Source of the DNA: Haliclystus octoradiatus
Taxonomy: Eukaryota; Cnidaria; Staurozoa; Stauromedusae; Haliclystidae
Reading direction: 5' to 3'
Assembly (NCBI GenBank): GCA_916610825.1
Contig: OU744450.1
Coordinates: forward strand, 682,001-746,000
Length of the DNA: 64,000 bases
Part shown: positions 1 to 64,000 of the stretch, one piece after another
How the letters are laid out: each line of letters begins with the position of its first letter
Numbering within the stretch: position 1 is the first letter of the stretch
Notes under the pieces: generated by a model
What the model was told of the DNA's origin: nothing
The model's database searches: none
What the model saw: the letters and a program-made list of their open reading frames with translations, nothing else
Made by a program: the position numbers and the translations under genes

Positions 1-1275
1 AAAAGAGATCTCATGATATATAATATTTATCAAACATACCTGATAAATTTGAAACTTTAGTCACCTGCGTTCAGTATTCATTTATAATGTACTACCAATG
101 AGTCACCTTCGTTGTTAATTTAATTTTTGGAATTCAACAACAGGTGAAATTAAATATCGAAAATCAAAGCAATACAAATAACACAGTTAAAGGTTCAAAT
201 AGTTTTTTTTTCATTTTTTTTCAGTAAAGAAGTGATCATGAACTCTTTTAGGCAATTTCACGTTCATGGACTCACAAACTTTTCCCCAGGGTTTGCAAAA
301 GTGAAAGCAAAATAAAACCACGACTGGAATAGGACGATTGTAATGTTACATAACTTAAAATATCCTTCTTGAAAACGGACTGAGAAAACAGCGGAAAACT
401 GGACCAAACACACACACAGCTCCTGTTGAAAATACTAGTTCATGAATCTTAGATGCCCACATTTTTATGTACAGTTCATGGCAATTGGGCCATTTAAAGC
501 GTTCTCCACAGCCGTGGGCCTACACGAAAAATGTTTTTGAACTTAACGATATAAAATTAACATTTAACAATTTGTGTTCTCAACATTTCATTCTTCTAGG
601 AATCCTCATACATCAGTTTATGTCCGACGATCTCAGGCAAAGACATATTGCTTACAATTGAGGGGAAATTGTGCCCCAGCAAAACATGGAGCGCCAACAC
701 CAAATGATTCATATTGTGTGATGGAACAGAGGCTGAAATCGGTGTTGAGAAAAAACGGAGAAGCAAATGTTCTCTTATGAAAGTGAGTTGATTGTTATTT
801 AATCAGTTATTTCTTGAAAGCCATGACGATGGGTGTTTATGATTTGGCCTTTGTTACATAAGAATATGCTGTATGGACGGTGCTGTTAAAATCGCATCAT
901 ATATTCATTCATATTTGAAACAAGATTTGCAGGAGGTGTAACCCTTTAGGTTTGCTTCAATATCTAATGGATGGTACATCCGTTGTTGATTGTTATATAA
1001 TTGGTAGAAATATTTTCTGTTCCAAAAGTTAATAAATTGTAGATACTATTTCACTAATGTTATGATCTAATTGAAACATGAATTTATTGATTTTTTTGAA
1101 ATGATTTTGAGCTAACTATAGCTCATTGGACTATATAATTTGTTATGACGGCAGTAGTCACTCTACTAATGAAATACTTAGTAAGCTCTAGTGATGGCTT
1201 TGCGGGGTTTGCGATGGTCAGCATGAAAAAGACATATTGCATGGCTTCTTATAGTCTGTTCACGTGTCAATTAAG
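1..1275. other. Unassigned AT-rich flank
   Basis: No supported gene. Only short frames without recognisable domains occur (for example 467-780 on the plus strand). The last part lies just downstream of GGT-A. Homology to the flank of GGT-B starts at about 1276, which marks one edge of the A/B duplication. Confidence 0.6.
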
Positions 1276-1398
1276 CATTTCATACCTATCTTAAACTTCT
1301 GCTTATCAATGATACAACATATAACATGAACCACTCCAGAGATAATCTATCTACATGGTAAAGGCATGACATATCTAATCCACTGATCAAGTATGTAA

Positions 1399-4300
1399 TT
1401 AATACCCTGCAGTCCCTCCTATGGCACCATTCTTGCGATGATCAGTCTGAGCATGCAGATAATTATCATCAGTTCGTTGGATCAATTGGACTGCTGCTGT
1501 GATTCTTCTATCGTGGCATATCGTATGGCCTCTTTTCTCCATGCTAATTTGGACGTTCTCTGGAATCGGAACAGCCTCTTCTGAGAATATGCACCCACGA
1601 TAAAGGTCAAGGGTCAGCCTAGGCATGCGCAATGCTTTCTCGACCTCAACCTTGCACATTTGATTGAGCATCAAAACCTGTAAAATATTCCACGGTGGTA
1701 AATTATGGATACTAAATTATCATCTAATCCACAATGTTTATCAGATACGATACTACGCACCCAAGTTAAGGCAGGTACAATCATGATTCCACCGGCTGAA
1801 CCAACAGCCAATCGCACAACGCCATTGCTGTCAACGCCAATTGTTGGGGACATACTTGAATATGGTCTTTTGTTCGGCTCAGCACAGTTAGGGGAACTGT
1901 TTATTGGTACACATCGAGTGTCGTCGTAGTTTTGGACGGGGTAGAAATCGCTCATGCAGTTGTTGAAGATAATTCCGGTCTTGATCGAACGGAAGCCAGC
2001 GCCATACCTGCGAGGGAGATTCAAGTATTGATGGGATAATGCCTCTTTGTTGCACTTTTTTGCTTGTTTAAGTAACAGAATGGAATACAACTTACAAGTC
2101 ATCAATACTTTCTGTGGCTGACGCTGCGTTGCCATCTTCATCAATGCATGAAACGTGCGTGGTACCATACTCAATATGATCTATCATTCGATCAGTGTAA
2201 AAACCTGGTTCATGTGTGATGTCGTCATCTATTCTACGACGGTTCATGTCTGCTGTCTCTTTGCTTATCGTCTCTTGCAATGACTGAAACAAAGTTCAAA
2301 ATCTCATCATTTCCAATGACACTCATGGTGGGCATCTGTTTTAACAACGGAAAGTCACTAACGCTTACTTTTAACGCCAAATGATTAAGAAGAAACATTG
2401 ATAATTATAATAATAATATAGGGTGAAAAAAGAGTCAAAGAATACACATTCTTTTCTGTTACTCAAGTTTCACGCAAATCACTGCGATCTTCAGACAGAT
2501 TTTTACTCAAGAAGAAACATTAATATAAATAAATGTAGCAGTCACATGGAAACATTTGACTCGAAAGTGTCGATAAATAAACGATGCCACTATTTTATAA
2601 TTACATCTACTTCTGAGCTTGAGTTTTGTTTCGAGAAAACAAAGATTTAGAAATAAATTTGACTTTGAAAAATGGGAATATTATTATTGAAACCAGTACA
2701 ATTTTCTCCAAAATCAAATACAAATATTTCTTGAAGCAAATACAAAGTATTAAAATCAGAAAATATTCTTCATAAATGTGATGATCATTTTTCAAATATT
2801 CTTACTTTGATTATTGCGATCCGAAGTTCAGGTGAATTAGCTTCCAGATCTCCAATGCGACATCGATACGACATCGCAAATTTGGTAGCCTCGATATATC
2901 GATGAAACATTGTCATCATTCGCTTTTCATCCTTGAGATCATCCTCAGAGATGTTGTAACCTATACAAACAGAATGAATTATGTAAGAGGCTGCTTCACC
3001 GAAAAGGAAGATTTTCTAATGATCCATTGCAGGCATTTTACCTTTGAGGATGTTAATGGCATGAGCAAGCAGTGCTCCTCCACCAGGGGCGGAAGTTGTA
3101 CAAAATTTCAATCCGTTTAATTCGAATCTCAACCCACGTGACACCCTTACAGTGTAATTTCGCATGTCTTCCATTGTGATAACACCGCCTCGTTCACGTA
3201 CATCTTCAACGTATAGCTCTGCTAATTTACCAGTGTATAAATCATCTGGACTATCTCTTATTATTTCTAATGTCTTTGCATAAGATTCATTATAGATCAT
3301 ATCACCACATCCCTTGAAACCACCTTCTCCATCGCCAAGTAGCTCTCTGAAAATCCAAACATGAGATGCATTAATTAACTTTCATTTTCACCATCAGCTT
3401 TTCTATCGCTTGCTAGTAACAGTAATTCCGGAGGGTTCTAGCCTGCGTCACAGACCGTGTAATCATTCACGAAAGAATAGGGTCCTATTAGGGAAGCAGG
3501 CTACGCGCGCTCATGATAGTGAAAATGACCCTAATATGGTTTGAAGCATCTCGGCCATGCAAAGGAAGAGAGAGCAGCGTTCCATATTTAACAAAATGAA
3601 ACAACCTATCTATGTAATTGCTGATCACATTACCTTAGGCCTGGATCACTTTTGAGAAGATGAGTATCGGATGGAACGCATTCCAATAGTACAGCAGAAC
3701 TTCTTCTTAATTCGAAACCATTTCTTGCTAAATCAATCGATGGTTGTACTAAACAACTCCAAGGCAATCTACCATGCTTCTGCCATGCCGAATGAAGACC
3801 GCGAACTTCTCCAGGAACACCAACTGCGTAGCCACCTGTTCGTGCAAACGAGACACATTCTCAAGTGTATATCTCATATATCAGGAGATTGGTTGTTTAT
3901 CTAGATCGAGAAAGAATTTCTAACAAGTATTTGAAGTAAAACCATTTTAGCTTTGAACATTTTCCTGTGCTTATGCGGCTCTCACGACTTAGCCTAGACA
4001 AATCCATGTTTTTGATTCATAGCGACTATACAGAGCAAACGCATAGAGACTACCAACAGCGATAATTCTGTCTAAGTTAAGCCGTAAAAAGGTGTGGCCG
4101 CTTGAAATATGTCTTTTCGTGGATCAAAAATGTTGACAAAATATGCATCTACATCTTCAGCTAAACGTTAAAACAATCATTCTAGAAGCAGAATGTTATT
4201 TGGTCTGGACGTAGAAACATCAGATGAAGAAACATGTAATACAGTTTAGTGCTTCTTGCCGTGTAACCCTGCGGAAAGAAGGTCATGAGTTCAAGCAAAT

Positions 4301-5153
4301 AGTTCATAAACTGCTTTTAAGAAGTTCAAAAAATAAACTGTTCATAAAATTTTGGGAAATTTCATGTTCATGAACCGGTTTATGGATTCAAAAATGAATG
4401 AATACAAAATAAACGGGTTCCCGGCATCGTAAAAAGATTGAGATACATATTCGTCAATTGGATTAAATTTTTGAAGGGTTACGGTCGCGCAGAGCAAAAA
4501 CATGAAAAAGAAAAACATTGAGTTGTATGTTTTTCTCTGCCATAGCAAATAAATCTCCCAAATATCCAGAACGAGATCCAGAAGAGACAAATGGACAATG
4601 CTTCACTGATGAATATTCTATTGTAGCCCTAATTGTTGTCAAAATGTTTATTAGAAATGTTTGTTTGATTTCTTTATCTTTCTCGTTACCTATTGCTCTG
4701 TTTTCACAATCATTGAGCACTCTAACATACATGACTGTGTTTACCTCCTATTATATCGTATTCTTTATTATATACTTATTATACCTAAACTAGATTGTCA
4801 CCTATAAAAACCTTTTTCCATACCATACCTCGTGTGTATTTGAGTGTGCTCTCTTGGTTGTTCGCATCGCACGTCGCAAATGAATGACAGTTGAAGGCTG
4901 CAGGCGAACAAGGTCTGTAATCATATACGAGGCATTCTTTTGTCTCTGCATCATAAACAGTCATGAATCCACCGCCAGATATGCTAATACTTTGTGAATG
5001 GACCACTCCAGAACAAAGCAGTGCTGCAATCGAGGCATCAACTGCCGAACCGCCTCGTTTTAAGATTCGCTTACTGATTTGCGCACCATAACGATTGTCT
5101 GTTGCTATGGCAGCTGAATTGTAGATGCCGCCATGGTCATTTTCATTCTCCAT
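1399..5153 (-). CDS. GGT-A: gamma-glutamyltranspeptidase-like protein, diverged class
   Basis: Seven coding exons in transcript order: 5153-4829, 3835-3634, 3346-3042, 2960-2806, 2283-2096, 2007-1761, 1677-1399. All have GT-AG borders and together give 567 codons (566 aa, close to typical GGTs). Family members cleave gamma-glutamyl bonds such as that of glutathione and self-process at a Thr. Visible signatures: SAVDASIAAL near residue 37, Arg80 in DYRPCSP, VGVPGE in exon 2, nucleophile Thr370 in GTTHVS, SSMSP and AGG motifs near the C-terminus, and a final GY. By gap-free alignment from the nucleophile, human Thr399, Asn401 and Glu420 correspond to Ser388, Asp390 and Cys409; Asp423 is kept (Asp412). 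The chosen Met lies 17 nt after a plausible acceptor, so a 5' intron is likely. No membrane anchor is visible after this Met. Intron 3 is only 81 nt. Enzymatic activity is not certain. Confidence 0.9.
2400..2508 (-). mobile_element. Short hammerhead-bearing retroposon in GGT-A intron 4
   Basis: A 109-bp insert is flanked by perfect 13-bp direct repeats AAGAAGAAACATT (2387-2399 and 2509-2521), read as a target-site duplication. On the minus strand it starts with an A-rich leader, then the hammerhead motif, then a conserved segment that ends in an (ATT)n-like tail. GGT-B lacks this insert and about 260 bp around it (difference 2314-2685), so the event post-dates the A/B duplication or was lost from B. 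The target duplication and the simple-repeat tail suggest retroposition. Confidence 0.7.
2456..2498 (-). ncRNA. Hammerhead ribozyme motif, type I, copy 1
   Basis: On the minus strand: stem I strand CTGT (2498-2495), core CTGAAGA (2494-2488), a stem-loop of CGCA pairing with TGCG, GAAA (2471-2468), a short stem III, triplet GTA, then ACAG (2459-2456), which pairs with CTGT. Only the non-conserved core position 7 differs from CUGAUGA. Catalysis is inferred from the motif only. The first position of stem II is a U-U apposition, which is unusual. Confidence 0.6.
3439..3503. repeat. Small inverted-repeat element in GGT-A intron 2
   Basis: TAGCCTGC at 3439-3446 is mirrored by GCAGGCTA at 3496-3503. 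The same unit sits in the matching intron of GGT-B (10277-10341), so it predates that duplication. The termini match those of the palindromic MITE at 34267-34339, which suggests one family. No clear target duplication remains. Confidence 0.5.
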
Positions 5154-5614
5154 AATGATGCTAATGATGCCTTGATGATAAATAATAAAAAATGTTGTAA
5201 TTCTAAATATCATCAGGATTGTTGCTGAGCAAATTGTCATTGTTAAAAAGTATAATACCGTTCTGATAAATTCAATGGACAAATTAATTAGATTTTTATA
5301 AAAATATTCATGTAACTTTTTAACTCTCTCTTTTTACCTTGCCTGAAGATAATTTTAGATTAAATCGAAACTGTTGCACCGATTACTATGTTGTTTATCA
5401 TCGCATATACCATCATGAAATTTAAATCAATAATTTATGTCACAATTATATTTGTTTGTGTCACAATGATCGGTTTTACAAATTTACAATAATAGATGTG
5501 AAATTATTTTTACAGCACGGAGATATAGTAAACAAAAACACAGATACATGAACAGTATAAAACTATTGATTGACAGTGTTCATGTGATATTTTGGATTTA
5601 AAAAATGATTTATT
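5154..5614. other. Upstream region of GGT-A
   Basis: Contains the putative 5' acceptor next to the GGT-A start and AT-rich sequence. Homology with the GGT-B upstream region ends abruptly at about 5222 (equivalent to about 11722). No promoter element is clear. A long TTG-initiated frame covering 5154-5282 in phase with exon 1 would add a hydrophobic N-terminus, but it is not shared by GGT-C or GGT-D. Confidence 0.4.
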
Positions 5615-6062
5615 TTATCTGGGATGAGCATTGCCGCCTTGCGTTTGTATGCTGGGCGACATGTGAGATCATCACAATATGCTAGATCTTGATATCAAAA
5701 AATTTGGGACTTTTGATAGTAGTAAATACAGTATGCGTGGAAACTCTTTAAAGTTGAAACAATTAACAATTCCAAAACTGGAAGTAGTGAAAAATCAGTT
5801 TTCTCACCGTGTTATACCCTGGTGGAACACTCTACCTGATGCATGTGTAACTTCAAAAAGTGTGTCTTCTTTTAAACGGCACCTTAATAATATTGATTTA
5901 AAACCTTATTGTATCCTAAATAGATAATCATTATTGAATGTTGGTTGTATATAAAAATAAATATTATTTTTGTAAACGGCTGTACGTAAGTGGGAGTTTT
6001 GAACCTTCCCTGTATTTACCAGCCAAGGGTTTTTAATTGACAAAAATACATACATACATTGT
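5615..6062 (+). mobile_element. 5'-truncated LINE 3' end
   Basis: Frame 5679-5924 encodes the C-terminal end of a non-LTR reverse transcriptase polyprotein (pattern FSHRVIPWWNTLP followed by SVSSFKRHL), ending in a stop. An AT-rich 3' UTR and a short (ACAT)n tail follow at 6046-6060. This pattern is typical of CR1/L2/Jockey-like 3' ends. The element is strongly 5' truncated. Related relics occur at 28240-33640, 35860-36264 and 55095-55450. Confidence 0.75.
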
Positions 6063-6277
6063 GCGCTAGCTCTCGTGTGGTTACAAAACAGTACTGTTGT
6101 TCATAGCAAACAAGTAAAACAGAAATGTAACAATGAAGTTTACACGATTCTCTTACCTTCCTTCTTCCTATTAGAATTTCCTTTGGAAGTTTGTTTGATA
6201 GCCTTCAAATTGTAAGAATAACGTAACTCAGTTTTGAAATCAAATCATCAAATTGCGTTTTGTTTAAAAAAAAAAAA

Positions 6278-6566
6278 TTAAACGAGACTTACCTGTAAGT
6301 TGAAGTTTGATTCACTGAGCCATTTAATTAATCAGAAACTAAGAAGTCACGTGAGATACCGCGTCATCGTTTCTAGCAGCAGTCTTGAAAGCGATGGGCA
6401 CACAAAATAATGGATGGGATCATACAATGATACACCCCTATGTAACTAGAAATACTCAACCGTGTGTAATGTTACAATATGGGAAAGTGGCTTCCTATAG
6501 CTACTGATTAGTTAATGGCGCAGAGAATTACAATCAAACTTCAACTTACAGGTAAGTCTCGTTTAA
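6278..6566. mobile_element. MITE with 35-bp perfect terminal inverted repeats and TTAA ends
   Basis: Termini 6278-6312 and 6532-6566 are exact inverted copies over 35 bp. Each begins with TTAA, so the target could be a TTAA site of piggyBac type, although the palindromic TTAA makes this ambiguous. The 289-bp body has no coding potential. Each terminus contains TTACAGGTAAGT or its complement, which is an acceptor-like and a consensus donor-like splice sequence back to back. Confidence 0.8.
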
Positions 6567-6892
6567 CTTTTAAACTTTTTTTCACCATTAATCTTCGTCA
6601 CTAGGTCACGTGATACTTTGAAGCTGTGTGCCCGTCATTGTGGTAGAAAAATAACACACGTTTCAGAAAACAATTATTTTGTATACTTCATTGCAACAGT
6701 AAGAGAATAGAAGTATTGTAAAACCAAACAAAAGTACGCATTTTAAATTAATTAACTATATTATTACAGATCTCATTAATCAGTTGATTATTCGTGAGAT
6801 GACAATAACTGTAATCGATTTTTACTAATTTGTTGTAAATGTTCAGCATGCTGATTTCATAACTATTTTTAAGCGGAATATTATATTACTAT

Positions 6893-6950
6893 GAGGCCCT
6901 CCCAAGGGGTGCTTGTTCCCTTGTTCCCCAAAAACCCCTGGGAGGGCCTC
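6893..6950. repeat. Small palindromic hairpin element
   Basis: GAGGCCCTCCC at the left is mirrored by GGGAGGGCCTC at the right, giving a near-perfect stem of about 17 bp with a short loop. It is GC-rich against an AT-rich background. It could be a tiny MITE; no target duplication is evident. Confidence 0.5.
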
Positions 6951-8142
6951 TACTGTGTTGTGCAGCAGATAAAGAAGCAGATTGAGTACTGTGGGATATA
7001 AAAATAGATATATAATTATAATGAATGGATATAAAGTTTTGATCGGTGTTGATCAGGGCGTGATCAAAATTTTCATACCAAATTCGGTTTATTATTTTAT
7101 GTCTTTCGGATTTTTGTTGTCGATCCAGCCTTACATCTTGAAATCGTTTATAACTCGTTGAGCAAAGCTGATATGATGAAAAAGTATAACTAGTAGAGGT
7201 GGAAGCAGCGAATCACATTTTCCTGGACGATTATTGAAATCCAATTTATGTTTGAAGACAGTAGGGCTCAACCTGGAACCAAATCGTGAATTTATAATTT
7301 GCGATAATTTATTGATACTTCGCCCGATAACGTCTCTGTCTCGACAAGAGATGAGGCAAGATCTTCCAATAAATGATCCTCATCGTCTTCTCGTGTAGAA
7401 GATTCATCATCAGAGTAACTAGCTTCAGAATCTCTACGTCGACGCGTCTCTGATGGACAAGTCTTCCAACTGTTCATCGACACTCTTCGTAAGAGGGACG
7501 GCACATTCCTATAATGCGACTGACCATACTACTACTACTACTGCTACTGCTACTACTAATATCGACACTCTCGTTATCTGTGCGTTTTAATTTTTGCTGC
7601 TACCAACCGTCAATGTTTTACTTGTGAACAATTTCACAATATTATTGTTTATCTGTTGTATACCAGCATTCATAGCAAGAAGAACACTCACCAAACTTGT
7701 TGCAGTATGGCGGCCAGGCTGAATACCCCCCCCCCACTTCTTCATTTGACAGAACGTAAATGTTCTTCAGTTTTATCAAACATTTTAAATGACCCGACTG
7801 AAGAAAGCTACGCGTTGATAATCCAGTTCGGAGTCTAAAGATTTTGGATAATTGTGGGTTGTTATCGACTTTTTCCCCTTTGGATAAGCATGAGCAATAA
7901 GAAATAAGAAATTGACGATGAACTCCGATCTGACTCATTCACGAACAAAATGAAATGCTCTCCCAAATATGGAAAATGATATTCCAGAAGATCCATTGCT
8001 CTAAGGTGGGATAAACAAAGTAAATTCAATTATCCCTCGTTTCCCCCCTGGGGACTGGCATTAACAATGAGAAAATGAAACCGACAAGGATCTCCGAAAA
8101 GATGCTTATTTATTATCATCCAATGAAACAACAGACATGGGC
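6951..8142. other. Unassigned region between GGT-A and GGT-B
   Basis: Holds a (CTA)n-type microsatellite at 7527-7558 and a C tract near 7722. An acidic 70-codon minus frame (7292-7504) has no recognisable domain. About 8040-8110 resembles 12179-12240 upstream of GGT-B, so some upstream sequence was duplicated with the genes. Confidence 0.5.
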
Positions 8143-8202
8143 CTAGACCCTAGATGACAAGACCCTAGGGGACAAGACCCTAGAGGACAACACCCTAGAG
8201 GA
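8143..8202. repeat. 16-bp minisatellite
   Basis: About four tandem units of GACAAGACCCTAGRGG with small changes. No function is inferred. Confidence 0.75.
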
Positions 8203-8607
8203 TGGGAATCGACCCAGACCCATGTGATCAAATATTTGACCAGCAAAGTTTTTCATTTTCATTTTGATTGTGAAGTTGAAGTAGGTTGCAGTTGCAGATA
8301 TCTGATATGATATTTGGAATAAAATGTATTTGAAATTACCATAACAGCAATTCCACAGAAATCCTTGTTGTCTCAGCAAAGAATTTACAAACTTTTAATT
8401 ATTTTAAAATCCAACTTGGCACATGATAAGCCTTTACCCATATCCGAACTGATAAACGCCGTTTTCACTGATTGCATAGTTGATCATTTCATACGTATCT
8501 TAAACTTCTGCTTATCAATGATACAACATATAACATGAACCACTCCAGAGATAATCTATCTACATGGTAAAGGCATGACATATCTAATCCACTGATCAAG
8601 TATGTAA

Positions 8608-11600
8608 TTAATACCCCGCAGTCCCTCCTATGGCACCATTCTTGCGATGATCAGTCTGAGCATGCAGATAATTATCATCAGTTCGTTGGATCAATTGGAC
8701 TGCTGCTGTTATTCTTCTATCGTGGCATATCGTATGGCCTCTTTTCTCCATGCTAATTTGGACGTTCTCTGAAATCGGAACAGCACATTCAGAGAATATG
8801 CACCCACGATAAAGGTCAGGGATCATTCTGTGTATGCGCAGAGCTTTCTCGACTTCAACCTTGCACATTTGATTGAGCATCAAAACCTGTAAAATATTCC
8901 ACGGTGGTAAATTATGGATACTAAATTATCATCTAATCTACAATGTTTATCAGATACGATACTACGCACCCAAGTTAAGGCAGGCACAATCATGATTCCA
9001 CCTGCTGAACCAACAGCCAATCGCACAACGCCATTGCTGTCAACGCCAATTGTTGGGGACATACTTGAATATGGTCTTTTGTTCGGCTCAGCACAGTTAG
9101 GGGAACTGTTTATTGGTACACATCGAGTGTCGTTGTAGGTTTTGAAGAAATCGCTCATACAGTTGTTGAAGATAATTCCGGTCTTGATCGAACGGAAGCC
9201 AGCGCCATACCTGCGAGGGAGATTCAAGTATTGATGGAATAATGCCTCTTTGTTGCACTTTTTTGCTTGTTTAAGTGACCAAATGAAGTAAAACATTAAC
9301 TTACAAGTAATCGATGCTCTCTGTGGCTGACGCTGCGTTGCCATCTTCATCAATGCATGAAACGTGCGTGGTACCATACTCAATATGATCTATCATTCGA
9401 TCAGTGTAAAAACCTGGTTCATGTGTGATGTCGTCATCGATTCTGCGACGGTTGTTGTCTGCTGTCTCTTTGCTCATCGTCTCTTGCAATGACTGTAACA
9501 AAGTTCAAAATCTCATCATTTCAATTGAAACCAGTACAATTTTCTCCGAAATCAAATACAAATATTTCTTGAAGCAAATACAAAGTATTAAAATCAGAAA
9601 ATATTCTTCATAAATGTGATGATCATTTTTTAAATATTCTTACTTTGATTATTGCGATCCGAAGTTCAGGTGAATTAGCTTCCAGATCTCCAATGCGACA
9701 TCGATACGACATCGCAAATTTGGTAGCCTCGATATATCGATGAAACATTGTCATCATTCGCTTTTCATCCTTGAGATCATCCTCAGAGATGTTGTAACCT
9801 ATACAAACAGAATGAATTATGTAAGAGGCTGTTTCACCGAAAAGGAAGTTTTTATAATGATCCATTGCAGGCATTTTACCTTTGAGGATGTTAATGGCAT
9901 GAGCAAGCAGTGCTCCTCCACCAGGGGCAGAAGTTGTACAAAATTTCAATCCGTTTAATTCGAATCTCAACCCACGTGACACCCTTACAGTGTAATTTCG
10001 CATGTCTTCCATTGTGATAACACCGCCTCGTTCACGTACATCTTCAACGTATAGCTCTGCTAATTTACCAGTGTATAAATCATCTGGACTATCTCTTATT
10101 ATTTCTAATGTCTTTGCATAAGATTCATTATAGATCATATCACCACATCCCTTGAAACCACCTTCTCCATCGCCAAGTAGCTCTCTGAAAATCCAAACAT
10201 GAGATGCATTAATTAACTTTCATTTTCACCATCAGCTTTTCTATCGCTTGCTAGTAACAGTAATTCCGGAGGGTTCTAGCCTGCGTCACAGACCGTGTAA
10301 TCATTCACGAAAGAATAGGGTCCTATTAGGGAAGCAGGCTACGCGTGTTCATGATAGTGAAAATGACCCTAATATGGTTTGAAGCATCTCGGCCATGCAA
10401 AGGAAGAGAGAGCAGCGTTCCATATTTATCAAAATGAAACAACCTATCTATGTAATTGCTGATCATATTACCTTAGACCTGGATCATTTTTGAGAAGATG
10501 AGTATCCGATGGAATGTATTCCAATAGTACTTCAGAACTTCTTCTTAATTCGAAACCATTTCTTGCTAAATCAATCGATGGTTGTACTAAACAACTCCAA
10601 GGCAATCTACCATGCTTCTGCCATGCCAAGTGAAGACCGCGAACTTCTCCAGGAACACCAACTGCGTAGCCACCTGATTTTACGAATAGATACATTCTTC
10701 AAGGATTTATGTGAAGGTATATAAATGAGTAATGACAACAAAAATCAAGAATACACTCATGGAGATTCACCATTGACCTTATTGTCAAAATGCCTATCGG
10801 GAGTTAGCATTTCTTTGACTGCCTTGCTTTGAAAATGCTGTTAAAGGTGGCAATGTCTATATATAGTCTTTACCTAGCCTCATTCCATCGCGGCGCTCCA
10901 GTGAGGTGCGGAAATGAGGTCCGTAAAGGAATGAGGCTAGTAACGAAACCAAACGAACGGAAAAGTATTTAAACTCAATCGGGTTGTTATCACGTAATTG
11001 GACCCTAACCACGTGACCCGAGCCACGTGATCGGATTGCAAGCCGCGGTCATTCAGAAAAACCGCGGTTGTTCGATAACGCCGCGACATGACGTCACCAG
11101 GTCTCCATGGATTGCATTTTTCGTCTGTCATACCATATGCCGCATATTCTCAGCGCCTCAGCTGTAGCTCAGAGTGCCCGCATGACATTGTGGAGGGGGA
11201 CCGGGTTCGATTCCTGGTCGATGCACAACATGTTTCTTCGATTTTAAAAATGCGCATTGTAATTTCAATTTGATGCTCAGTCCTTCAATTGTCGTATCCG
11301 GCTCCTACTGTGTAAAAGTTAAACCATACCTCGTGTGTATTTGAGCGTGCTCTCTTGGTTGTTCGCATCGCACGTCGCAAATGAATGACAGTTGAAGGCT
11401 ACAGGCGAACAAGGTCTGTAATCATATACGAGGCATTCTTTTGTCTCTGCATCATAAACAGTCATGAATCCACCGCCAGATATGCTAATACTTTGTGAAT
11501 GGACCACTCCAGAACAAAGCAGTGCTGCAATCGAGGCATCAACTGCTGAACCGCCTCGTTTTAAGATTCGCTTACAGACTTGCGCACCATAACGATTGTC

Positions 11601-11654
11601 TGTTGCTATGGCAGCTGAATTGTAGATGCCGCCATGGTCATTTTCATTCTCCAT
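8608..11654 (-). CDS. GGT-B: gamma-glutamyltranspeptidase-like protein, near-duplicate of GGT-A
   Basis: Exons in transcript order: 11654-11330, 10673-10472, 10184-9880, 9798-9644, 9492-9305, 9210-8970, 8886-8608. The joined frame is 565 codons (564 aa). It is nearly identical to GGT-A in exons and most introns. It differs by a 6-bp deletion in exon 6 and by scattered changes, most visibly in the last exon. Nucleophile Thr370 is intact, with the same altered pocket (Ser388, Asp390, Cys409, Asp412). The 81-nt intron 3 (9799-9879) has no in-frame stop, so retaining it would add 27 residues without breaking the frame. Intron 1 carries a hairpin element and a tRNA-derived SINE that GGT-A lacks. 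It is probably functional as a protein; its substrate is unknown. Confidence 0.9.
10277..10341. repeat. Small inverted-repeat element in GGT-B intron 2
   Basis: Copy of the 3439-3503 element at the matching position in the duplicated gene. Confidence 0.5.
10874..10940. repeat. 67-bp hairpin element in GGT-B intron 1
   Basis: CTAGCCTCATTCC (10874-10886) and GGAATGAGGCTAG (10928-10940) are exact 13-bp inverted repeats around a GC-rich centre. It is absent from GGT-A intron 1, so it inserted after the duplication or was lost from A. Confidence 0.6.
11155..11310 (+). mobile_element. tRNA-derived SINE, family 2, copy 1
   Basis: The head holds a pol III A-box-like TAGCTCAGAGTG and a perfect B box GGTTCGATTCC at the correct spacing. 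A body with ATTGTAATTTCAATT follows, which is shared with the copy near 42446-42620. The acceptor arms do not pair well, so this is a tRNA-derived repeat rather than a tRNA gene. Confidence 0.6.
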
Positions 11655-11722
11655 AATGATGCTAATGATGCCTTGATGATAAATAATAAAAAATGTTGTA
11701 ATTCTAAATATCATCAGGATTG

Positions 11723-12982
11723 TTTCTGGGCAGCTTTGGTATTTCTTCCAAAGATTGCTACATATTTTAATTCCCAGTGAGATTTGGCATTGCTTACTTG
11801 CTCATACGCGGAGAAAACGACACGTCCAATCAAATGCCGCGTACAATGCTTCTTACGTATTAAAAAATATACGTCCAATCAATATTCATCTCTTGTCTGG
11901 CAAAAAATGTGAAGGTGACCTAAAAAAATAAATGTTCTATGAAAGCAATGATGAAAGTATTTGATTCAATATGATGATTGATCGTTTGGACTGTGTCCTT
12001 TGACCTTTGCACATTCTATTGTTTTCGAAGACAAAAGAACGCATCAAACCATGCGAGATGACATAAAATATTTTGAAGTTGTCCAGGGGTCTTCAAATTG
12101 TTGAATTCATCAAAGCCACTTCGGACTTGTTCCGAGGTAAATTTAAAAGAACTGAAAAGAACTATCCCGGCAAAGAATCCCCAAGGGACTGGTATTAACA
12201 ATGAGCAATATGAAATCTACAAGTAACTCCGAAGAGGCTTAAATTTAAAAAGCATATAAATCGGGCAAGAATATAATTTAACACTATCAAAATTATGTGA
12301 TACTACGGTAAAAAAATTGGGAATCTAAATTTTTCCAAAATAATTAGTTCAGAATATTTTAGTGAATAATTTTAGACTATTTCCAATAATTCGCCAGGCG
12401 CAGAGGCTGGGACGAGCAAAGCATTGTGGGATACTCCTGTCATGAGCTCATTTCGGCCAGTGTTTTTTTGTTGTTTTTATGGTGAACTGAATAAGAAAGT
12501 TATCTAATTAATTTAAAATTATAATTGATATCGCGATAATGGAGTTAGTTGTCTGATAGTAGAAGGGTCCATATGGTTTCAATGGGACTATACACAGATC
12601 AGATTGTAGATGTGCTATATCGCGTGACCACACTTGGTGATTTGGAGGTTATAGCTCTGGTTATAGCTAGACATCAATTGTTAACCGTCGTGTTGTATAA
12701 TATAAGCATCAATCCTGTACGAAACCATTTTAGAACCGAAATAATTTTGCCTGCATTTTCGACAAATGCTACCAAAATTATACTGAAAATATGAATTTTC
12801 AAACAACCGCCCTTTGCAGACCCCTTTGAAAATCCTTGAGTTAGAAGAAGTGATTGTTTAGTGTTGTTTTCAGTACATGTGAACAGCACTTCGCCTCTTG
12901 GATCAACATCGAGCAATAGTTTTTGCTATTAGATAATATGAATATATTAATATATATAGACTATGACATGACAACAATATAG
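11723..12982. other. Unassigned region upstream of GGT-B
   Basis: AT-rich with no supported gene. 12179-12240 resembles 8040-8110 upstream of GGT-A. Confidence 0.5.
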
Positions 12983-13117
12983 GGTGAAAGAGTCAAAGAA
13001 TACACATTCTTTTCTGTTACTCAAGTTTGCTTGAGTAAAAAATCTGTCTGAAGATCGCAGTGAAATGCGTGAAACTTGAGTAACAGTAAAGGATGTGTAT
13101 TCTTTGACTCTTTCACC
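12983..13117. repeat. Inverted pair of hammerhead-repeat units
   Basis: Left arm 12983-13028 is the reverse complement of the 3' half of the hammerhead family. Right arm 13072-13117 is the same sequence in the plus orientation. Together they form an extended hairpin of about 46 bp per arm with the ribozyme core in the loop region. A family segment with a GCTCTGTC/GACAGAGC palindrome continues to about 13190. Confidence 0.7.
13044..13086 (+). ncRNA. Hammerhead ribozyme motif, type I, copy 2
   Basis: CTGT (13044-13047), core CTGAAGA (13048-13054), stem II CGCA/TGCG with loop, GAAA (13071-13074), short stem III, cleavage triplet GTA ending at 13082, then ACAG (13083-13086) closing stem I. In the genomic context the upstream inverted copy could compete by pairing with stem III sequences, which may trap the RNA in an inactive hairpin. 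Confidence 0.6.
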
Positions 13118-13190
13118 ATATATTATTATTATTCACCGCTCTGTCAAATGAAGACAGAGCCCTATATATTACCTGCTATTAGATAAACAT

Positions 13191-14100
13191 AATTTTTATT
13201 ATATAACCAAAACTTAACCAACTTTTACAACTTTTACCGTCGGCTATATAATGCCAGCTAGATGGTCGGCTGTCGGCGCACATTTAATTAGGTCATTAAG
13301 AAGTCATGGTCGCAGCTTTATCGATAAAGAAAGTATTTTTACAGTGTCTCAAAATTCGGGTTTTTAAATACATATATGCTTGCTATCAGAGAGTTACACC
13401 CAACGCTTGAAATATACCATATAATTTCTTTACTAAATACCATTTGACTTTTGGTCGTCACTACAGTGTTAAATATAATCATAGTTTATGATATAATCTA
13501 ATAGCTGGTAATCTAACTAAATTTTATACATGTATTTGCTTAATAGGGCAGAACGTGTAATAGAATCTGATAAGTCATAAACAATTATTCGTCGCGCATC
13601 ACATGCAGTCTTCGGCCTGTGGAAAACGGGCATACGTATTTAACATGTTTGTGATATAAATATATTTCAATGTCTATATTAAAGCGCTATTATCAGTATG
13701 TTGGATTAAAGGCCGCATTTAATGTATAACTATTATCTCATATCATCTCATGACAAACGAAAGATAGATGTCAATGGCTGATTTCCCCGACGTAATAATG
13801 ATGCCTTCGGTCCTGCCGAGAGGGCGAAGAAATGTAGGGCACTCAAGGTATTCCTGCTGCATTTCGATTGTGAATTTGCGATTATAGATGCGGATTGGAT
13901 ATATCTGTAAAAATAATTTCCAAGCGAAGCGAGAGCACTTTAATAGGTTATTTGTATTATACGATCCATTATTCCATAGTTAATATCAAAGACGTAACAA
14001 AACATTTTATTTACACAAATTTATACAATGTTTTGATTTCTTTCTATACTTTAAATTAAATTAAATTAAATTATCAAATCTTTGAATAAATAATTATTTT
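13191..14100. other. Intergenic, unassigned
   Basis: AT-rich sequence downstream of GGT-C. A few direct AAATT repeats occur near 14050. No gene or named element is recognised. Confidence 0.5.
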
Positions 14101-14110
14101 CAGCGTTACT

Positions 14111-16411
14111 CTAGTATCCGCCAGTAGCCCCCTTCTTGCGTGGATCTGCCTGAGCCTGAAGGGAATTATCACGACTACGACACACCGCTTGAACAACTGT
14201 AATTCTGTTGTCATAGCATATCACATGACCTCTTTTTTCCATATTGATTTTCACGTGTTTTGAAATCGGATAATCCGATTCAGAGAAAACGCAATCGAGA
14301 AAGAGATCAGGTAGTGGTCTAGGCATGCGCAATGCTTTCTCGATTTCAACTTTGCACATTTGATTGACCATCAAAACCTGCAAAAGTAACAAAACAACAA
14401 AAAATAATACAATCTTGCATTGTTAAAATACAAGCAAGTTATGTGCCCGTCTATCTATACGTACCCAAATCAAAGCAGGCACTATCATATTACCACCTGA
14501 AGCACCAATAGCCAATTGGACCACACCATTTCCATCAACAGCGATAGTAGGGGACATGCTTGAATGGGGTCTCTTGTTAGGACCAGGCCAGTTAGGAGAA
14601 TTCTCAGGTGACTTGAAACGTTTGTCTTTGTCGTGGATTTTGAAGAAATCACTGACTGAGTTATTGAAAATTATTCCCGTTTTTAAGGAGCGAAAGCCGG
14701 CACCATACCTAAAAAGTGAAAACTTAGAAATTCAAAATTCAGAACGTCTTTTAACGTATAATAAACTTACTGAAGCCCCTCCGGTAGTAAGGTATCTTCT
14801 ATGCCTTCTATGGAATGTCACACTCAACAGGCCGCCAAGTTGTCACCGATAGACTGAGGTACATTAGATTTCAAAAATAAACGTACTAAATCATATCAAC
14901 GTTTGATGCCATGAATTTACTTACAGTGAATCAATACTGTCCGTTACAGCCACTGCATTTCCATCTTCATCAATGCATGAAACGTGTGTGGTACCACATT
15001 CAATATGATCGATCATTCGATCAGTGTAATAGCTTTTCTCGTGTGTTTTGTAATCATCAACTCTACGGCGGTTCATGTCGGCGGTTTTTTCACTTATCGC
15101 CTCTCTTAATGACTAAAGAAATTATAAAATATAACGTTAATTCCATACAAAAGAGGCTTATAAAAATATGTGTTGATAACAATGGGCCTCACCTTGATTA
15201 TGCTGAATTGCATTTTTGGTGAATTAGCTTCCAGGTCTCCGATACGACTGCGATAAGACAACGCAAATTTGGTAGCCTCGATATATCGATGAAACATTGT
15301 CATCATTCGCTTTTCATCCTTGAGATCATCTTCAGAGATGTTGTAACCTATATAAACAGAATGAATTATGTAAGAGGCTGTTTCACCGAAAAGGAAGTTT
15401 TTATAATGATCCATTGCACGCATTTTACCTTTGAGGATGTTAATGGCATGAGCAAGCAGTGCCCCCCCACCAGGGGCGGAAGTTGTACAAAATTTCAATC
15501 CGTTTAATTCGAATCTCAACCCACGTGATACCCTTACAGTGTAGTTTCGCATGTCTTCCATTGTGATAACACCGCCTCGTTCACGTACATCTTCAACATA
15601 AAGCTCTGCTAATTTACCAGTGTATAAATCATCTGGACTATCTCTTATTATTTCTAATGTCTTTGCATAAGATTCATTATAGATCATATCACCACATCCC
15701 TTGAAACCACCTTCTCCATCACCAAGTAGGTCTCTGCAAAACCAAACACATTGAAAGGTTAAGATGATTGTTAAGTTTTAATCAAACGAAGTTTTATTCA
15801 CTCAGTTTGAACGTACTTTAGACCTGGATCACTCTTCAAGATATAAGCCTCCGATGGAATCGTATCAAGTGATCCAGCGCCCTTCTCACTCAATTCAATG
15901 CCACGCCTTGCCAAATCAATCGATGGCTGTACCAAACAATTCCACGGTAATCTACCATGCTTCTGCCAAGCCAAATGAAGACCACGAACTTCTCCAGGAA
16001 CACCAACTGCGTATCCACCTACAAAAAGGCACCTTATAGATACATTTTGGGATAAAGCTTAGTAGAATAGGTGGAAGATTTCTATATACCTCTTCTAAAT
16101 TTCAATATATTATCCGGTGGCTCTAATGTTTCGCATTTGAATGCCGCTGGTGAACAAGGCCTATAATCGTAAACCAAACATTCTCTCGTCTCTGCGTCAT
16201 AGACAGTCATAAATCCACCTCCAGATATGCTAACACTCTGTGGATGTGCTACTCCGCAGCAAAGCAACGCAGCAATCGAGGCATCAACTGCCGATCCGCC
16301 TCGTTTCAAAATCTGTTCACTGATTCGTGCTCCGTATTTACTGTCAGTTGCGATAGACGCTGACGTATAGCTGCCTCCATATTTGTTTTTGTTCTGTGGA
16401 TAGATGCTCAT
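14111..16411 (-). CDS. GGT-C: gamma-glutamyltranspeptidase-like protein, diverged class
   Basis: Exons in transcript order: 16411-16090, 16018-15817, 15733-15429, 15347-15193, 15112-14925, 14708-14465, 14377-14111. The frame is 561 codons (560 aa) ending in TAG. Predicted nucleophile Thr369 lies in GTTHVS. Pocket changes match the A/B class: Ser387 and Asp389 for human Thr399 and Asn401, Ser408 for Glu420, with Asp411 kept. The start Met lies 18 nt after an acceptor-like TTATTATAG. The protein begins MSIYPQ without a hydrophobic anchor. Exons 3-4 and intron 3 are almost identical to A, B and D, while exons 5-7 are clearly diverged. The 81-nt intron 3 is open in frame. Function is inferred from the family; substrate is unknown. 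Confidence 0.9.
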
Positions 16412-18691
16412 TATTGGCTTGGATGATCGCTATAATAAACAACAAAATGTTGAATTCAACAGATAAATAATTTTGTTAGAAATTTCAAATAACAAAAAAA
16501 ACCAACAGGGATCGGGTCCTTTGGTCACAGGTCCCTCCTATAGAGTCCTCCTTCCTCCTTAGAGTTCACAGGACCCTCCTGTAGAGCTGTCTCACCCGGG
16601 GCTCCCATCCAGAATTTCAATAAACTCCTTTTATTTGTCAAAAAAATAAAGTGTGAAATTTGTTCACTCTCCTTTGATAATATTAAAACGTATTTATATT
16701 CTTTCGCTTTCTAAAGGGAGCATTGAAGCATTTTCCAGATGTGATTCTTTCATTTCAGCAACGGACGCCTAGCAACGTTGTCTAACAAAGATCCAGCCAA
16801 GCGTTGCTAATAACAACGGTCTTTCATAGAAAAAATAAATAATTCTATAGTATACCTCTATCTACCTTGATTTATCATGGAAGGAAATTCTGCATCACTC
16901 TTAGCTGAGTGTTATACATATTATCATCATGATTCAGACTAATTAATTGATAAAAATGACGCATTCCATCGCTTACGTGAACGAACGTTGCTACTTACGT
17001 GTACCACGAATGAACACGACGAGTACAGTTGTAGAGATTAGAAATAACGCTCACGATGTCTCACTCTTTCTTGCTCGTTAATAGTCAGTTTGAAAGATCA
17101 CCCGCCCAAGCAAACTGCAGAATTCCTGCTTTGGGTTCTGAGTGACTAACTCAGCGTCGACACAGTACGAACTTTATATATCCCTCAGGCTTCATTTTGC
17201 ACTTTGATTGTTATTATATTCAAACAGGTTTTTTATTCAAGTTTTTGTTAAAAAATTCGTAATCATAGGTTCTATTGTCTACAAGCTATCAACAACGATC
17301 ACAATTTTAATTGAGATTTGAAAGAAGGGATTTCATAAATTATTTTTTGTGCGTGTATGAATGAGTCAAGCATTTATTTGATGGTCAATTCTAGCGGTTT
17401 CTGATGACTATAAGTTGGTAGCTAATTTATTATCCACCCATTTGTTTCAACATGGTCGTAGTAGCCACGTAAAATCTAGTCTGTAAACCTTTCGGGTGCG
17501 GTTAAAGATCTTCCATTCACATGCATGGTTGGAAGGCAGGCTGTGATTTCTATTTGCCACGTGGCGCGTTTCGATCCAGTGCTATGGTTGCTATAATTTA
17601 TTTCTGATTATTCTACGCTACAGAAGACAGACTAATAAATCAGCTGGAGCCTCGTTTTATATTATTCTGAAAAAAATGACTTATTTAAGAAAAAAAATAT
17701 TGTTTGACGACTTCATTTATAAATGATTTGAGTTTTCGATCAAATTATTGAGTCATCTTTTTCTAGGTATAGTTCGCACCATACTGGAATTCAATGTTGG
17801 TTCAATAAAATAAATTAGCTATTTTATTAGTTTGGTAGATTCATGGTAGATTGGACAATTTATAGATTTGTCTTTCGTTTGATATCGTTTATTCGGTTTA
17901 TCATAATGTCACTACAAATCTGTTTGAAAATGTAGAAGGAACTACCATTTATGTGTATATATTATTTGCCCTTCAAAGGTTTCTTCGAGCCTCGAACAGA
18001 GATTATGTAGACAATGTAACCTGCTCTTATCCCATCAAAGATCACGTGATCAACTGGTCGTTTGTACTAGCTTTTATTGATAAATTTTACTCCAATAAAT
18101 TGCTAAATTGGTGTTGACTGGTTAAAATGTTTCAAGCCTTCATCATTCTTATTTGGCTATGAAACGGCCACATTTAGTTTTCTGAGCAGACACATCCAAC
18201 TGTTGGGCGCATAGATCGGGTTCACTACAAGGGTCCGATCAAATGATTTCATTCCAGGATCCAATATTTTTTTCTCAAATTTCTAGGGTATTTGCAACAT
18301 TATTACTTTTTATTTTGAAGATTATTGTCACGATAATATCGTAGAAACTGTATCGTTTCACTTATCTTTAACGAGACAAAAGAAATCAATTTGAAATCAT
18401 TTTTTCCTATATACTACCTTCTCAATCCCAACCCTAATTTCATCGACCCATGGCGGCTCATTATATCTTCAATATGTTAGAAACAATAAAACATGAATTT
18501 ATAAAAATCTCTGATTTAATTTACTACATCATTTTCTATTTAAAGTTTAATTTAAAATAAGTATAATCTATTTATAGTTAAAAAATGTTATTTATAAATT
18601 TCTACATTAATGGTATTCTTCTCTTTGCTGTGAAGACATCGTGGCAATATTTAATTATTAACAATGGTTCATGATAATTTAATTTATACAA
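16412..18691. other. Intergenic between GGT-C and GGT-D
   Basis: No supported gene. Contains a CT-rich stretch near 16500-16600 and AT-rich sequence. It includes the unmapped 5' region of GGT-C, whose noncoding first exon I could not place. Confidence 0.5.
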
Positions 18692-21216
18692 CTAGTACCC
18701 TCCGGTGGCGCCCTTTTTGCGATGATCTGCCTGACCCTTAAGTGAATTATTTTCCATCCGACACACTGCTTGAACAACTGTTATTCTACTGTGGAAATAA
18801 ATTGGATGGCCACGCTGTAACATACTCCTTTCAACCTTTTCTGAAATCGGGCATGACAATTCGCAGTACACTCGATCAGTGTATAGATTCGGTAGTAAAC
18901 GCGGTATGTACAACGCCTTATCAATTTCCACTTTGCACATTTGATTTAACATGAGCACCTGGAACAAAGAAAATAAATGAAAAATTATACAAAAGATGTT
19001 TAATTCAATAGATGTGAATTGCAAAAAATATCAACGATGAACATATTTATGCGAACGAGTATTTAGAGGGACTATATGGAAGGGTGGGCCCTGTGCAATT
19101 ATAATATTGACAGTATTACTGGCTAGTGATGACATTTCCTACCAATAAGTATATTTCTCAGCTGGAATATGGACCCTCAAAAGTGGCATGTCCTGCAATA
19201 ACCGTCACATGGGAGTTGTCAGCGTAGGTGAATCAGTGTACCACACGCCTTGTTTGATGCGCACACGCAAAGACCCCCAATAAATATTATACCTTTAAAT
19301 ATCAATTGCACGACTGCCTAGGTAAACATAGACGAGACACTCACCCAGATTAAAGCAGGCACTATTTGACCGCCTCCGGAAGCTCCGATAGCTACTCGAA
19401 CAACACCCTGAGCATCAACACCAATAGTCGGAGACATACTAGAATATGGCCTCTTGTTTGGTGCAGGCCAATTGGGTGATATATCAGCAGATTGGAGGCG
19501 TTTATCTTTATCAATAATTTGAAAAAAATCACTCATTGAATTGTTGCAGATAATTCCGGTCTTGGTGGAGCGGAATCCGGCACCGAATCTATAAAAAAAG
19601 ATTGTACACTCCATCAATAACGTTCTCCGATATGTATCGAAGTACACGTCCTCCTAGTCGTTTGTACATGTTCTCATTGCTCCCCTATCACACGCCCTGC
19701 CCCTGAGAACTTACAGTGAATCGATGCTCTCTGTGGCTGACGCTGCGTTGCCGTCTTCATCGATGCATGAAACGTGTGTGGTACCATACTCAATATGATC
19801 TATCATTCGATCAGTGTAATAGCTTTTCTCGTGTGTGATGTCGTCATCAATCCGTCTACGATGGACATCAGCGGCTTCTTTGCTCATGGCCTCTCTTAAC
19901 GACTATATAACAGTGCATAAAACATATGTGAGCAAACAAGAACATTATTTAATGGTTCCGCGATTAAGGCATCATGCTCACTTTGATTATTTTGAATTGG
20001 AGTTTAGGTGGATTGGCTTTCAGATCTCCAATGTATGCGCGGTAGGCAAACCCAAATTTGGTAGCCTCGATATATCGATGAAACATTGTCATCATTCGCT
20101 TTTCATCCTTGAGATCATCTTCAGAGATGTTGTAACCTATATAAACAGAATGAATTATGTAAGAGGCTGTTTCACCGAAAAGGAAGTTTTTATAATGATC
20201 CATTGCACGCATTTAACCTTTGAGGATGTTAATGGCATGAGCAAGCAGTGCTCCTCCAGCAGGGGCGGAAGTTGTACAAAATTTCAATCCGTTTAATTCG
20301 AATCTCAACCCACGTGACACCCTTACAGTGTAGTTTCGCATGTCTTCCATTGTGATAACACCGCCTCGTTCACGTACATCTTCAACATAAAGCTCTGCTA
20401 ATTTACCAGTGTATAAATCATCTGGACTATCTCTTATTATTTCTAATGTCTTTGCATAAGATTCATTATAGATCACATCACCACAACGCTTGAAACCACC
20501 TTCTCCATCGCCAAGTAGCTCTCTGTAGATGTAAAAAGGTTAGGTGAGACTGACTATTATCAGTTAAAAAGCAGCTGAAGAGACCTATGCTGTTGTTTCG
20601 TACCTGAGTCCTGGGTCACTTTTCAAGATATGATTTTCTAATGGGCTACAGTCAATTGATTCAGCCCCCTTCTCACTCAACGTAACACCACGCCTTGCCA
20701 AATCAATCGATGGCTGAACTAGACAGCTCCATGGCAATCGACCGTGTTTTTTCCATGCTAGACGGAGACCGCGAATTTCACCGGGAACACCCACGGCATA
20801 ACCACCTGAAATCGGATAAAGAATAACCATAATTTCTATCCGATTAAATAACGCACTTAGTATTTAAATTTAGAATATGTTTCCGTTGTCCTACCTCTTC
20901 TAAATTTCAATTTACTATCTCCAGGTATGAATGAATCACAGTTGAATGCCGCTGGTGAACAAGGCCTATAATCGTAAACCAAACATTCTCTCGTCTCTGC
21001 GTCATAAACAGTCATAAATCCACCTCCTGATATGCTAACACTCTGTGGATGTGCTACTCCGCAGCAAAGCAACGCAGCAATCGAGGCATCAACTGCCGAT
21101 CCGCCTCGTTTCAAAATCTGCTCACTGATCCTTGCTCCGTATTTACTGTCAGTTGCGATAGACGCTGATGAATAAGTGCCTCCGTGGGGGTTGCCTCGTT
21201 TGGAAAAGGTGCTCAT
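18692..21216 (-). CDS. GGT-D: gamma-glutamyltranspeptidase-like protein, diverged class
   Basis: Exons in transcript order: 21216-20895, 20805-20604, 20522-20218, 20136-19982, 19902-19715, 19588-19345, 18958-18692. The frame is 561 codons (560 aa). Nucleophile Thr369 is kept; pocket positions are Ser387, Asp389, Ser408 and Asp411, as in GGT-C. Exons 1 and 2 are closest to GGT-C. Exon 5 resembles A/B, and the exon 3-4 block is shared by A-D, so the gene is a mosaic. The intron 3 donor reads GTTAAA instead of GTAAAA as in the other copies. This is weaker, and read-through would stop at once. The sequence before the Met (after TTTATTTGCAG) looks like a spliced 5' leader. No membrane anchor is visible. 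Confidence 0.9.
19155..19197. repeat. Fragment of the GGATCC/AGTGGCA MITE family
   Basis: The segment with CAGCTGGAATATGGA and AGTGGCATGTCC, in GGT-D intron 6, matches (reverse complemented) the left end of the element at 51881-52205. It is only a remnant. Confidence 0.4.
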
Positions 21217-23732
21217 TTCGACCTGAGACGAATACTGCAAATAAAAACAGTGTAAAATGTGATCACGTGACAGCATGAAAATATTGATTTGAATTCATAA
21301 AAATATAGATCGATATTTGTACTGTCTAAATTTGTGGTTTACAAATGAAGTTCTGACAGATATTCTATTTAAACTTTCAACTCCGTCTTTTGACACATGA
21401 ATGACATGTGATGTGAAAAGTAAACTACATTTTAAATTGTAACGCGAAAACATCCCTGCTCACATCAACACCGTAACTATAGGCTATCATGAATCACATC
21501 GTCATAGTTTTAATGTCAGACCAGACAGAACTGTTTCAAAAACATACGTCACATTTTTTAGTGAATTAAGCTTAATTACATATGGTGTATAACCGGATTT
21601 TGTTTTGCTTTTGTGAGCTTTAAAAATATATTTTCACTTGACGTCTTTGAAAGGTATTATCATCGTTGTTTGAGGTATTTCCATGGAAATTCTTAACCGA
21701 ATCTTTTTGATTTTAATCAGGAAACGAGATCTTTAAAAATAGGAACAATTGGTTATCAAGAAAGAGATATTTAAGAGCTTTCATAGAACGCTTGTGAAAA
21801 AGCATTATACTTGAAAGTTCATTTTTCAAGTACATGTTCACGAAGGTACCGGCAAGTTGAATTGTCGGTGTTCACAGCCCGTTACTGCGAGAAGCGACGA
21901 TGCTTCAATACTTCAAAGAAGCACCATGAAAAATTATAAACAACGTTAGTGCTCACGTGTCTCGATCACAGAACGCCCTTCCTTTATTTTGAAAACAGGT
22001 CGAATGGTTCATCTCATTTTTAAACGTTTGTTACAACTCAATATATAGAAGTTCGAGGGTTAAATTTTAAACGAAGCGGCGGACGTACCCCCGTCGAGTA
22101 ATCTTCCGTATTCAAGTACTTAGCAGACTGAGTTTCATAATCTTATAACAGCGCACAGCGTTACATATTTTGGCCTGTTGCAATAGTTTCAAACAAAACA
22201 TAACCTATTTGTTAATCCATCTCTGCCTAAATGATGAGTAAATAGATTACTTGCAAATACAAAATATTTCTTTCCTTTAAAAATATAATTATATATCCCA
22301 CACAATGACGATTATATCCATGTGATATGAGCAGCATGTATTATAATGTATATGTTATACAAGTGGCTATATCAAATCTCACAGTATAAATATTACATTG
22401 ATTTCTATAAATGCATTTAATATTATGCGTTATATAATCTATTAATATGGTTCAGGTGTACTTACATCAATTGATTTCCTTCGCCTTTTCAACGACAAGC
22501 TATGTGATTGAATGAGTCAAAATATAATTTACCACGCCGCTTTTCTCGAACAATCACGAACTGATTTTGAGTGATCGCCTCAAAAGAGACGGAATATCGT
22601 CTGCCTAGCGTTCCCAGCAACCAACTCCGCAGCGTCACAGCACGAGCCCTTCAAGAGTAGTAATTTCACAGTATTGGCAGTGAGTGATAAATGAATACTC
22701 CAGCAGAGTTTCGTATTAGTTATGGTTTTGCTACAGAAACGTGGCCATTCACAAAAACAGGAGACTTGCCCCCTTTTTACTACAATCAACACTCAACAAC
22801 AAACACGCGCGGAATTTTCATTGCAGCTGATTACATTTCTGGCGCGAAAATGCTATCCACAATGGAAGTCTTTTGTAAATGACTAATCTATGCAAATTAA
22901 TGCAGGAATAATCAGCTATTATCACCATGGTGATATTTGAATGTATTGTAGTTTATCATCCACGTACTCTGACGTCGAAGTAAAAAGGCGAAACAAAGGA
23001 TTATTAGCAACAAAGCAGTATGGTGTTCACGTGATTTACAATTGAAGGAGCCGTTTAAGTATTGTTTGTGGACACAAAGCAAACAAAAGGGACTGTGATT
23101 TACGCTGATCACGTGGGCAGAAGTTCTTTAATGATGTGGCTCTTTGTGGTCAACCATTACTGCGCATGTCTATTTCTACGTCATTTTCAGACAGACGCAT
23201 GATCTGCTTCCCTCTTTCATTTATAAAATATATATTGCCATGGGTTCAAAACAACTACAAAGGCCACATAGGACTGTGTTATGTAATAGTATAGTATAAT
23301 ATACCTAATTAATTTTGCGTATTCATACATGCATACTAATTGTGGGTAACCGAAGGCCGCCTACCAGCCTCAATAATCAACTACAATTTCCGCCTAGGTT
23401 TCTCATCCCTACTGTGGTAAATGAAACTAATTTTTACCTGAGTTTAGTTTACAGACTTTACACAATAATGTTAGCAAAATACTTTTGGGAATCAATACAA
23501 TTTGGTCCTAAACACCATTAATACAATTATGTTGTTGATGTATTTCAAAGAACAACGCGACATGCTATTTTCAATTTTGACGATCATAATTCAAGTGTCT
23601 ATGGATCAAACGATCAACAGGTTCTACTACCCGTGACGGTGGTACAGATAAATTGCGATTTTCACTAAATATTACTCAAATGGAACTAATCAATGGCTCG
23701 AATATATTTTGAGTTCCCATCGGTAGCATCAG
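21217..23732. other. Intergenic between GGT-D and GGT-E
   Basis: AT-rich; short open frames only (for example 22691-22882) with no family signature. May contain an untranslated first exon of GGT-D. No repeat is confidently assigned. Confidence 0.5.
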
Positions 23733-26700
23733 TTAATACCCAGCTGGCACCCCATCTTTTCGAGGGTCACTCTTAGCATATAGCGCCCCTGATGAATCTC
23801 GTATGATAGCTTGTACAATTGCTGATAATCCACTGGTTCTAATTTCATGATTTTTCGCTTCCAATCCCTGAATCATAGCGTCTTCCATTGGCATCAACTT
23901 CTCATTTCGAATATACGTGGGAAAGAGACTGTGTTGTGGTCTGGCAAGGTTCACAGCCTCTCCTAATTCAATGCCAAATATCTTATTCATGACGATTACC
24001 TAAAATGACATGAAGCAGATATGATTTAGTGTCAAGGCCTAAAAGAAGACAAATGATGCCATATGATTAATGAATTATTACTATATTAAAGCAGCTTACC
24101 CACGCTGTTGATAGCGTAATCCTTGTCCCGCCAGATGCTCCAGACACCATTTGAACAACGCCATTGCTATCTACAGCGATATTGGGGCAGGTGGACGACA
24201 GGGGTCTTTTCCCTGGCCCAGGTTGATTAGCAACGGGCGTGGCATAACCAGAATACGAAGAGTTATGGAAGAAATCAGCTAATTCATTATTATAAACAAT
24301 ACCGGTTTCTGTTGAGCGGAACTTTGCACCGAAGCTGTAGATTAAAAACGTAAAATATTATCTCAGTATATTCACCATATGATTAGAGATTGATATATGT
24401 CAGCTCACGTGACAGCAGCAATTGATGAATTATTACACTGAGATAATCGAATTTAATCTACTATCCATAGATTATCGTGAGGACTGTGTGATGCTGTTTC
24501 TAAAGTCTAATACTCAGTATATGCAGTTTAGTTAACACTGTTAGTATCGTATTTAGAGAACATTTTTGTATCTAAGTTTGATCCATCAGGTTCGTAATAA
24601 TGCGATTTTTAACCGTCCTCTTCTTTTGTGTACAAGACGGAATAGCAACCATCGACATTGAATCAATCGACATCGTTTGCTCCGCCACTATTCTAATCCT
24701 CTATGTTTTCTGGTGCTATACGAACAGGGCTCAGACAGAGGTTAAGAAGCTTAAAATTGATGACCATGATATATGAGGTATATGATAGATGGCACAGTCA
24801 AAGTGCTGTCCAGTACCTGTACCTGTAATTGATTGTATCTGTCGCAGCAACTGCGTTTCCATCCTCATCCATAACACTGACATGCGTAGTGCCTTGGCTA
24901 TCATGCTTTAGGAAATAGTCAGAATAGTAAGACGTTTCCTGCGTTGAAGTATCGTTGATTTTCTGACGGTGTATGTCAGCGGTTGTCATACTCAATGCAT
25001 CAGTAACTGCCTTAATAATTAAATCAAACAGAATAATTAGAATAGAAATGAAATAGAAGGTGTGTGTAGTAGCTCCATTATCTTTTTATTATTTACCGCT
25101 CTGTCAAGTGACATTGAGCACTATTTATTTGCTACAAGATAGCAAATTACATTATTACTAATAGAATTATAGTAATAGTAGAAATAGAAAGGATACAGAA
25201 ATAAACTATTGGAAAATATTATTTCATTAATAGTTTATTTCTGTCTGATGATTGCTATAAAGGCATGAAACTTGAAGTTACAGTATAAGAATGTGTGGTC
25301 TCTGACTCCTTTCTATTTCTATTATGATTATTTACAGCTCTCATTGACTTTGAGCACTATATTCTTTGCTATTAGATAACATATCTAATAATAATAGAAA
25401 TATATATATATATATAGATAGACTGTATTGATATTATTGATTAGTTTTTAACTCTTTTTTCCAATCTTTTAATTGTTGCCAATCGGATTGGACATATGGA
25501 TTATTAAGGGTGTCATTATTACTATAAATCGTCTTCAAAGTTAATCCGATAATCCTTTTTCAATCTCATTTCTATCACAGCAGTCATGATTATTAAATGT
25601 ATAGCCGACTGTTAGCTGAATGCAATTGCTTTATCCTCTTAGCAGACAGTGTATTCTGATTCGTATTTATGAACTATTAAATTTTTGCGTTGTAATATCA
25701 TCTGTATATTCACTACTCACAACAAAACCATTAAAAAACATGAGATTTCACAGTGTTTTCATAGTTTCAAACATTTTCATGGCCTAAAAGGTTTGTGGTT
25801 CTAACTTTTTTTATCGAATTCAGAACGGCGTATGAAAAGAATTAAGAACGCATTCAACAATTGGATCGTATTCGGGCGTTCTGAACACCTTTTTACCCGT
25901 TCGGAACGACTATTTTAGGTAACCAAATTGTTTATAGCCGATCCGAAGGCATTCTCAACAGGACGGCGTATGAACAAGGCCTAAAAAAAGAAAAGGCTTC
26001 TCTGTTCTGACCAATGATAAATCGTGGTAGTGAATGCAAACTTGTGCGCTTTCTATCCCGATTCTTACTTCATTTATGAATTGATGGGAACTGCTAACAC
26101 CTGATACAAGCGCGGAGATCGAAGCCGTCTAATAGCCAGATAATGCCGTGGAATGAGGCTGAATTATAAACTCATTGAATTCTAATACAATCCAATGTAA
26201 ATGGGAATATGGCCAAATTGAGTAAATGGCGAATTGAATTTATACCTTTGTTATGTTCGATGGGTCAATAAAACCACTAGGGTCCCCTAGAAGGGGTCTT
26301 AATGCATAACTAAATTTGAATATTTCAACCATTCGGTGGTATGTCAATATCTTTGACGTCATATCTGAGAGATCGGATTGCTTGAAGTTAAATCCTATAA
26401 ACATACAACACAATACCAGCCTCAATCAGCTATCATGTATATACCAAAGTAACATATATTTTTGGGACATCCAAATATTGTCGTTAACCGCCCGTGACTA
26501 GTCGAACAATGGTTCACATTTTAATTTTTAAAGCTAACAGGGATTCCACAATTTCACATTTACAGAAGCCCTGAATTATAAAATATAAACGTTTATGAAA
26601 CAGGAGACATCTTTCTTTCCGTCGTGTAAACGGTAAACGTATAAGGGAATACATATATGGAACTATAGGAAGAACACATAAACAGCTTCTATGCGAGTTT

Positions 26701-29700
26701 TCATTTATAACGTGCACAAGAGAGTCTATATTGCAAATACATTGGGCTTAGCCGATGGCGTCTGTCAAATCGACTGTTCAGTTTGATTCGAATAACAGCA
26801 TTTTGAAAATGACGATAACACAAATTAACTCTGCCTTCTTTTGGACAAGAGTAATCCAGTACAATCTCTATCTGACGCAAACACGTGGGCCTCAATCAAA
26901 TGCCAAAAACCCTTTTTTGTTATTGACTTTGTTCCATTTGCATTTGTTGACTTCTTGCCAATTTTATCAGTAGGCTCTATAGACATTAGTAGTAGTTTTG
27001 TAAATTAACAAAAGGGGGTAAGAGATTATGGCTGCGTGGTCTTATATTGGATCAAACGAATACTGAGCGGTGTCAATATGCAACTGTTATAACGGTCACC
27101 CTGTCAACTACGACCGAATGGATGATCACATTATATAGCGGGTATTTTACACTTGAATGACACATAGAGACATACCTTTGGCCATGTTCAAAATATGAGC
27201 AAGAACAGTACCACCCCCGGGCATTGGTGTCGTGAAGATTGTCAAGTCACCAAAGGTTATGTTGATGGGTGTTCTTTCTATAACGGTGTAATCTAAAAGG
27301 AAATGCAATGAAATGAAAAGAAATGAATAAAATACTAATGCAACCGGCCATATTAATATGTAGTTAAATATGACCTTATCTCACAATATCCAGGCATCAA
27401 GAAACAACTGCCTTAGATTATAAATTGTAAATTATTTTGTATTGTGTAAACTGATATGTAGTAGAATAAATGTATTAAATTGTTTATACGCCTTTGACAT
27501 TATAGCTTTAGACATGGGTATTACAAATACACATAGACACAATATAGAAACCATAATGATGTACTCACTCTTGAGATCATCTTTGGTCATATCACCTCCA
27601 TTGGCATTGACATCGGCTACAAATGACGTTGCTAACTTTCCTGTGTACAAGTCTTCTGGGTCATCTCGAATGATTTCCAATGTTTTTGCATACTTTTCAT
27701 TTATAACAATATCTCCTTCAGTTTTGACGGAGCCATCGGGATTGACAAGAAGTTCTCTGTTAAATGAGATTTTTTAAGCTTCTTCCGTTAACAGAAATAC
27801 AGAATACATACTTAGCATGCATAGCACAGGTGTGGAGGCTATTGTATGGATGCTAATGCTCCATCTATATTTAGAGGAGGATTAGGTTAAATGGCAGAGC
27901 AACCGAACTTCAGATCGGATCATATCTGATCGACTGTGGTTCAAATCCCCCGAAGATCAACTCAGCCTTGACTTTATCTGAAACATCAAATAAGTGCTAT
28001 CTGAGGATGGCGGGTGGAATGGTCCAGAGGATAACGAAATAACTGCGGTGTATTGTTGCGCATTGACAATCGAGACCTATCTGCCATGAAATCTGTTGAA
28101 ATTGATCTGCAGTGTTGCGTCTGAGATAAACATAGAGCGTTTAAGATCATTGCTCTCAGTGAAAAAAGCCACTCCTCTAGAAATGGAGGAGTGGGTGCGG
28201 GTGCCTTCAGTAGGGCGACCCACTTACGTACCGCCCTTCAATATACATGTGATACATAATTTGTTTTATGATTGAATTTAAACTAAGAATTAATTTGAAT
28301 ATACTAAACAGCAGTTTGACAGATCTTCATTATTTAGTTTAATTTTGAAAGTTTGTAAATTCTTTACTGAGACAATGTATTTGTAGGAGATCTAACAACG
28401 TGAGAAGGTGATCTTCGAGGCGTAATGGTGATTTGACTCCTTGTATTCATATTAAATGAAGATCTCCGACAAGATAATATAAATTGATAATAAGTAGAAC
28501 AAGAAAAGTATATCAGTGCTTGTCTGAGTGAATCTAATTAATATAATACTTTACATTGGCTTTTATATGTACATAAGAGAGGTTACCTCAAAAGGAGGAT
28601 GGTCTAATATCGACTATCTCATAATGAGGCTGGTTAATATTTAACAAGATATTTAATCTACTACAGAGGTCCCCCCCCTCCGAGACGGAGTCCGAGGGAA
28701 TTTACAAGAATATGATTGTTAAGGATATTACTTACATATTATTATTCTATAATATATATATTTTTTTTATTACATAGTAGTTAATTTTGTATTATTGACT
28801 ATAATTTTTTTTTTTTTTTTTTTTGTTATTGTAATATAACTTAATTTTTTATTTTTTTTTATTTTTTTTTTTATTTCTAATGTTCAACTAATAGATAATC
28901 ATATTTGAATTAAATATCTAGCTAATTATTCTAGTCTATTTTTCTAAATTATTCTATGATATTAAGTTTCTAAATAGTTCAATAGTATATACAAAAGGGA
29001 TTAGGGTTAAACGTAACTCTTCTGCCAGAGCGTGTTGTTACTACATTTGGATGCAATGGAACATTATCATTATTAATATTTTCATCAGATACGTCAGTAC
29101 CATCAAACGGTGTTGAAGGTAAAGACTCTATTACCGGCTTCAAACGATTAATTGCAACGGTGTCTGTTGTGTCTCCTCTTTTGATGACGTAGTATCGTTC
29201 ATGGCGTGAGATAACTTCAAATGGGCCAGTGTAAGGTGCCTCCAATGGACGACGTGGACGATCAACTCGAATCCATACTCTCCGACATTTATTTAATTCA
29301 GGAGGTACATATGAGGCTATTGTTCTTTTATTAGCAGGTGGTCTAAATTTAACAGTTTTGAAATGTTCTTGCAATGTTTGTAACAAATGATGAGAGGTCA
29401 ATAAAGCTTTTTCTTCAATACATACACGAGGTATTAGCGGTTTTAATCCTGTCAATAGTTCATAAGGTGAAATACCATCATCATCTGGCCAAACTCGAAG
29501 AGCCAACAGTGCTGAAGGCAAGGTATCATACCATGAAGTATTTGCTGTTTTTAAAATAGATTTTAGAGTGCGATGCATACGCTCTACCAAGCCGTTAGTT
29601 TGGGGATGGTAGGCAGTTGTTCGCAGCTTAAGAAATCCAATTAGTTTGCCGACCTCATGCATGAATTCACTTTCAAAGTTTGAGCCACGATCCGTAATGA

Positions 29701-32700
29701 CATAAAGGGGTGCGGAATACCTAGATACCCATTCTCTTACAAAAGCTTCAGCTACAACAGGAGCAGTCTGGTCAACAATCGGAATGGCCTCAACCCAGCG
29801 CGTGCAACGATCAATCATGGTTAACACATATCTACAGGTGGTGGTAATATTTGTCAATGAACAAGTGGATGCAGGTACCGTGATAATATCAAGATGTACT
29901 GTCTGCAAACGATCAGCTGGTAAATTATATGGTAAAGGTGGACTAATGGTATGGCGAGTGATTTTAGTTTGTTGGCACTGTAAACAATGTTGTACCCAAA
30001 TATTTATATCTTTTCGCATTTTAGGCCAATAAAATCTGTCATTAATTAGTTTAAAAGTAGCTGAACGGCCATAATGACCTAAATTATGAAAACTCTCAAA
30101 AACGGTAGAACGATAAGAAAGGGGAACAAAAGGACGCGGTAAATTTTCTGATGTCTCACACCACACAGAGCCTTCAACAAAATCAATAAATTCTAAATTA
30201 GAAGTATCAAATGGTATGCGCTGCTGCGCTTGAATGATTTCTTCAAGGTTGATAAAATTAAAAGAGACGGCGGAAACCGTTGAACAATGATTTGGCAAAT
30301 CGCGAGATAAAGTGTCGGCAACAACGTTACTATCACCGGGAATGTAAATAATGTCAGAAACAAATTCAGATAAAAATGAAAACTGCCGTTCTTGGCGAGG
30401 AGAATGATTATGAGCGGAGCGAGAATGCCAAGCAGCAGAAATTGGTTTATGATCAGTAAAAATTGTAACTTTAGTGTTTTCAATAATTGGGCGGAACCGT
30501 CTAACGGCTGAAAAAATAGCTAGTAATTCACGATCAAAAGTAGAATACGATAGTTCAGTTGTCGATAATTTGCGTGAATAAAAACTTAATGGTTGAGGGT
30601 TTTGTTTTTGTTCGTGTAAGACAGCACCAATAGCAAAAGCTGAGGCATCTGTAGTGATAGTATAGTCAGAAATGGAAGGATCAGGATGTGCTAAAATAAC
30701 TGCATTGTTGATAGAAGATTTAAGATTGTCGAAAGCGAGCTGATGATCGGATTGCCAAACAAAAGGTGCAGAAACATGTGAGTTACGTTGGTTTTTGGAA
30801 CGAGGCTGAGTGGCATTAGCCAGTGCTTGCAGAGGTTGAACAATGTCTGCGTAATGTGGAACAAATTTACGATAAAACCCAAACATACCAAGTGAACGAC
30901 GTAAAGAAGAATAATCAATAGGAGAAGGCAGTTCTAGTAAGTCTGATTTTGATTTTGATTTTGGTGAAATGCCTTTGGAAGTGACTTCATACCCTAAAAA
31001 ATCGACAGACGCAACTGAAAAAATACATTTTGATAGATTAACGCGTAGACCATATTCAACAAGTCTAGCGAGAACAAGTTGTAAACGGGCATCATGCTCT
31101 GCTTGACTGCTTCCATAAATTAAAATATCATCGATGTATGAAAAACAAGGTATTGAACGCAAAACAGAATTAATAAAGCGTGAAAAAGTCGCGGCACTAT
31201 TGCGAAGCCCAAATGGCATTGTTTGATAACAAAAGGCACCGAAAGGAGTAGTGATGGTTGTTTTGTTTATGTCATCAGGATGTATTGGAATTTGGTGATA
31301 GGCTTTAGATAAATCGAGACGAGAAAAAATTTTAGAGCCAAAAAGTTCATTGTTAAAAGATTGTAAATTAGGGAGAGGATAGCGATCGGGTTTAGTGATT
31401 CGATTAAGTGCCTGATAATCTCCTACAGGTCGAAAAGTGTCAGGTTCAGATTTTGGAACCATATGCAACGGACTAGCCCAAGGAGAAGTCGAAGGTTTAA
31501 TTATACCTGCATCTAATAATTTATCAAACTCTGCCTTGGCCACGGCTAATTTGCGGGGGTGTAGTCGGCGAGGTTGACAAAAAACAGGATCTCCGACAGT
31601 TTCGATGCGGTGTACGACATCGTGTGGCGGTGTGTTTTTGAAGGAAAAAGGTGTAAATAATTCGGCATGAGAATTTAAAATGTTACGCACGTTCGAAGAA
31701 AGATTTTTGGGAAAAGGAAATACGACAGACTCGACGGAAACAGAACAGGATTTTAACGGGACAGAAACAGTTGTTGTGTCGTCAATTAAAATTTGTTTGG
31801 AACAATCAAGGGTTATTTTGTGTTTGTGTAAAAAATCTATGCCTAAAATTGGTTGAGTAACTTCAGCAATTATAAATGAATGGGGGAAAGAGCGTCTTAG
31901 TCTAGGCATAGTGGCTGTTGTTGCGAGTTCACCTAGTACATTGATGCCCTTTCCGGAGGCCGAAATTAAAGATAAATTGGAAGATGCTAATGTTAAATCA
32001 TATTTTTGAGAAAGAGAAATTGGAATGATAGATACAGCAGAACCAGTATCAATAAGAAAAGCTACAGCAGGCATTTTTGGCAAAATAACAGTGACATACA
32101 TAAATAAGCCATGCTGAGGCGTCATAGGCTCAACACGGCTTAAAAGTTTTCCGGGGCCGGCATAGCGGAGACTGAATTAATTGGAGCAGGCGAGACAGGA
32201 CGGGAATTGTTTGGTGTTGCCTGATCGTTGTTTAAAAACGTTGGTGGTTTTGGACCAGGCCATTGACAAAAAGGGCGACAATATCTAGCTTTTGTACCAA
32301 AAAAAATGTGAGAGCGGCAAATTTTAGCACTCTGACCTGGTGAGTAACTTGTAATAACCGTGAATTGATCGTTATTGCGCGCATACTGAGTAGAGGAATT
32401 CGGTTGTTGATACCGAACCGCCTGAACTGGTGCAGGAGCCTGAAAAAAATGTGGATCTAAGGGTTGAGTATTTAAAAAACTAAGATTGTTAGAATAGGAG
32501 GTGTCATTACGGAAAGCGCCCCAAACAGTGTCAGCTACTTTCAAAAATTGTGGCATGGGCAATTCTGTATGGCTTATCAAAAGCTGACGAATGTTAATTG
32601 GCAAAGCATTTAGCAAACGATGTCTTACCAAATTATCAGTGGGTGCGATACCTGAAGCAGACAGCGACTGTTGAATCTTCATACAGCAGACTGATGGTTT

Positions 32701-35165
32701 TAAACCCTCCAACGAAATCGCGCCAAGAGCTTCTTCCAGTTTTTCTTGATCCGTTTTCTGCAATATTTGGAGTAATTTATTCTTCAAATCCGTGAAGGGT
32801 GTGTCTGATGAGAAGAGCTCCGTGGTGACGACGAGTGGGCCAATATTGGACGGCAGTTCAGCAACCACGTACCGAAATCTGGTTAATTCATCATGGATAA
32901 ACTTTAAGTCGAACAAACACTCCACTTGCATGAACCAGAATGTGATTTGTAATGGTAAAAATGATGGTAATTTGATCGTGACGAGACGATCGTGTTGTGT
33001 GATATGTTGATTGGTTGTATCTTGAGATTCATCTGCAACTGACATTGAATAAGCGGCTGCGTTGTTGGTTGCGGGGTCACCAATTGTAGGAGATCTAACA
33101 ACGTGAGAAGGTGATCTTCGAGGCGTAATGGTGATTTGACTCCTTGTATTCATATTAAATGAAGATCTCCGACAAGATAATATAAATTGATAATAAGTAG
33201 AACAAGAAAAGTATATCAGTGCTTGTCTGAGTGAATCTAATTAATATAATACTTTACATTGGCTTTTATATGTACATAAGAGAGGTTACCTCAAAAGGAG
33301 GATGGTCTAATATCGACTATCTCATAATGAGGCTGGTTAATATTTAACAAGATATTTAATCTACTACATATTCAAAGAAGATTGTTCCACGGTCGGATGA
33401 CACGATTGAAATATTGATGTTTTATAATATCGGATTTGGGGCAAAATGACGATGTTATCTTTAGATTATGGCCCCTCATATTGTATTTATTTATCTGGTA
33501 TTGGCAGTAATCGTTAATATTCATATCTACTAAGTTGTGTACTGTCTTATACAAAAAACAAAATCTTGTTTTAATCTCCTTAACTCAAGGGACTCTAGAA
33601 CGAACCGAACATATACTTTTTCAATTGGATTGAATCTAGATAACAATGAACTTTTATCTACACAAAAGCTCAATCCTCACACTCAAAATACATTAACATG
33701 TCAAGTATACGTCATATGGGTATCATCATCGTATGGGTATGATATGGGTATGTGTGATCCTAGTAGCAATAAAGACATGTTACGGTTTTTAAAAAGCATA
33801 CAAGAAGGTATCAAATTTATTAAACACTCTATGCTATAATTCAATACAGTAATTACAGTGATTAAGCAATTCGGCAATATGTATGGGTTTATTGCAGTTG
33901 CTCTAATATGCGCTGGAGTTGGCCGATTTTAATACACCGCTCACCCTCATTAATTAAAGGATTGCGGCGTATCAAAGGACACGGGACTTGCATCAGTCCA
34001 GCTCTGGCGTTAATGATGTATTTACCTTAATCCGGGGTCATTCTTAACAGCAAGTGATGTTGATGATGAGCTCATTGCCCTTGACATGTGAGGGCTGATT
34101 TTTATGCCTTTCCTTGCTAGGTTTATCGATGGCTGGACCAAATGGCTCCATTTTAGTTTGCCATAGCGCTCCCACGCATATCTGAGGCCACGGATTTCAC
34201 CTGGTACACCCACCGCCAGACCTCCTGGACACAAGAGAAAATAGATGACCCAAGTCCGGTGGAAATTAGCCTGCACGCAGACCCAAATCTTTTTTTGACT
34301 TACTAATCGTCAAAAAGATTTCGGTCTGCGCGCAGGCTAGGTGGAAATGTACAGATATATATTAGAGTAAAATAGAAGTACTTATGTAGTCTTTGCTGTT
34401 TTTAATAGTGCGCGATGCCATTTATGCAGAGCTGTTTAATAATAAATATAAATGGAAAAAATCAGACATTCATATATTTGCTACTAAGTCAGATTGACTG
34501 ATGTATTACAGTAGTAGCAAATATGAATGTCTGATTTTTGCGTTCGTTTGTTATATATTATAAACATAGTATAGATGATGTGGCATAGGGCATAGCATAT
34601 AGTTTTGGGCAATAATTACAGATATTACAACCAACATTTCTTTGTCTCAGCTGATCTCTTTTTGATGTAGGTCTTACCAGGTCTTACCTTTTAAAGATTT
34701 GCTAGGGTCTGGGTTGTACGTGTCACTTCTAAGGGATGCAGGGCCAGTTTCTCTGTAGTCTATCACAACGGATCTCTTCAGTTTTGCATCGTACACTGTC
34801 ATAAAACCACCCCCACCGATCCCAGTTGAATGGATCTGTACTACACCACAGCATATTAATGCAGCAATTGCCCCATCAACGGCACTTCCCCCTTCAGATA
34901 GAATAGTTTTGCCAATATCAGAACAGTAATTGCTGTCTGTTGCAACTGCTGCTTTACTGAAGCGATAGGCTGATGAGTCAGTGATAGCTGGAGGGGCAGA
35001 CGTTGTTGAATGCAACGCTTCGTCGTTTTTATCAGACTCTTTCTTCCATTGCACAATGGATATGATTAAAGCTATCGCAAGAATAGCAATGACAATTGCC
35101 AATATAAAGAATATCTTTCGTTGTTGTCTGAAATTAGAAAAGAAAGATATCATTGGATCAGTCAT
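23733..35165 (-). CDS. GGT-E: gamma-glutamyltranspeptidase, canonical pocket, intron 2 invaded by transposons
   Basis: Exons in transcript order: 35165-34688, 34224-34026, 27756-27569, 27292-27176, 26394-26246, 25010-24823, 24334-24100, 23999-23733. The joined frame is 607 codons (606 aa). It is a type II membrane protein by appearance: a short basic-hydrophilic N-terminus, then a hydrophobic segment at about residues 18-39. Arg138 sits in the canonical RETGP context. Predicted nucleophile Thr418 (GTTHVS) is followed by TDTIN, NNELADF and SSTCP, which keep the donor-binding Thr, Asn, Glu and Asp lost in A-D. Exon 3 is split by an extra 276-nt intron; its two parts sum to 305 nt, the size of the single exon in A-D. 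Intron 2 is 6.3 kb because of a SINE, a LINE relic and a Gypsy element. The exons show no damage. Confidence 0.9.
25089..25385 (+). mobile_element. Tandem hammerhead-repeat unit in GGT-E
   Basis: Two direct copies of a segment containing TTTAC-GCTCT and TTGAGCACTAT, near 25089 and 25327 (period about 238 bp), flank one hammerhead motif. The second ends in GCTATTAGATAAC, also seen near 13177 and 12926. The layout recalls the tandem terminal repeats of Penelope-like elements or retrozymes, but no protein is encoded here. It lies in the intron upstream of exon 24823-25010. Confidence 0.5.
25241..25283 (+). ncRNA. Hammerhead ribozyme motif, type I, copy 3
   Basis: CTGT (25241-25244), perfect core CTGATGA (25245-25251), stem II TGCT/GGCA with loop ATAAA, GAAA (25267-25270), short stem III, triplet GTT ending at 25279, then ACAG (25280-25283). 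Stem II differs in sequence from the other copies yet still pairs, with one G-U. Confidence 0.6.
27870..28235 (+). mobile_element. tRNA-derived SINE, family 1, copy 1
   Basis: The head has an A-box-like GGTTAAATGGCAGAGC and a perfect B box GGTTCAAATCC. A body of about 250 bp follows, ending in a strong hairpin (28169-28194, CCACTCCTC pairing with GAGGAGTGG) and the segment GTAGGGCGAC. A second copy in the opposite orientation is at 48668-49006. Located in GGT-E intron 2. Confidence 0.75.
28382..28665 (-). repeat. 3' LTR of the Gypsy element
   Basis: A 284-bp direct copy of 33085-33368, bounded by TG and CA on the minus strand, next to the purine tract. Confidence 0.92.
28979..32125 (-). CDS. 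Gypsy pol polyprotein
   Basis: 1048 codons from the first Met. In order: aspartic protease (LIDTGS near residue 26), reverse transcriptase with YIDDIL in the middle of the first half, RNase H (TDASAFAIGAVL, FTDHKP), an integrase HHCC zinc region (HxxxH then CLQC) and the integrase core with LDII, TDRGSNFES and LVERMH. No internal stops or frameshifts. The pol frame is open upstream of this Met and overlaps the end of gag in the -1 frame, so expression by frameshifting is likely; no canonical slippery heptamer is obvious. All catalytic motifs look intact, so the copy may be autonomous. Confidence 0.95.
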   Translation of the reverse strand: MTPQHGLFMYVTVILPKMPAVAFLIDTGSAVSIIPISLSQKYDLTLASSNLSLISASGKGINVLGELATTATMPRLRRSFPHSFIIAEVTQPILGIDFLHKHKITLDCSKQILIDDTTTVSVPLKSCSVSVESVVFPFPKNLSSNVRNILNSHAELFTPFSFKNTPPHDVVHRIETVGDPVFCQPRRLHPRKLAVAKAEFDKLLDAGIIKPSTSPWASPLHMVPKSEPDTFRPVGDYQALNRITKPDRYPLPNLQSFNNELFGSKIFSRLDLSKAYHQIPIHPDDINKTTITTPFGAFCYQTMPFGLRNSAATFSRFINSVLRSIPCFSYIDDILIYGSSQAEHDARLQLVLARLVEYGLRVNLSKCIFSVASVDFLGYEVTSKGISPKSKSKSDLLELPSPIDYSSLRRSLGMFGFYRKFVPHYADIVQPLQALANATQPRSKNQRNSHVSAPFVWQSDHQLAFDNLKSSINNAVILAHPDPSISDYTITTDASAFAIGAVLHEQKQNPQPLSFYSRKLSTTELSYSTFDRELLAIFSAVRRFRPIIENTKVTIFTDHKPISAAWHSRSAHNHSPRQERQFSFLSEFVSDIIYIPGDSNVVADTLSRDLPNHCSTVSAVSFNFINLEEIIQAQQRIPFDTSNLEFIDFVEGSVWCETSENLPRPFVPLSYRSTVFESFHNLGHYGRSATFKLINDRFYWPKMRKDINIWVQHCLQCQQTKITRHTISPPLPYNLPADRLQTVHLDIITVPASTCSLTNITTTCRYVLTMIDRCTRWVEAIPIVDQTAPVVAEAFVREWVSRYSAPLYVITDRGSNFESEFMHEVGKLIGFLKLRTTAYHPQTNGLVERMHRTLKSILKTANTSWYDTLPSALLALRVWPDDDGISPYELLTGLKPLIPRVCIEEKALLTSHHLLQTLQEHFKTVKFRPPANKRTIASYVPPELNKCRRVWIRVDRPRRPLEAPYTGPFEVISRHERYYVIKRGDTTDTVAINRLKPVIESLPSTPFDGTDVSDENINNDNVPLHPNVVTTRSGRRVTFNPNPFCIYY
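32140..33153 (-). CDS. Gypsy gag protein
   Basis: 337 codons. The C-terminal part carries a C-x2-H-x9-C-x3-C box (CRSH...CRPFC), the CHCC arrangement I associate with CsRn1-type Gypsy elements, rather than a CCHC knuckle. The frame opens at a Met inside the 5' LTR: the first 23 codons are LTR sequence and the next codons read through the primer site. A second in-frame Met lies at residue 37 (33045), beyond the primer site, and may be the real start. The stop overlaps the pol frame. Confidence 0.85.
   Translation of the reverse strand: MNTRSQITITPRRSPSHVVRSPTIGDPATNNAAAYSMSVADESQDTTNQHITQHDRLVTIKLPSFLPLQITFWFMQVECLFDLKFIHDELTRFRYVVAELPSNIGPLVVTTELFSSDTPFTDLKNKLLQILQKTDQEKLEEALGAISLEGLKPSVCCMKIQQSLSASGIAPTDNLVRHRLLNALPINIRQLLISHTELPMPQFLKVADTVWGAFRNDTSYSNNLSFLNTQPLDPHFFQAPAPVQAVRYQQPNSSTQYARNNDQFTVITSYSPGQSAKICRSHIFFGTKARYCRPFCQWPGPKPPTFLNNDQATPNNSRPVSPAPINSVSAMPAPENF
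33085..33368 (-). repeat. 5' LTR of the Gypsy element
   Basis: 284 bp, starting TGTAGTAG at 33368 and ending CTCCTACA at 33085 on the minus strand, followed after two bases by the primer site. Appears identical to the 3' LTR. Confidence 0.92.
34267..34339. mobile_element. 73-bp near-perfect palindromic MITE with 9-bp target duplication
   Basis: TAGCCTGC at the left and GCAGGCTA at the right, with arms of about 30 bp that pair almost fully. GGTGGAAAT directly flanks both ends (34258-34266 and 34340-34348). It lies about 40 bp upstream of the exon 2 acceptor of GGT-E. The same termini occur at 3439 and 10277. Confidence 0.85.
34455..34539. mobile_element. Palindromic MITE in GGT-E intron 1
   Basis: Left arm 34455-34487 (AAAAAATCAGACATTC...) and right arm 34511-34539 (...GAATGTCTGATTTTT) form a stem of about 30 bp with one 2-bp bulge. 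Confidence 0.7.
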
Positions 35166-35859
35166 GATGGACTGAACGAAAAAGACTCGATCAAATGACG
35201 TTGCCGGCCAATGCAGTGGTGCTGATTAAACCCGACTTAAAAACAACAATTATGACGAATAATTTGTATCTCAAACCTCTATTATTAAAGACATATAAGC
35301 AACTATAATACATTGGATTAGCGGCTAGGATCGTACTTAAGGAGGTTTGGGACAGTAGACTTTAGACACAATTTTGTAAAAGAAACAGCACGACGCTCTA
35401 TATCTTTCATAATAATGTGGTAGATTATAGGGAACTTGGTTGTTACTGTTTATAATACACAGTGACAAAAAAGTTATTGTCTATATTTATATCACACGTT
35501 GGCGTGGCAACACTTTTAGACTTTTCATAACTTAAAAAATAATCACATGGTACCCCCAGTTTTTTCCCATCATCACCTTTGAAGTATACTTTTATACCAA
35601 TGACATAAATTTAAAAAAATCAACAGAGTGGTTTCAAAATTATGATTGGTTATGTTGTTGATGTTGTTGTTGTTGTAGACTGGCTATTTACAAAATAAAG
35701 CCGTAATATACATTATGGTTATACACTTATAATACAATATTATAGCACAAATCAGTGCTTGGCTGCTTACGATAACTAATTATAATGATTACAGTAGTAT
35801 ATGTATTATAAAACGATGTAAAAATGGAAATTAATTATATGTCAAGAAAATATTTAGCT
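35166..35859. other. Upstream region of GGT-E
   Basis: Putative promoter side of GGT-E. A (TTG)n tract lies at about 35648-35676. No core promoter element is confidently identified. Confidence 0.4.
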
Positions 35860-36264
35860 TCAATAGACAGAACAAAATATAGACAAATCATGTTCATTTA
35901 GATTACATTTGAAGGAAGTCAGAGGTTTTGATGTGACGATGTGCTCTGGCAGGCCATTCCACCGAGGAATACTACGATTTATGAATCGATAGCGGCTTAT
36001 GTGTTTGATCTGCCAAATAATTTACATTTTTGTTCCAATGAGTGGCCACGTATTGGAATACTTATTGACGCCATAATGACACAAGCTATCGAAGGGGTAA
36101 AGTTTAATATGATCAGTAATCTTATATAGCATATTCAAGTCATTTTTCACCCGTCGCAATTCTAACGACTCAATGTGAAATCTTATAAGAACCATAATTA
36201 CTTGAAACAGACCGTCTGCCATGCTGCTGAGAAAATGAATTTTGTTGTGGTTGCAATATGGCAC
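35860..36264 (-). mobile_element. Degenerate LINE 3' end
   Basis: The minus strand reads ESLELRRVKNDLNMLYK, then, after one in-frame stop at about 36019, FINRSIPRWNGLPEHIV and TSFKCNLNE to a terminal stop at 35860. This is the C-terminal end of a LINE polyprotein of the same broad family as the relic in GGT-E intron 2. Confidence 0.7.
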
Positions 36265-37946
36265 ATATCCCGTGAGGTTAAAGTGGTTTCATAATCTCAA
36301 TCGAATTTCATGTTTTAAACCGATGAAATTATTTAAGACTATGATAGATGTATGATATATGTTATAAAACATTTTAAACCATCAATTTATATTCGTATAT
36401 AGGTCGGATCAGTGATATAGGTCCCAGCATACGTCCCATGCAGACTATATGTCAGTAATTCAGGGGCGGATCCAGGAAAAAAGCTGACTATCGCTTTGGG
36501 CGCTCCTGTGAGAGGGGCGAAGCCCATCTCTATCTGGGGGTCCAGGGGCATGCTTCCCCGGAAACATATTTTAAAATAAAGCTGTATTTAATTTGACAAT
36601 AACAAATCAACAATCAAAAAGAAAAATGCATTATTCTGTGAGCTAGCGTAATTCATAATGTAGTAACTAACAGTAACAAGACATGTAAATATATATTAGC
36701 AATATGATAAATTAGAGTTGATTAGTATTATATTATTGAATTGGAAGAATGTTTAAATTTACGAGAAAAAAAGGAGGAGCATGGTGTAATAGCTTCAACA
36801 AATCGAATCAATAACCGGGTCTGTTGTTTTTACTTAAAATTGTTTCGTGGCAGGAGATAGTCGATCGTCTTCTGCTTGACAAGCAGTTAATTTTGCAGAT
36901 CAGCGAAAGAGCAAATCCGAAGTCGTAATAGCTTGTTCTCTTATACTTTTTCATTACGACTATAGTAACCAATACTTTCTCACATGTAACTTTAACATTT
37001 TCAAACCATAATCTGTTCTCTTCGATAGAGAGATCATTATTTATCACTATCAAACAGCACGTCAAATCTTTCAACACTGTCTTCGCCATCTTGTTTGGTG
37101 CACGAAATGGTTCATACGGCGTAATCACGGCGTCATTTTTCATGTCTACATCGTGATCGATTTTAGTGCTTCACTGCAGCGGCATGGTGCTAAGCAACGA
37201 TCGTCTCATGCAGCATATCCCAAATTCCAATCCCTCATCTAGTGATATCATTGGCTTAAAGACGTTCCGCTTGAATTCTGCTGCATGAGAAATGACGTAG
37301 GCAGTGTCGCTCAAAAATTATGAAGAGAGCGTGTCTGGCTGCCCTGTTGACACTAGCAACATATTCCCACAGGGGACACGCGTGGAGTTACGTTAAACTA
37401 CATATAAACGTAAAAAGCAAATCGTCGGCGTTTGCACATTTTTGATTGCGTCGAATGGGATTAATGGACAGGGACATCAGACCAGGAGCCCATTGACGGG
37501 GGTCGGAAATACAGAATATTGAAAATAAAATACTGAAACTCAATGGGTAAACAGAATATTCAACAGGCTGCATGGAGTCATGCGCAGTAGCACCCTGTCC
37601 CGTCTGATATTTTGGCCACATCTGAATTAAATCTGAATCTCGCACGATTGACTGTACTGCGGTTTGATTTGTATTTCAAACTCAACTTGACTTTGAGATT
37701 TCTGATGGCGGCCAGAAAAATGGCGGTCTTGTCCGAAAGTAATGAGATTAAAGTTTCAAAATAACAGCTTTTGACAATAGTCATCGTCATATAATATAAT
37801 TTGTGTGGATACAAAGTTCTTATCCTGGTCATCGTAAAATTCCAGTACAGTTGATGTAACACTTATCAATTATTTGCACGTCTACGTTGTTACTTATCAA
37901 CGAACAGTCTAACAGAGACAGAGTACACGGTGTATTTTTAAATAGC

Positions 37947-40900
37947 CAGAGCTTCCAACCTGGAATTTTTTAAAAGAGGGAGGACACCAAATTTTCCTGA
38001 CAAATTTTGCGTGATTACTATACTATTTGTATTTTTATCGCGAACCAAGGCTTGGTGAAATTTCTACCTTAATAAATTGTCAAAGAACTAAAAGTAGTAC
38101 TTAAAAGAGTTGAAAGTTGCAAGAAAGCTCAAAGGCACAATATAGTAGGATACCCATGTAACAATTGAATATAAGTAATATCATTGATAGATAGTCTACT
38201 CAACGCAAATGAAGTAATACTGTACAGTACATATAAATCAATCAATCGTAACATAAGATCAATTTATGGATTTTTTAATTTTAACTTTACAGTTACTGTA
38301 ATTTATTTCTTCTTTCTGTAGCTACCATGCTTTTCATTGTAATCACGGGTTGCCTTTTTACACTTCTCCAGAAGTTCTTTAGAAGGCTTCCATTGATAGC
38401 ATGGTGTTAAGTTTTCTGGTATATTCATTTTGATGAGCATAATCGAAGCTAGGGTTTTGCCAGTGTCCAATGATGGCCGGAAATCCGTTTTGTTTCTCCC
38501 AACCAACGAAAAGACACGCTCTTCACCAGCATTACTGTGAGGGATTGTTAAAATGGACAACGCAACTTTTGCTAGATTGGGGTACACATTTTGTAAATAA
38601 GCCCACAATATATCCATCCTATGATATTGTGTGATCACTTGATCGTTTGCATCTACCTCTACTTTTACAAGAGCGTCATCCCACGTAGATGTTGGTATAC
38701 ACTCTTTTTCAAGAACCTTATAAGCAAGGAACTCTTCCTCCAACACATCCATGATTTTGGGGTCAACCAAACTGTTACCGTGGATTTGAGGGAGCTGTTC
38801 CATTGCTGTTGTGACATTGTCAAACGATGCAGCACCTCTGAATTGGAAGTCAACAAATTTGCAATTGTTGATAAGCATATTTTCTAACGGGAGCCACTTC
38901 TTACAATACTGAAATGAGTTCAAGTAAAAAGCTCTAACGCTTGAATAAAAGGTATCAACTTCGTTTTCTGTGATATCTCCATTTTCAAACAGCTCTCTCA
39001 ACCGTTGCTTTGTTTTAAAGCCGATTGCTAAGAATTCATCTTCTTTCTGATTACCCAGTTCCAAAGATAGCGTTTGATAAGAGCCACCTTTCTGCTTCTC
39101 TTCTGTCAGTTTATCGGGATTTACAAATTTTAGAATCAGTTTCTCCATAAACTTGTCCATTTGTTCTTTCAATAGATGCAGAAGCGGATCCTCCCTCTGT
39201 AAAAATTTATTGAACACACAAAATCCTGTTAGGCACGAATTGAAAAACCATAAATATAATTCCGTCATTGGATTACTGAAAGCCTTTGCTAGCCTCTGGA
39301 ATCGTGCTTGAGGATGATCCTCTGATGCAAAGTATGACTTTAATCCTTCGTACTTTTTCAGTTCTCTATCAACACACTGCTCTAAACTCAGCCATCTGAC
39401 AGAAACATGCTTAAGTATTGATTCATAATCAGAATCACAAAACTCAAAATACTCCTTCAAGCTGTTTTTTCTTTTAGTCGACTTGTCGAACCAGAAATAC
39501 AGGTCAACAAGGTGGTCTTCCACATCAAATTGACAAATTTTGGAAAATTGGGTAGCACCTTTTAGTGAAGCATTGTGAATAATGTGGCAATGACATCCAG
39601 CAATGAATACATTATTGTTCTTTTGCAACACCCTGCTCTTTACCGAGTTGTGCTCCCCAATGTTGGCGTTTGTATTGTCCACCCCAAGTGCGGTGACATT
39701 TTTCCAAGAAATGTCATGCTCAGCAAAAAGTTTGTCTACACTTGAAAAAATACTTTCTGCAGTTGCTGATGATTTTCCACTTATAAGGTTGATATCGACA
39801 AACTTTGTCATAATTCGGTTGTAATTTACATCAAAAATACGAACGGTAATGGGGTACATTTTATCAATACTAGAGTCATTTGTTCCATCAATCATGAAAC
39901 TAAAAGGATTCTGCTTCATTTGAATGATAACATCCTCTTTCAATGCTGCCCCTACACAATTTACAATTGCAGACGTCTTTGTTTTTGCGCAGGAAAATTT
40001 TTCAGCTGCCTTAGAGCCTTTGAATTCCTGCTTGATAAACATTGTTAAATGATCAGCAAGGCTAAAAAATGTATTATGCTGCACTATCATCATTGCCATT
40101 CTCACTTCTGCTAGAATTGAAGGATGAGAAGACACAGTTTTCTCAACTCGCGGTCGACTTTTACTGAAGAATGCAGAAATCCTTGAGCCCTTTGCATGCT
40201 TTTCATTGTTCTTGTGTTTTGGAGTTGCTGCAAAAGTCAAGAGTAAAATATAATTCAAGTAAAAATGTATTTCAAACAATGACATTATAGTTAATATCTG
40301 AATTTGAGAATTTATTTGCTTTGAATATTCATACAAACAAAAACATTGACAAGAACGCAAGACAAAGAAAAGATAGAGAAGCAATATTGCTTCGATATTG
40401 GAGCCAAATATTGTGGCTTCATTAGGTTCGAAAACAAAGATTACGGTGTACATTCTAAATAACTAAAAATTTAATTTAATTGTAATTTACCTGCATGCTT
40501 CTCTATGTCATTGATCCCTCCCCGAGAACATGAAAGCACAGTGTTACAATAAGTGCAGTGAAACTTGTACTCAGCACTAACAACAGCTTGCTTTGAACAA
40601 GGCTGAACAAATTGATATTTAGAACACCAATCGCTGCTAAATCGTGTTAAGTATTTTTTCTTCTTTGCAAGTGGTTCTTTAGAGCTGGACGAACTTTCCT
40701 CATTGTCAATGACATCGTCTACGTCAGAACTTTCGACTTCAGAATAATTAGCGTCAATAGAATCATTTTCGGATAAATAATCAGCCATCTTGCAATATTT
40801 TGTTTGATCGTGCTGCTACGCAACCAGAAGTAGTGCAATGAATGTTTTGATAGTGAGATTGGTACCAAAATAGAGATTACATCATCTTCAGAAAAGGTGG

Positions 40901-41160
40901 AACAGAGGCAATTCAAAAATGGCGAAAAGAGGTTAGCGAATAGACTCGTCGGGAACATAAACAGTCACTGTCTACGACGGTAATAAAATCTTTACAAGAC
41001 TTTGATACGCTCAACAGCTTCAGGATTTTTTATATTGAAAAGTAGCAAAAAAGGCAACAAAATCGGGAGATTTGTATTGAATTTTAAAAAGTCGGGAGAG
41101 CGGGAGAAATGTGTGAAAATAGGGAGACTCCCGATTAAATCGGGAGGGTTGGAAGCCCTG
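37947..41160 (-). mobile_element. Complete hAT transposon
   Basis: 3214 bp. Ends are CAGAGCTTCCAACC and the complement of CAGGGCTTCCAACC (14 bp, one mismatch), flanked by exact 6-bp AATAGC (37941-37946 and 41161-41166). The uninterrupted target can be read in the opposite arm of the host element near 46025-46050 and contains a single AATAGC, which proves the boundaries. Six-base duplications suggest a hAT6-type subgroup. Confidence 0.9.
38303..40788 (-). CDS. hAT transposase with BED zinc finger
   Basis: Two exons, 40788-40491 and 40227-38303, with a 263-nt intron (donor CAG/GTAAAT, acceptor TTTTGCAG). The joined frame is 741 codons (740 aa). The N-terminus is acidic. The BED finger is assembled across the junction: CTYC comes from exon 1, the first His is just before the splice and the second His (PKHK) just after it. 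The RNase-H-like core shows FMIDGTND, ALGVDNTNAN and CHCHIIHN. The C-terminal hAT dimerisation region reads SILTIPHSNAGEERVFS. No stops or frameshifts are seen, so the protein may be active. It would act in the nucleus as a DNA-cutting and joining enzyme on its own termini. Confidence 0.9.
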
Positions 41161-42445
41161 AATAGCTAATATTGAATATTGGACAGGGTAAGGGAAGATA
41201 TTTGAAAAATTAACATGAAATATGGTGTAATCTAACTCAGCTTTGAATAGTAAGATTTGATAATATCAATATAACATCAAAACATGAATAAATTGTACAC
41301 ATAGAATAGGCTAGTCTATATTTTCTAAAGTCATTGCTCGTAGACTAGCCTACCTTCAAATCATAGTCTATAACCTACATTAATCAGAAAAGTAGGGGAA
41401 GGAGCTCACTCAATCAAGTAAGGGCCAAGGTACTAACTGATGATAGATAGGCTTAGTGATCTACTGTCTTTGATCTGATATAGTATTTATTAATTTACAA
41501 AAAAGCTAACATTAATGAGCGACTATTATGGAAGAGCTTTTGGTCTCCACTACACACAGTATCTCAATTCAGTTGAAAACTAATAGTTATTGTTTTTAAA
41601 AACAACTTATCTGAAATAGTAAACAAACTTATCTATTTGTATTGTAGACTTTGCAACACTGAGCCAGAGTAAATGTTTGTAATATTGTTTAAAATCATAG
41701 AAATGTAGGCTACTTGCAGAACAAAATCCTCTGATAAAGTGTTCCACCGTGGATATAGCACAGCTAATAAATGGATTCTTAACCACTTGCAGAAACAGGA
41801 CAATTGTGGCATTTGGGACGATTACTTTGTCATAATCCTTTACACCTTGCCTATAATAATTATTAATTAATATGTATCAACATGTGTGTATATGCATCAA
41901 TATGAGATACTTACACAACAAATAACTAATGGACAATCTACAAGATTATAGGCTAAGCTAATTTTTGATTTATAAAGGGTAGGCCCCTACAAAGTTGAAA
42001 GAGACAGCATTCTGAGGTGATCAGTCAAGATAATTAAAATTTAAGCAACATCGGTAATCTTCATCAGGATGTCTCGTGATATTAAACTACCTCCTAGAAA
42101 ATTATGTTAGACATACGGGAGGCTGAGAGCTCGACTGTACACGGACATATGTTTTGTAGATTAAGCCTAGTAATCAGCAAAGAGAAATGTTAACTTTTCA
42201 ATAGCAAATATGCCCCTAACATGCGTTGGCAGAAATCATGAAACAATAGAGGGATGGTTTATATTTCGTGTAGGGCCTACTTCTGTGTGTGTACTCTTTT
42301 ACTAAAAATATCATCATACATTTATGAAAATTGATGTTCTTGAGGCAAATATCAAAATAATGAGTTGAAGTTTAGAAATAGGCTAGATACAGTTGAAATC
42401 TGTGTATAGCAGCAAGCTATGAGAGGTAGATAAATTGATCAATGT

Positions 42446-42620
42446 AGACTGGTAGCTCAATAGTAGAGTGCATGTAGTCCCTGTGGGAGACCGGGGTTTG
42501 ATTCCTCATCGCCTCACAAAATGTTTTTTTTTTTCTATACGTACCAGTCACTTTCATGTAATAGAGCTCATTGTAATTTCAATTAGTTGATTATAAATTT
42601 GGCTGCTGTTCAGACATTCA
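42446..42620 (+). mobile_element. tRNA-derived SINE, family 2, copy 2
   Basis: A-box-like TGGTAGCTCAATAGTAGAG and B-box-like GGTTTGATTCC, then a T tract and the shared body motif ATTGTAATTTCAATT. Lies inside the long-inverted-repeat element. Confidence 0.5.
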
Positions 42621-45600
42621 TTCCCATGCAAACAAGCTTGAAGCTTATGTGGTTAAATTTAAATTGTAAACTGCGAAGTGAAACAAAATTATCCCATCAC
42701 ACCATTATATGCAGGTGGCCTTTATATGCAGGGTTGATTAGATAGAAAATACTATTCCAGGCATACCAAGAGTGACCACTGTAGACGGTTGGCTGCTGCA
42801 TAGATGTGACCACTATGAATTCTGGCAAAGGAGCATGCGGCCATTGTTTTCAAATTAATTTTAATAAGACTAGGCGTTTGGCGTGGTCCTGGAATACTGT
42901 AGCAGAAAAAGCTACATGGGTGCAACCCTGGGTAGCACAATGCTGTACCAAAACCTTTGAAGCCATTGTTACTCGAGTCTTGTAGCTAATCTGTCTCCCC
43001 TACTACCTTCTTTTAAGTCACTTCAGAATCAATCAAATACATTTCTAATTTTGTACCGATTTTGTCTGAAACTCTCCTCTTACACCCCCTCTGAGTTTTG
43101 AACCTATTCACAAATATTCATAAACAGGATAACAATAATTATGGAGCAATTTCTCTTTGCCTGTATTGTCGAAATTAATTGAATTTATTTAACAACTATC
43201 AATTTACCAATCATGAATTAGAAAACGTTCCTGCACAACAGTAGTAAGTTTCACTTGATGTTTACATCTAGAAACAAGAAAGATTTTGTTTGGTGCCTTT
43301 GTTTTCCATCATTTCGAAACTGTGCTGACGTCTGGGAGAACCAACAGTATGCAAAAACACCTTGATTGCCTACATAATCTACTGAACAAGGATACATGGC
43401 ATTGGTGTTATTTATATTATCGATGATTAGAAATAAAGTATACGCTAAGTAAAGCTTGTGCTCAAGAATGTTTAAAGAACGTGCCTATTTAACTTGCGCT
43501 AGTGCAAGCTTTCCCGTCTGTTTTGATCCTCTCACAAGGCCCATGGCTGCCACCTAGTCTGCTGGTCTTTGGTTAATCCGTAAAAGTATACGCAAAATGC
43601 AGGCTGTGATAACAGTTCTTGAACTTTAAATGGACCAACAAATATTCATGAATTGTTCATGAAAAACAGGCCATTTAACCAGATATAGCTACGTTCAGCC
43701 CAAACTATCAAGGCTGTAAAAATTGTCAGTAAGAAGAATTGAAAGCAGCACAAAAATAAGTGTATAGTATGAAGATCAGTATGTATAGTACTGCACTTTG
43801 AAAAGTTGAAACGACTCAACGCAACAGTTATTCTAATGTTTCTTGAAAGGCCTATTCAAATTGAAAAACTACATTTAAAATAACTTCTCAGAAAAGTGAC
43901 TACTGCCCAGAATGTGTAAAACAGGCTTGTATTTAAGGTTCATGAATAGTTCATGAACTCAACAAATTTTTCGTAGGGGAATAGGCCTACTTATTTGCGT
44001 AGCACCAACCAAAGATATATCTATGTGAAAATCCTATGATAATAATTAATGAAATATTTGTAATAATAAAATTAAATAAAATTAAAAGAAACGTTTTAAA
44101 AGCATCAGGACCAAATTTCTGAGTAATGAAGAAATCATACCCTCTATAATATAAACTTTGTAATAGAACCTACATTAATCATACTATCACAGAGTCATAT
44201 CTGACAGGTATAATTTAAGTGAACAACCTTCAATCTTTTTGGCTGTGTTTAAAATCAAACCCACAACGAAAGTTAAACTAAAGTGACAATATTGTCAATT
44301 ACGAATAAGAAAATATAATAATTAAAGAATTTAACCATTCCAAAAGTACATATATATGTTAGTTGTGAATAACAAATTTAACCTCTGAAAGTTAGGGGCC
44401 TCATTTATTTTGCACCTGCGTATTACAGATGTGCAAATCCAATCAGATTGGATCGCATCCAGGTAATGATATTTTAGGTCTTTGGATTGGGTAAAATTTG
44501 TATTTATTGATTCCAGATGATTTTGGATTTTGAAACTTGGAAGAGTATTTGTACTTTGTAGCGATTAATCAATGTGTTCTAGTTTCCTCTCAACTGACTG
44601 CTTCTTGTACATATAGGCCTAGTGACATTCATGTTCCACTCTCTAGTATTCCACTCTCTAGTACATCAATTACATGTTTGATGTGAAATGAATTATACAA
44701 TTTCTTCAAGGAAATGATCAAGATTATTGATTCATTGTATGTATTGTATTATCATTTTGATGTGCTGTATGTGACTGTCTCATGTCAGCACCCTATATAA
44801 TTCCTGTAATCTATCTATGTTGTCTATGTGTAGATTGAATAATAAATTAGATACAGTTTAGCTTCATTGTGCTCACTATCCATTGGGTCTCGAATATCAA
44901 TTAGTTGTTGTTATAGCAAAGCCAGCTATACGACATACAGTGATAGTACGCCACATTTATTCATGCTGGTATTTATTATTGCTGTGTGGTAGTTTTGTAT
45001 TTTATCACAGTAGTAGTAACTAAGTGTCTAACGCAGAATATCCAGCATCAAGTTAAAAGATATCTGATTAAAGCGCCTGAGACTGTATCAAGCAATCACC
45101 CATAAATTTATACATTAAAAACTTGGATTAGTTTACATTAATTACAAATTATTTGCTTCGAATCGGATTATATTTATAATTGGCATATTGCTTCAAATCG
45201 GATTGGAATCGGATCATTACAACATTCATACCCGTAATCAATTTTGTGTAAATACAATTTGATGCACACTTCAATGCGTATGGTCTTGCTTCAAGATGAC
45301 ATGAACCTATATACTGGCTCTTGCTATCAATGAACTATACTACAGTTACGCCTACTTGTAGTTTTTAAAATTGAAATAAATTGATTAAAAGCCTATCTTT
45401 CATTCATGCATTTGTAAATATTTACATTGTTTTATGGAATTCAGATAATTGATATTTTCTGAATTGATTAATACTGCACGCTGTTAGTTTTGAAGCTTCA
45501 ATATAATTGTTTATGGTATGACGACTTTCAGCGCAATACACTGCAACTGACTTGTTTCAGTCAAAACTCTGTGGCTTGGTAGAGATTTTATCGATAAGAA

Positions 45601-46594
45601 GTACTATATTAATATATCATATCATAACTAATATTTTGAAATATATTGAATGTTTGAGAATTATTAAGATTTGAAAAATCAATTTCTTATTCAACGAATT
45701 GATTAAAATTAAAGCTGATAAATACATGTATATATGATAATCATATCATAGACAGTGGATCACTAAGCCTCACTATCATCAATTATTACTGCAGCTGATT
45801 GAGTGAGCTCCTTTCCTTACTTTCCTGATTAATGTAGGTTATAGACTATGATCAATGACTTTAGAAAATATAGACTAGCCTATTCTATGTGTACAATCTA
45901 TTCATGTTTTGATGTTATATTGATATTATCATATCTTACTATTCAAAGCTGAATTAGATTACACCATACTTTATGTTAATTTTTCAAATATCTTCCCTTA
46001 CCCTGTCCAATATTCAATATTAGCTATTTAAAAATACACCGTGTACTCTGTCTCTGTTAGACTGTTCGTTGATAAGTAACAACGTAGACGTGGAAATAAT
46101 TGATAAATATTACATCAACTGTACTCTACGATGACCAGGATAAGAACTTTGTATCCACACAAATTATATTATATGACGATGACTATTGTCAAAAGCTGTT
46201 ATTTTGAAACTTTAATCTCATTACTTTCGGACAAGACCGCCATTTTTCTGGCCGCCATCAGAAATCTCAAAGTCAAGTTGAGTTTGAAATACAAATCAAA
46301 CCGCAGTACAGTCAATCGTGCGAGATTCAGATTTAATTCAGATGTGGCCAAAATATCAGACGGGACAGGATGCTACTGCGCATGACTCCATGCAGCCTGT
46401 TGAATTTTCTGTTTACCAACTCAATGGGACAAACGGGAAAATAATGAATACGTTATTTACCAACTTAAGGAATACGATAATAATAAAATAAGAATCAACG
46501 TTGAGGCTCAATAATATGAAAATAAAGCAATTTTTGTATTTTCTTTTAAATGCTGACTGTCGCTTGCGCGACAGTTGCGACGGATCCTCCCCTG

Positions 46595-48667
46595 AGTATT
46601 GATGTGCTCAAGTGTGAATGTCAGTCAATACAGCTGCGTATGGTATCAAAGCAAAAGGATATATATATAACTAACACATCATTCCCGTTTATAATTCAAT
46701 CATTGTAATAATATATATATGCGCCCCATGCTATCAATAAGAAATTGCTCTTTTGAAATCAGAATGTGAAATAATTACGATGACAGCTGCTGACCAACAT
46801 TCAGAAAAAGATGTTCGGCTCAGATTTCGGTATCAAAATTAAAAATCTCAAGTTTTCAGGCTAAAATATATAATAGCGAAACGATCTCAGTATATTAATA
46901 ACACAGAACTATGATACAGTTTAACTAAAGCCAACCCGCATCAAATTTGTAACATAAACGCAAAACTATAAAGCAAAGCGTTTTCTCCATCGAGATGAGG
47001 GAAGAGCATATACGAATGTTTGCGTAAGATATAGTTCTAGACGGTTTCTATTAATTAAGACTGTCAGTATAATTATGCTTTGAATGAAGCAAAATATGAA
47101 AACATGTTAAAATATATTATTGTTATTATTATTATTATTATTGTTATTATTATAAATGCTATACCATCTCGCTTACCCTTTCATCGTGGATATATTTTCA
47201 GCTGTCGCAATCAGTCTTTTGGTTTCAAATGATTTCGTATTCACTGATCCTAGGATTGAGCAGATTTTTGTTCAAGACTCACAAATAACAAACGAAGGAA
47301 TGTTGTAAGATTCCAGCTCATTGTTTAGTGTGTGCAGTAGTGTTTTTGCGTTGGTCATCTATTTGGTTAGAGCTGTTGCTCCGTACAGAGTTACTCTTTT
47401 TGTCAAAGTCATATACTATAATGCATGTGTAAATGTAATGTATGGACGCCGCTGTTTACACAATAGAGAACCACCTCAGCTAACATAAAATAGAGAGAAA
47501 GCTATTATGGCGCTATTAATAGCGACATCATTCATATAATATGGTCTGATCTTATAAGACTTCTACTTTCAAGGGTCATTTAATATCAGACATGTTAGCA
47601 TATCAGAGAACATATATTACACGACATTCAATTAAGTGTTGTATTACTCTTCACATTTGTATTGTTTTGTGCAATGCCGTCCGTGCCGTGAGTTGAACTT
47701 TGAGATATCGATGTTTGCAGAATTGCAGTTCAATAAATTCAGTAGCTGCAGGGCTATAAAGATGTATATTGATGGATGGATCTGCAATAGGGGTATACCA
47801 AAGAATACCAACATTCGTATAACAAAATACGTTAGAGCCACACCATTTCATTGGGATATTCCACAATAGTACACACCCCTTTGAACAATTGAAAGCTGGA
47901 ACGGGTTGTGAGTTACTAGGTAATTTATAATTCATTGTTGACACATGATGATATACAAGTTAATATAGATTATATTTATATTATATGGCAATGTGCAAAG
48001 GGCATCAAATACATCATCTCAGATTTTGAAAAAAAGAGAGAGAGAGATCTGAAGGTCAAAAACAGCTCATTAATATAAGAGAATCAAGACAGCACAATGT
48101 TGTCATTGATGATACATTGATGATGGAACCAGATGTGTGATGGTCTGCGGTTCAAAAATCAGAGGTATATAAAAACATATAGTTCATCATCATCTAAATG
48201 TTAGCCTGACTGCAATGAGAGGGGACTTGGTCATAGAGATCAAAGTCAATATCATAAAATATTTAATTCCTTGTTAACTTCTGACCATAACGCGCTAATC
48301 CATAGGGCCTTCGGCGAACAAGTCTTCGACTGCAGTTCTCCTCTTTCCTGGCGTAGATTATAGAATACCTATTAGCCCATGCAAAATCTATTCTTTGGGA
48401 GGTTGGAGTTGAGTTCGGACTTATCTGTCGTAAGGATTTACCCTGTAAAGATACTCAAACAATTATTGTATAGTTATTGAAGCGATTTAAAACAAAAATT
48501 TACTGATTAATTTAATAACGGTCTAATTCCCAGTTTTCGCCTATTTCCGCAAATTTTCGCACTGCAAGATAACATAAATAGAGTTAATAACAATAGCATT
48601 GTTATTAGAACAATAGGCGAAAATTTGAGTCTAAATAGGAGATAAAAGTAAAAGTAATGTAGACGGT
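46595..48667. other. Intergenic, unassigned
   Basis: AT-rich; (TTA)n microsatellite at 47114-47152 and a short (GA)n at about 48034-48046. No gene is supported. Confidence 0.5.
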
Positions 48668-49006
48668 GTCGCCCTACCGAAGGCACCCGTACCACTCCTC
48701 TATTTCTAGATGAGTGGCTTTTTCGCTGAGAGCAATGATTTTAAACGCTCTTTGTTGATCTCAGCCGCGACACTGCAGATCAATTTCAACAGATTTCATG
48801 GCAGATAAGTCTTGATTGTCAATGCGCAACGATGCGCCGCAGCTACTCACAATGCAATTCTCTCTGGACCATTCCATCATTCCATCCGCCATCCTCAGAT
48901 GGTACTCATTTGATGTTTCAGATAAAGTCAAGGCTGAGTTGACCTTAGGGGGATTTGAACCACAGTCGATCAGATATGATCCAATTTGAAGTGTCAAGGA
49001 TCATAT
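48668..49006 (-). mobile_element. tRNA-derived SINE, family 1, copy 2
   Basis: Reverse-complement copy of the 27870-28235 SINE. It has the B box GGTTCAAATCC, a closely matching body, the terminal hairpin (weakened by two changes) and GTAGGGCGAC. The 5' head is truncated or diverged upstream of the B box. Confidence 0.75.
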
Positions 49007-49044
49007 ATGTATATAGGAGATATATGTATGTTTTTCATTTAATA

Positions 49045-49085
49045 CTGTCTGATGATCGCATAAAGCGTGAAACTTGAAGTCACAG
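49045..49085 (+). ncRNA. Hammerhead ribozyme motif, type I, copy 4
   Basis: CTGT (49045-49048), perfect core CTGATGA (49049-49055), stem II CGC/GCG with loop ATAAA, GAAA (49069-49072), short stem III, triplet GTC ending at 49081, then ACAG (49082-49085). A family tail with GAATGTGTAGTCTTTGACT and an (ATT/TAA)n tract to about 49180 follow. This is the copy closest to the textbook core. Confidence 0.65.
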
Positions 49086-49180
49086 AAATGAATGTGTAGT
49101 CTTTGACTTCATTTTATTATTAGTAATAATAATGATAATAATAATAATAATAATAATAATAACATTAATAATAATAAAAA

Positions 49181-49823
49181 TATTTAAAAAAAAATGGTAT
49201 CTTGAATTTCTTTTAGAAAAATTACAATAGTATATAAAATAAATTTAAAGCACGTACTAAATTTCAAATTAGTAAATAGTATTCTAAAATATCACGAAGG
49301 TTTTCTGCGATCTGATTGGTCGAAAGAGCGTGCATGAAATCCTAGGGTAAAACATGGCTCCGAAAACCGGGAAAAACCGCAAGCTTCAAAAAGTTTGATC
49401 TGTGATAAAATACAGAATTTATAACTTTTTGATAACAATCCAATAAATATCTCAATAATGGCTACGATTTACAAAACGACATTTAGCTCAAGATGTTTTT
49501 ATTTATTGAAAAGCGTGGTAAATGAGTTATTGGTCGTGTAACATGCAAAATAAAAACACAGAACGAAAGACAATTATAGGCTACGCTGTTTCAAGGTAAA
49601 CCTAAAATTTAAATAACAATTACTGCATTAATTTTCTAAAGAACTATTGTACCACTTATATTACAGACGTTCTTGTATATGTCTTTTTTCATTGGACAAA
49701 ATCTATCTTGTTGTGGGATTCTCTTCATGCTTGGTTTATGAATTGAATTTGAATTTTAAATTGTGAATTCATGAATTGAAAATTCGCCGTCGAATGAGAT
49801 TCTGACATTTGTTTTATTTTAGA
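49181..49823. other. Intergenic, unassigned
   Basis: AT-rich sequence after the (TAA)n tract. Nothing recognised. Confidence 0.5.
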
Positions 49824-50011
49824 AAAGGGTTACCACATGCTTGCAAATGTTTGTATTCATATTTACTAAACTCAAAAAAGTTGGGAGACACTCAGGAAGC
49901 TAAAAACCACTCGCTCGGAGCTAGTGCTTTTTAGCGCTTCACTCGTGTCTCCCAACATTTTCTCGTTTAGTAAATATGAATACAAACATGGCAAGTATGT
50001 GGTAACCCTTT
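49824..50011. mobile_element. 188-bp palindromic MITE
   Basis: Ends AAAGGGTTACCACAT and ATGTGGTAACCCTTT. The arms match over about 65 bp each with few mismatches, including a shared TTTGTATTCATATTTAC segment. No coding potential and no clear target duplication. Confidence 0.8.
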
Positions 50012-50864
50012 AATCATGTTCCTACAACACATCCTGTAACATTGGATATATTGATAATAAATTGACAACAACAATAACAACATTATCATCATTACAACTT
50101 TATTGAAAATCCAAAAAGCAATGCAATGCTTATTTACATACGAGAGAACACATGAACACGGTTATCAAAGGTACACTAATTATTAAATCGTCTAACACAG
50201 AGATTGCTTTCTTGCTTGTTTAGATGTTTTGATACCCTGGAACTTTCTAAATTCGATCATGATTCCATGAGTAATTTGTTCACGTCACTTATTTGTGGCC
50301 TGTGGTTGCTGGACTAACAGCTGATGATGGTCAGAGAGGACCCAACTAAACCAATGTATTACATTTCGTCAAACATGAGCATGACAACTACCAAACAATA
50401 AAATTTCATATAGAATTGTTTTCATCGCAGCAAATGCAACAGCATGAAATTGTAAATAATTGTATAACTGCTATTAATTATTATAGCTATAATTCTGTTG
50501 GGATATATGTTACATATGTTACATTCTATTATTATGCTTTCTAAAACCACAAAAAAAGCTTTTGGGATTTATGCTAACAGTCTTAAAATAAAGTAATAAT
50601 TAGCTAATTGAGCTCAAAAATGACAAACAAGGTACCTATTTCATGGTTATAATTATAAAAATAACCTATCTGTCGGAATAATTAAAACGGAATGAAGACA
50701 GTTCAATCTTTTTTAGTCACTTGCGTTTAAAAGACTGAAACGTTCAGATTATAACAGATGAGGAATTTGAAGCCAAACGAGTCTTGAAATTTCGATTAAC
50801 AACCATATTGCATTACAAACAAACTAATTAAATTTAAAAACCTATACGCTCTCTTGATCCACGT
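50012..50864. other. Downstream flank of GGT-F
   Basis: AT-rich; no supported gene. Confidence 0.5.
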
Positions 50865-53800
50865 TCAATCGTATCCAGCTGATTTGCTGTGCTTTCTTGG
50901 ATCAGATTTAGCAAAGATGTTACCAGGCCCTTCTTTGTAAATACTTTGGACCACGCAATACCTGTCTTCTTTCTTAACCACGTGACCTTTCTTCTCCAGC
51001 AGGCGGATTGTTTCATCCGAGATACTCCGGTTGCCGGAATCAATCCAAATGTAATTAGGAAGTAGTTGATGATGCACTCTGGGATTGCTGACGGCAGAGC
51101 CAAGTTCCATGTTGAAAAACAGTTTCTTAATGATCGTCTAAATGATTCAAGAATAATATCTAAATTACATAAGATATATGCGTAGAGGTCGGAGATAATC
51201 ATGATAAAATAGTAGGCGATGTACCACCTCAGCATGGGGCCAACCAAAAAGTAAGTACTCACGCTACTCAGTCTAAGTATTTGACAGTTTTGCAAACCCC
51301 GCATTTTTACGAATTTTGCCTCTGTTGTTTCCGAAAGTGTACAACCAGTTTTAGAAAAATGCAAATTTTCGCTGTTAATAATGAATTTATAGTTCAACTT
51401 TTCTGAAACAAAAGTCGATTTAATAACCAATAAGCTGATCATTAACCGCTTTATAACCATTCAAAAATTTTACCAAGGCATTCAAGATGCATGCGCAATT
51501 TGATGGTTGACACCCTCTCCTCCATGTACACAACTGTACCCTTTTGGCATGACTCCCCCCCACAACTGAGTACGTACTTTATGGATGGCCCCTCTATCGG
51601 CCGATATTTTAGCCAATAGCTGTAACTGTCGTTTCAAGCTGTATTGACCGCTTCGTGTTTTCCAACTGTGTTATGGCGGAAAGACATACAGCCGGATAAT
51701 TGCGTTCTTAATACATTACAAATTGATGTTACAATGATATACTTCATAGGTGCCAATCATTGACTCAAACAGCAACTGATCTCAATCGTCAAATTATATA
51801 GTCAGTCGATATTCAACTCGGTTTCGATCAGCAACTGTTACATGCTGCTCAGAATGAGATGAATATTGCCAACTACTCATACTCCGGGGGGGGGGGGGGG
51901 TAACTCCACTAGGACGGCTAAACAGGGACGTGCCACTTTTTTTGGATCCATATTCCAGCTGAGAAAGAACGTTTTGGTATGAGATTTCAAACTTTGGAGC
52001 TTTTGGGTATCCTATTTTTGACTTTTTCAAGAATTTTTGAAAAAATTTGCATCATTTTTGTGTATTTACCTAAAATTAATCAACCGGTTAGAACTTTTTG
52101 GGTAGCATCAACAAAATTTTTGGAACCTTTGGGTACCTTACCTTTTTCCAAAGTGGCACCTCCCCGTCCCTGAAGAGCTGGAGTTACCCCCCCCCGGGAC
52201 TCATACAGGCCATCGACTCAGTGTAAATAATCTGTTGATTTACCTGTGCTGTGCCTGTGATAATCATAGAGCCACCAGAAGCACCAGCTATCATTTTAAC
52301 ATCGCCATTACTATCTGTGACAATCGTTGGACACATAGATGACATCGGCCGTTTACCAGCAGCCACGTAATTAGCCGGCGTAGGTGAATACCCATAGATA
52401 TTTGTAAGTCCAGGGGTTGAAAAATCATCCATCTCGTTATTGTACAAAATGCCAAGAGTTGGTGAACGGACAAATGCACCGAATCTATATCATAATAAAA
52501 AACAATTTCATCATCAGGTAGAATCAGAAGGGACTACATTAGTTCTTCTTCTACCGCTAGCGCTTTCTATCCCTTTCATAATCAAAGCGTAACAAATTAA
52601 ACTGTCGATATAATATTTGCGACATGTAGGCTATTGCTTGAAAATCCAAGTCTTACCTCCAATTAATAGTAGACGTCGCAGCAACAGCATCACCATTTTC
52701 CGCCAGAATTGAAATATGCGAGGTGCCAAAATTACTCACACCGTAATATCCTCCGTAATAACTGGCATTAAACGTAGCATTATTGATGATCTTGTTCAGA
52801 CGGATTTGATCGGCTACCGTATGATTCAATAGCTCACTCATTGCCTGTAACAAACACAAAAGACAGTTCAGTATGATTATATGTTCCCTGAAATACCAAG
52901 ATCGAAAATGGTCCTACATGGGAATAGAAAACCTCGGCGTTATTTCGGTTTTCAACACGAACTCAGAGCTGATTAACATTGTTCTGAAAACTAGTTAATA
53001 TTAAGCTGATTCAAAGTGAAACATTTCAAGTTATAACATGGTTACAAAGTTAAGATAAAGAAGAAGAAAATATAAAAATTAAGAGAGAATACTGATGTCA
53101 AAATAATGATAATATCAAGGGTTTTGACCACTATCAGTTTTACTATTTCTATAATATTGTTCATTTGGTATCATGTGTGATTAAATAAAGCTTTCAAGCA
53201 GTCTCTAGAAATTTGAAATGTTCCGTAAGTGAGTGTTTCAAACCAAATGATATTTTTGATCTAAGATTGTCATGTACTGAGATCCATGTAGCCGATTGCA
53301 TACTGCACTGAGAGAGTGCCTCGTTGAATCTGTTCGATACCTTTCCAGTTTTTAAATTATAATTTTCTCGCAGAGTGTCAGTTTTTATTCTATACTCTCC
53401 TAGCAGTGGGTATTGTTAGCTTGTGGTGGTGTTGATGCTAATATTGCTCTATGAACCATGCATACAAGATGGATTGCTCGTCTGACTATTAAACTTCCAA
53501 TGGAAGATATAATTGTCTACAATTTCTGTTTAGAGTGCCTTGTGTTCAGGCAAAGCAATGCTTTTTTTGCACTTTCCATATAGGAACTAAACTGGACGTT
53601 ATCCCTGGGAAAGGGTTCCTTTTTCAACGCTATATTTGAATCCTCTGTGGATGCGCAATGAAGGTTACCCATCGGGATTCGAAAGCCACAGGGAGTGATA
53701 GTAAAGCAAAGATAAAGATGGCCACGAACAACAATTCTATAAATAGATTATGATTCTTACCCTTGTCATGTTGTCTGCAGGTACAAAGTTGGGGTCTCCT

Positions 53801-56800
53801 AGTAACGCTCTTCTTGCGTAGGCCCATTTGTAAGCCTCCACAAACTTATGAAACGTGTCTGCCTTTTTGGCGTCCGTTGAAAGATCAGCCATCTTGAAGT
53901 TATATCCTGGAAAAGAAATATCGATGGAAATTCGCTCTTTTGAGACATATGGGGCCCAACTCCAAGAGCAGAGTGGGGTTTCCCTGGGAGAACACAGATA
54001 ATGTCACAGGGGGATAGGGATGTGACCCTGAGAATTACTTCCTAAATCAGGGGTTCTCACTTTTAGGAATGTACGACTCAATCAAGTTCTGAAGAAAAAT
54101 CATCAAATTACAGAAATTTTCATGAACATTTCAAAGACACATGCAAATTTAAAGTCCATTGACTCGTCATGAACTGTTTACAGGGGCAGATGATATAACT
54201 GAAACCCACAACTCATACGCAGACCTCCTTTGCATGAAAATAAAATCATCGCTGCTGGTCTTCTTTACTGCGTGACAAAATCTTTTCAAACTTAAAATTG
54301 AAGATTCCGCATAATTTTACTTTCTAAGAATTTGATACTCATAAAGGTCAATCAGCAGGTAAAAAACGAATAGCACCAAAAGAGGCACGTATATGACCCT
54401 TATAATGAGTTGATACCCGCCGGGGCGTCCAATGTCTAAACCATGTTTGAATGCAAACAGTTAAATGCCAATTCCAAAAGGCAAATCGTTCAAAAATGAA
54501 ATATTTATAAACCTGAACTCTGTTGATATTCAACAGCGAATGTAGTGATTCGTGCCAGGATCTTTCATGAATGTTTATTGATTATATTAATCAGAGATTC
54601 AATTATGGCAGTTACATGATTTCCACAATTACCAAATTACTGTGTACGTACCTCTTAGAATATTAAGGATCATTATGAGTACTGCCCCACTAGACGGCGG
54701 GGGCATGGCATTGATTGTCAGTCCCTGTAAATCACTCTTTAAGACATCTCTTTCTTCCACTTTGTAATTTTGCATATCTTCAAATGTTATTATACCACCG
54801 TTATCAGTTATGTCTTTGGCAATTTGTGTAGCGATTGAACCATTATAGAATGAATGTGGGTCATTTGCAATCGTTCTTAATGTAGTAGCTAGCTCTGGAT
54901 TTTTCAGCGTGTCACCCTTAACTAGAAATTTGCCATTTTTGAAAAGTAAACTTCTATAAGTTACAAGAAAATAAACACATCTCAATTATTCAATACAAAT
55001 TCAAAGTCACTAATCCTGAATGAAAGATAATAAGAAATAATTTCTTCCAGCTTATTTAGCATCCTCTACTATTAGGCGGTCACTATACTTTTGTTATGAT
55101 ATGATATGATATGATATATTTTAGTCGGTAAAGATCAATACTAACTGTCAGATAGAGGAAGATGTTAGCCTTCACTTACATATAGCCGTAAAATACATAT
55201 TACTAAGTTTAAAACACATAGTTATAAGTATTGAATTTAAAGGCAATGGAAAATTAACATTTACAATGCTTTAATAAATCAATTGCATCTAATCTTGATT
55301 TGAAGGTTGCCAACGTTGGTGCAATTACAATTTCGTTTGGTAGGTCGTTCCACCACGAAATGACTTGTGAACAGAAAAAGTTGAAATATTAAAGCATTTT
55401 GGTACCTTCATTTCAAAATTCCAAAATAAAGTTTAGGGCCTATTCTTGGTGAGATTTAAGGCTACCAGAGAATGCGCTTCAAAATGAATCCATTTAGCTG
55501 TGCGGTTGAGTGATTTTTTTGGCTGTGGACGATTCCATAACGATTTTAACTTATGTTAAGATTTGAACATTTCAGGGTAATATGTCTTTTTTACTATTTG
55601 GGATATCTTTTTGTGATCAGAAAGTTTTTATGGTCATTCCGCCAAAGTTCTTTTGCAAGATTCCATCGAAGCGAAATTGAAGTCAATCCCCCCTCCCGTA
55701 AATGCTCACTTGCTAAATCTTGTTCACTTCTTGAGCATCAGCGCATGTTCACCTTACGCGATACATTTGTTAAATTGTTATTATTCGATTAAGTGCACAT
55801 TGTTACTTCATATCTCATATAGTATATCGACCACTTACTTCATTCCTGGATTAGCGAGAATCTGATCTTTCGTGCCTTGAATAGCCTCGTCGACAGGATG
55901 TGTAATCTCGAATCCATCTTCAGCTAATTTTGCACTCGGTTCGAATAGATCTTTCCATGGTAACATCCCGTATTTCTGATGTACCATGTAGAGACCCTTG
56001 ATTTCACCGGGAATAGCAATTGCGAGACCCCCTAAAAAATACAAAACAATTTCAAAATGGAAATAGGTAATGTATAGCTTGCATTTTAATTCATCGGGGG
56101 TTACACATTCAGTCCCAGTCTTTATACGAGTCCTATCCATTAATAGGTCGTTGAAATATTTGCGATGAAGGCCGTTCCATTAATTAAAACAATCTGGCCT
56201 TCAAATTTGGCTGTTGCAAGCTGTCTTTGAAATTGAGCAAGCCTCTTTGGAGTTCCTTGTTATTTTCTAATTTCTCATTTTTAACAGTCTCTACTAGTTC
56301 TATTGAATTCACTTTTTACACCTTATTCAAAAACGACATGATTGATAGCATGTAAAGGAGGCCAGGGGTCAAGTAAACACCCACCTACTCTAGAAGAGGT
56401 TCCATTCTTTAAATACATGGTTTGATTGGCAGCCGACGGAGCAGTCTCACGGTAGTCATATGCCTTTGCAATTTTATTTGCATAGACAATCATGAACCCG
56501 CCGCCGCCAATCCCGGTTGAGTGCACATTGACCACGCCCACACACAGTAAGCATGCGATCGCAGCATCCACGGCACTCCCTCTGTTCTTCAGAATATCAC
56601 GACCAATCTCTGAACATTTTGGATTATCAGTCGCTACAGCTGCTTTTGTATATTTCTCAGCCTCATTTCCAGTTAGAGTTGACTTGGTGCTTGCGTTGTC
56701 ATCGTCATCCTTGCTAGCTAGTACTATCGCCAAGATAACCACGATGACAATAACGACAGCAACTGCCGCAACCACGATCAATTTCGTCTTTTGTTTACTG

Positions 56801-59800
56801 TAACAAAATCAAATTCGAATTACAAGTCGATGTATCCATGCAATTGTAGCAAATAGCTGATATAAAAATGTACGAACAGATGATAACCAAGGGAGAGGGG
56901 GGTACATTCATGCATGAACTATGTGGGGATGGGTTTCTTTTCTGGGTACCATTTTGGCATCATGTTGGCAATGTTGGGGCATGAAACTTTCAATTTTGGA
57001 GTCCTACTTAGAAATTCTGGTTTCTAGCTGTGAAATTAGATTTACTTCTTGCTGTGAGGCGCCAAAATAGCGATATTGAATGCGAAAGTCAGGAAAATAT
57101 CAAGTCTCAATAAACTTGTGAATTTTTTTTTCGGCATACCCCTGTATAGAAAGTACGAGGGTAAACCCCGGTGTAGCTTTTTAGGAAAGATTTTTTAAAA
57201 TAGCAGCCACTGAAGATAGCCATACAACTTGAGACATTCATGATTGAAAAGGACGTTCAAAATTAGGAATGATTACTTTGACTTGATTGTAAAATTGGAA
57301 ACATTGTTCTTTGTTGAAAAGACAGAAAAACAGAAAATGCGATTCATCATCAATCTCTCCTCTGCTACAAAACACACACACCCTCGATTCAGGCGGCTCA
57401 TTGTTATAACGCCCATTTCGGATTCTTAGGTTATGGGCACTGATTCTCAATTTTGTAACAGCATTTCGAGATGCATTATCTTCTAGATTTAAATAATATT
57501 CCTTGTAAAAGCCATGTGTGATTTCTCTACACAGATTTAACTGGTTAGTCAGAATTACATTATTATTTAATAGTGTTTGTTCGAACATTCATAAATTCTA
57601 GTTTGTATTCTTCTAATAGAATAGATTATTGTTGATTACCGTTATTAGTTTATTTATATTCCGCGATTCTTTCAGATCTATATTTATCAAGATTGAATAA
57701 GCAACACCTAACTTTAATGTAACAAAATTTTGACACGAGATAGCCAAGATTTCCCTGACTGCAATGATAGCTCGCCAAAAGCCTTGTAAATCGGAGAATA
57801 ATTATCGGCGGACAATAATCGAAAAAGGTATTTGAGCATATTGCATTTGAGATCAATTAATTGCTACTGGAAAAAAAGATAGCTCCCCTCTGCCGGCCAT
57901 GTTACTAGAGTTGCGGCGTATGGTTTTTGAGATTTTATTTAGTAGCAAGCAATATTCTTAATCAAAGGGTTGTTATTATCATGTCTGATAGAATCTCCCC
58001 CAGACCTCATCTGCGTAAAGAAAAAATAGTTTTATGATACTTGTCTATATTGATTTGTAAATTTCGACAAAATGAGTAATGAGTAATTTTGTTTCAGGGA
58101 TGAGTAATTCAGAAAATGTGTTACCGAAAACCAAGCCTTTTCTGCTTTTTAGCAGAGCTTCTTAATACCGAAAGATTGTTTTCCCGAAATATGAGATGTA
58201 AAACCAAGATAATTATAGGATGGAACAATTTACAGGATCTTGTTATCAACGTAAAAGTTTGGATATTGCATAGTTGAAGATTGTTGAAAAAGCATAGCCT
58301 TCGATGTGTAATGATTGATATTCAATATCTATTGTTGGCAAAATATAGAGACGTAAGACAACGTTGGTGTCCTTTAGGGTTTCGGAAAATAAAACAATAT
58401 CTTCGGCAAACAAATGACAATAGATTTTTTGGAATCGGATTTGTGTAGTTGCATGAAAGATTTTTTGCAAGATCGTTTATAAAAATATTAAAAAGGGTTG
58501 GACTGAGTACGCAACCTACGGACTCCGATTGACGTAAAAAAATTCATCTGTTAGTAAGTTGTTATCAATCAAAGATGCGGTGTTAATTCGATTAGCTTGA
58601 AAAATGAGCCACCTAGTTTTGGGGATGACAATAATGAAACATGGCAAACCGAATCAAAAGCTTTCTCAAGGTCAATAAAGCTCAATAAGGAATATCAATA
58701 AGGAATTTAGTTTGTTGTTGCTCGTAGTGTACTTAGAAATGAGGATTTTCAAACTGAAAAGATGATCAGCTGTTCGTTTATCTGGTTGGAATCCAGCTTG
58801 TAAATTACTAATGATATTATTATCGATTAAGAAATTGGAAACTCTAAAGCGAAAAATGATGTTCGTGTATTGGTAATCAAGTTGAAATTTTGAATCAAAT
58901 TTAGGGCAATTTTGAGACGAAAATTTGATATTACAGTACTGAAGCTCAAAAATATGCAAATACCACGCCTTTTGCCTGGCAAAGTGCCTATTCCGTCGGA
59001 AAAAACTGTTAAATACCCCCCGGTCAGACGCATGCGGCTTTCGTTGCATCTATACCCCCCGTCCTCATTGAATACGCTAAGATGGCTGATCAATAAACGA
59101 TGACAATGATGATATAGAAAAGATGAAAATAAGGTAAGCTGTTGAAATTTGGTACAAAGATTACCGGCGCAACCGCGATCTGCGAAGAACTACTGAGGCG
59201 AACTCAACCAGACGATGCGCACTTCTTAACAATTGAGACTTTCAAATTAGAATGGAAAGTTTTTTCAAGAGCCATTGAAAATTAAAATCCATGATACTGT
59301 ATTCTCGGTTGCTAGGCTTAGTATCGTCCTCATTCTCCTTCTTATTACTCGTGTGGTCGTCTGTTATAGCCTGAGCCCGACACACTAGTTTAGGTCATTC
59401 AGTTCCCAGTGAGTTTCACAGGCCCTAGTGTGATTAATCCACTTCGCTCTTATTATTATTCTTAGTTCTACCAAGTTAAATTTAGTTTTAAAGCGAAATA
59501 TTGTGCGTGCTAGACTCAAATGAAAATTAAGCAGTTCAACAAATTAATTGGAATGCAAAATTGTTTTGAAGTCATGGCAACTATCAGAAGTTTGGTGCTT
59601 AGTACATTAGTACATGCCACTAATGTTTGAGCAACTGTTCAATTGTTGACGTTCAAACACTCCACTGTTGTTTGGCATTGCGGACACAATAATGGATTAA
59701 ATTATTTACATTTGGGCTTCCTAAACAACCAGATTGGATCAATAAGACTTTCAGTACAATGTTGCATTTTAAAGTCAGGCTGAAATAGTCCCTGAAACGC

Positions 59801-60984
59801 TACGCTCGAACGAACGGACAACAGCCTGCCGGTATTTTTATTTAAAATAATTACTAGATAATTAATTAATATACAGAGTAGCAACTATATTGAGACCTTC
59901 GATAGCCTGTGATACAAGCATTACATTATTTTATTCCAAAATATTTATCGAAAAGTCGGAACAAATGTTCACGTAAAGAATGTATTAGCGCCAAAAACGG
60001 GGCCAAACAGCCTAAAACCATACCCAGCTTTTGTCAGTCAGATTATTTAATAATCTATCTAGCTAGTTCCAAGGCGTTTTTCGTTTCAAGGTTGAAATGG
60101 CAACAGTTTTAAAATTTCGGTAGAAGTACCATAATCATCATAATCATCTTGCAGTCTCTGACCTACAAGGGGACTAGAAGGGGACTAGAAGTCACTGGAG
60201 CGAACTGCAAATAAAACTTAAGTCGAAAAAATCAGTGGACATGACGGCTATTTGGACAAGGACGAAACGACATCTATGTTGCAGAAAGCGACAAAAAATC
60301 AAAGAAAAATTCAGAATAAAACTGGTTTTGAAAATGACAAACTTTCATTGATTCTAAACCCCATGAAAGCAGTATACTGCCCTCCCACAGAAGATACAAT
60401 ACCATGCAGTATTCGTTGAAGCTTGTGTGCAGCTAAAAAGGTGTAAGAGTTTATATATATAGAGAGGTCTGAAAGGAAATCAACATATCACTGTATCGAT
60501 TGGTGAGAGGCGTCGTTTTTGCACAGTAACAAATAACAAAGAAATCAAAACTGTCTTTCAGCAGGTCTGTTCTTCATCGTTGTTCAAAATCTGATCTGTG
60601 ACGAATTAAACACAGACTTCGTGTGAATAAATAAATGGGCAGTTTCCCAACCCAAGCAATATTCAGTACACGAACTAAAGCAGGAAGGAAAGTAAATACG
60701 TGGAAATATTGGATCTATCAGAAACCCTTTAATTATGATATCATGATGATTAATTAATGATATCATAGTTCAAGGAAAACAACATCAGATTGCTAATCGA
60801 TCTGAAATAGTTCAAATAGGTCAATCGATCGATTTTGTGGTCATCATTTGAAATTATAGTCGTTGTCCAGAACAACATGGAAAACGAATTCTAGTGATAA
60901 AACCATTCATCAAAAGTGGAGCACATGCTGTAATTTAATGTCCGGAAATCAATCAATCAAATAGTGAATTAAGACATACCTCAT
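50865..60984 (-). CDS. GGT-F: gamma-glutamyltranspeptidase, canonical pocket
   Basis: Exons in transcript order: 60984-60980 (inferred), 56797-56385, 56031-55839, 54953-54652, 53906-53761, 52844-52657, 52484-52244, 51137-50865. Sum 587 codons (586 aa). The exon at 56797 starts in mid-codon right after TTACAG and encodes KQKTKL followed by a hydrophobic anchor, so an upstream exon is required. ATGAG followed by GTATGT at 60984-60980 supplies exactly the needed phase and a Met, but this 5-nt coding exon is an inference. Arg lies in RETAP, predicted nucleophile Thr394 in GTSH, then TSTIN, NNEMDDF and SSMCP: all donor-binding residues match human GGT1. It is a type II membrane protein, likely an active glutathione-handling ectoenzyme. 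The long first intron contains a MITE and LINE relics. Confidence 0.85.
51236..51592. mobile_element. MITE with GGGGCCA termini in GGT-F intron 6
   Basis: The left end GGGGCCAACCAAAAAGTA and the complement of the right end, GGGGCCATCCATAAAGTA, match over about 26 bp with four mismatches. No coding potential. Confidence 0.65.
51881..52205. mobile_element. MITE with poly-G/TAACTCC termini in GGT-F intron 6
   Basis: The left end has ACTCC, a G tract, then TAACTCCA. The right end is its imperfect inverse (GGAGTTACC, C tract, GGGACT). Both continue inward with GGGACG and GTGCCACTTT. The body consists of AT-rich repeated TTTGG(G)TA motifs. It ends about 40 bp from exon 52484-52244. A remnant lies at 19155-19197. 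Confidence 0.7.
55095..55450 (-). mobile_element. 5'-truncated LINE 3' end
   Basis: The minus strand encodes QVISWWNDLPNEIV and LATFKSRLDAIDLL to a stop at 55254, the usual LINE C-terminal pattern. A 3' UTR and a (GATAT)n-type tail follow at about 55097-55122. Lies in GGT-F intron 2, between exons 54953-54652 and 56031-55839. Confidence 0.65.
56893..57178. mobile_element. Degenerate MITE-like element
   Basis: A G-rich left end (GGGAGAGGGGGGTAC) and a right end with AGTACGAGGGTAAACCCCGG form loose inverted repeats, with GGGTACCATTTTGGCATC inside. Resembles other GTAC/GGGG nonautonomous elements in this window. The boundaries are approximate. Confidence 0.4.
57238..59090 (-). pseudogene. Degenerate LINE reverse transcriptase
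   Basis: In transcript order: an RT finger/palm segment (LQAGFQPDKRTADHLF near 58800), FIDLEKAFDSV-like sequence near 58670, GCVLSPTLFNIFINDL near 58500, LFAEDIVLFSE (the catalytic YADD region, with one Asp changed to Glu) near 58400, and a C-terminal Cys/His region (CVFCSRGEIDDESHFLFFC) in the 57238-57588 frame. Several frame breaks and stops separate these blocks, so it is a relic. Lies in the first intron of GGT-F. Confidence 0.75.
59100..60979. other. GGT-F first intron, remaining part
   Basis: No protein-coding signature. Contains a short direct duplication AGGGGACTAGA near 60170. If the inferred first exon is wrong, this is intergenic. Confidence 0.4.
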
Positions 60985-61495
60985 TCTGGCCTGGATAACG
61001 ACGCTCGTCCGATGTTAAATCACAAATGATGACATTCTGTATATTTCACGAGTGTGTGTGCATAGTTACTGTGAACTGCATGCGCTGGTTCTTTTGTCTG
61101 ATGGTGACAATAGCTCACCAGGGGGCAAATGACATTTACACGCTTTCCTCATTGTAATTTAGACGTCATCATCACTGTTTGGGTGTAATCAGATATCACA
61201 TGATTTGCAAATTGAAGATTAGATTAAAGATTCAACCAAAATATAATTACACAGGGCCTAAATAACACAGTTTCATGGACATGATTTAATTACTCGATGT
61301 CTGATTAAGGAGATCAAACTGGCGATTAACAATCGCCGTATGCTAAAGAAATTTCGGAACTGAGTTATAGATATACATTTAATCACAGACTTACACGGCA
61401 CAGCCACTTCGAATACCAAAACGTACTCCAACCTGAAAAGCGGATTACATTCCAGATCATCTGATGTATAGACTGTTATCCCGGGAGATTACAAT

Positions 61496-61675
61496 CAAAT
61501 GACAATAAGTACGGGGACAGTTTGTCTTTGAGGTGCTATTTTCTCTTTTAAAAAGGGTTCATGTATTTTGATGAAAAATGGAAACCAAATGACAATAATT
61601 ACGGGGACAGTTTGTCTTAGAGGTGCTGTTTTCTCTTTTAAAAAGGGTTCATGTATTTTGATGAAAAATGGAAAC
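61496..61675. repeat. 90-bp tandem duplication
   Basis: Two adjacent 90-bp units (61496-61585 and 61586-61675) that differ at only a few positions. Lies upstream of GGT-F and downstream of XBP1, a spacer that could hold regulatory sequence. Confidence 0.85.
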
Positions 61676-62199
61676 CGCCGTCACTCTATCTTGGGCATTA
61701 TACCTACCAACTCCTAGAGGGGGCTGCATAGCATTCGCAGTCAGAAAAACAATAAAGCAAATGTTGTTCTTTTCATGTCGTTCTCGATATCTCCAAGTAA
61801 TTGGACAGGATTAAAAACGACACTTGGACGTAATTCTAATGATATTGACTGATAAGTTTAAACCGGAACAGGGTCTAGAGAGCACTATCGGTTTAATCCT
61901 AATCTAACATAGTAACTACATGGTAACATAGCCTAAGCAAAACAATAGATTATAGAAAAATGTTAGATTTACAGGCTAGATGACAAAATCCAAGACTAAT
62001 TTTTATTCTTATGATTTGAGATATATATTTCCTTAAAGTTACTACACCCTCTTACTGTGACTAAATGTATTGATTATCAAATAATTCCCATTGATAACAA
62101 ACTGTCGATATTGTTTAAAATACTATGATAATGAATATTTACAAATTTAAATTTATCTCAATAAATTATTATAATTAATGATTCCAAATAATAATTTAC

Positions 62200-63815
62200 T
62201 CAGACAGCAATTAACGATGGAAATAACTCTGATAATGGTTCACTCCACGTATGTTCAGTAAAGGATGTATTACTTTGATCTAACATAAGCTCAATATCGA
62301 GACAGTCCGTACTTAACATTTCATTTTCGGGCTCGAACCCCACCACGCTTCCAAGATCTCCGCAGATTGACAATATGTCATCAATTTCCTCTCCAGAAAC
62401 GCTCTCTGACGGGGAAGGGATGCTGTCTGCAGACGTAAACTGCTCACTAGACGCACGGCTGTTGCTATTAAATCCTTCGTGTTTGATTTCGGAGGCATCC
62501 AAGAGCATAGTGCTTTCAGGCTGTTGTCTGTTACTTGTGAACTCAGCCAAGAGGTCGATGACGTCAGATTTGAACTCCTCAGCCAATTCATGATCAAAGC
62601 AAGAAGAAGAATCAGAGATTTCTGCTGCTGAGAAAAGAAGAGTGATGCATACTCTGTTGATTTTTCTTCTTGCTTGATCATAATATGGTCATGGTCGTTT
62701 ACTACTGGTGTCATTGGAATTGGAGATGCCACAGGCGTCAAAGGTGAATTATAATTTATTACTTCTTCATTTGCTGAAGGAGACGATGGTGGTGTTAGAC
62801 TTAAACGAGAGCGAAGGTCTACATTTTCTGTCGATAAACAATGAGCATGTGTTCGAAGGTCTTCGTTATTTCGCTTTAAATGTTTATTCTGAAATAAAGA
62901 ATGAAAACAATGTATTTATAGTTTGAAGTTGAGAATTCAAGAACAATTATTAGAAGTGATAGAAAAAAATATGTGTTGTGTTTCCAATGTGATCTCCAGA
63001 CAAGTGTACAAGTTGACTTGCAGACATTCTTCAAGGCAGCTTCGATTGATTCTAGTTTTTGAAGTTAATTCAGGTGTATGCATAAAGGCCCATTGAAGGC
63101 TTATCACTCAATTCTACTTTGGAATGAGAACCTTCTTCTTTAGAAATTCTACAGGTCATAAAATCGTGAAATAGGATAAATACTCCCTTGGTTACCATTA
63201 ACTCAATATTGCCCTATATTGGTTATCTGCAGAATATATTTTATTTAAATCTAAACAAAATTAAATAAATGTTTCGATATTGGAGAATATACAAAGTAAC
63301 AAAAACATAATTGTCTTGAAAAGTTAACTGACGGCCCAGGTCATAGATCATCTGATCATCCATGGATCACTTGAGATGCAAATAATGAAAAACAAATATA
63401 GGCTACATTTATTAGACTCACTTCACTTTCAAGTCGTAAAACTGTTTCTTCTAATTCTTGCATTCGAGTCTTTTTTCTGTCTCTAGCAGTTTGCGCTGCT
63501 ACGCGATTCTTTAATTTCCTGTAAGAACGTAAACATAATAATATTGAGTATTCGTGTCGAATAAGATGGCTGGTTTCAATGCTATAAATATTCGGCAGCT
63601 TCAGTTAACTAAATAAGTGCATAAATGCACATGGTCCACTAAATGAAATATAGCAATTCATCGAAATTTTACCTTCGCAAAATTCGTTCTTCTGGTGTCA
63701 AGTTATCCAATCTTTTTCGTTTTCTTGGTTGTCCATCTTCAAATGTTTGTGAACATTCGTCCAAGGAAGCGAACACTTTTTGACTGTCAACATTCCGTAG
63801 TTCGATAACACTCAT
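62200..63815 (-). CDS. XBP1: XBP1 bZIP transcription factor, two overlapping C-terminal frames
   Basis: Exons 63815-63673, 63518-63422 and 62888-62200, GT-AG borders. The N-terminus is followed by KRKRLDNLTPEERILRR and the basic region KLKNRVAAQTARDRKK, a near-perfect XBP1 signature, then a leucine zipper crossing into exon 3. The frame continues unspliced to a stop at 62313 (271 aa). A second frame, open to 62200, is acidic and ends with SELFPSLIAV, like the activation domain of spliced XBP1. Removing a segment of length 2 mod 3 (for example 23 or 26 nt) joins the two and gives about 300 aa. At about 62643-62627 a 5-bp stem TTTCT/AGAAA encloses the 7-nt loop CAGCAGC, which fits the IRE1 loop consensus CNGCNGN. 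I could not identify the partner hairpin. Role: unfolded-protein-response regulator. Confidence 0.93.
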
Positions 63816-63925
63816 TATGAGTTACGATAAATTTAGTTGTTGTGTATCTATATATATGGATAAACCACGAGGCACAACATCAGATGTGCTTTACAAGAAA
63901 CTGTATGACGCCAGCGTCAACGAAA
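63816..63925 (-). promoter_or_regulatory. XBP1 proximal promoter
   Basis: A TATATATAG-like TATA box (minus strand, about 63857-63848) lies about 35 bp before the Met. Further up are a CCACG/CGTGG core at about 63866-63870 (an ERSE-type half site) and a palindrome TGACGCCAGCGTCA at 63906-63919, made of two TGACG half sites. These fit stress-responsive bZIP or ATF6 control, but this is inference from short motifs. The 5' UTR would be very short. Confidence 0.45.
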
Positions 63926-64000
63926 AGGATATTTATTCATGGAAATAAGTTGGCTGACGAAACGGGAACAAAATTTTCTTGATCACCATCTTAATCGTGG

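Follow-up and report, generated by a model that had tools for sequence, protein, structure and literature searches.

Hammerhead-bearing stubs of Penelope-like retrotransposons in Haliclystus octoradiatus, with insertion ends that point to ribozyme cleavage

The window considered here, a stretch of 64,000 nucleotides from Haliclystus octoradiatus (assembly GCA_916610825.1, contig OU744450.1, positions 682,001 to 746,000 of the forward strand), carries four type-I hammerhead ribozyme motifs, c1 to c4. Two are of the family A type: c1 on the minus strand at 2456..2498, with a predicted cut after 2460 (covariance model E 2.2e-15), and c2 on the plus strand at 13044..13086, with a predicted cut after 13082 (E 1.1e-15). 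The other two also lie on the plus strand, c3 at 25241..25283 (cut predicted after 25279; E 9e-16) and c4 at 49045..49085 (cut predicted after 49081; E 1.2e-16). All four show the same layout of CTGT, CTGANGA (N being A, A, T and T, respectively), stem-loop II, GAAA, C-loop-G, T-H and ACAG, with the cleavage-site triplets GTA, GTA, GTT and GTC; in stem II of c3, U-A replaces C-G. The conserved core of CUGANGA, GAAA and U-H, together with the 15.2-16.2 pair, is present in every copy, and the sequences match in four of four cases the complete type-I cores that the first-pass annotation had described at these positions.

Each motif sits inside a longer copy of a pseudo-LTR (pLTR), with 75-94% identity to the pLTRs of coding elements. 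The copies split into two subfamilies, c1 and c2 being nearest to family A, and c3 and c4 to family C. The first of them is a whole short insertion (2400..2508, minus strand) that corresponds to about 198-299 of the A-pLTR, from a start-like site to the first 3' end. It is flanked by a 13 bp target-site duplication, AAGAAGAAACATT, with the left copy at 2387..2399 and the right copy at 2509..2521 (no strand assigned); two bases at the 5' end of the insertion could equally belong to this duplication, which was looked at for c1 only. In c2, a right arm (13031..13202, plus strand; A-pLTR 198-369, 93.7% identity) is joined head to head with a left arm (12973..13028, minus strand; A-pLTR 239-294, 92.9% identity). 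The copy around c3 (25210..25385, plus strand; C-pLTR 492-654, 75%) follows a piece of a second pLTR tail in the same orientation (25073..25175, plus strand; C-pLTR 581-681, 78%), forming a partial tandem, while that around c4 (49027..49122, plus strand; C-pLTR 497-597, 88%) ends in a TAA-rich microsatellite. The window copies are single, head-to-head, or partially tandem with an older tail. Of the repeat family proposed in the first-pass annotation, the dispersed character stands and the extent does not, as homology continues beyond the 43 nt at 70-85% over 67-147 nt. The compactness of stem I fared similarly: CTGT and ACAG pair in the window copies, but full-length elements extend the stem beyond an internal loop, past which, in our reading, it would continue as an outer helix (CATT/AATG or similar).

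A covariance model was built from 18 hammerheads found elsewhere in the genome, with the window copies excluded and close relatives included. Searched against the window, it returned exactly these four (E 1.2e-16 to 2.2e-15; next match 0.29), and the same four remained on top with the filters off. A loose pattern matched the window 12 times, against 3.4 expected from shuffles, and four of the 12 matches form one coding repeat of GGT genes. A count over the whole 262-Mb source genome gave 2,553 strict motifs and not one reversed control; together with the covariance model search, it rules out a chance motif. The genome motif matches listed also include a CTGATGACTTGTRTATGCGAAATATATGTA group, and there are canonical-looking hammerheads, with G-C at 10.1-11.1.

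The genomic copies behave as expected of a conserved RNA. In a sample of 44 distinct sequences, for which the search pattern dictated the rest of the core, position 17 is always A, T or C and never G; outside this sample, a G was seen there in one decayed family A copy (L100). The first-pass annotation had held that stems drifting without compensation would count against it, and the opposite was seen: two-sided changes affect nine of 11 pairs, a value reached in none of 500 shuffles, although five of the 18 sequences behind this test had been chosen with a pairing rule. The covariation supports three helices with stem I open. In a sample with free stems, the covariation of stem II is modest (91 of 102 cells versus 86.3 in shuffles, of which 4 in 5000 scored as high) because this stem hardly varies; percentages from a 48-sequence table selected for pairing were left out. 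Stem III is largely self-complementary, its inner pair being found in 18 of 21 cases versus 13.7 in shuffles (p 0.005). When seven single copies were folded, the full hammerhead was by our reading the minimum-energy structure in none. The U-U that opens stem II had been called unusual and a possible handicap to activity. It is in fact the commonest state here (26 of 34 distinct stem II sequences, with U-A, A-U and G-C also occurring), and since both families with a cleavage footprint, described below, carry it, U-U does not seem to abolish activity.

One search gave a contrary answer. A covariance-model search with no score above threshold had been named at the outset as grounds for refutation, and, taken literally, this is what Rfam returned: the Hammerhead_1 family (RF00163) yielded no match in the window at its gathering threshold, nor any at threshold on 12 related loci, where the best score, 16.4 bits against a threshold of 34, belongs to a canonical-looking hammerhead. 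We attribute this miss to a limitation of the Rfam model, given that the stems vary with compensation, position 17 is never G in the sample and insertions begin at the predicted cut.

The parent elements reveal where the motifs come from. Intact elements are 2.5 kb long and arranged in tandem units; each has one ORF of about 720-740 codons between two pseudo-LTRs that both contain the same type-I hammerhead, an arrangement found in four of four element families examined. Full elements show tandem units with pseudo-LTRs and inverted pLTR or head-to-head ends, and the model of the element ORF contains a telomerase-like reverse transcriptase. Sequence profiles were less informative: with the family A and B ORFs, Pfam gave no family at E 0.001 and only two weak, unrelated families at E up to 10, and a sequence search of solved structures with the element ORF found no match. 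As for a C-terminal GIY-YIG endonuclease, PF01541 matched one of 40 family members (26.2 versus a cut-off of 22.6) and a GIIY...YIG motif is visible by eye in the family B ORF; no GIY-YIG chain appears among the best 50 structure matches listed, where reverse transcriptase fills the list, and the C-terminus folded alone reached a pLDDT of 37.6. Two scans of viral contigs for a stretch encoding a relative of the ORF found none. The proposal that a dispersed retroelement family carries type-I hammerheads is supported, and on these features the class, which the first-pass annotation had left open, can be regarded as settled: Penelope-like.

Two other origins have to be weighed against this assignment. 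The copies might be non-autonomous retrozymes, small non-coding hammerhead tandem repeats spread via RNA circles, a reading to which the canonical-looking hammerheads and a 90-bp hammerhead satellite elsewhere in the genome (C1:38.055-38.093 Mb) lend some weight. Yet no copy in the window forms an array of small tandem units: they occur as stubs, alone or paired head to head, whose sequence corresponds to the pLTRs of coding elements and which break off close to shared 3' ends. The reading is very unlikely and was rejected for the window copies, while it was kept for the satellite. The 61-nt inverted arms of c2, 90% complementary, could also suggest a MITE, a palindromic DNA transposon, with terminal repeats that merely happen to look like a hammerhead. 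Such arms occur in some copies only, differ in length and end at different points, whereas the same sequence is carried by coding Penelope elements and shows covariation of the ribozyme type, so that a MITE or foldback origin is scarcely credible and was rejected.

The 5' ends of the stubs cluster at two places, a start-like site and the exact position of the predicted cut. The latter is where 42 family A insertions (31 distinct junctions) begin, versus two and five at the next two bases; for family B, the same cut position accounts for 12 of 13 ends, the neighbour-position controls covering family A only. All 46 cut-site places of family A were read, and four proved to be ribozymes with changed bases. 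One base upstream of the cut there are 22 places, of which 13 were read and eight lie between the two read ends of the satellite array, C1:25413573 being left out. In the pLTR comparison, the loci had been chosen for their hammerheads and several are end-cut; L001-L008 and L010 overlap other loci and were excluded. Seven family A junctions are identical CTTT/ACAG palindromic joints, in which overlap makes the exact end ambiguous, and enter the 31 as a single junction. Of six opposite arms in family B, four have TA past the cut, a pattern that in our reading would also agree with an end lying 2 nt farther upstream. Intact GAGTAACAG is kept before the same anchor at 906 sites, part of them in the satellite array.

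Could the ACAG ends instead represent a second transcription start? The ATTGAG start-like ends do suggest that transcripts can start within the pseudo-LTR. Copied caps would, however, add a G, and G precedes 59 of 100 start-like ends (among the matches listed, counted without removal of duplicates) versus eight of 31 distinct ACAG ends; moreover, the position coincides with the cut predicted before the test. A second start thus appears highly improbable, while the extra G before the start-like ends is likely a copied cap. A further explanation accepts the Penelope origin of the stubs and attributes the ACAG ends to reverse transcriptase stops or an end-joining preference, with a hammerhead that may be inactive. 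It draws on the filler and microhomology at the joints, on the retention of the ribozyme in most counted copies, and on the PAc element, whose RNA reads are reported to lack ends at the cut (PMC11167929). Against it, a stop at stem I would be expected before the enzyme has copied ACAG rather than afterwards; the family A peak is one base wide, and family B ends alike, if without a neighbour control; both arms reach CTGT/ACAG with filler between them in L074, L076, L110, L117 and L118; and the core, position 17 and the stems are conserved as a ribozyme needs. We consider this explanation unlikely. As indirect genomic evidence, the breakpoints suggest that the ribozyme is active in cutting RNA in the germ line, and that RNA so cut can be used as a template.

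The four window motifs are thus very probably ribozyme-bearing stubs of Penelope-like retrotransposons whose RNA starts in the pLTR and partly cuts itself, the cut RNA then templating insertions. Element RNA would start inside the pseudo-LTR at the A of TTTTTC-A-TTGAG, placing the family A hammerhead at about +15 to +57 and its cut after about +53. Part of this RNA would self-cleave at the hammerhead, cDNAs of the cut RNA would end there and give rise to insertions starting exactly at ACAG, and short copies, often two joined head to head, would be left behind. The near-palindromic stem III is in keeping with dimeric cleavage, which has been reported for other hammerheads of Penelope elements. 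In a broader and somewhat less secure reading, which we still hold to be probable, short Penelope insertions form a genome-wide record of capped (G-marked) and hammerhead-cut (without G bias) RNA 5' ends, in which cutting takes place in the germ line, cut RNA templates both target strands and stubs can seed the 90-bp satellite. Insertion breakpoints offer a measure of past cleavage that needs nothing but genome sequence, wherever a species has young Penelope copies, and may separate capped from cut templates.

Hammerheads in Penelope elements are already known. A cleavage footprint in insertion breakpoints was not found in the open-licence literature searched, as far as its available text extends, and may be mentioned in two primary ribozyme papers. 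Metazoan non-LTR retrozymes (PMC7229834) share type-I hammerheads, small non-coding repeats and low GC with the present copies; they are defined as 150-450 bp tandem repeats with canonical hammerheads, a description that the window copies, being stubs of coding elements, do not fit. Penelope elements of Adineta vaga (PMC3846280) likewise have inverted head-to-head pLTRs with an optional tail on one arm, palindromes at the joints, short target duplications and an Inr-like promoter. Self-priming on an antisense template was proposed there, whereas the exact 5' ends and the preceding G would here suit the joining of two sense templates after each had been copied up to its 5' end. The PAc element of Anolis (PMC11167929) resembles the present ones in its tandem units with pLTRs, its single reverse transcriptase ORF, the hammerhead near the pLTR/ORF junction, internal initiation of reverse transcription at two sites, AT-rich targets, and the cutting and extension of both target strands. 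Its ORF starts at hammerhead stem II, whereas here the hammerhead lies upstream of the ORF. The PAc hammerhead depended on protein in vitro and proved dispensable for insertion, and RNA reads are described as neither beginning nor ending at the cut, while in Haliclystus insertions begin there. The minimal type-I hammerheads of Penelope-like elements (Cervera and De la Pena 2014; Lunse, Weinberg and Breaker 2017) have in common with the present ones the type-I topology with a tiny helix III, a location in pseudo-LTRs, thousands of dispersed copies, tandem units and a stem III largely self-complementary as expected for dimers. The present hammerheads differ in the U-U that usually forms the first pair of stem II, a comparison that covers its frequency in this genome, and in the cleavage footprint that their insertions have left in genomic DNA.

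The four hammerheads that the first-pass annotation had placed in the window are present with all the parts claimed for them (c1, 2456-2498, on the minus strand; c2, 13044-13086, c3, 25241-25283, and c4, 49045-49085, on the plus strand), and the core is intact in every one. Trained on 18 hammerheads of the genome outside the window, with c1-c4 left out, a covariance model recovered exactly these four (E 1.2e-16 to 2.2e-15; next match 0.29). Rfam gave no hammerhead match in the window, either at its gathering scores or with the limit relaxed to E 10. Self-comparison of the window extended the homology past the 43-nt motif: 85% over 132 nt (c1-c2), 73% over 147 nt (c2-c3), 80% over 91 nt (c3-c4), 77% over 96 nt (c1-c4), 70% over 117 nt (c1-c3) and 82% over 67 nt (c2-c4). 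The copies match pseudo-LTRs (pLTRs) of two Penelope-like families of the same genome, A and C; a further family is named B. Flanked by two 13-bp copies of AAGAAGAAACATT, c1 measures 109 bp and spans about 198 to 299 of the family A reference (A-pLTR), while c2 is head-to-head, with a plus arm at A-pLTR 198-369 and a minus arm at 239-294. c3 matches C-pLTR 492-654 (75%), with a second tail piece (C-pLTR 581-681) upstream in the same orientation, and c4 matches C-pLTR 497-597 (88%) and terminates in a TAA-rich microsatellite. A tblastn comparison at E 1e-4 gave no window match to the ORF of family A or family B.

The window also holds a 285-bp direct repeat pair of 100% identity (28381-28665 and 33084-33368), read as the LTRs of a recent insertion, which encloses a gypsy-type pol ORF (28979-32176, minus strand). 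A hAT-type transposase ORF (38303-40462) sits between two inverted arms (37546-37946 and 46023-46417) that measure 291 and 103 nt and are complementary at 97-99%. On the minus strand, ORFs read by eye point to several copies of a gamma-glutamyltranspeptidase gene (1-21300 and 34674-56808), with a Pfam test on one exon.

Across the genome (262 Mb, 33 contigs, window included; eukaryotic in its gene and transposon content), a loose core pattern gave 2,815 matches against 838 for the reversed control, and a strict pattern with CTGT/ACAG, which leaves stem II and position 17 free, gave 2,553 against 0. Among the 100 matches listed, position 17, the base 5' of the predicted cut, was A in 26, T in 16, C in 2 and G in none of 44 distinct sequences. 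The first stem II pair (10.1-11.1), flagged in the first-pass annotation as an unusual U-U, is U-U in 26 of 34 distinct stems among these matches (otherwise U-A 3, U-C 2, A-U 1, G-C 1, C-U 1); at 10.2-10.4, 91 of 102 cells pair, compared with 86.3 in shuffles. For the 18-sequence alignment the share of paired cells is 92.4% versus 81.5% in shuffles, with two-sided changes at 9 of 11 pairs, although five sequences came from a pairing-required scan and bias these figures toward structure. Canonical-looking hammerheads, possibly retrozymes, with G-C as first stem II pair and a self-complementary stem III (CACGTG, CATGTG), occur at four loci (L024 4227, L026 4164, L027 4431 and L057). A separate repeat, CTGATGACTTGTRTATGCGAAATATATGTA, fits the loose pattern at C1:1904096, 1925545, 1968490 and 2012788 (spacing 21-44 kb), with unconvincing stems.

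Stem III is very short, and when seven single copies were folded, the minimum-energy structure was never the full hammerhead. The inner pair of stem III, which mostly cannot form intramolecularly at this stem length, shows self-complementarity in 18 of 21 distinct stems versus 13.7 in shuffles (p 0.005), a modest signal consistent with cleavage as dimers. Dimer cleavage is reported for Penelope hammerheads (Lunse et al. 2017) and described for newt and viroid hammerheads (PMC6155905).

Short copies end at preferred places. Among fetched loci, which were picked for hammerheads and some of which are truncated at their edges, the 5' end lies at 197/198 in 16 of 40 A-pLTR matches and at 185/186 in 9 of 25 B-pLTR matches, that is, at the A or first T of TTTTTC-ATTGAG. 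Most 3' ends belong to one of two clusters (A, 298-302 or 369-381; B, 282-284 or 358-361). At eight loci (L011, L014, L016-L020 and L022) the two arms stop at different 3' places, one in the first cluster and its partner in the second, and the c2 arms are similarly unequal (294 and 369). Among the 100 matches listed there are 35 cases of hammerhead neighbours no more than 5 kb apart: 25 divergent, 4 convergent and 6 on the same strand. In 145 family A copies the base before ATTGAGTAAAAAATCTGTCTGAAGATC differs from the element's C; for 100 among the matches listed, duplicates possibly included, it is G in 59, A in 26 and T in 15. Complete retrotransposon copies can carry an extra 5' G from cap copying, and the position TC-A-TT resembles the initiator consensus. 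From these features we infer that the site is a transcription start.

If the ribozyme cuts RNA and the cut RNA is then copied, some insertions should start exactly at ACAG, the 3' strand of stem I. With a single fixed downstream anchor and a non-A base required before ACAG, family A yielded 46 places, each inspected together with the preceding 60 nt. Of these, 42 are junctions (31 distinct forms) at which the upstream sequence is unrelated or an inverted tail, and the other 4 hold ribozymes with altered bases. Controls, covering family A only, gave 10 places with 2 junctions one base downstream of the cut, and 10 with 5 junctions two bases downstream. One base upstream, reading covered 13 of 22 places (8 junctions, 5 ribozymes); this class includes cut-site insertions preceded by A, roughly 8-10 being expected. 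The family B cut site gave 13 places, with 12 junctions in 10 distinct forms. The 31 distinct A junctions are preceded by T in 13, C in 10 and G in 8, a distribution that lacks the excess of G seen at start-like ends (Fisher p 0.002; A is barred by the cut-site pattern and C by the start-like one). In several head-to-head cases filler separates two arms that both extend to ACAG. One CTTT/ACAG joint, identical in seven A junctions, leaves their exact end ambiguous because of overlap, and the opposite arms in family B carry TA in 4 of 6, also compatible with an end 2 nt upstream. Six loci (L068, L082, L088, L089, L090, L105) share one upstream sequence at the junction, so that stub and flank were copied together. 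Another cut-site junction recurs at C7:9730074, 9737085 and 9744096 (L112-L114; spacing 7,011 bp), apparently a larger tandem duplication.

These ends provide indirect evidence, read from insertion boundaries, that cutting occurs and that cleaved transcripts can be copied. Family A has 42 cut-site ends versus 906 sites retaining GAGTAACAG before the same anchor, some of the latter in a satellite array; on contig 1, cut-site ends make up 7 of the first 100 tail copies among the matches listed. Since they are in the minority, most copying seems to start from uncut RNA. The satellite, with 90-bp monomers carrying the family A hammerhead, lies at C1 about 38.0554-38.0928 Mb (L139 1000-3000 and L140 1-1800; 97% and 95% matches), its continuity between the two ends read being an assumption; a short Penelope stub may have been its origin.

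That Penelope pseudo-LTRs can carry hammerheads is already known (PMC11167929, PMC6155905). Three findings were not met in the open literature searched, as far as its accessible text extends: the cleavage footprint at insertion ends, the way it differs from the G-marked start-like ends, and the hammerhead satellite with its 90-bp unit. According to PMC3846280, rotifer Penelope pLTRs also contain an Inr-like site, and elements of Adineta vaga carry a tail on one of two inverted pLTRs, a one-sidedness that the arm asymmetry of the present stubs resembles. A mainly uncut template agrees with PAc, the Penelope-like element of Anolis, for which PMC11167929 describes cleavage as dispensable for insertion.
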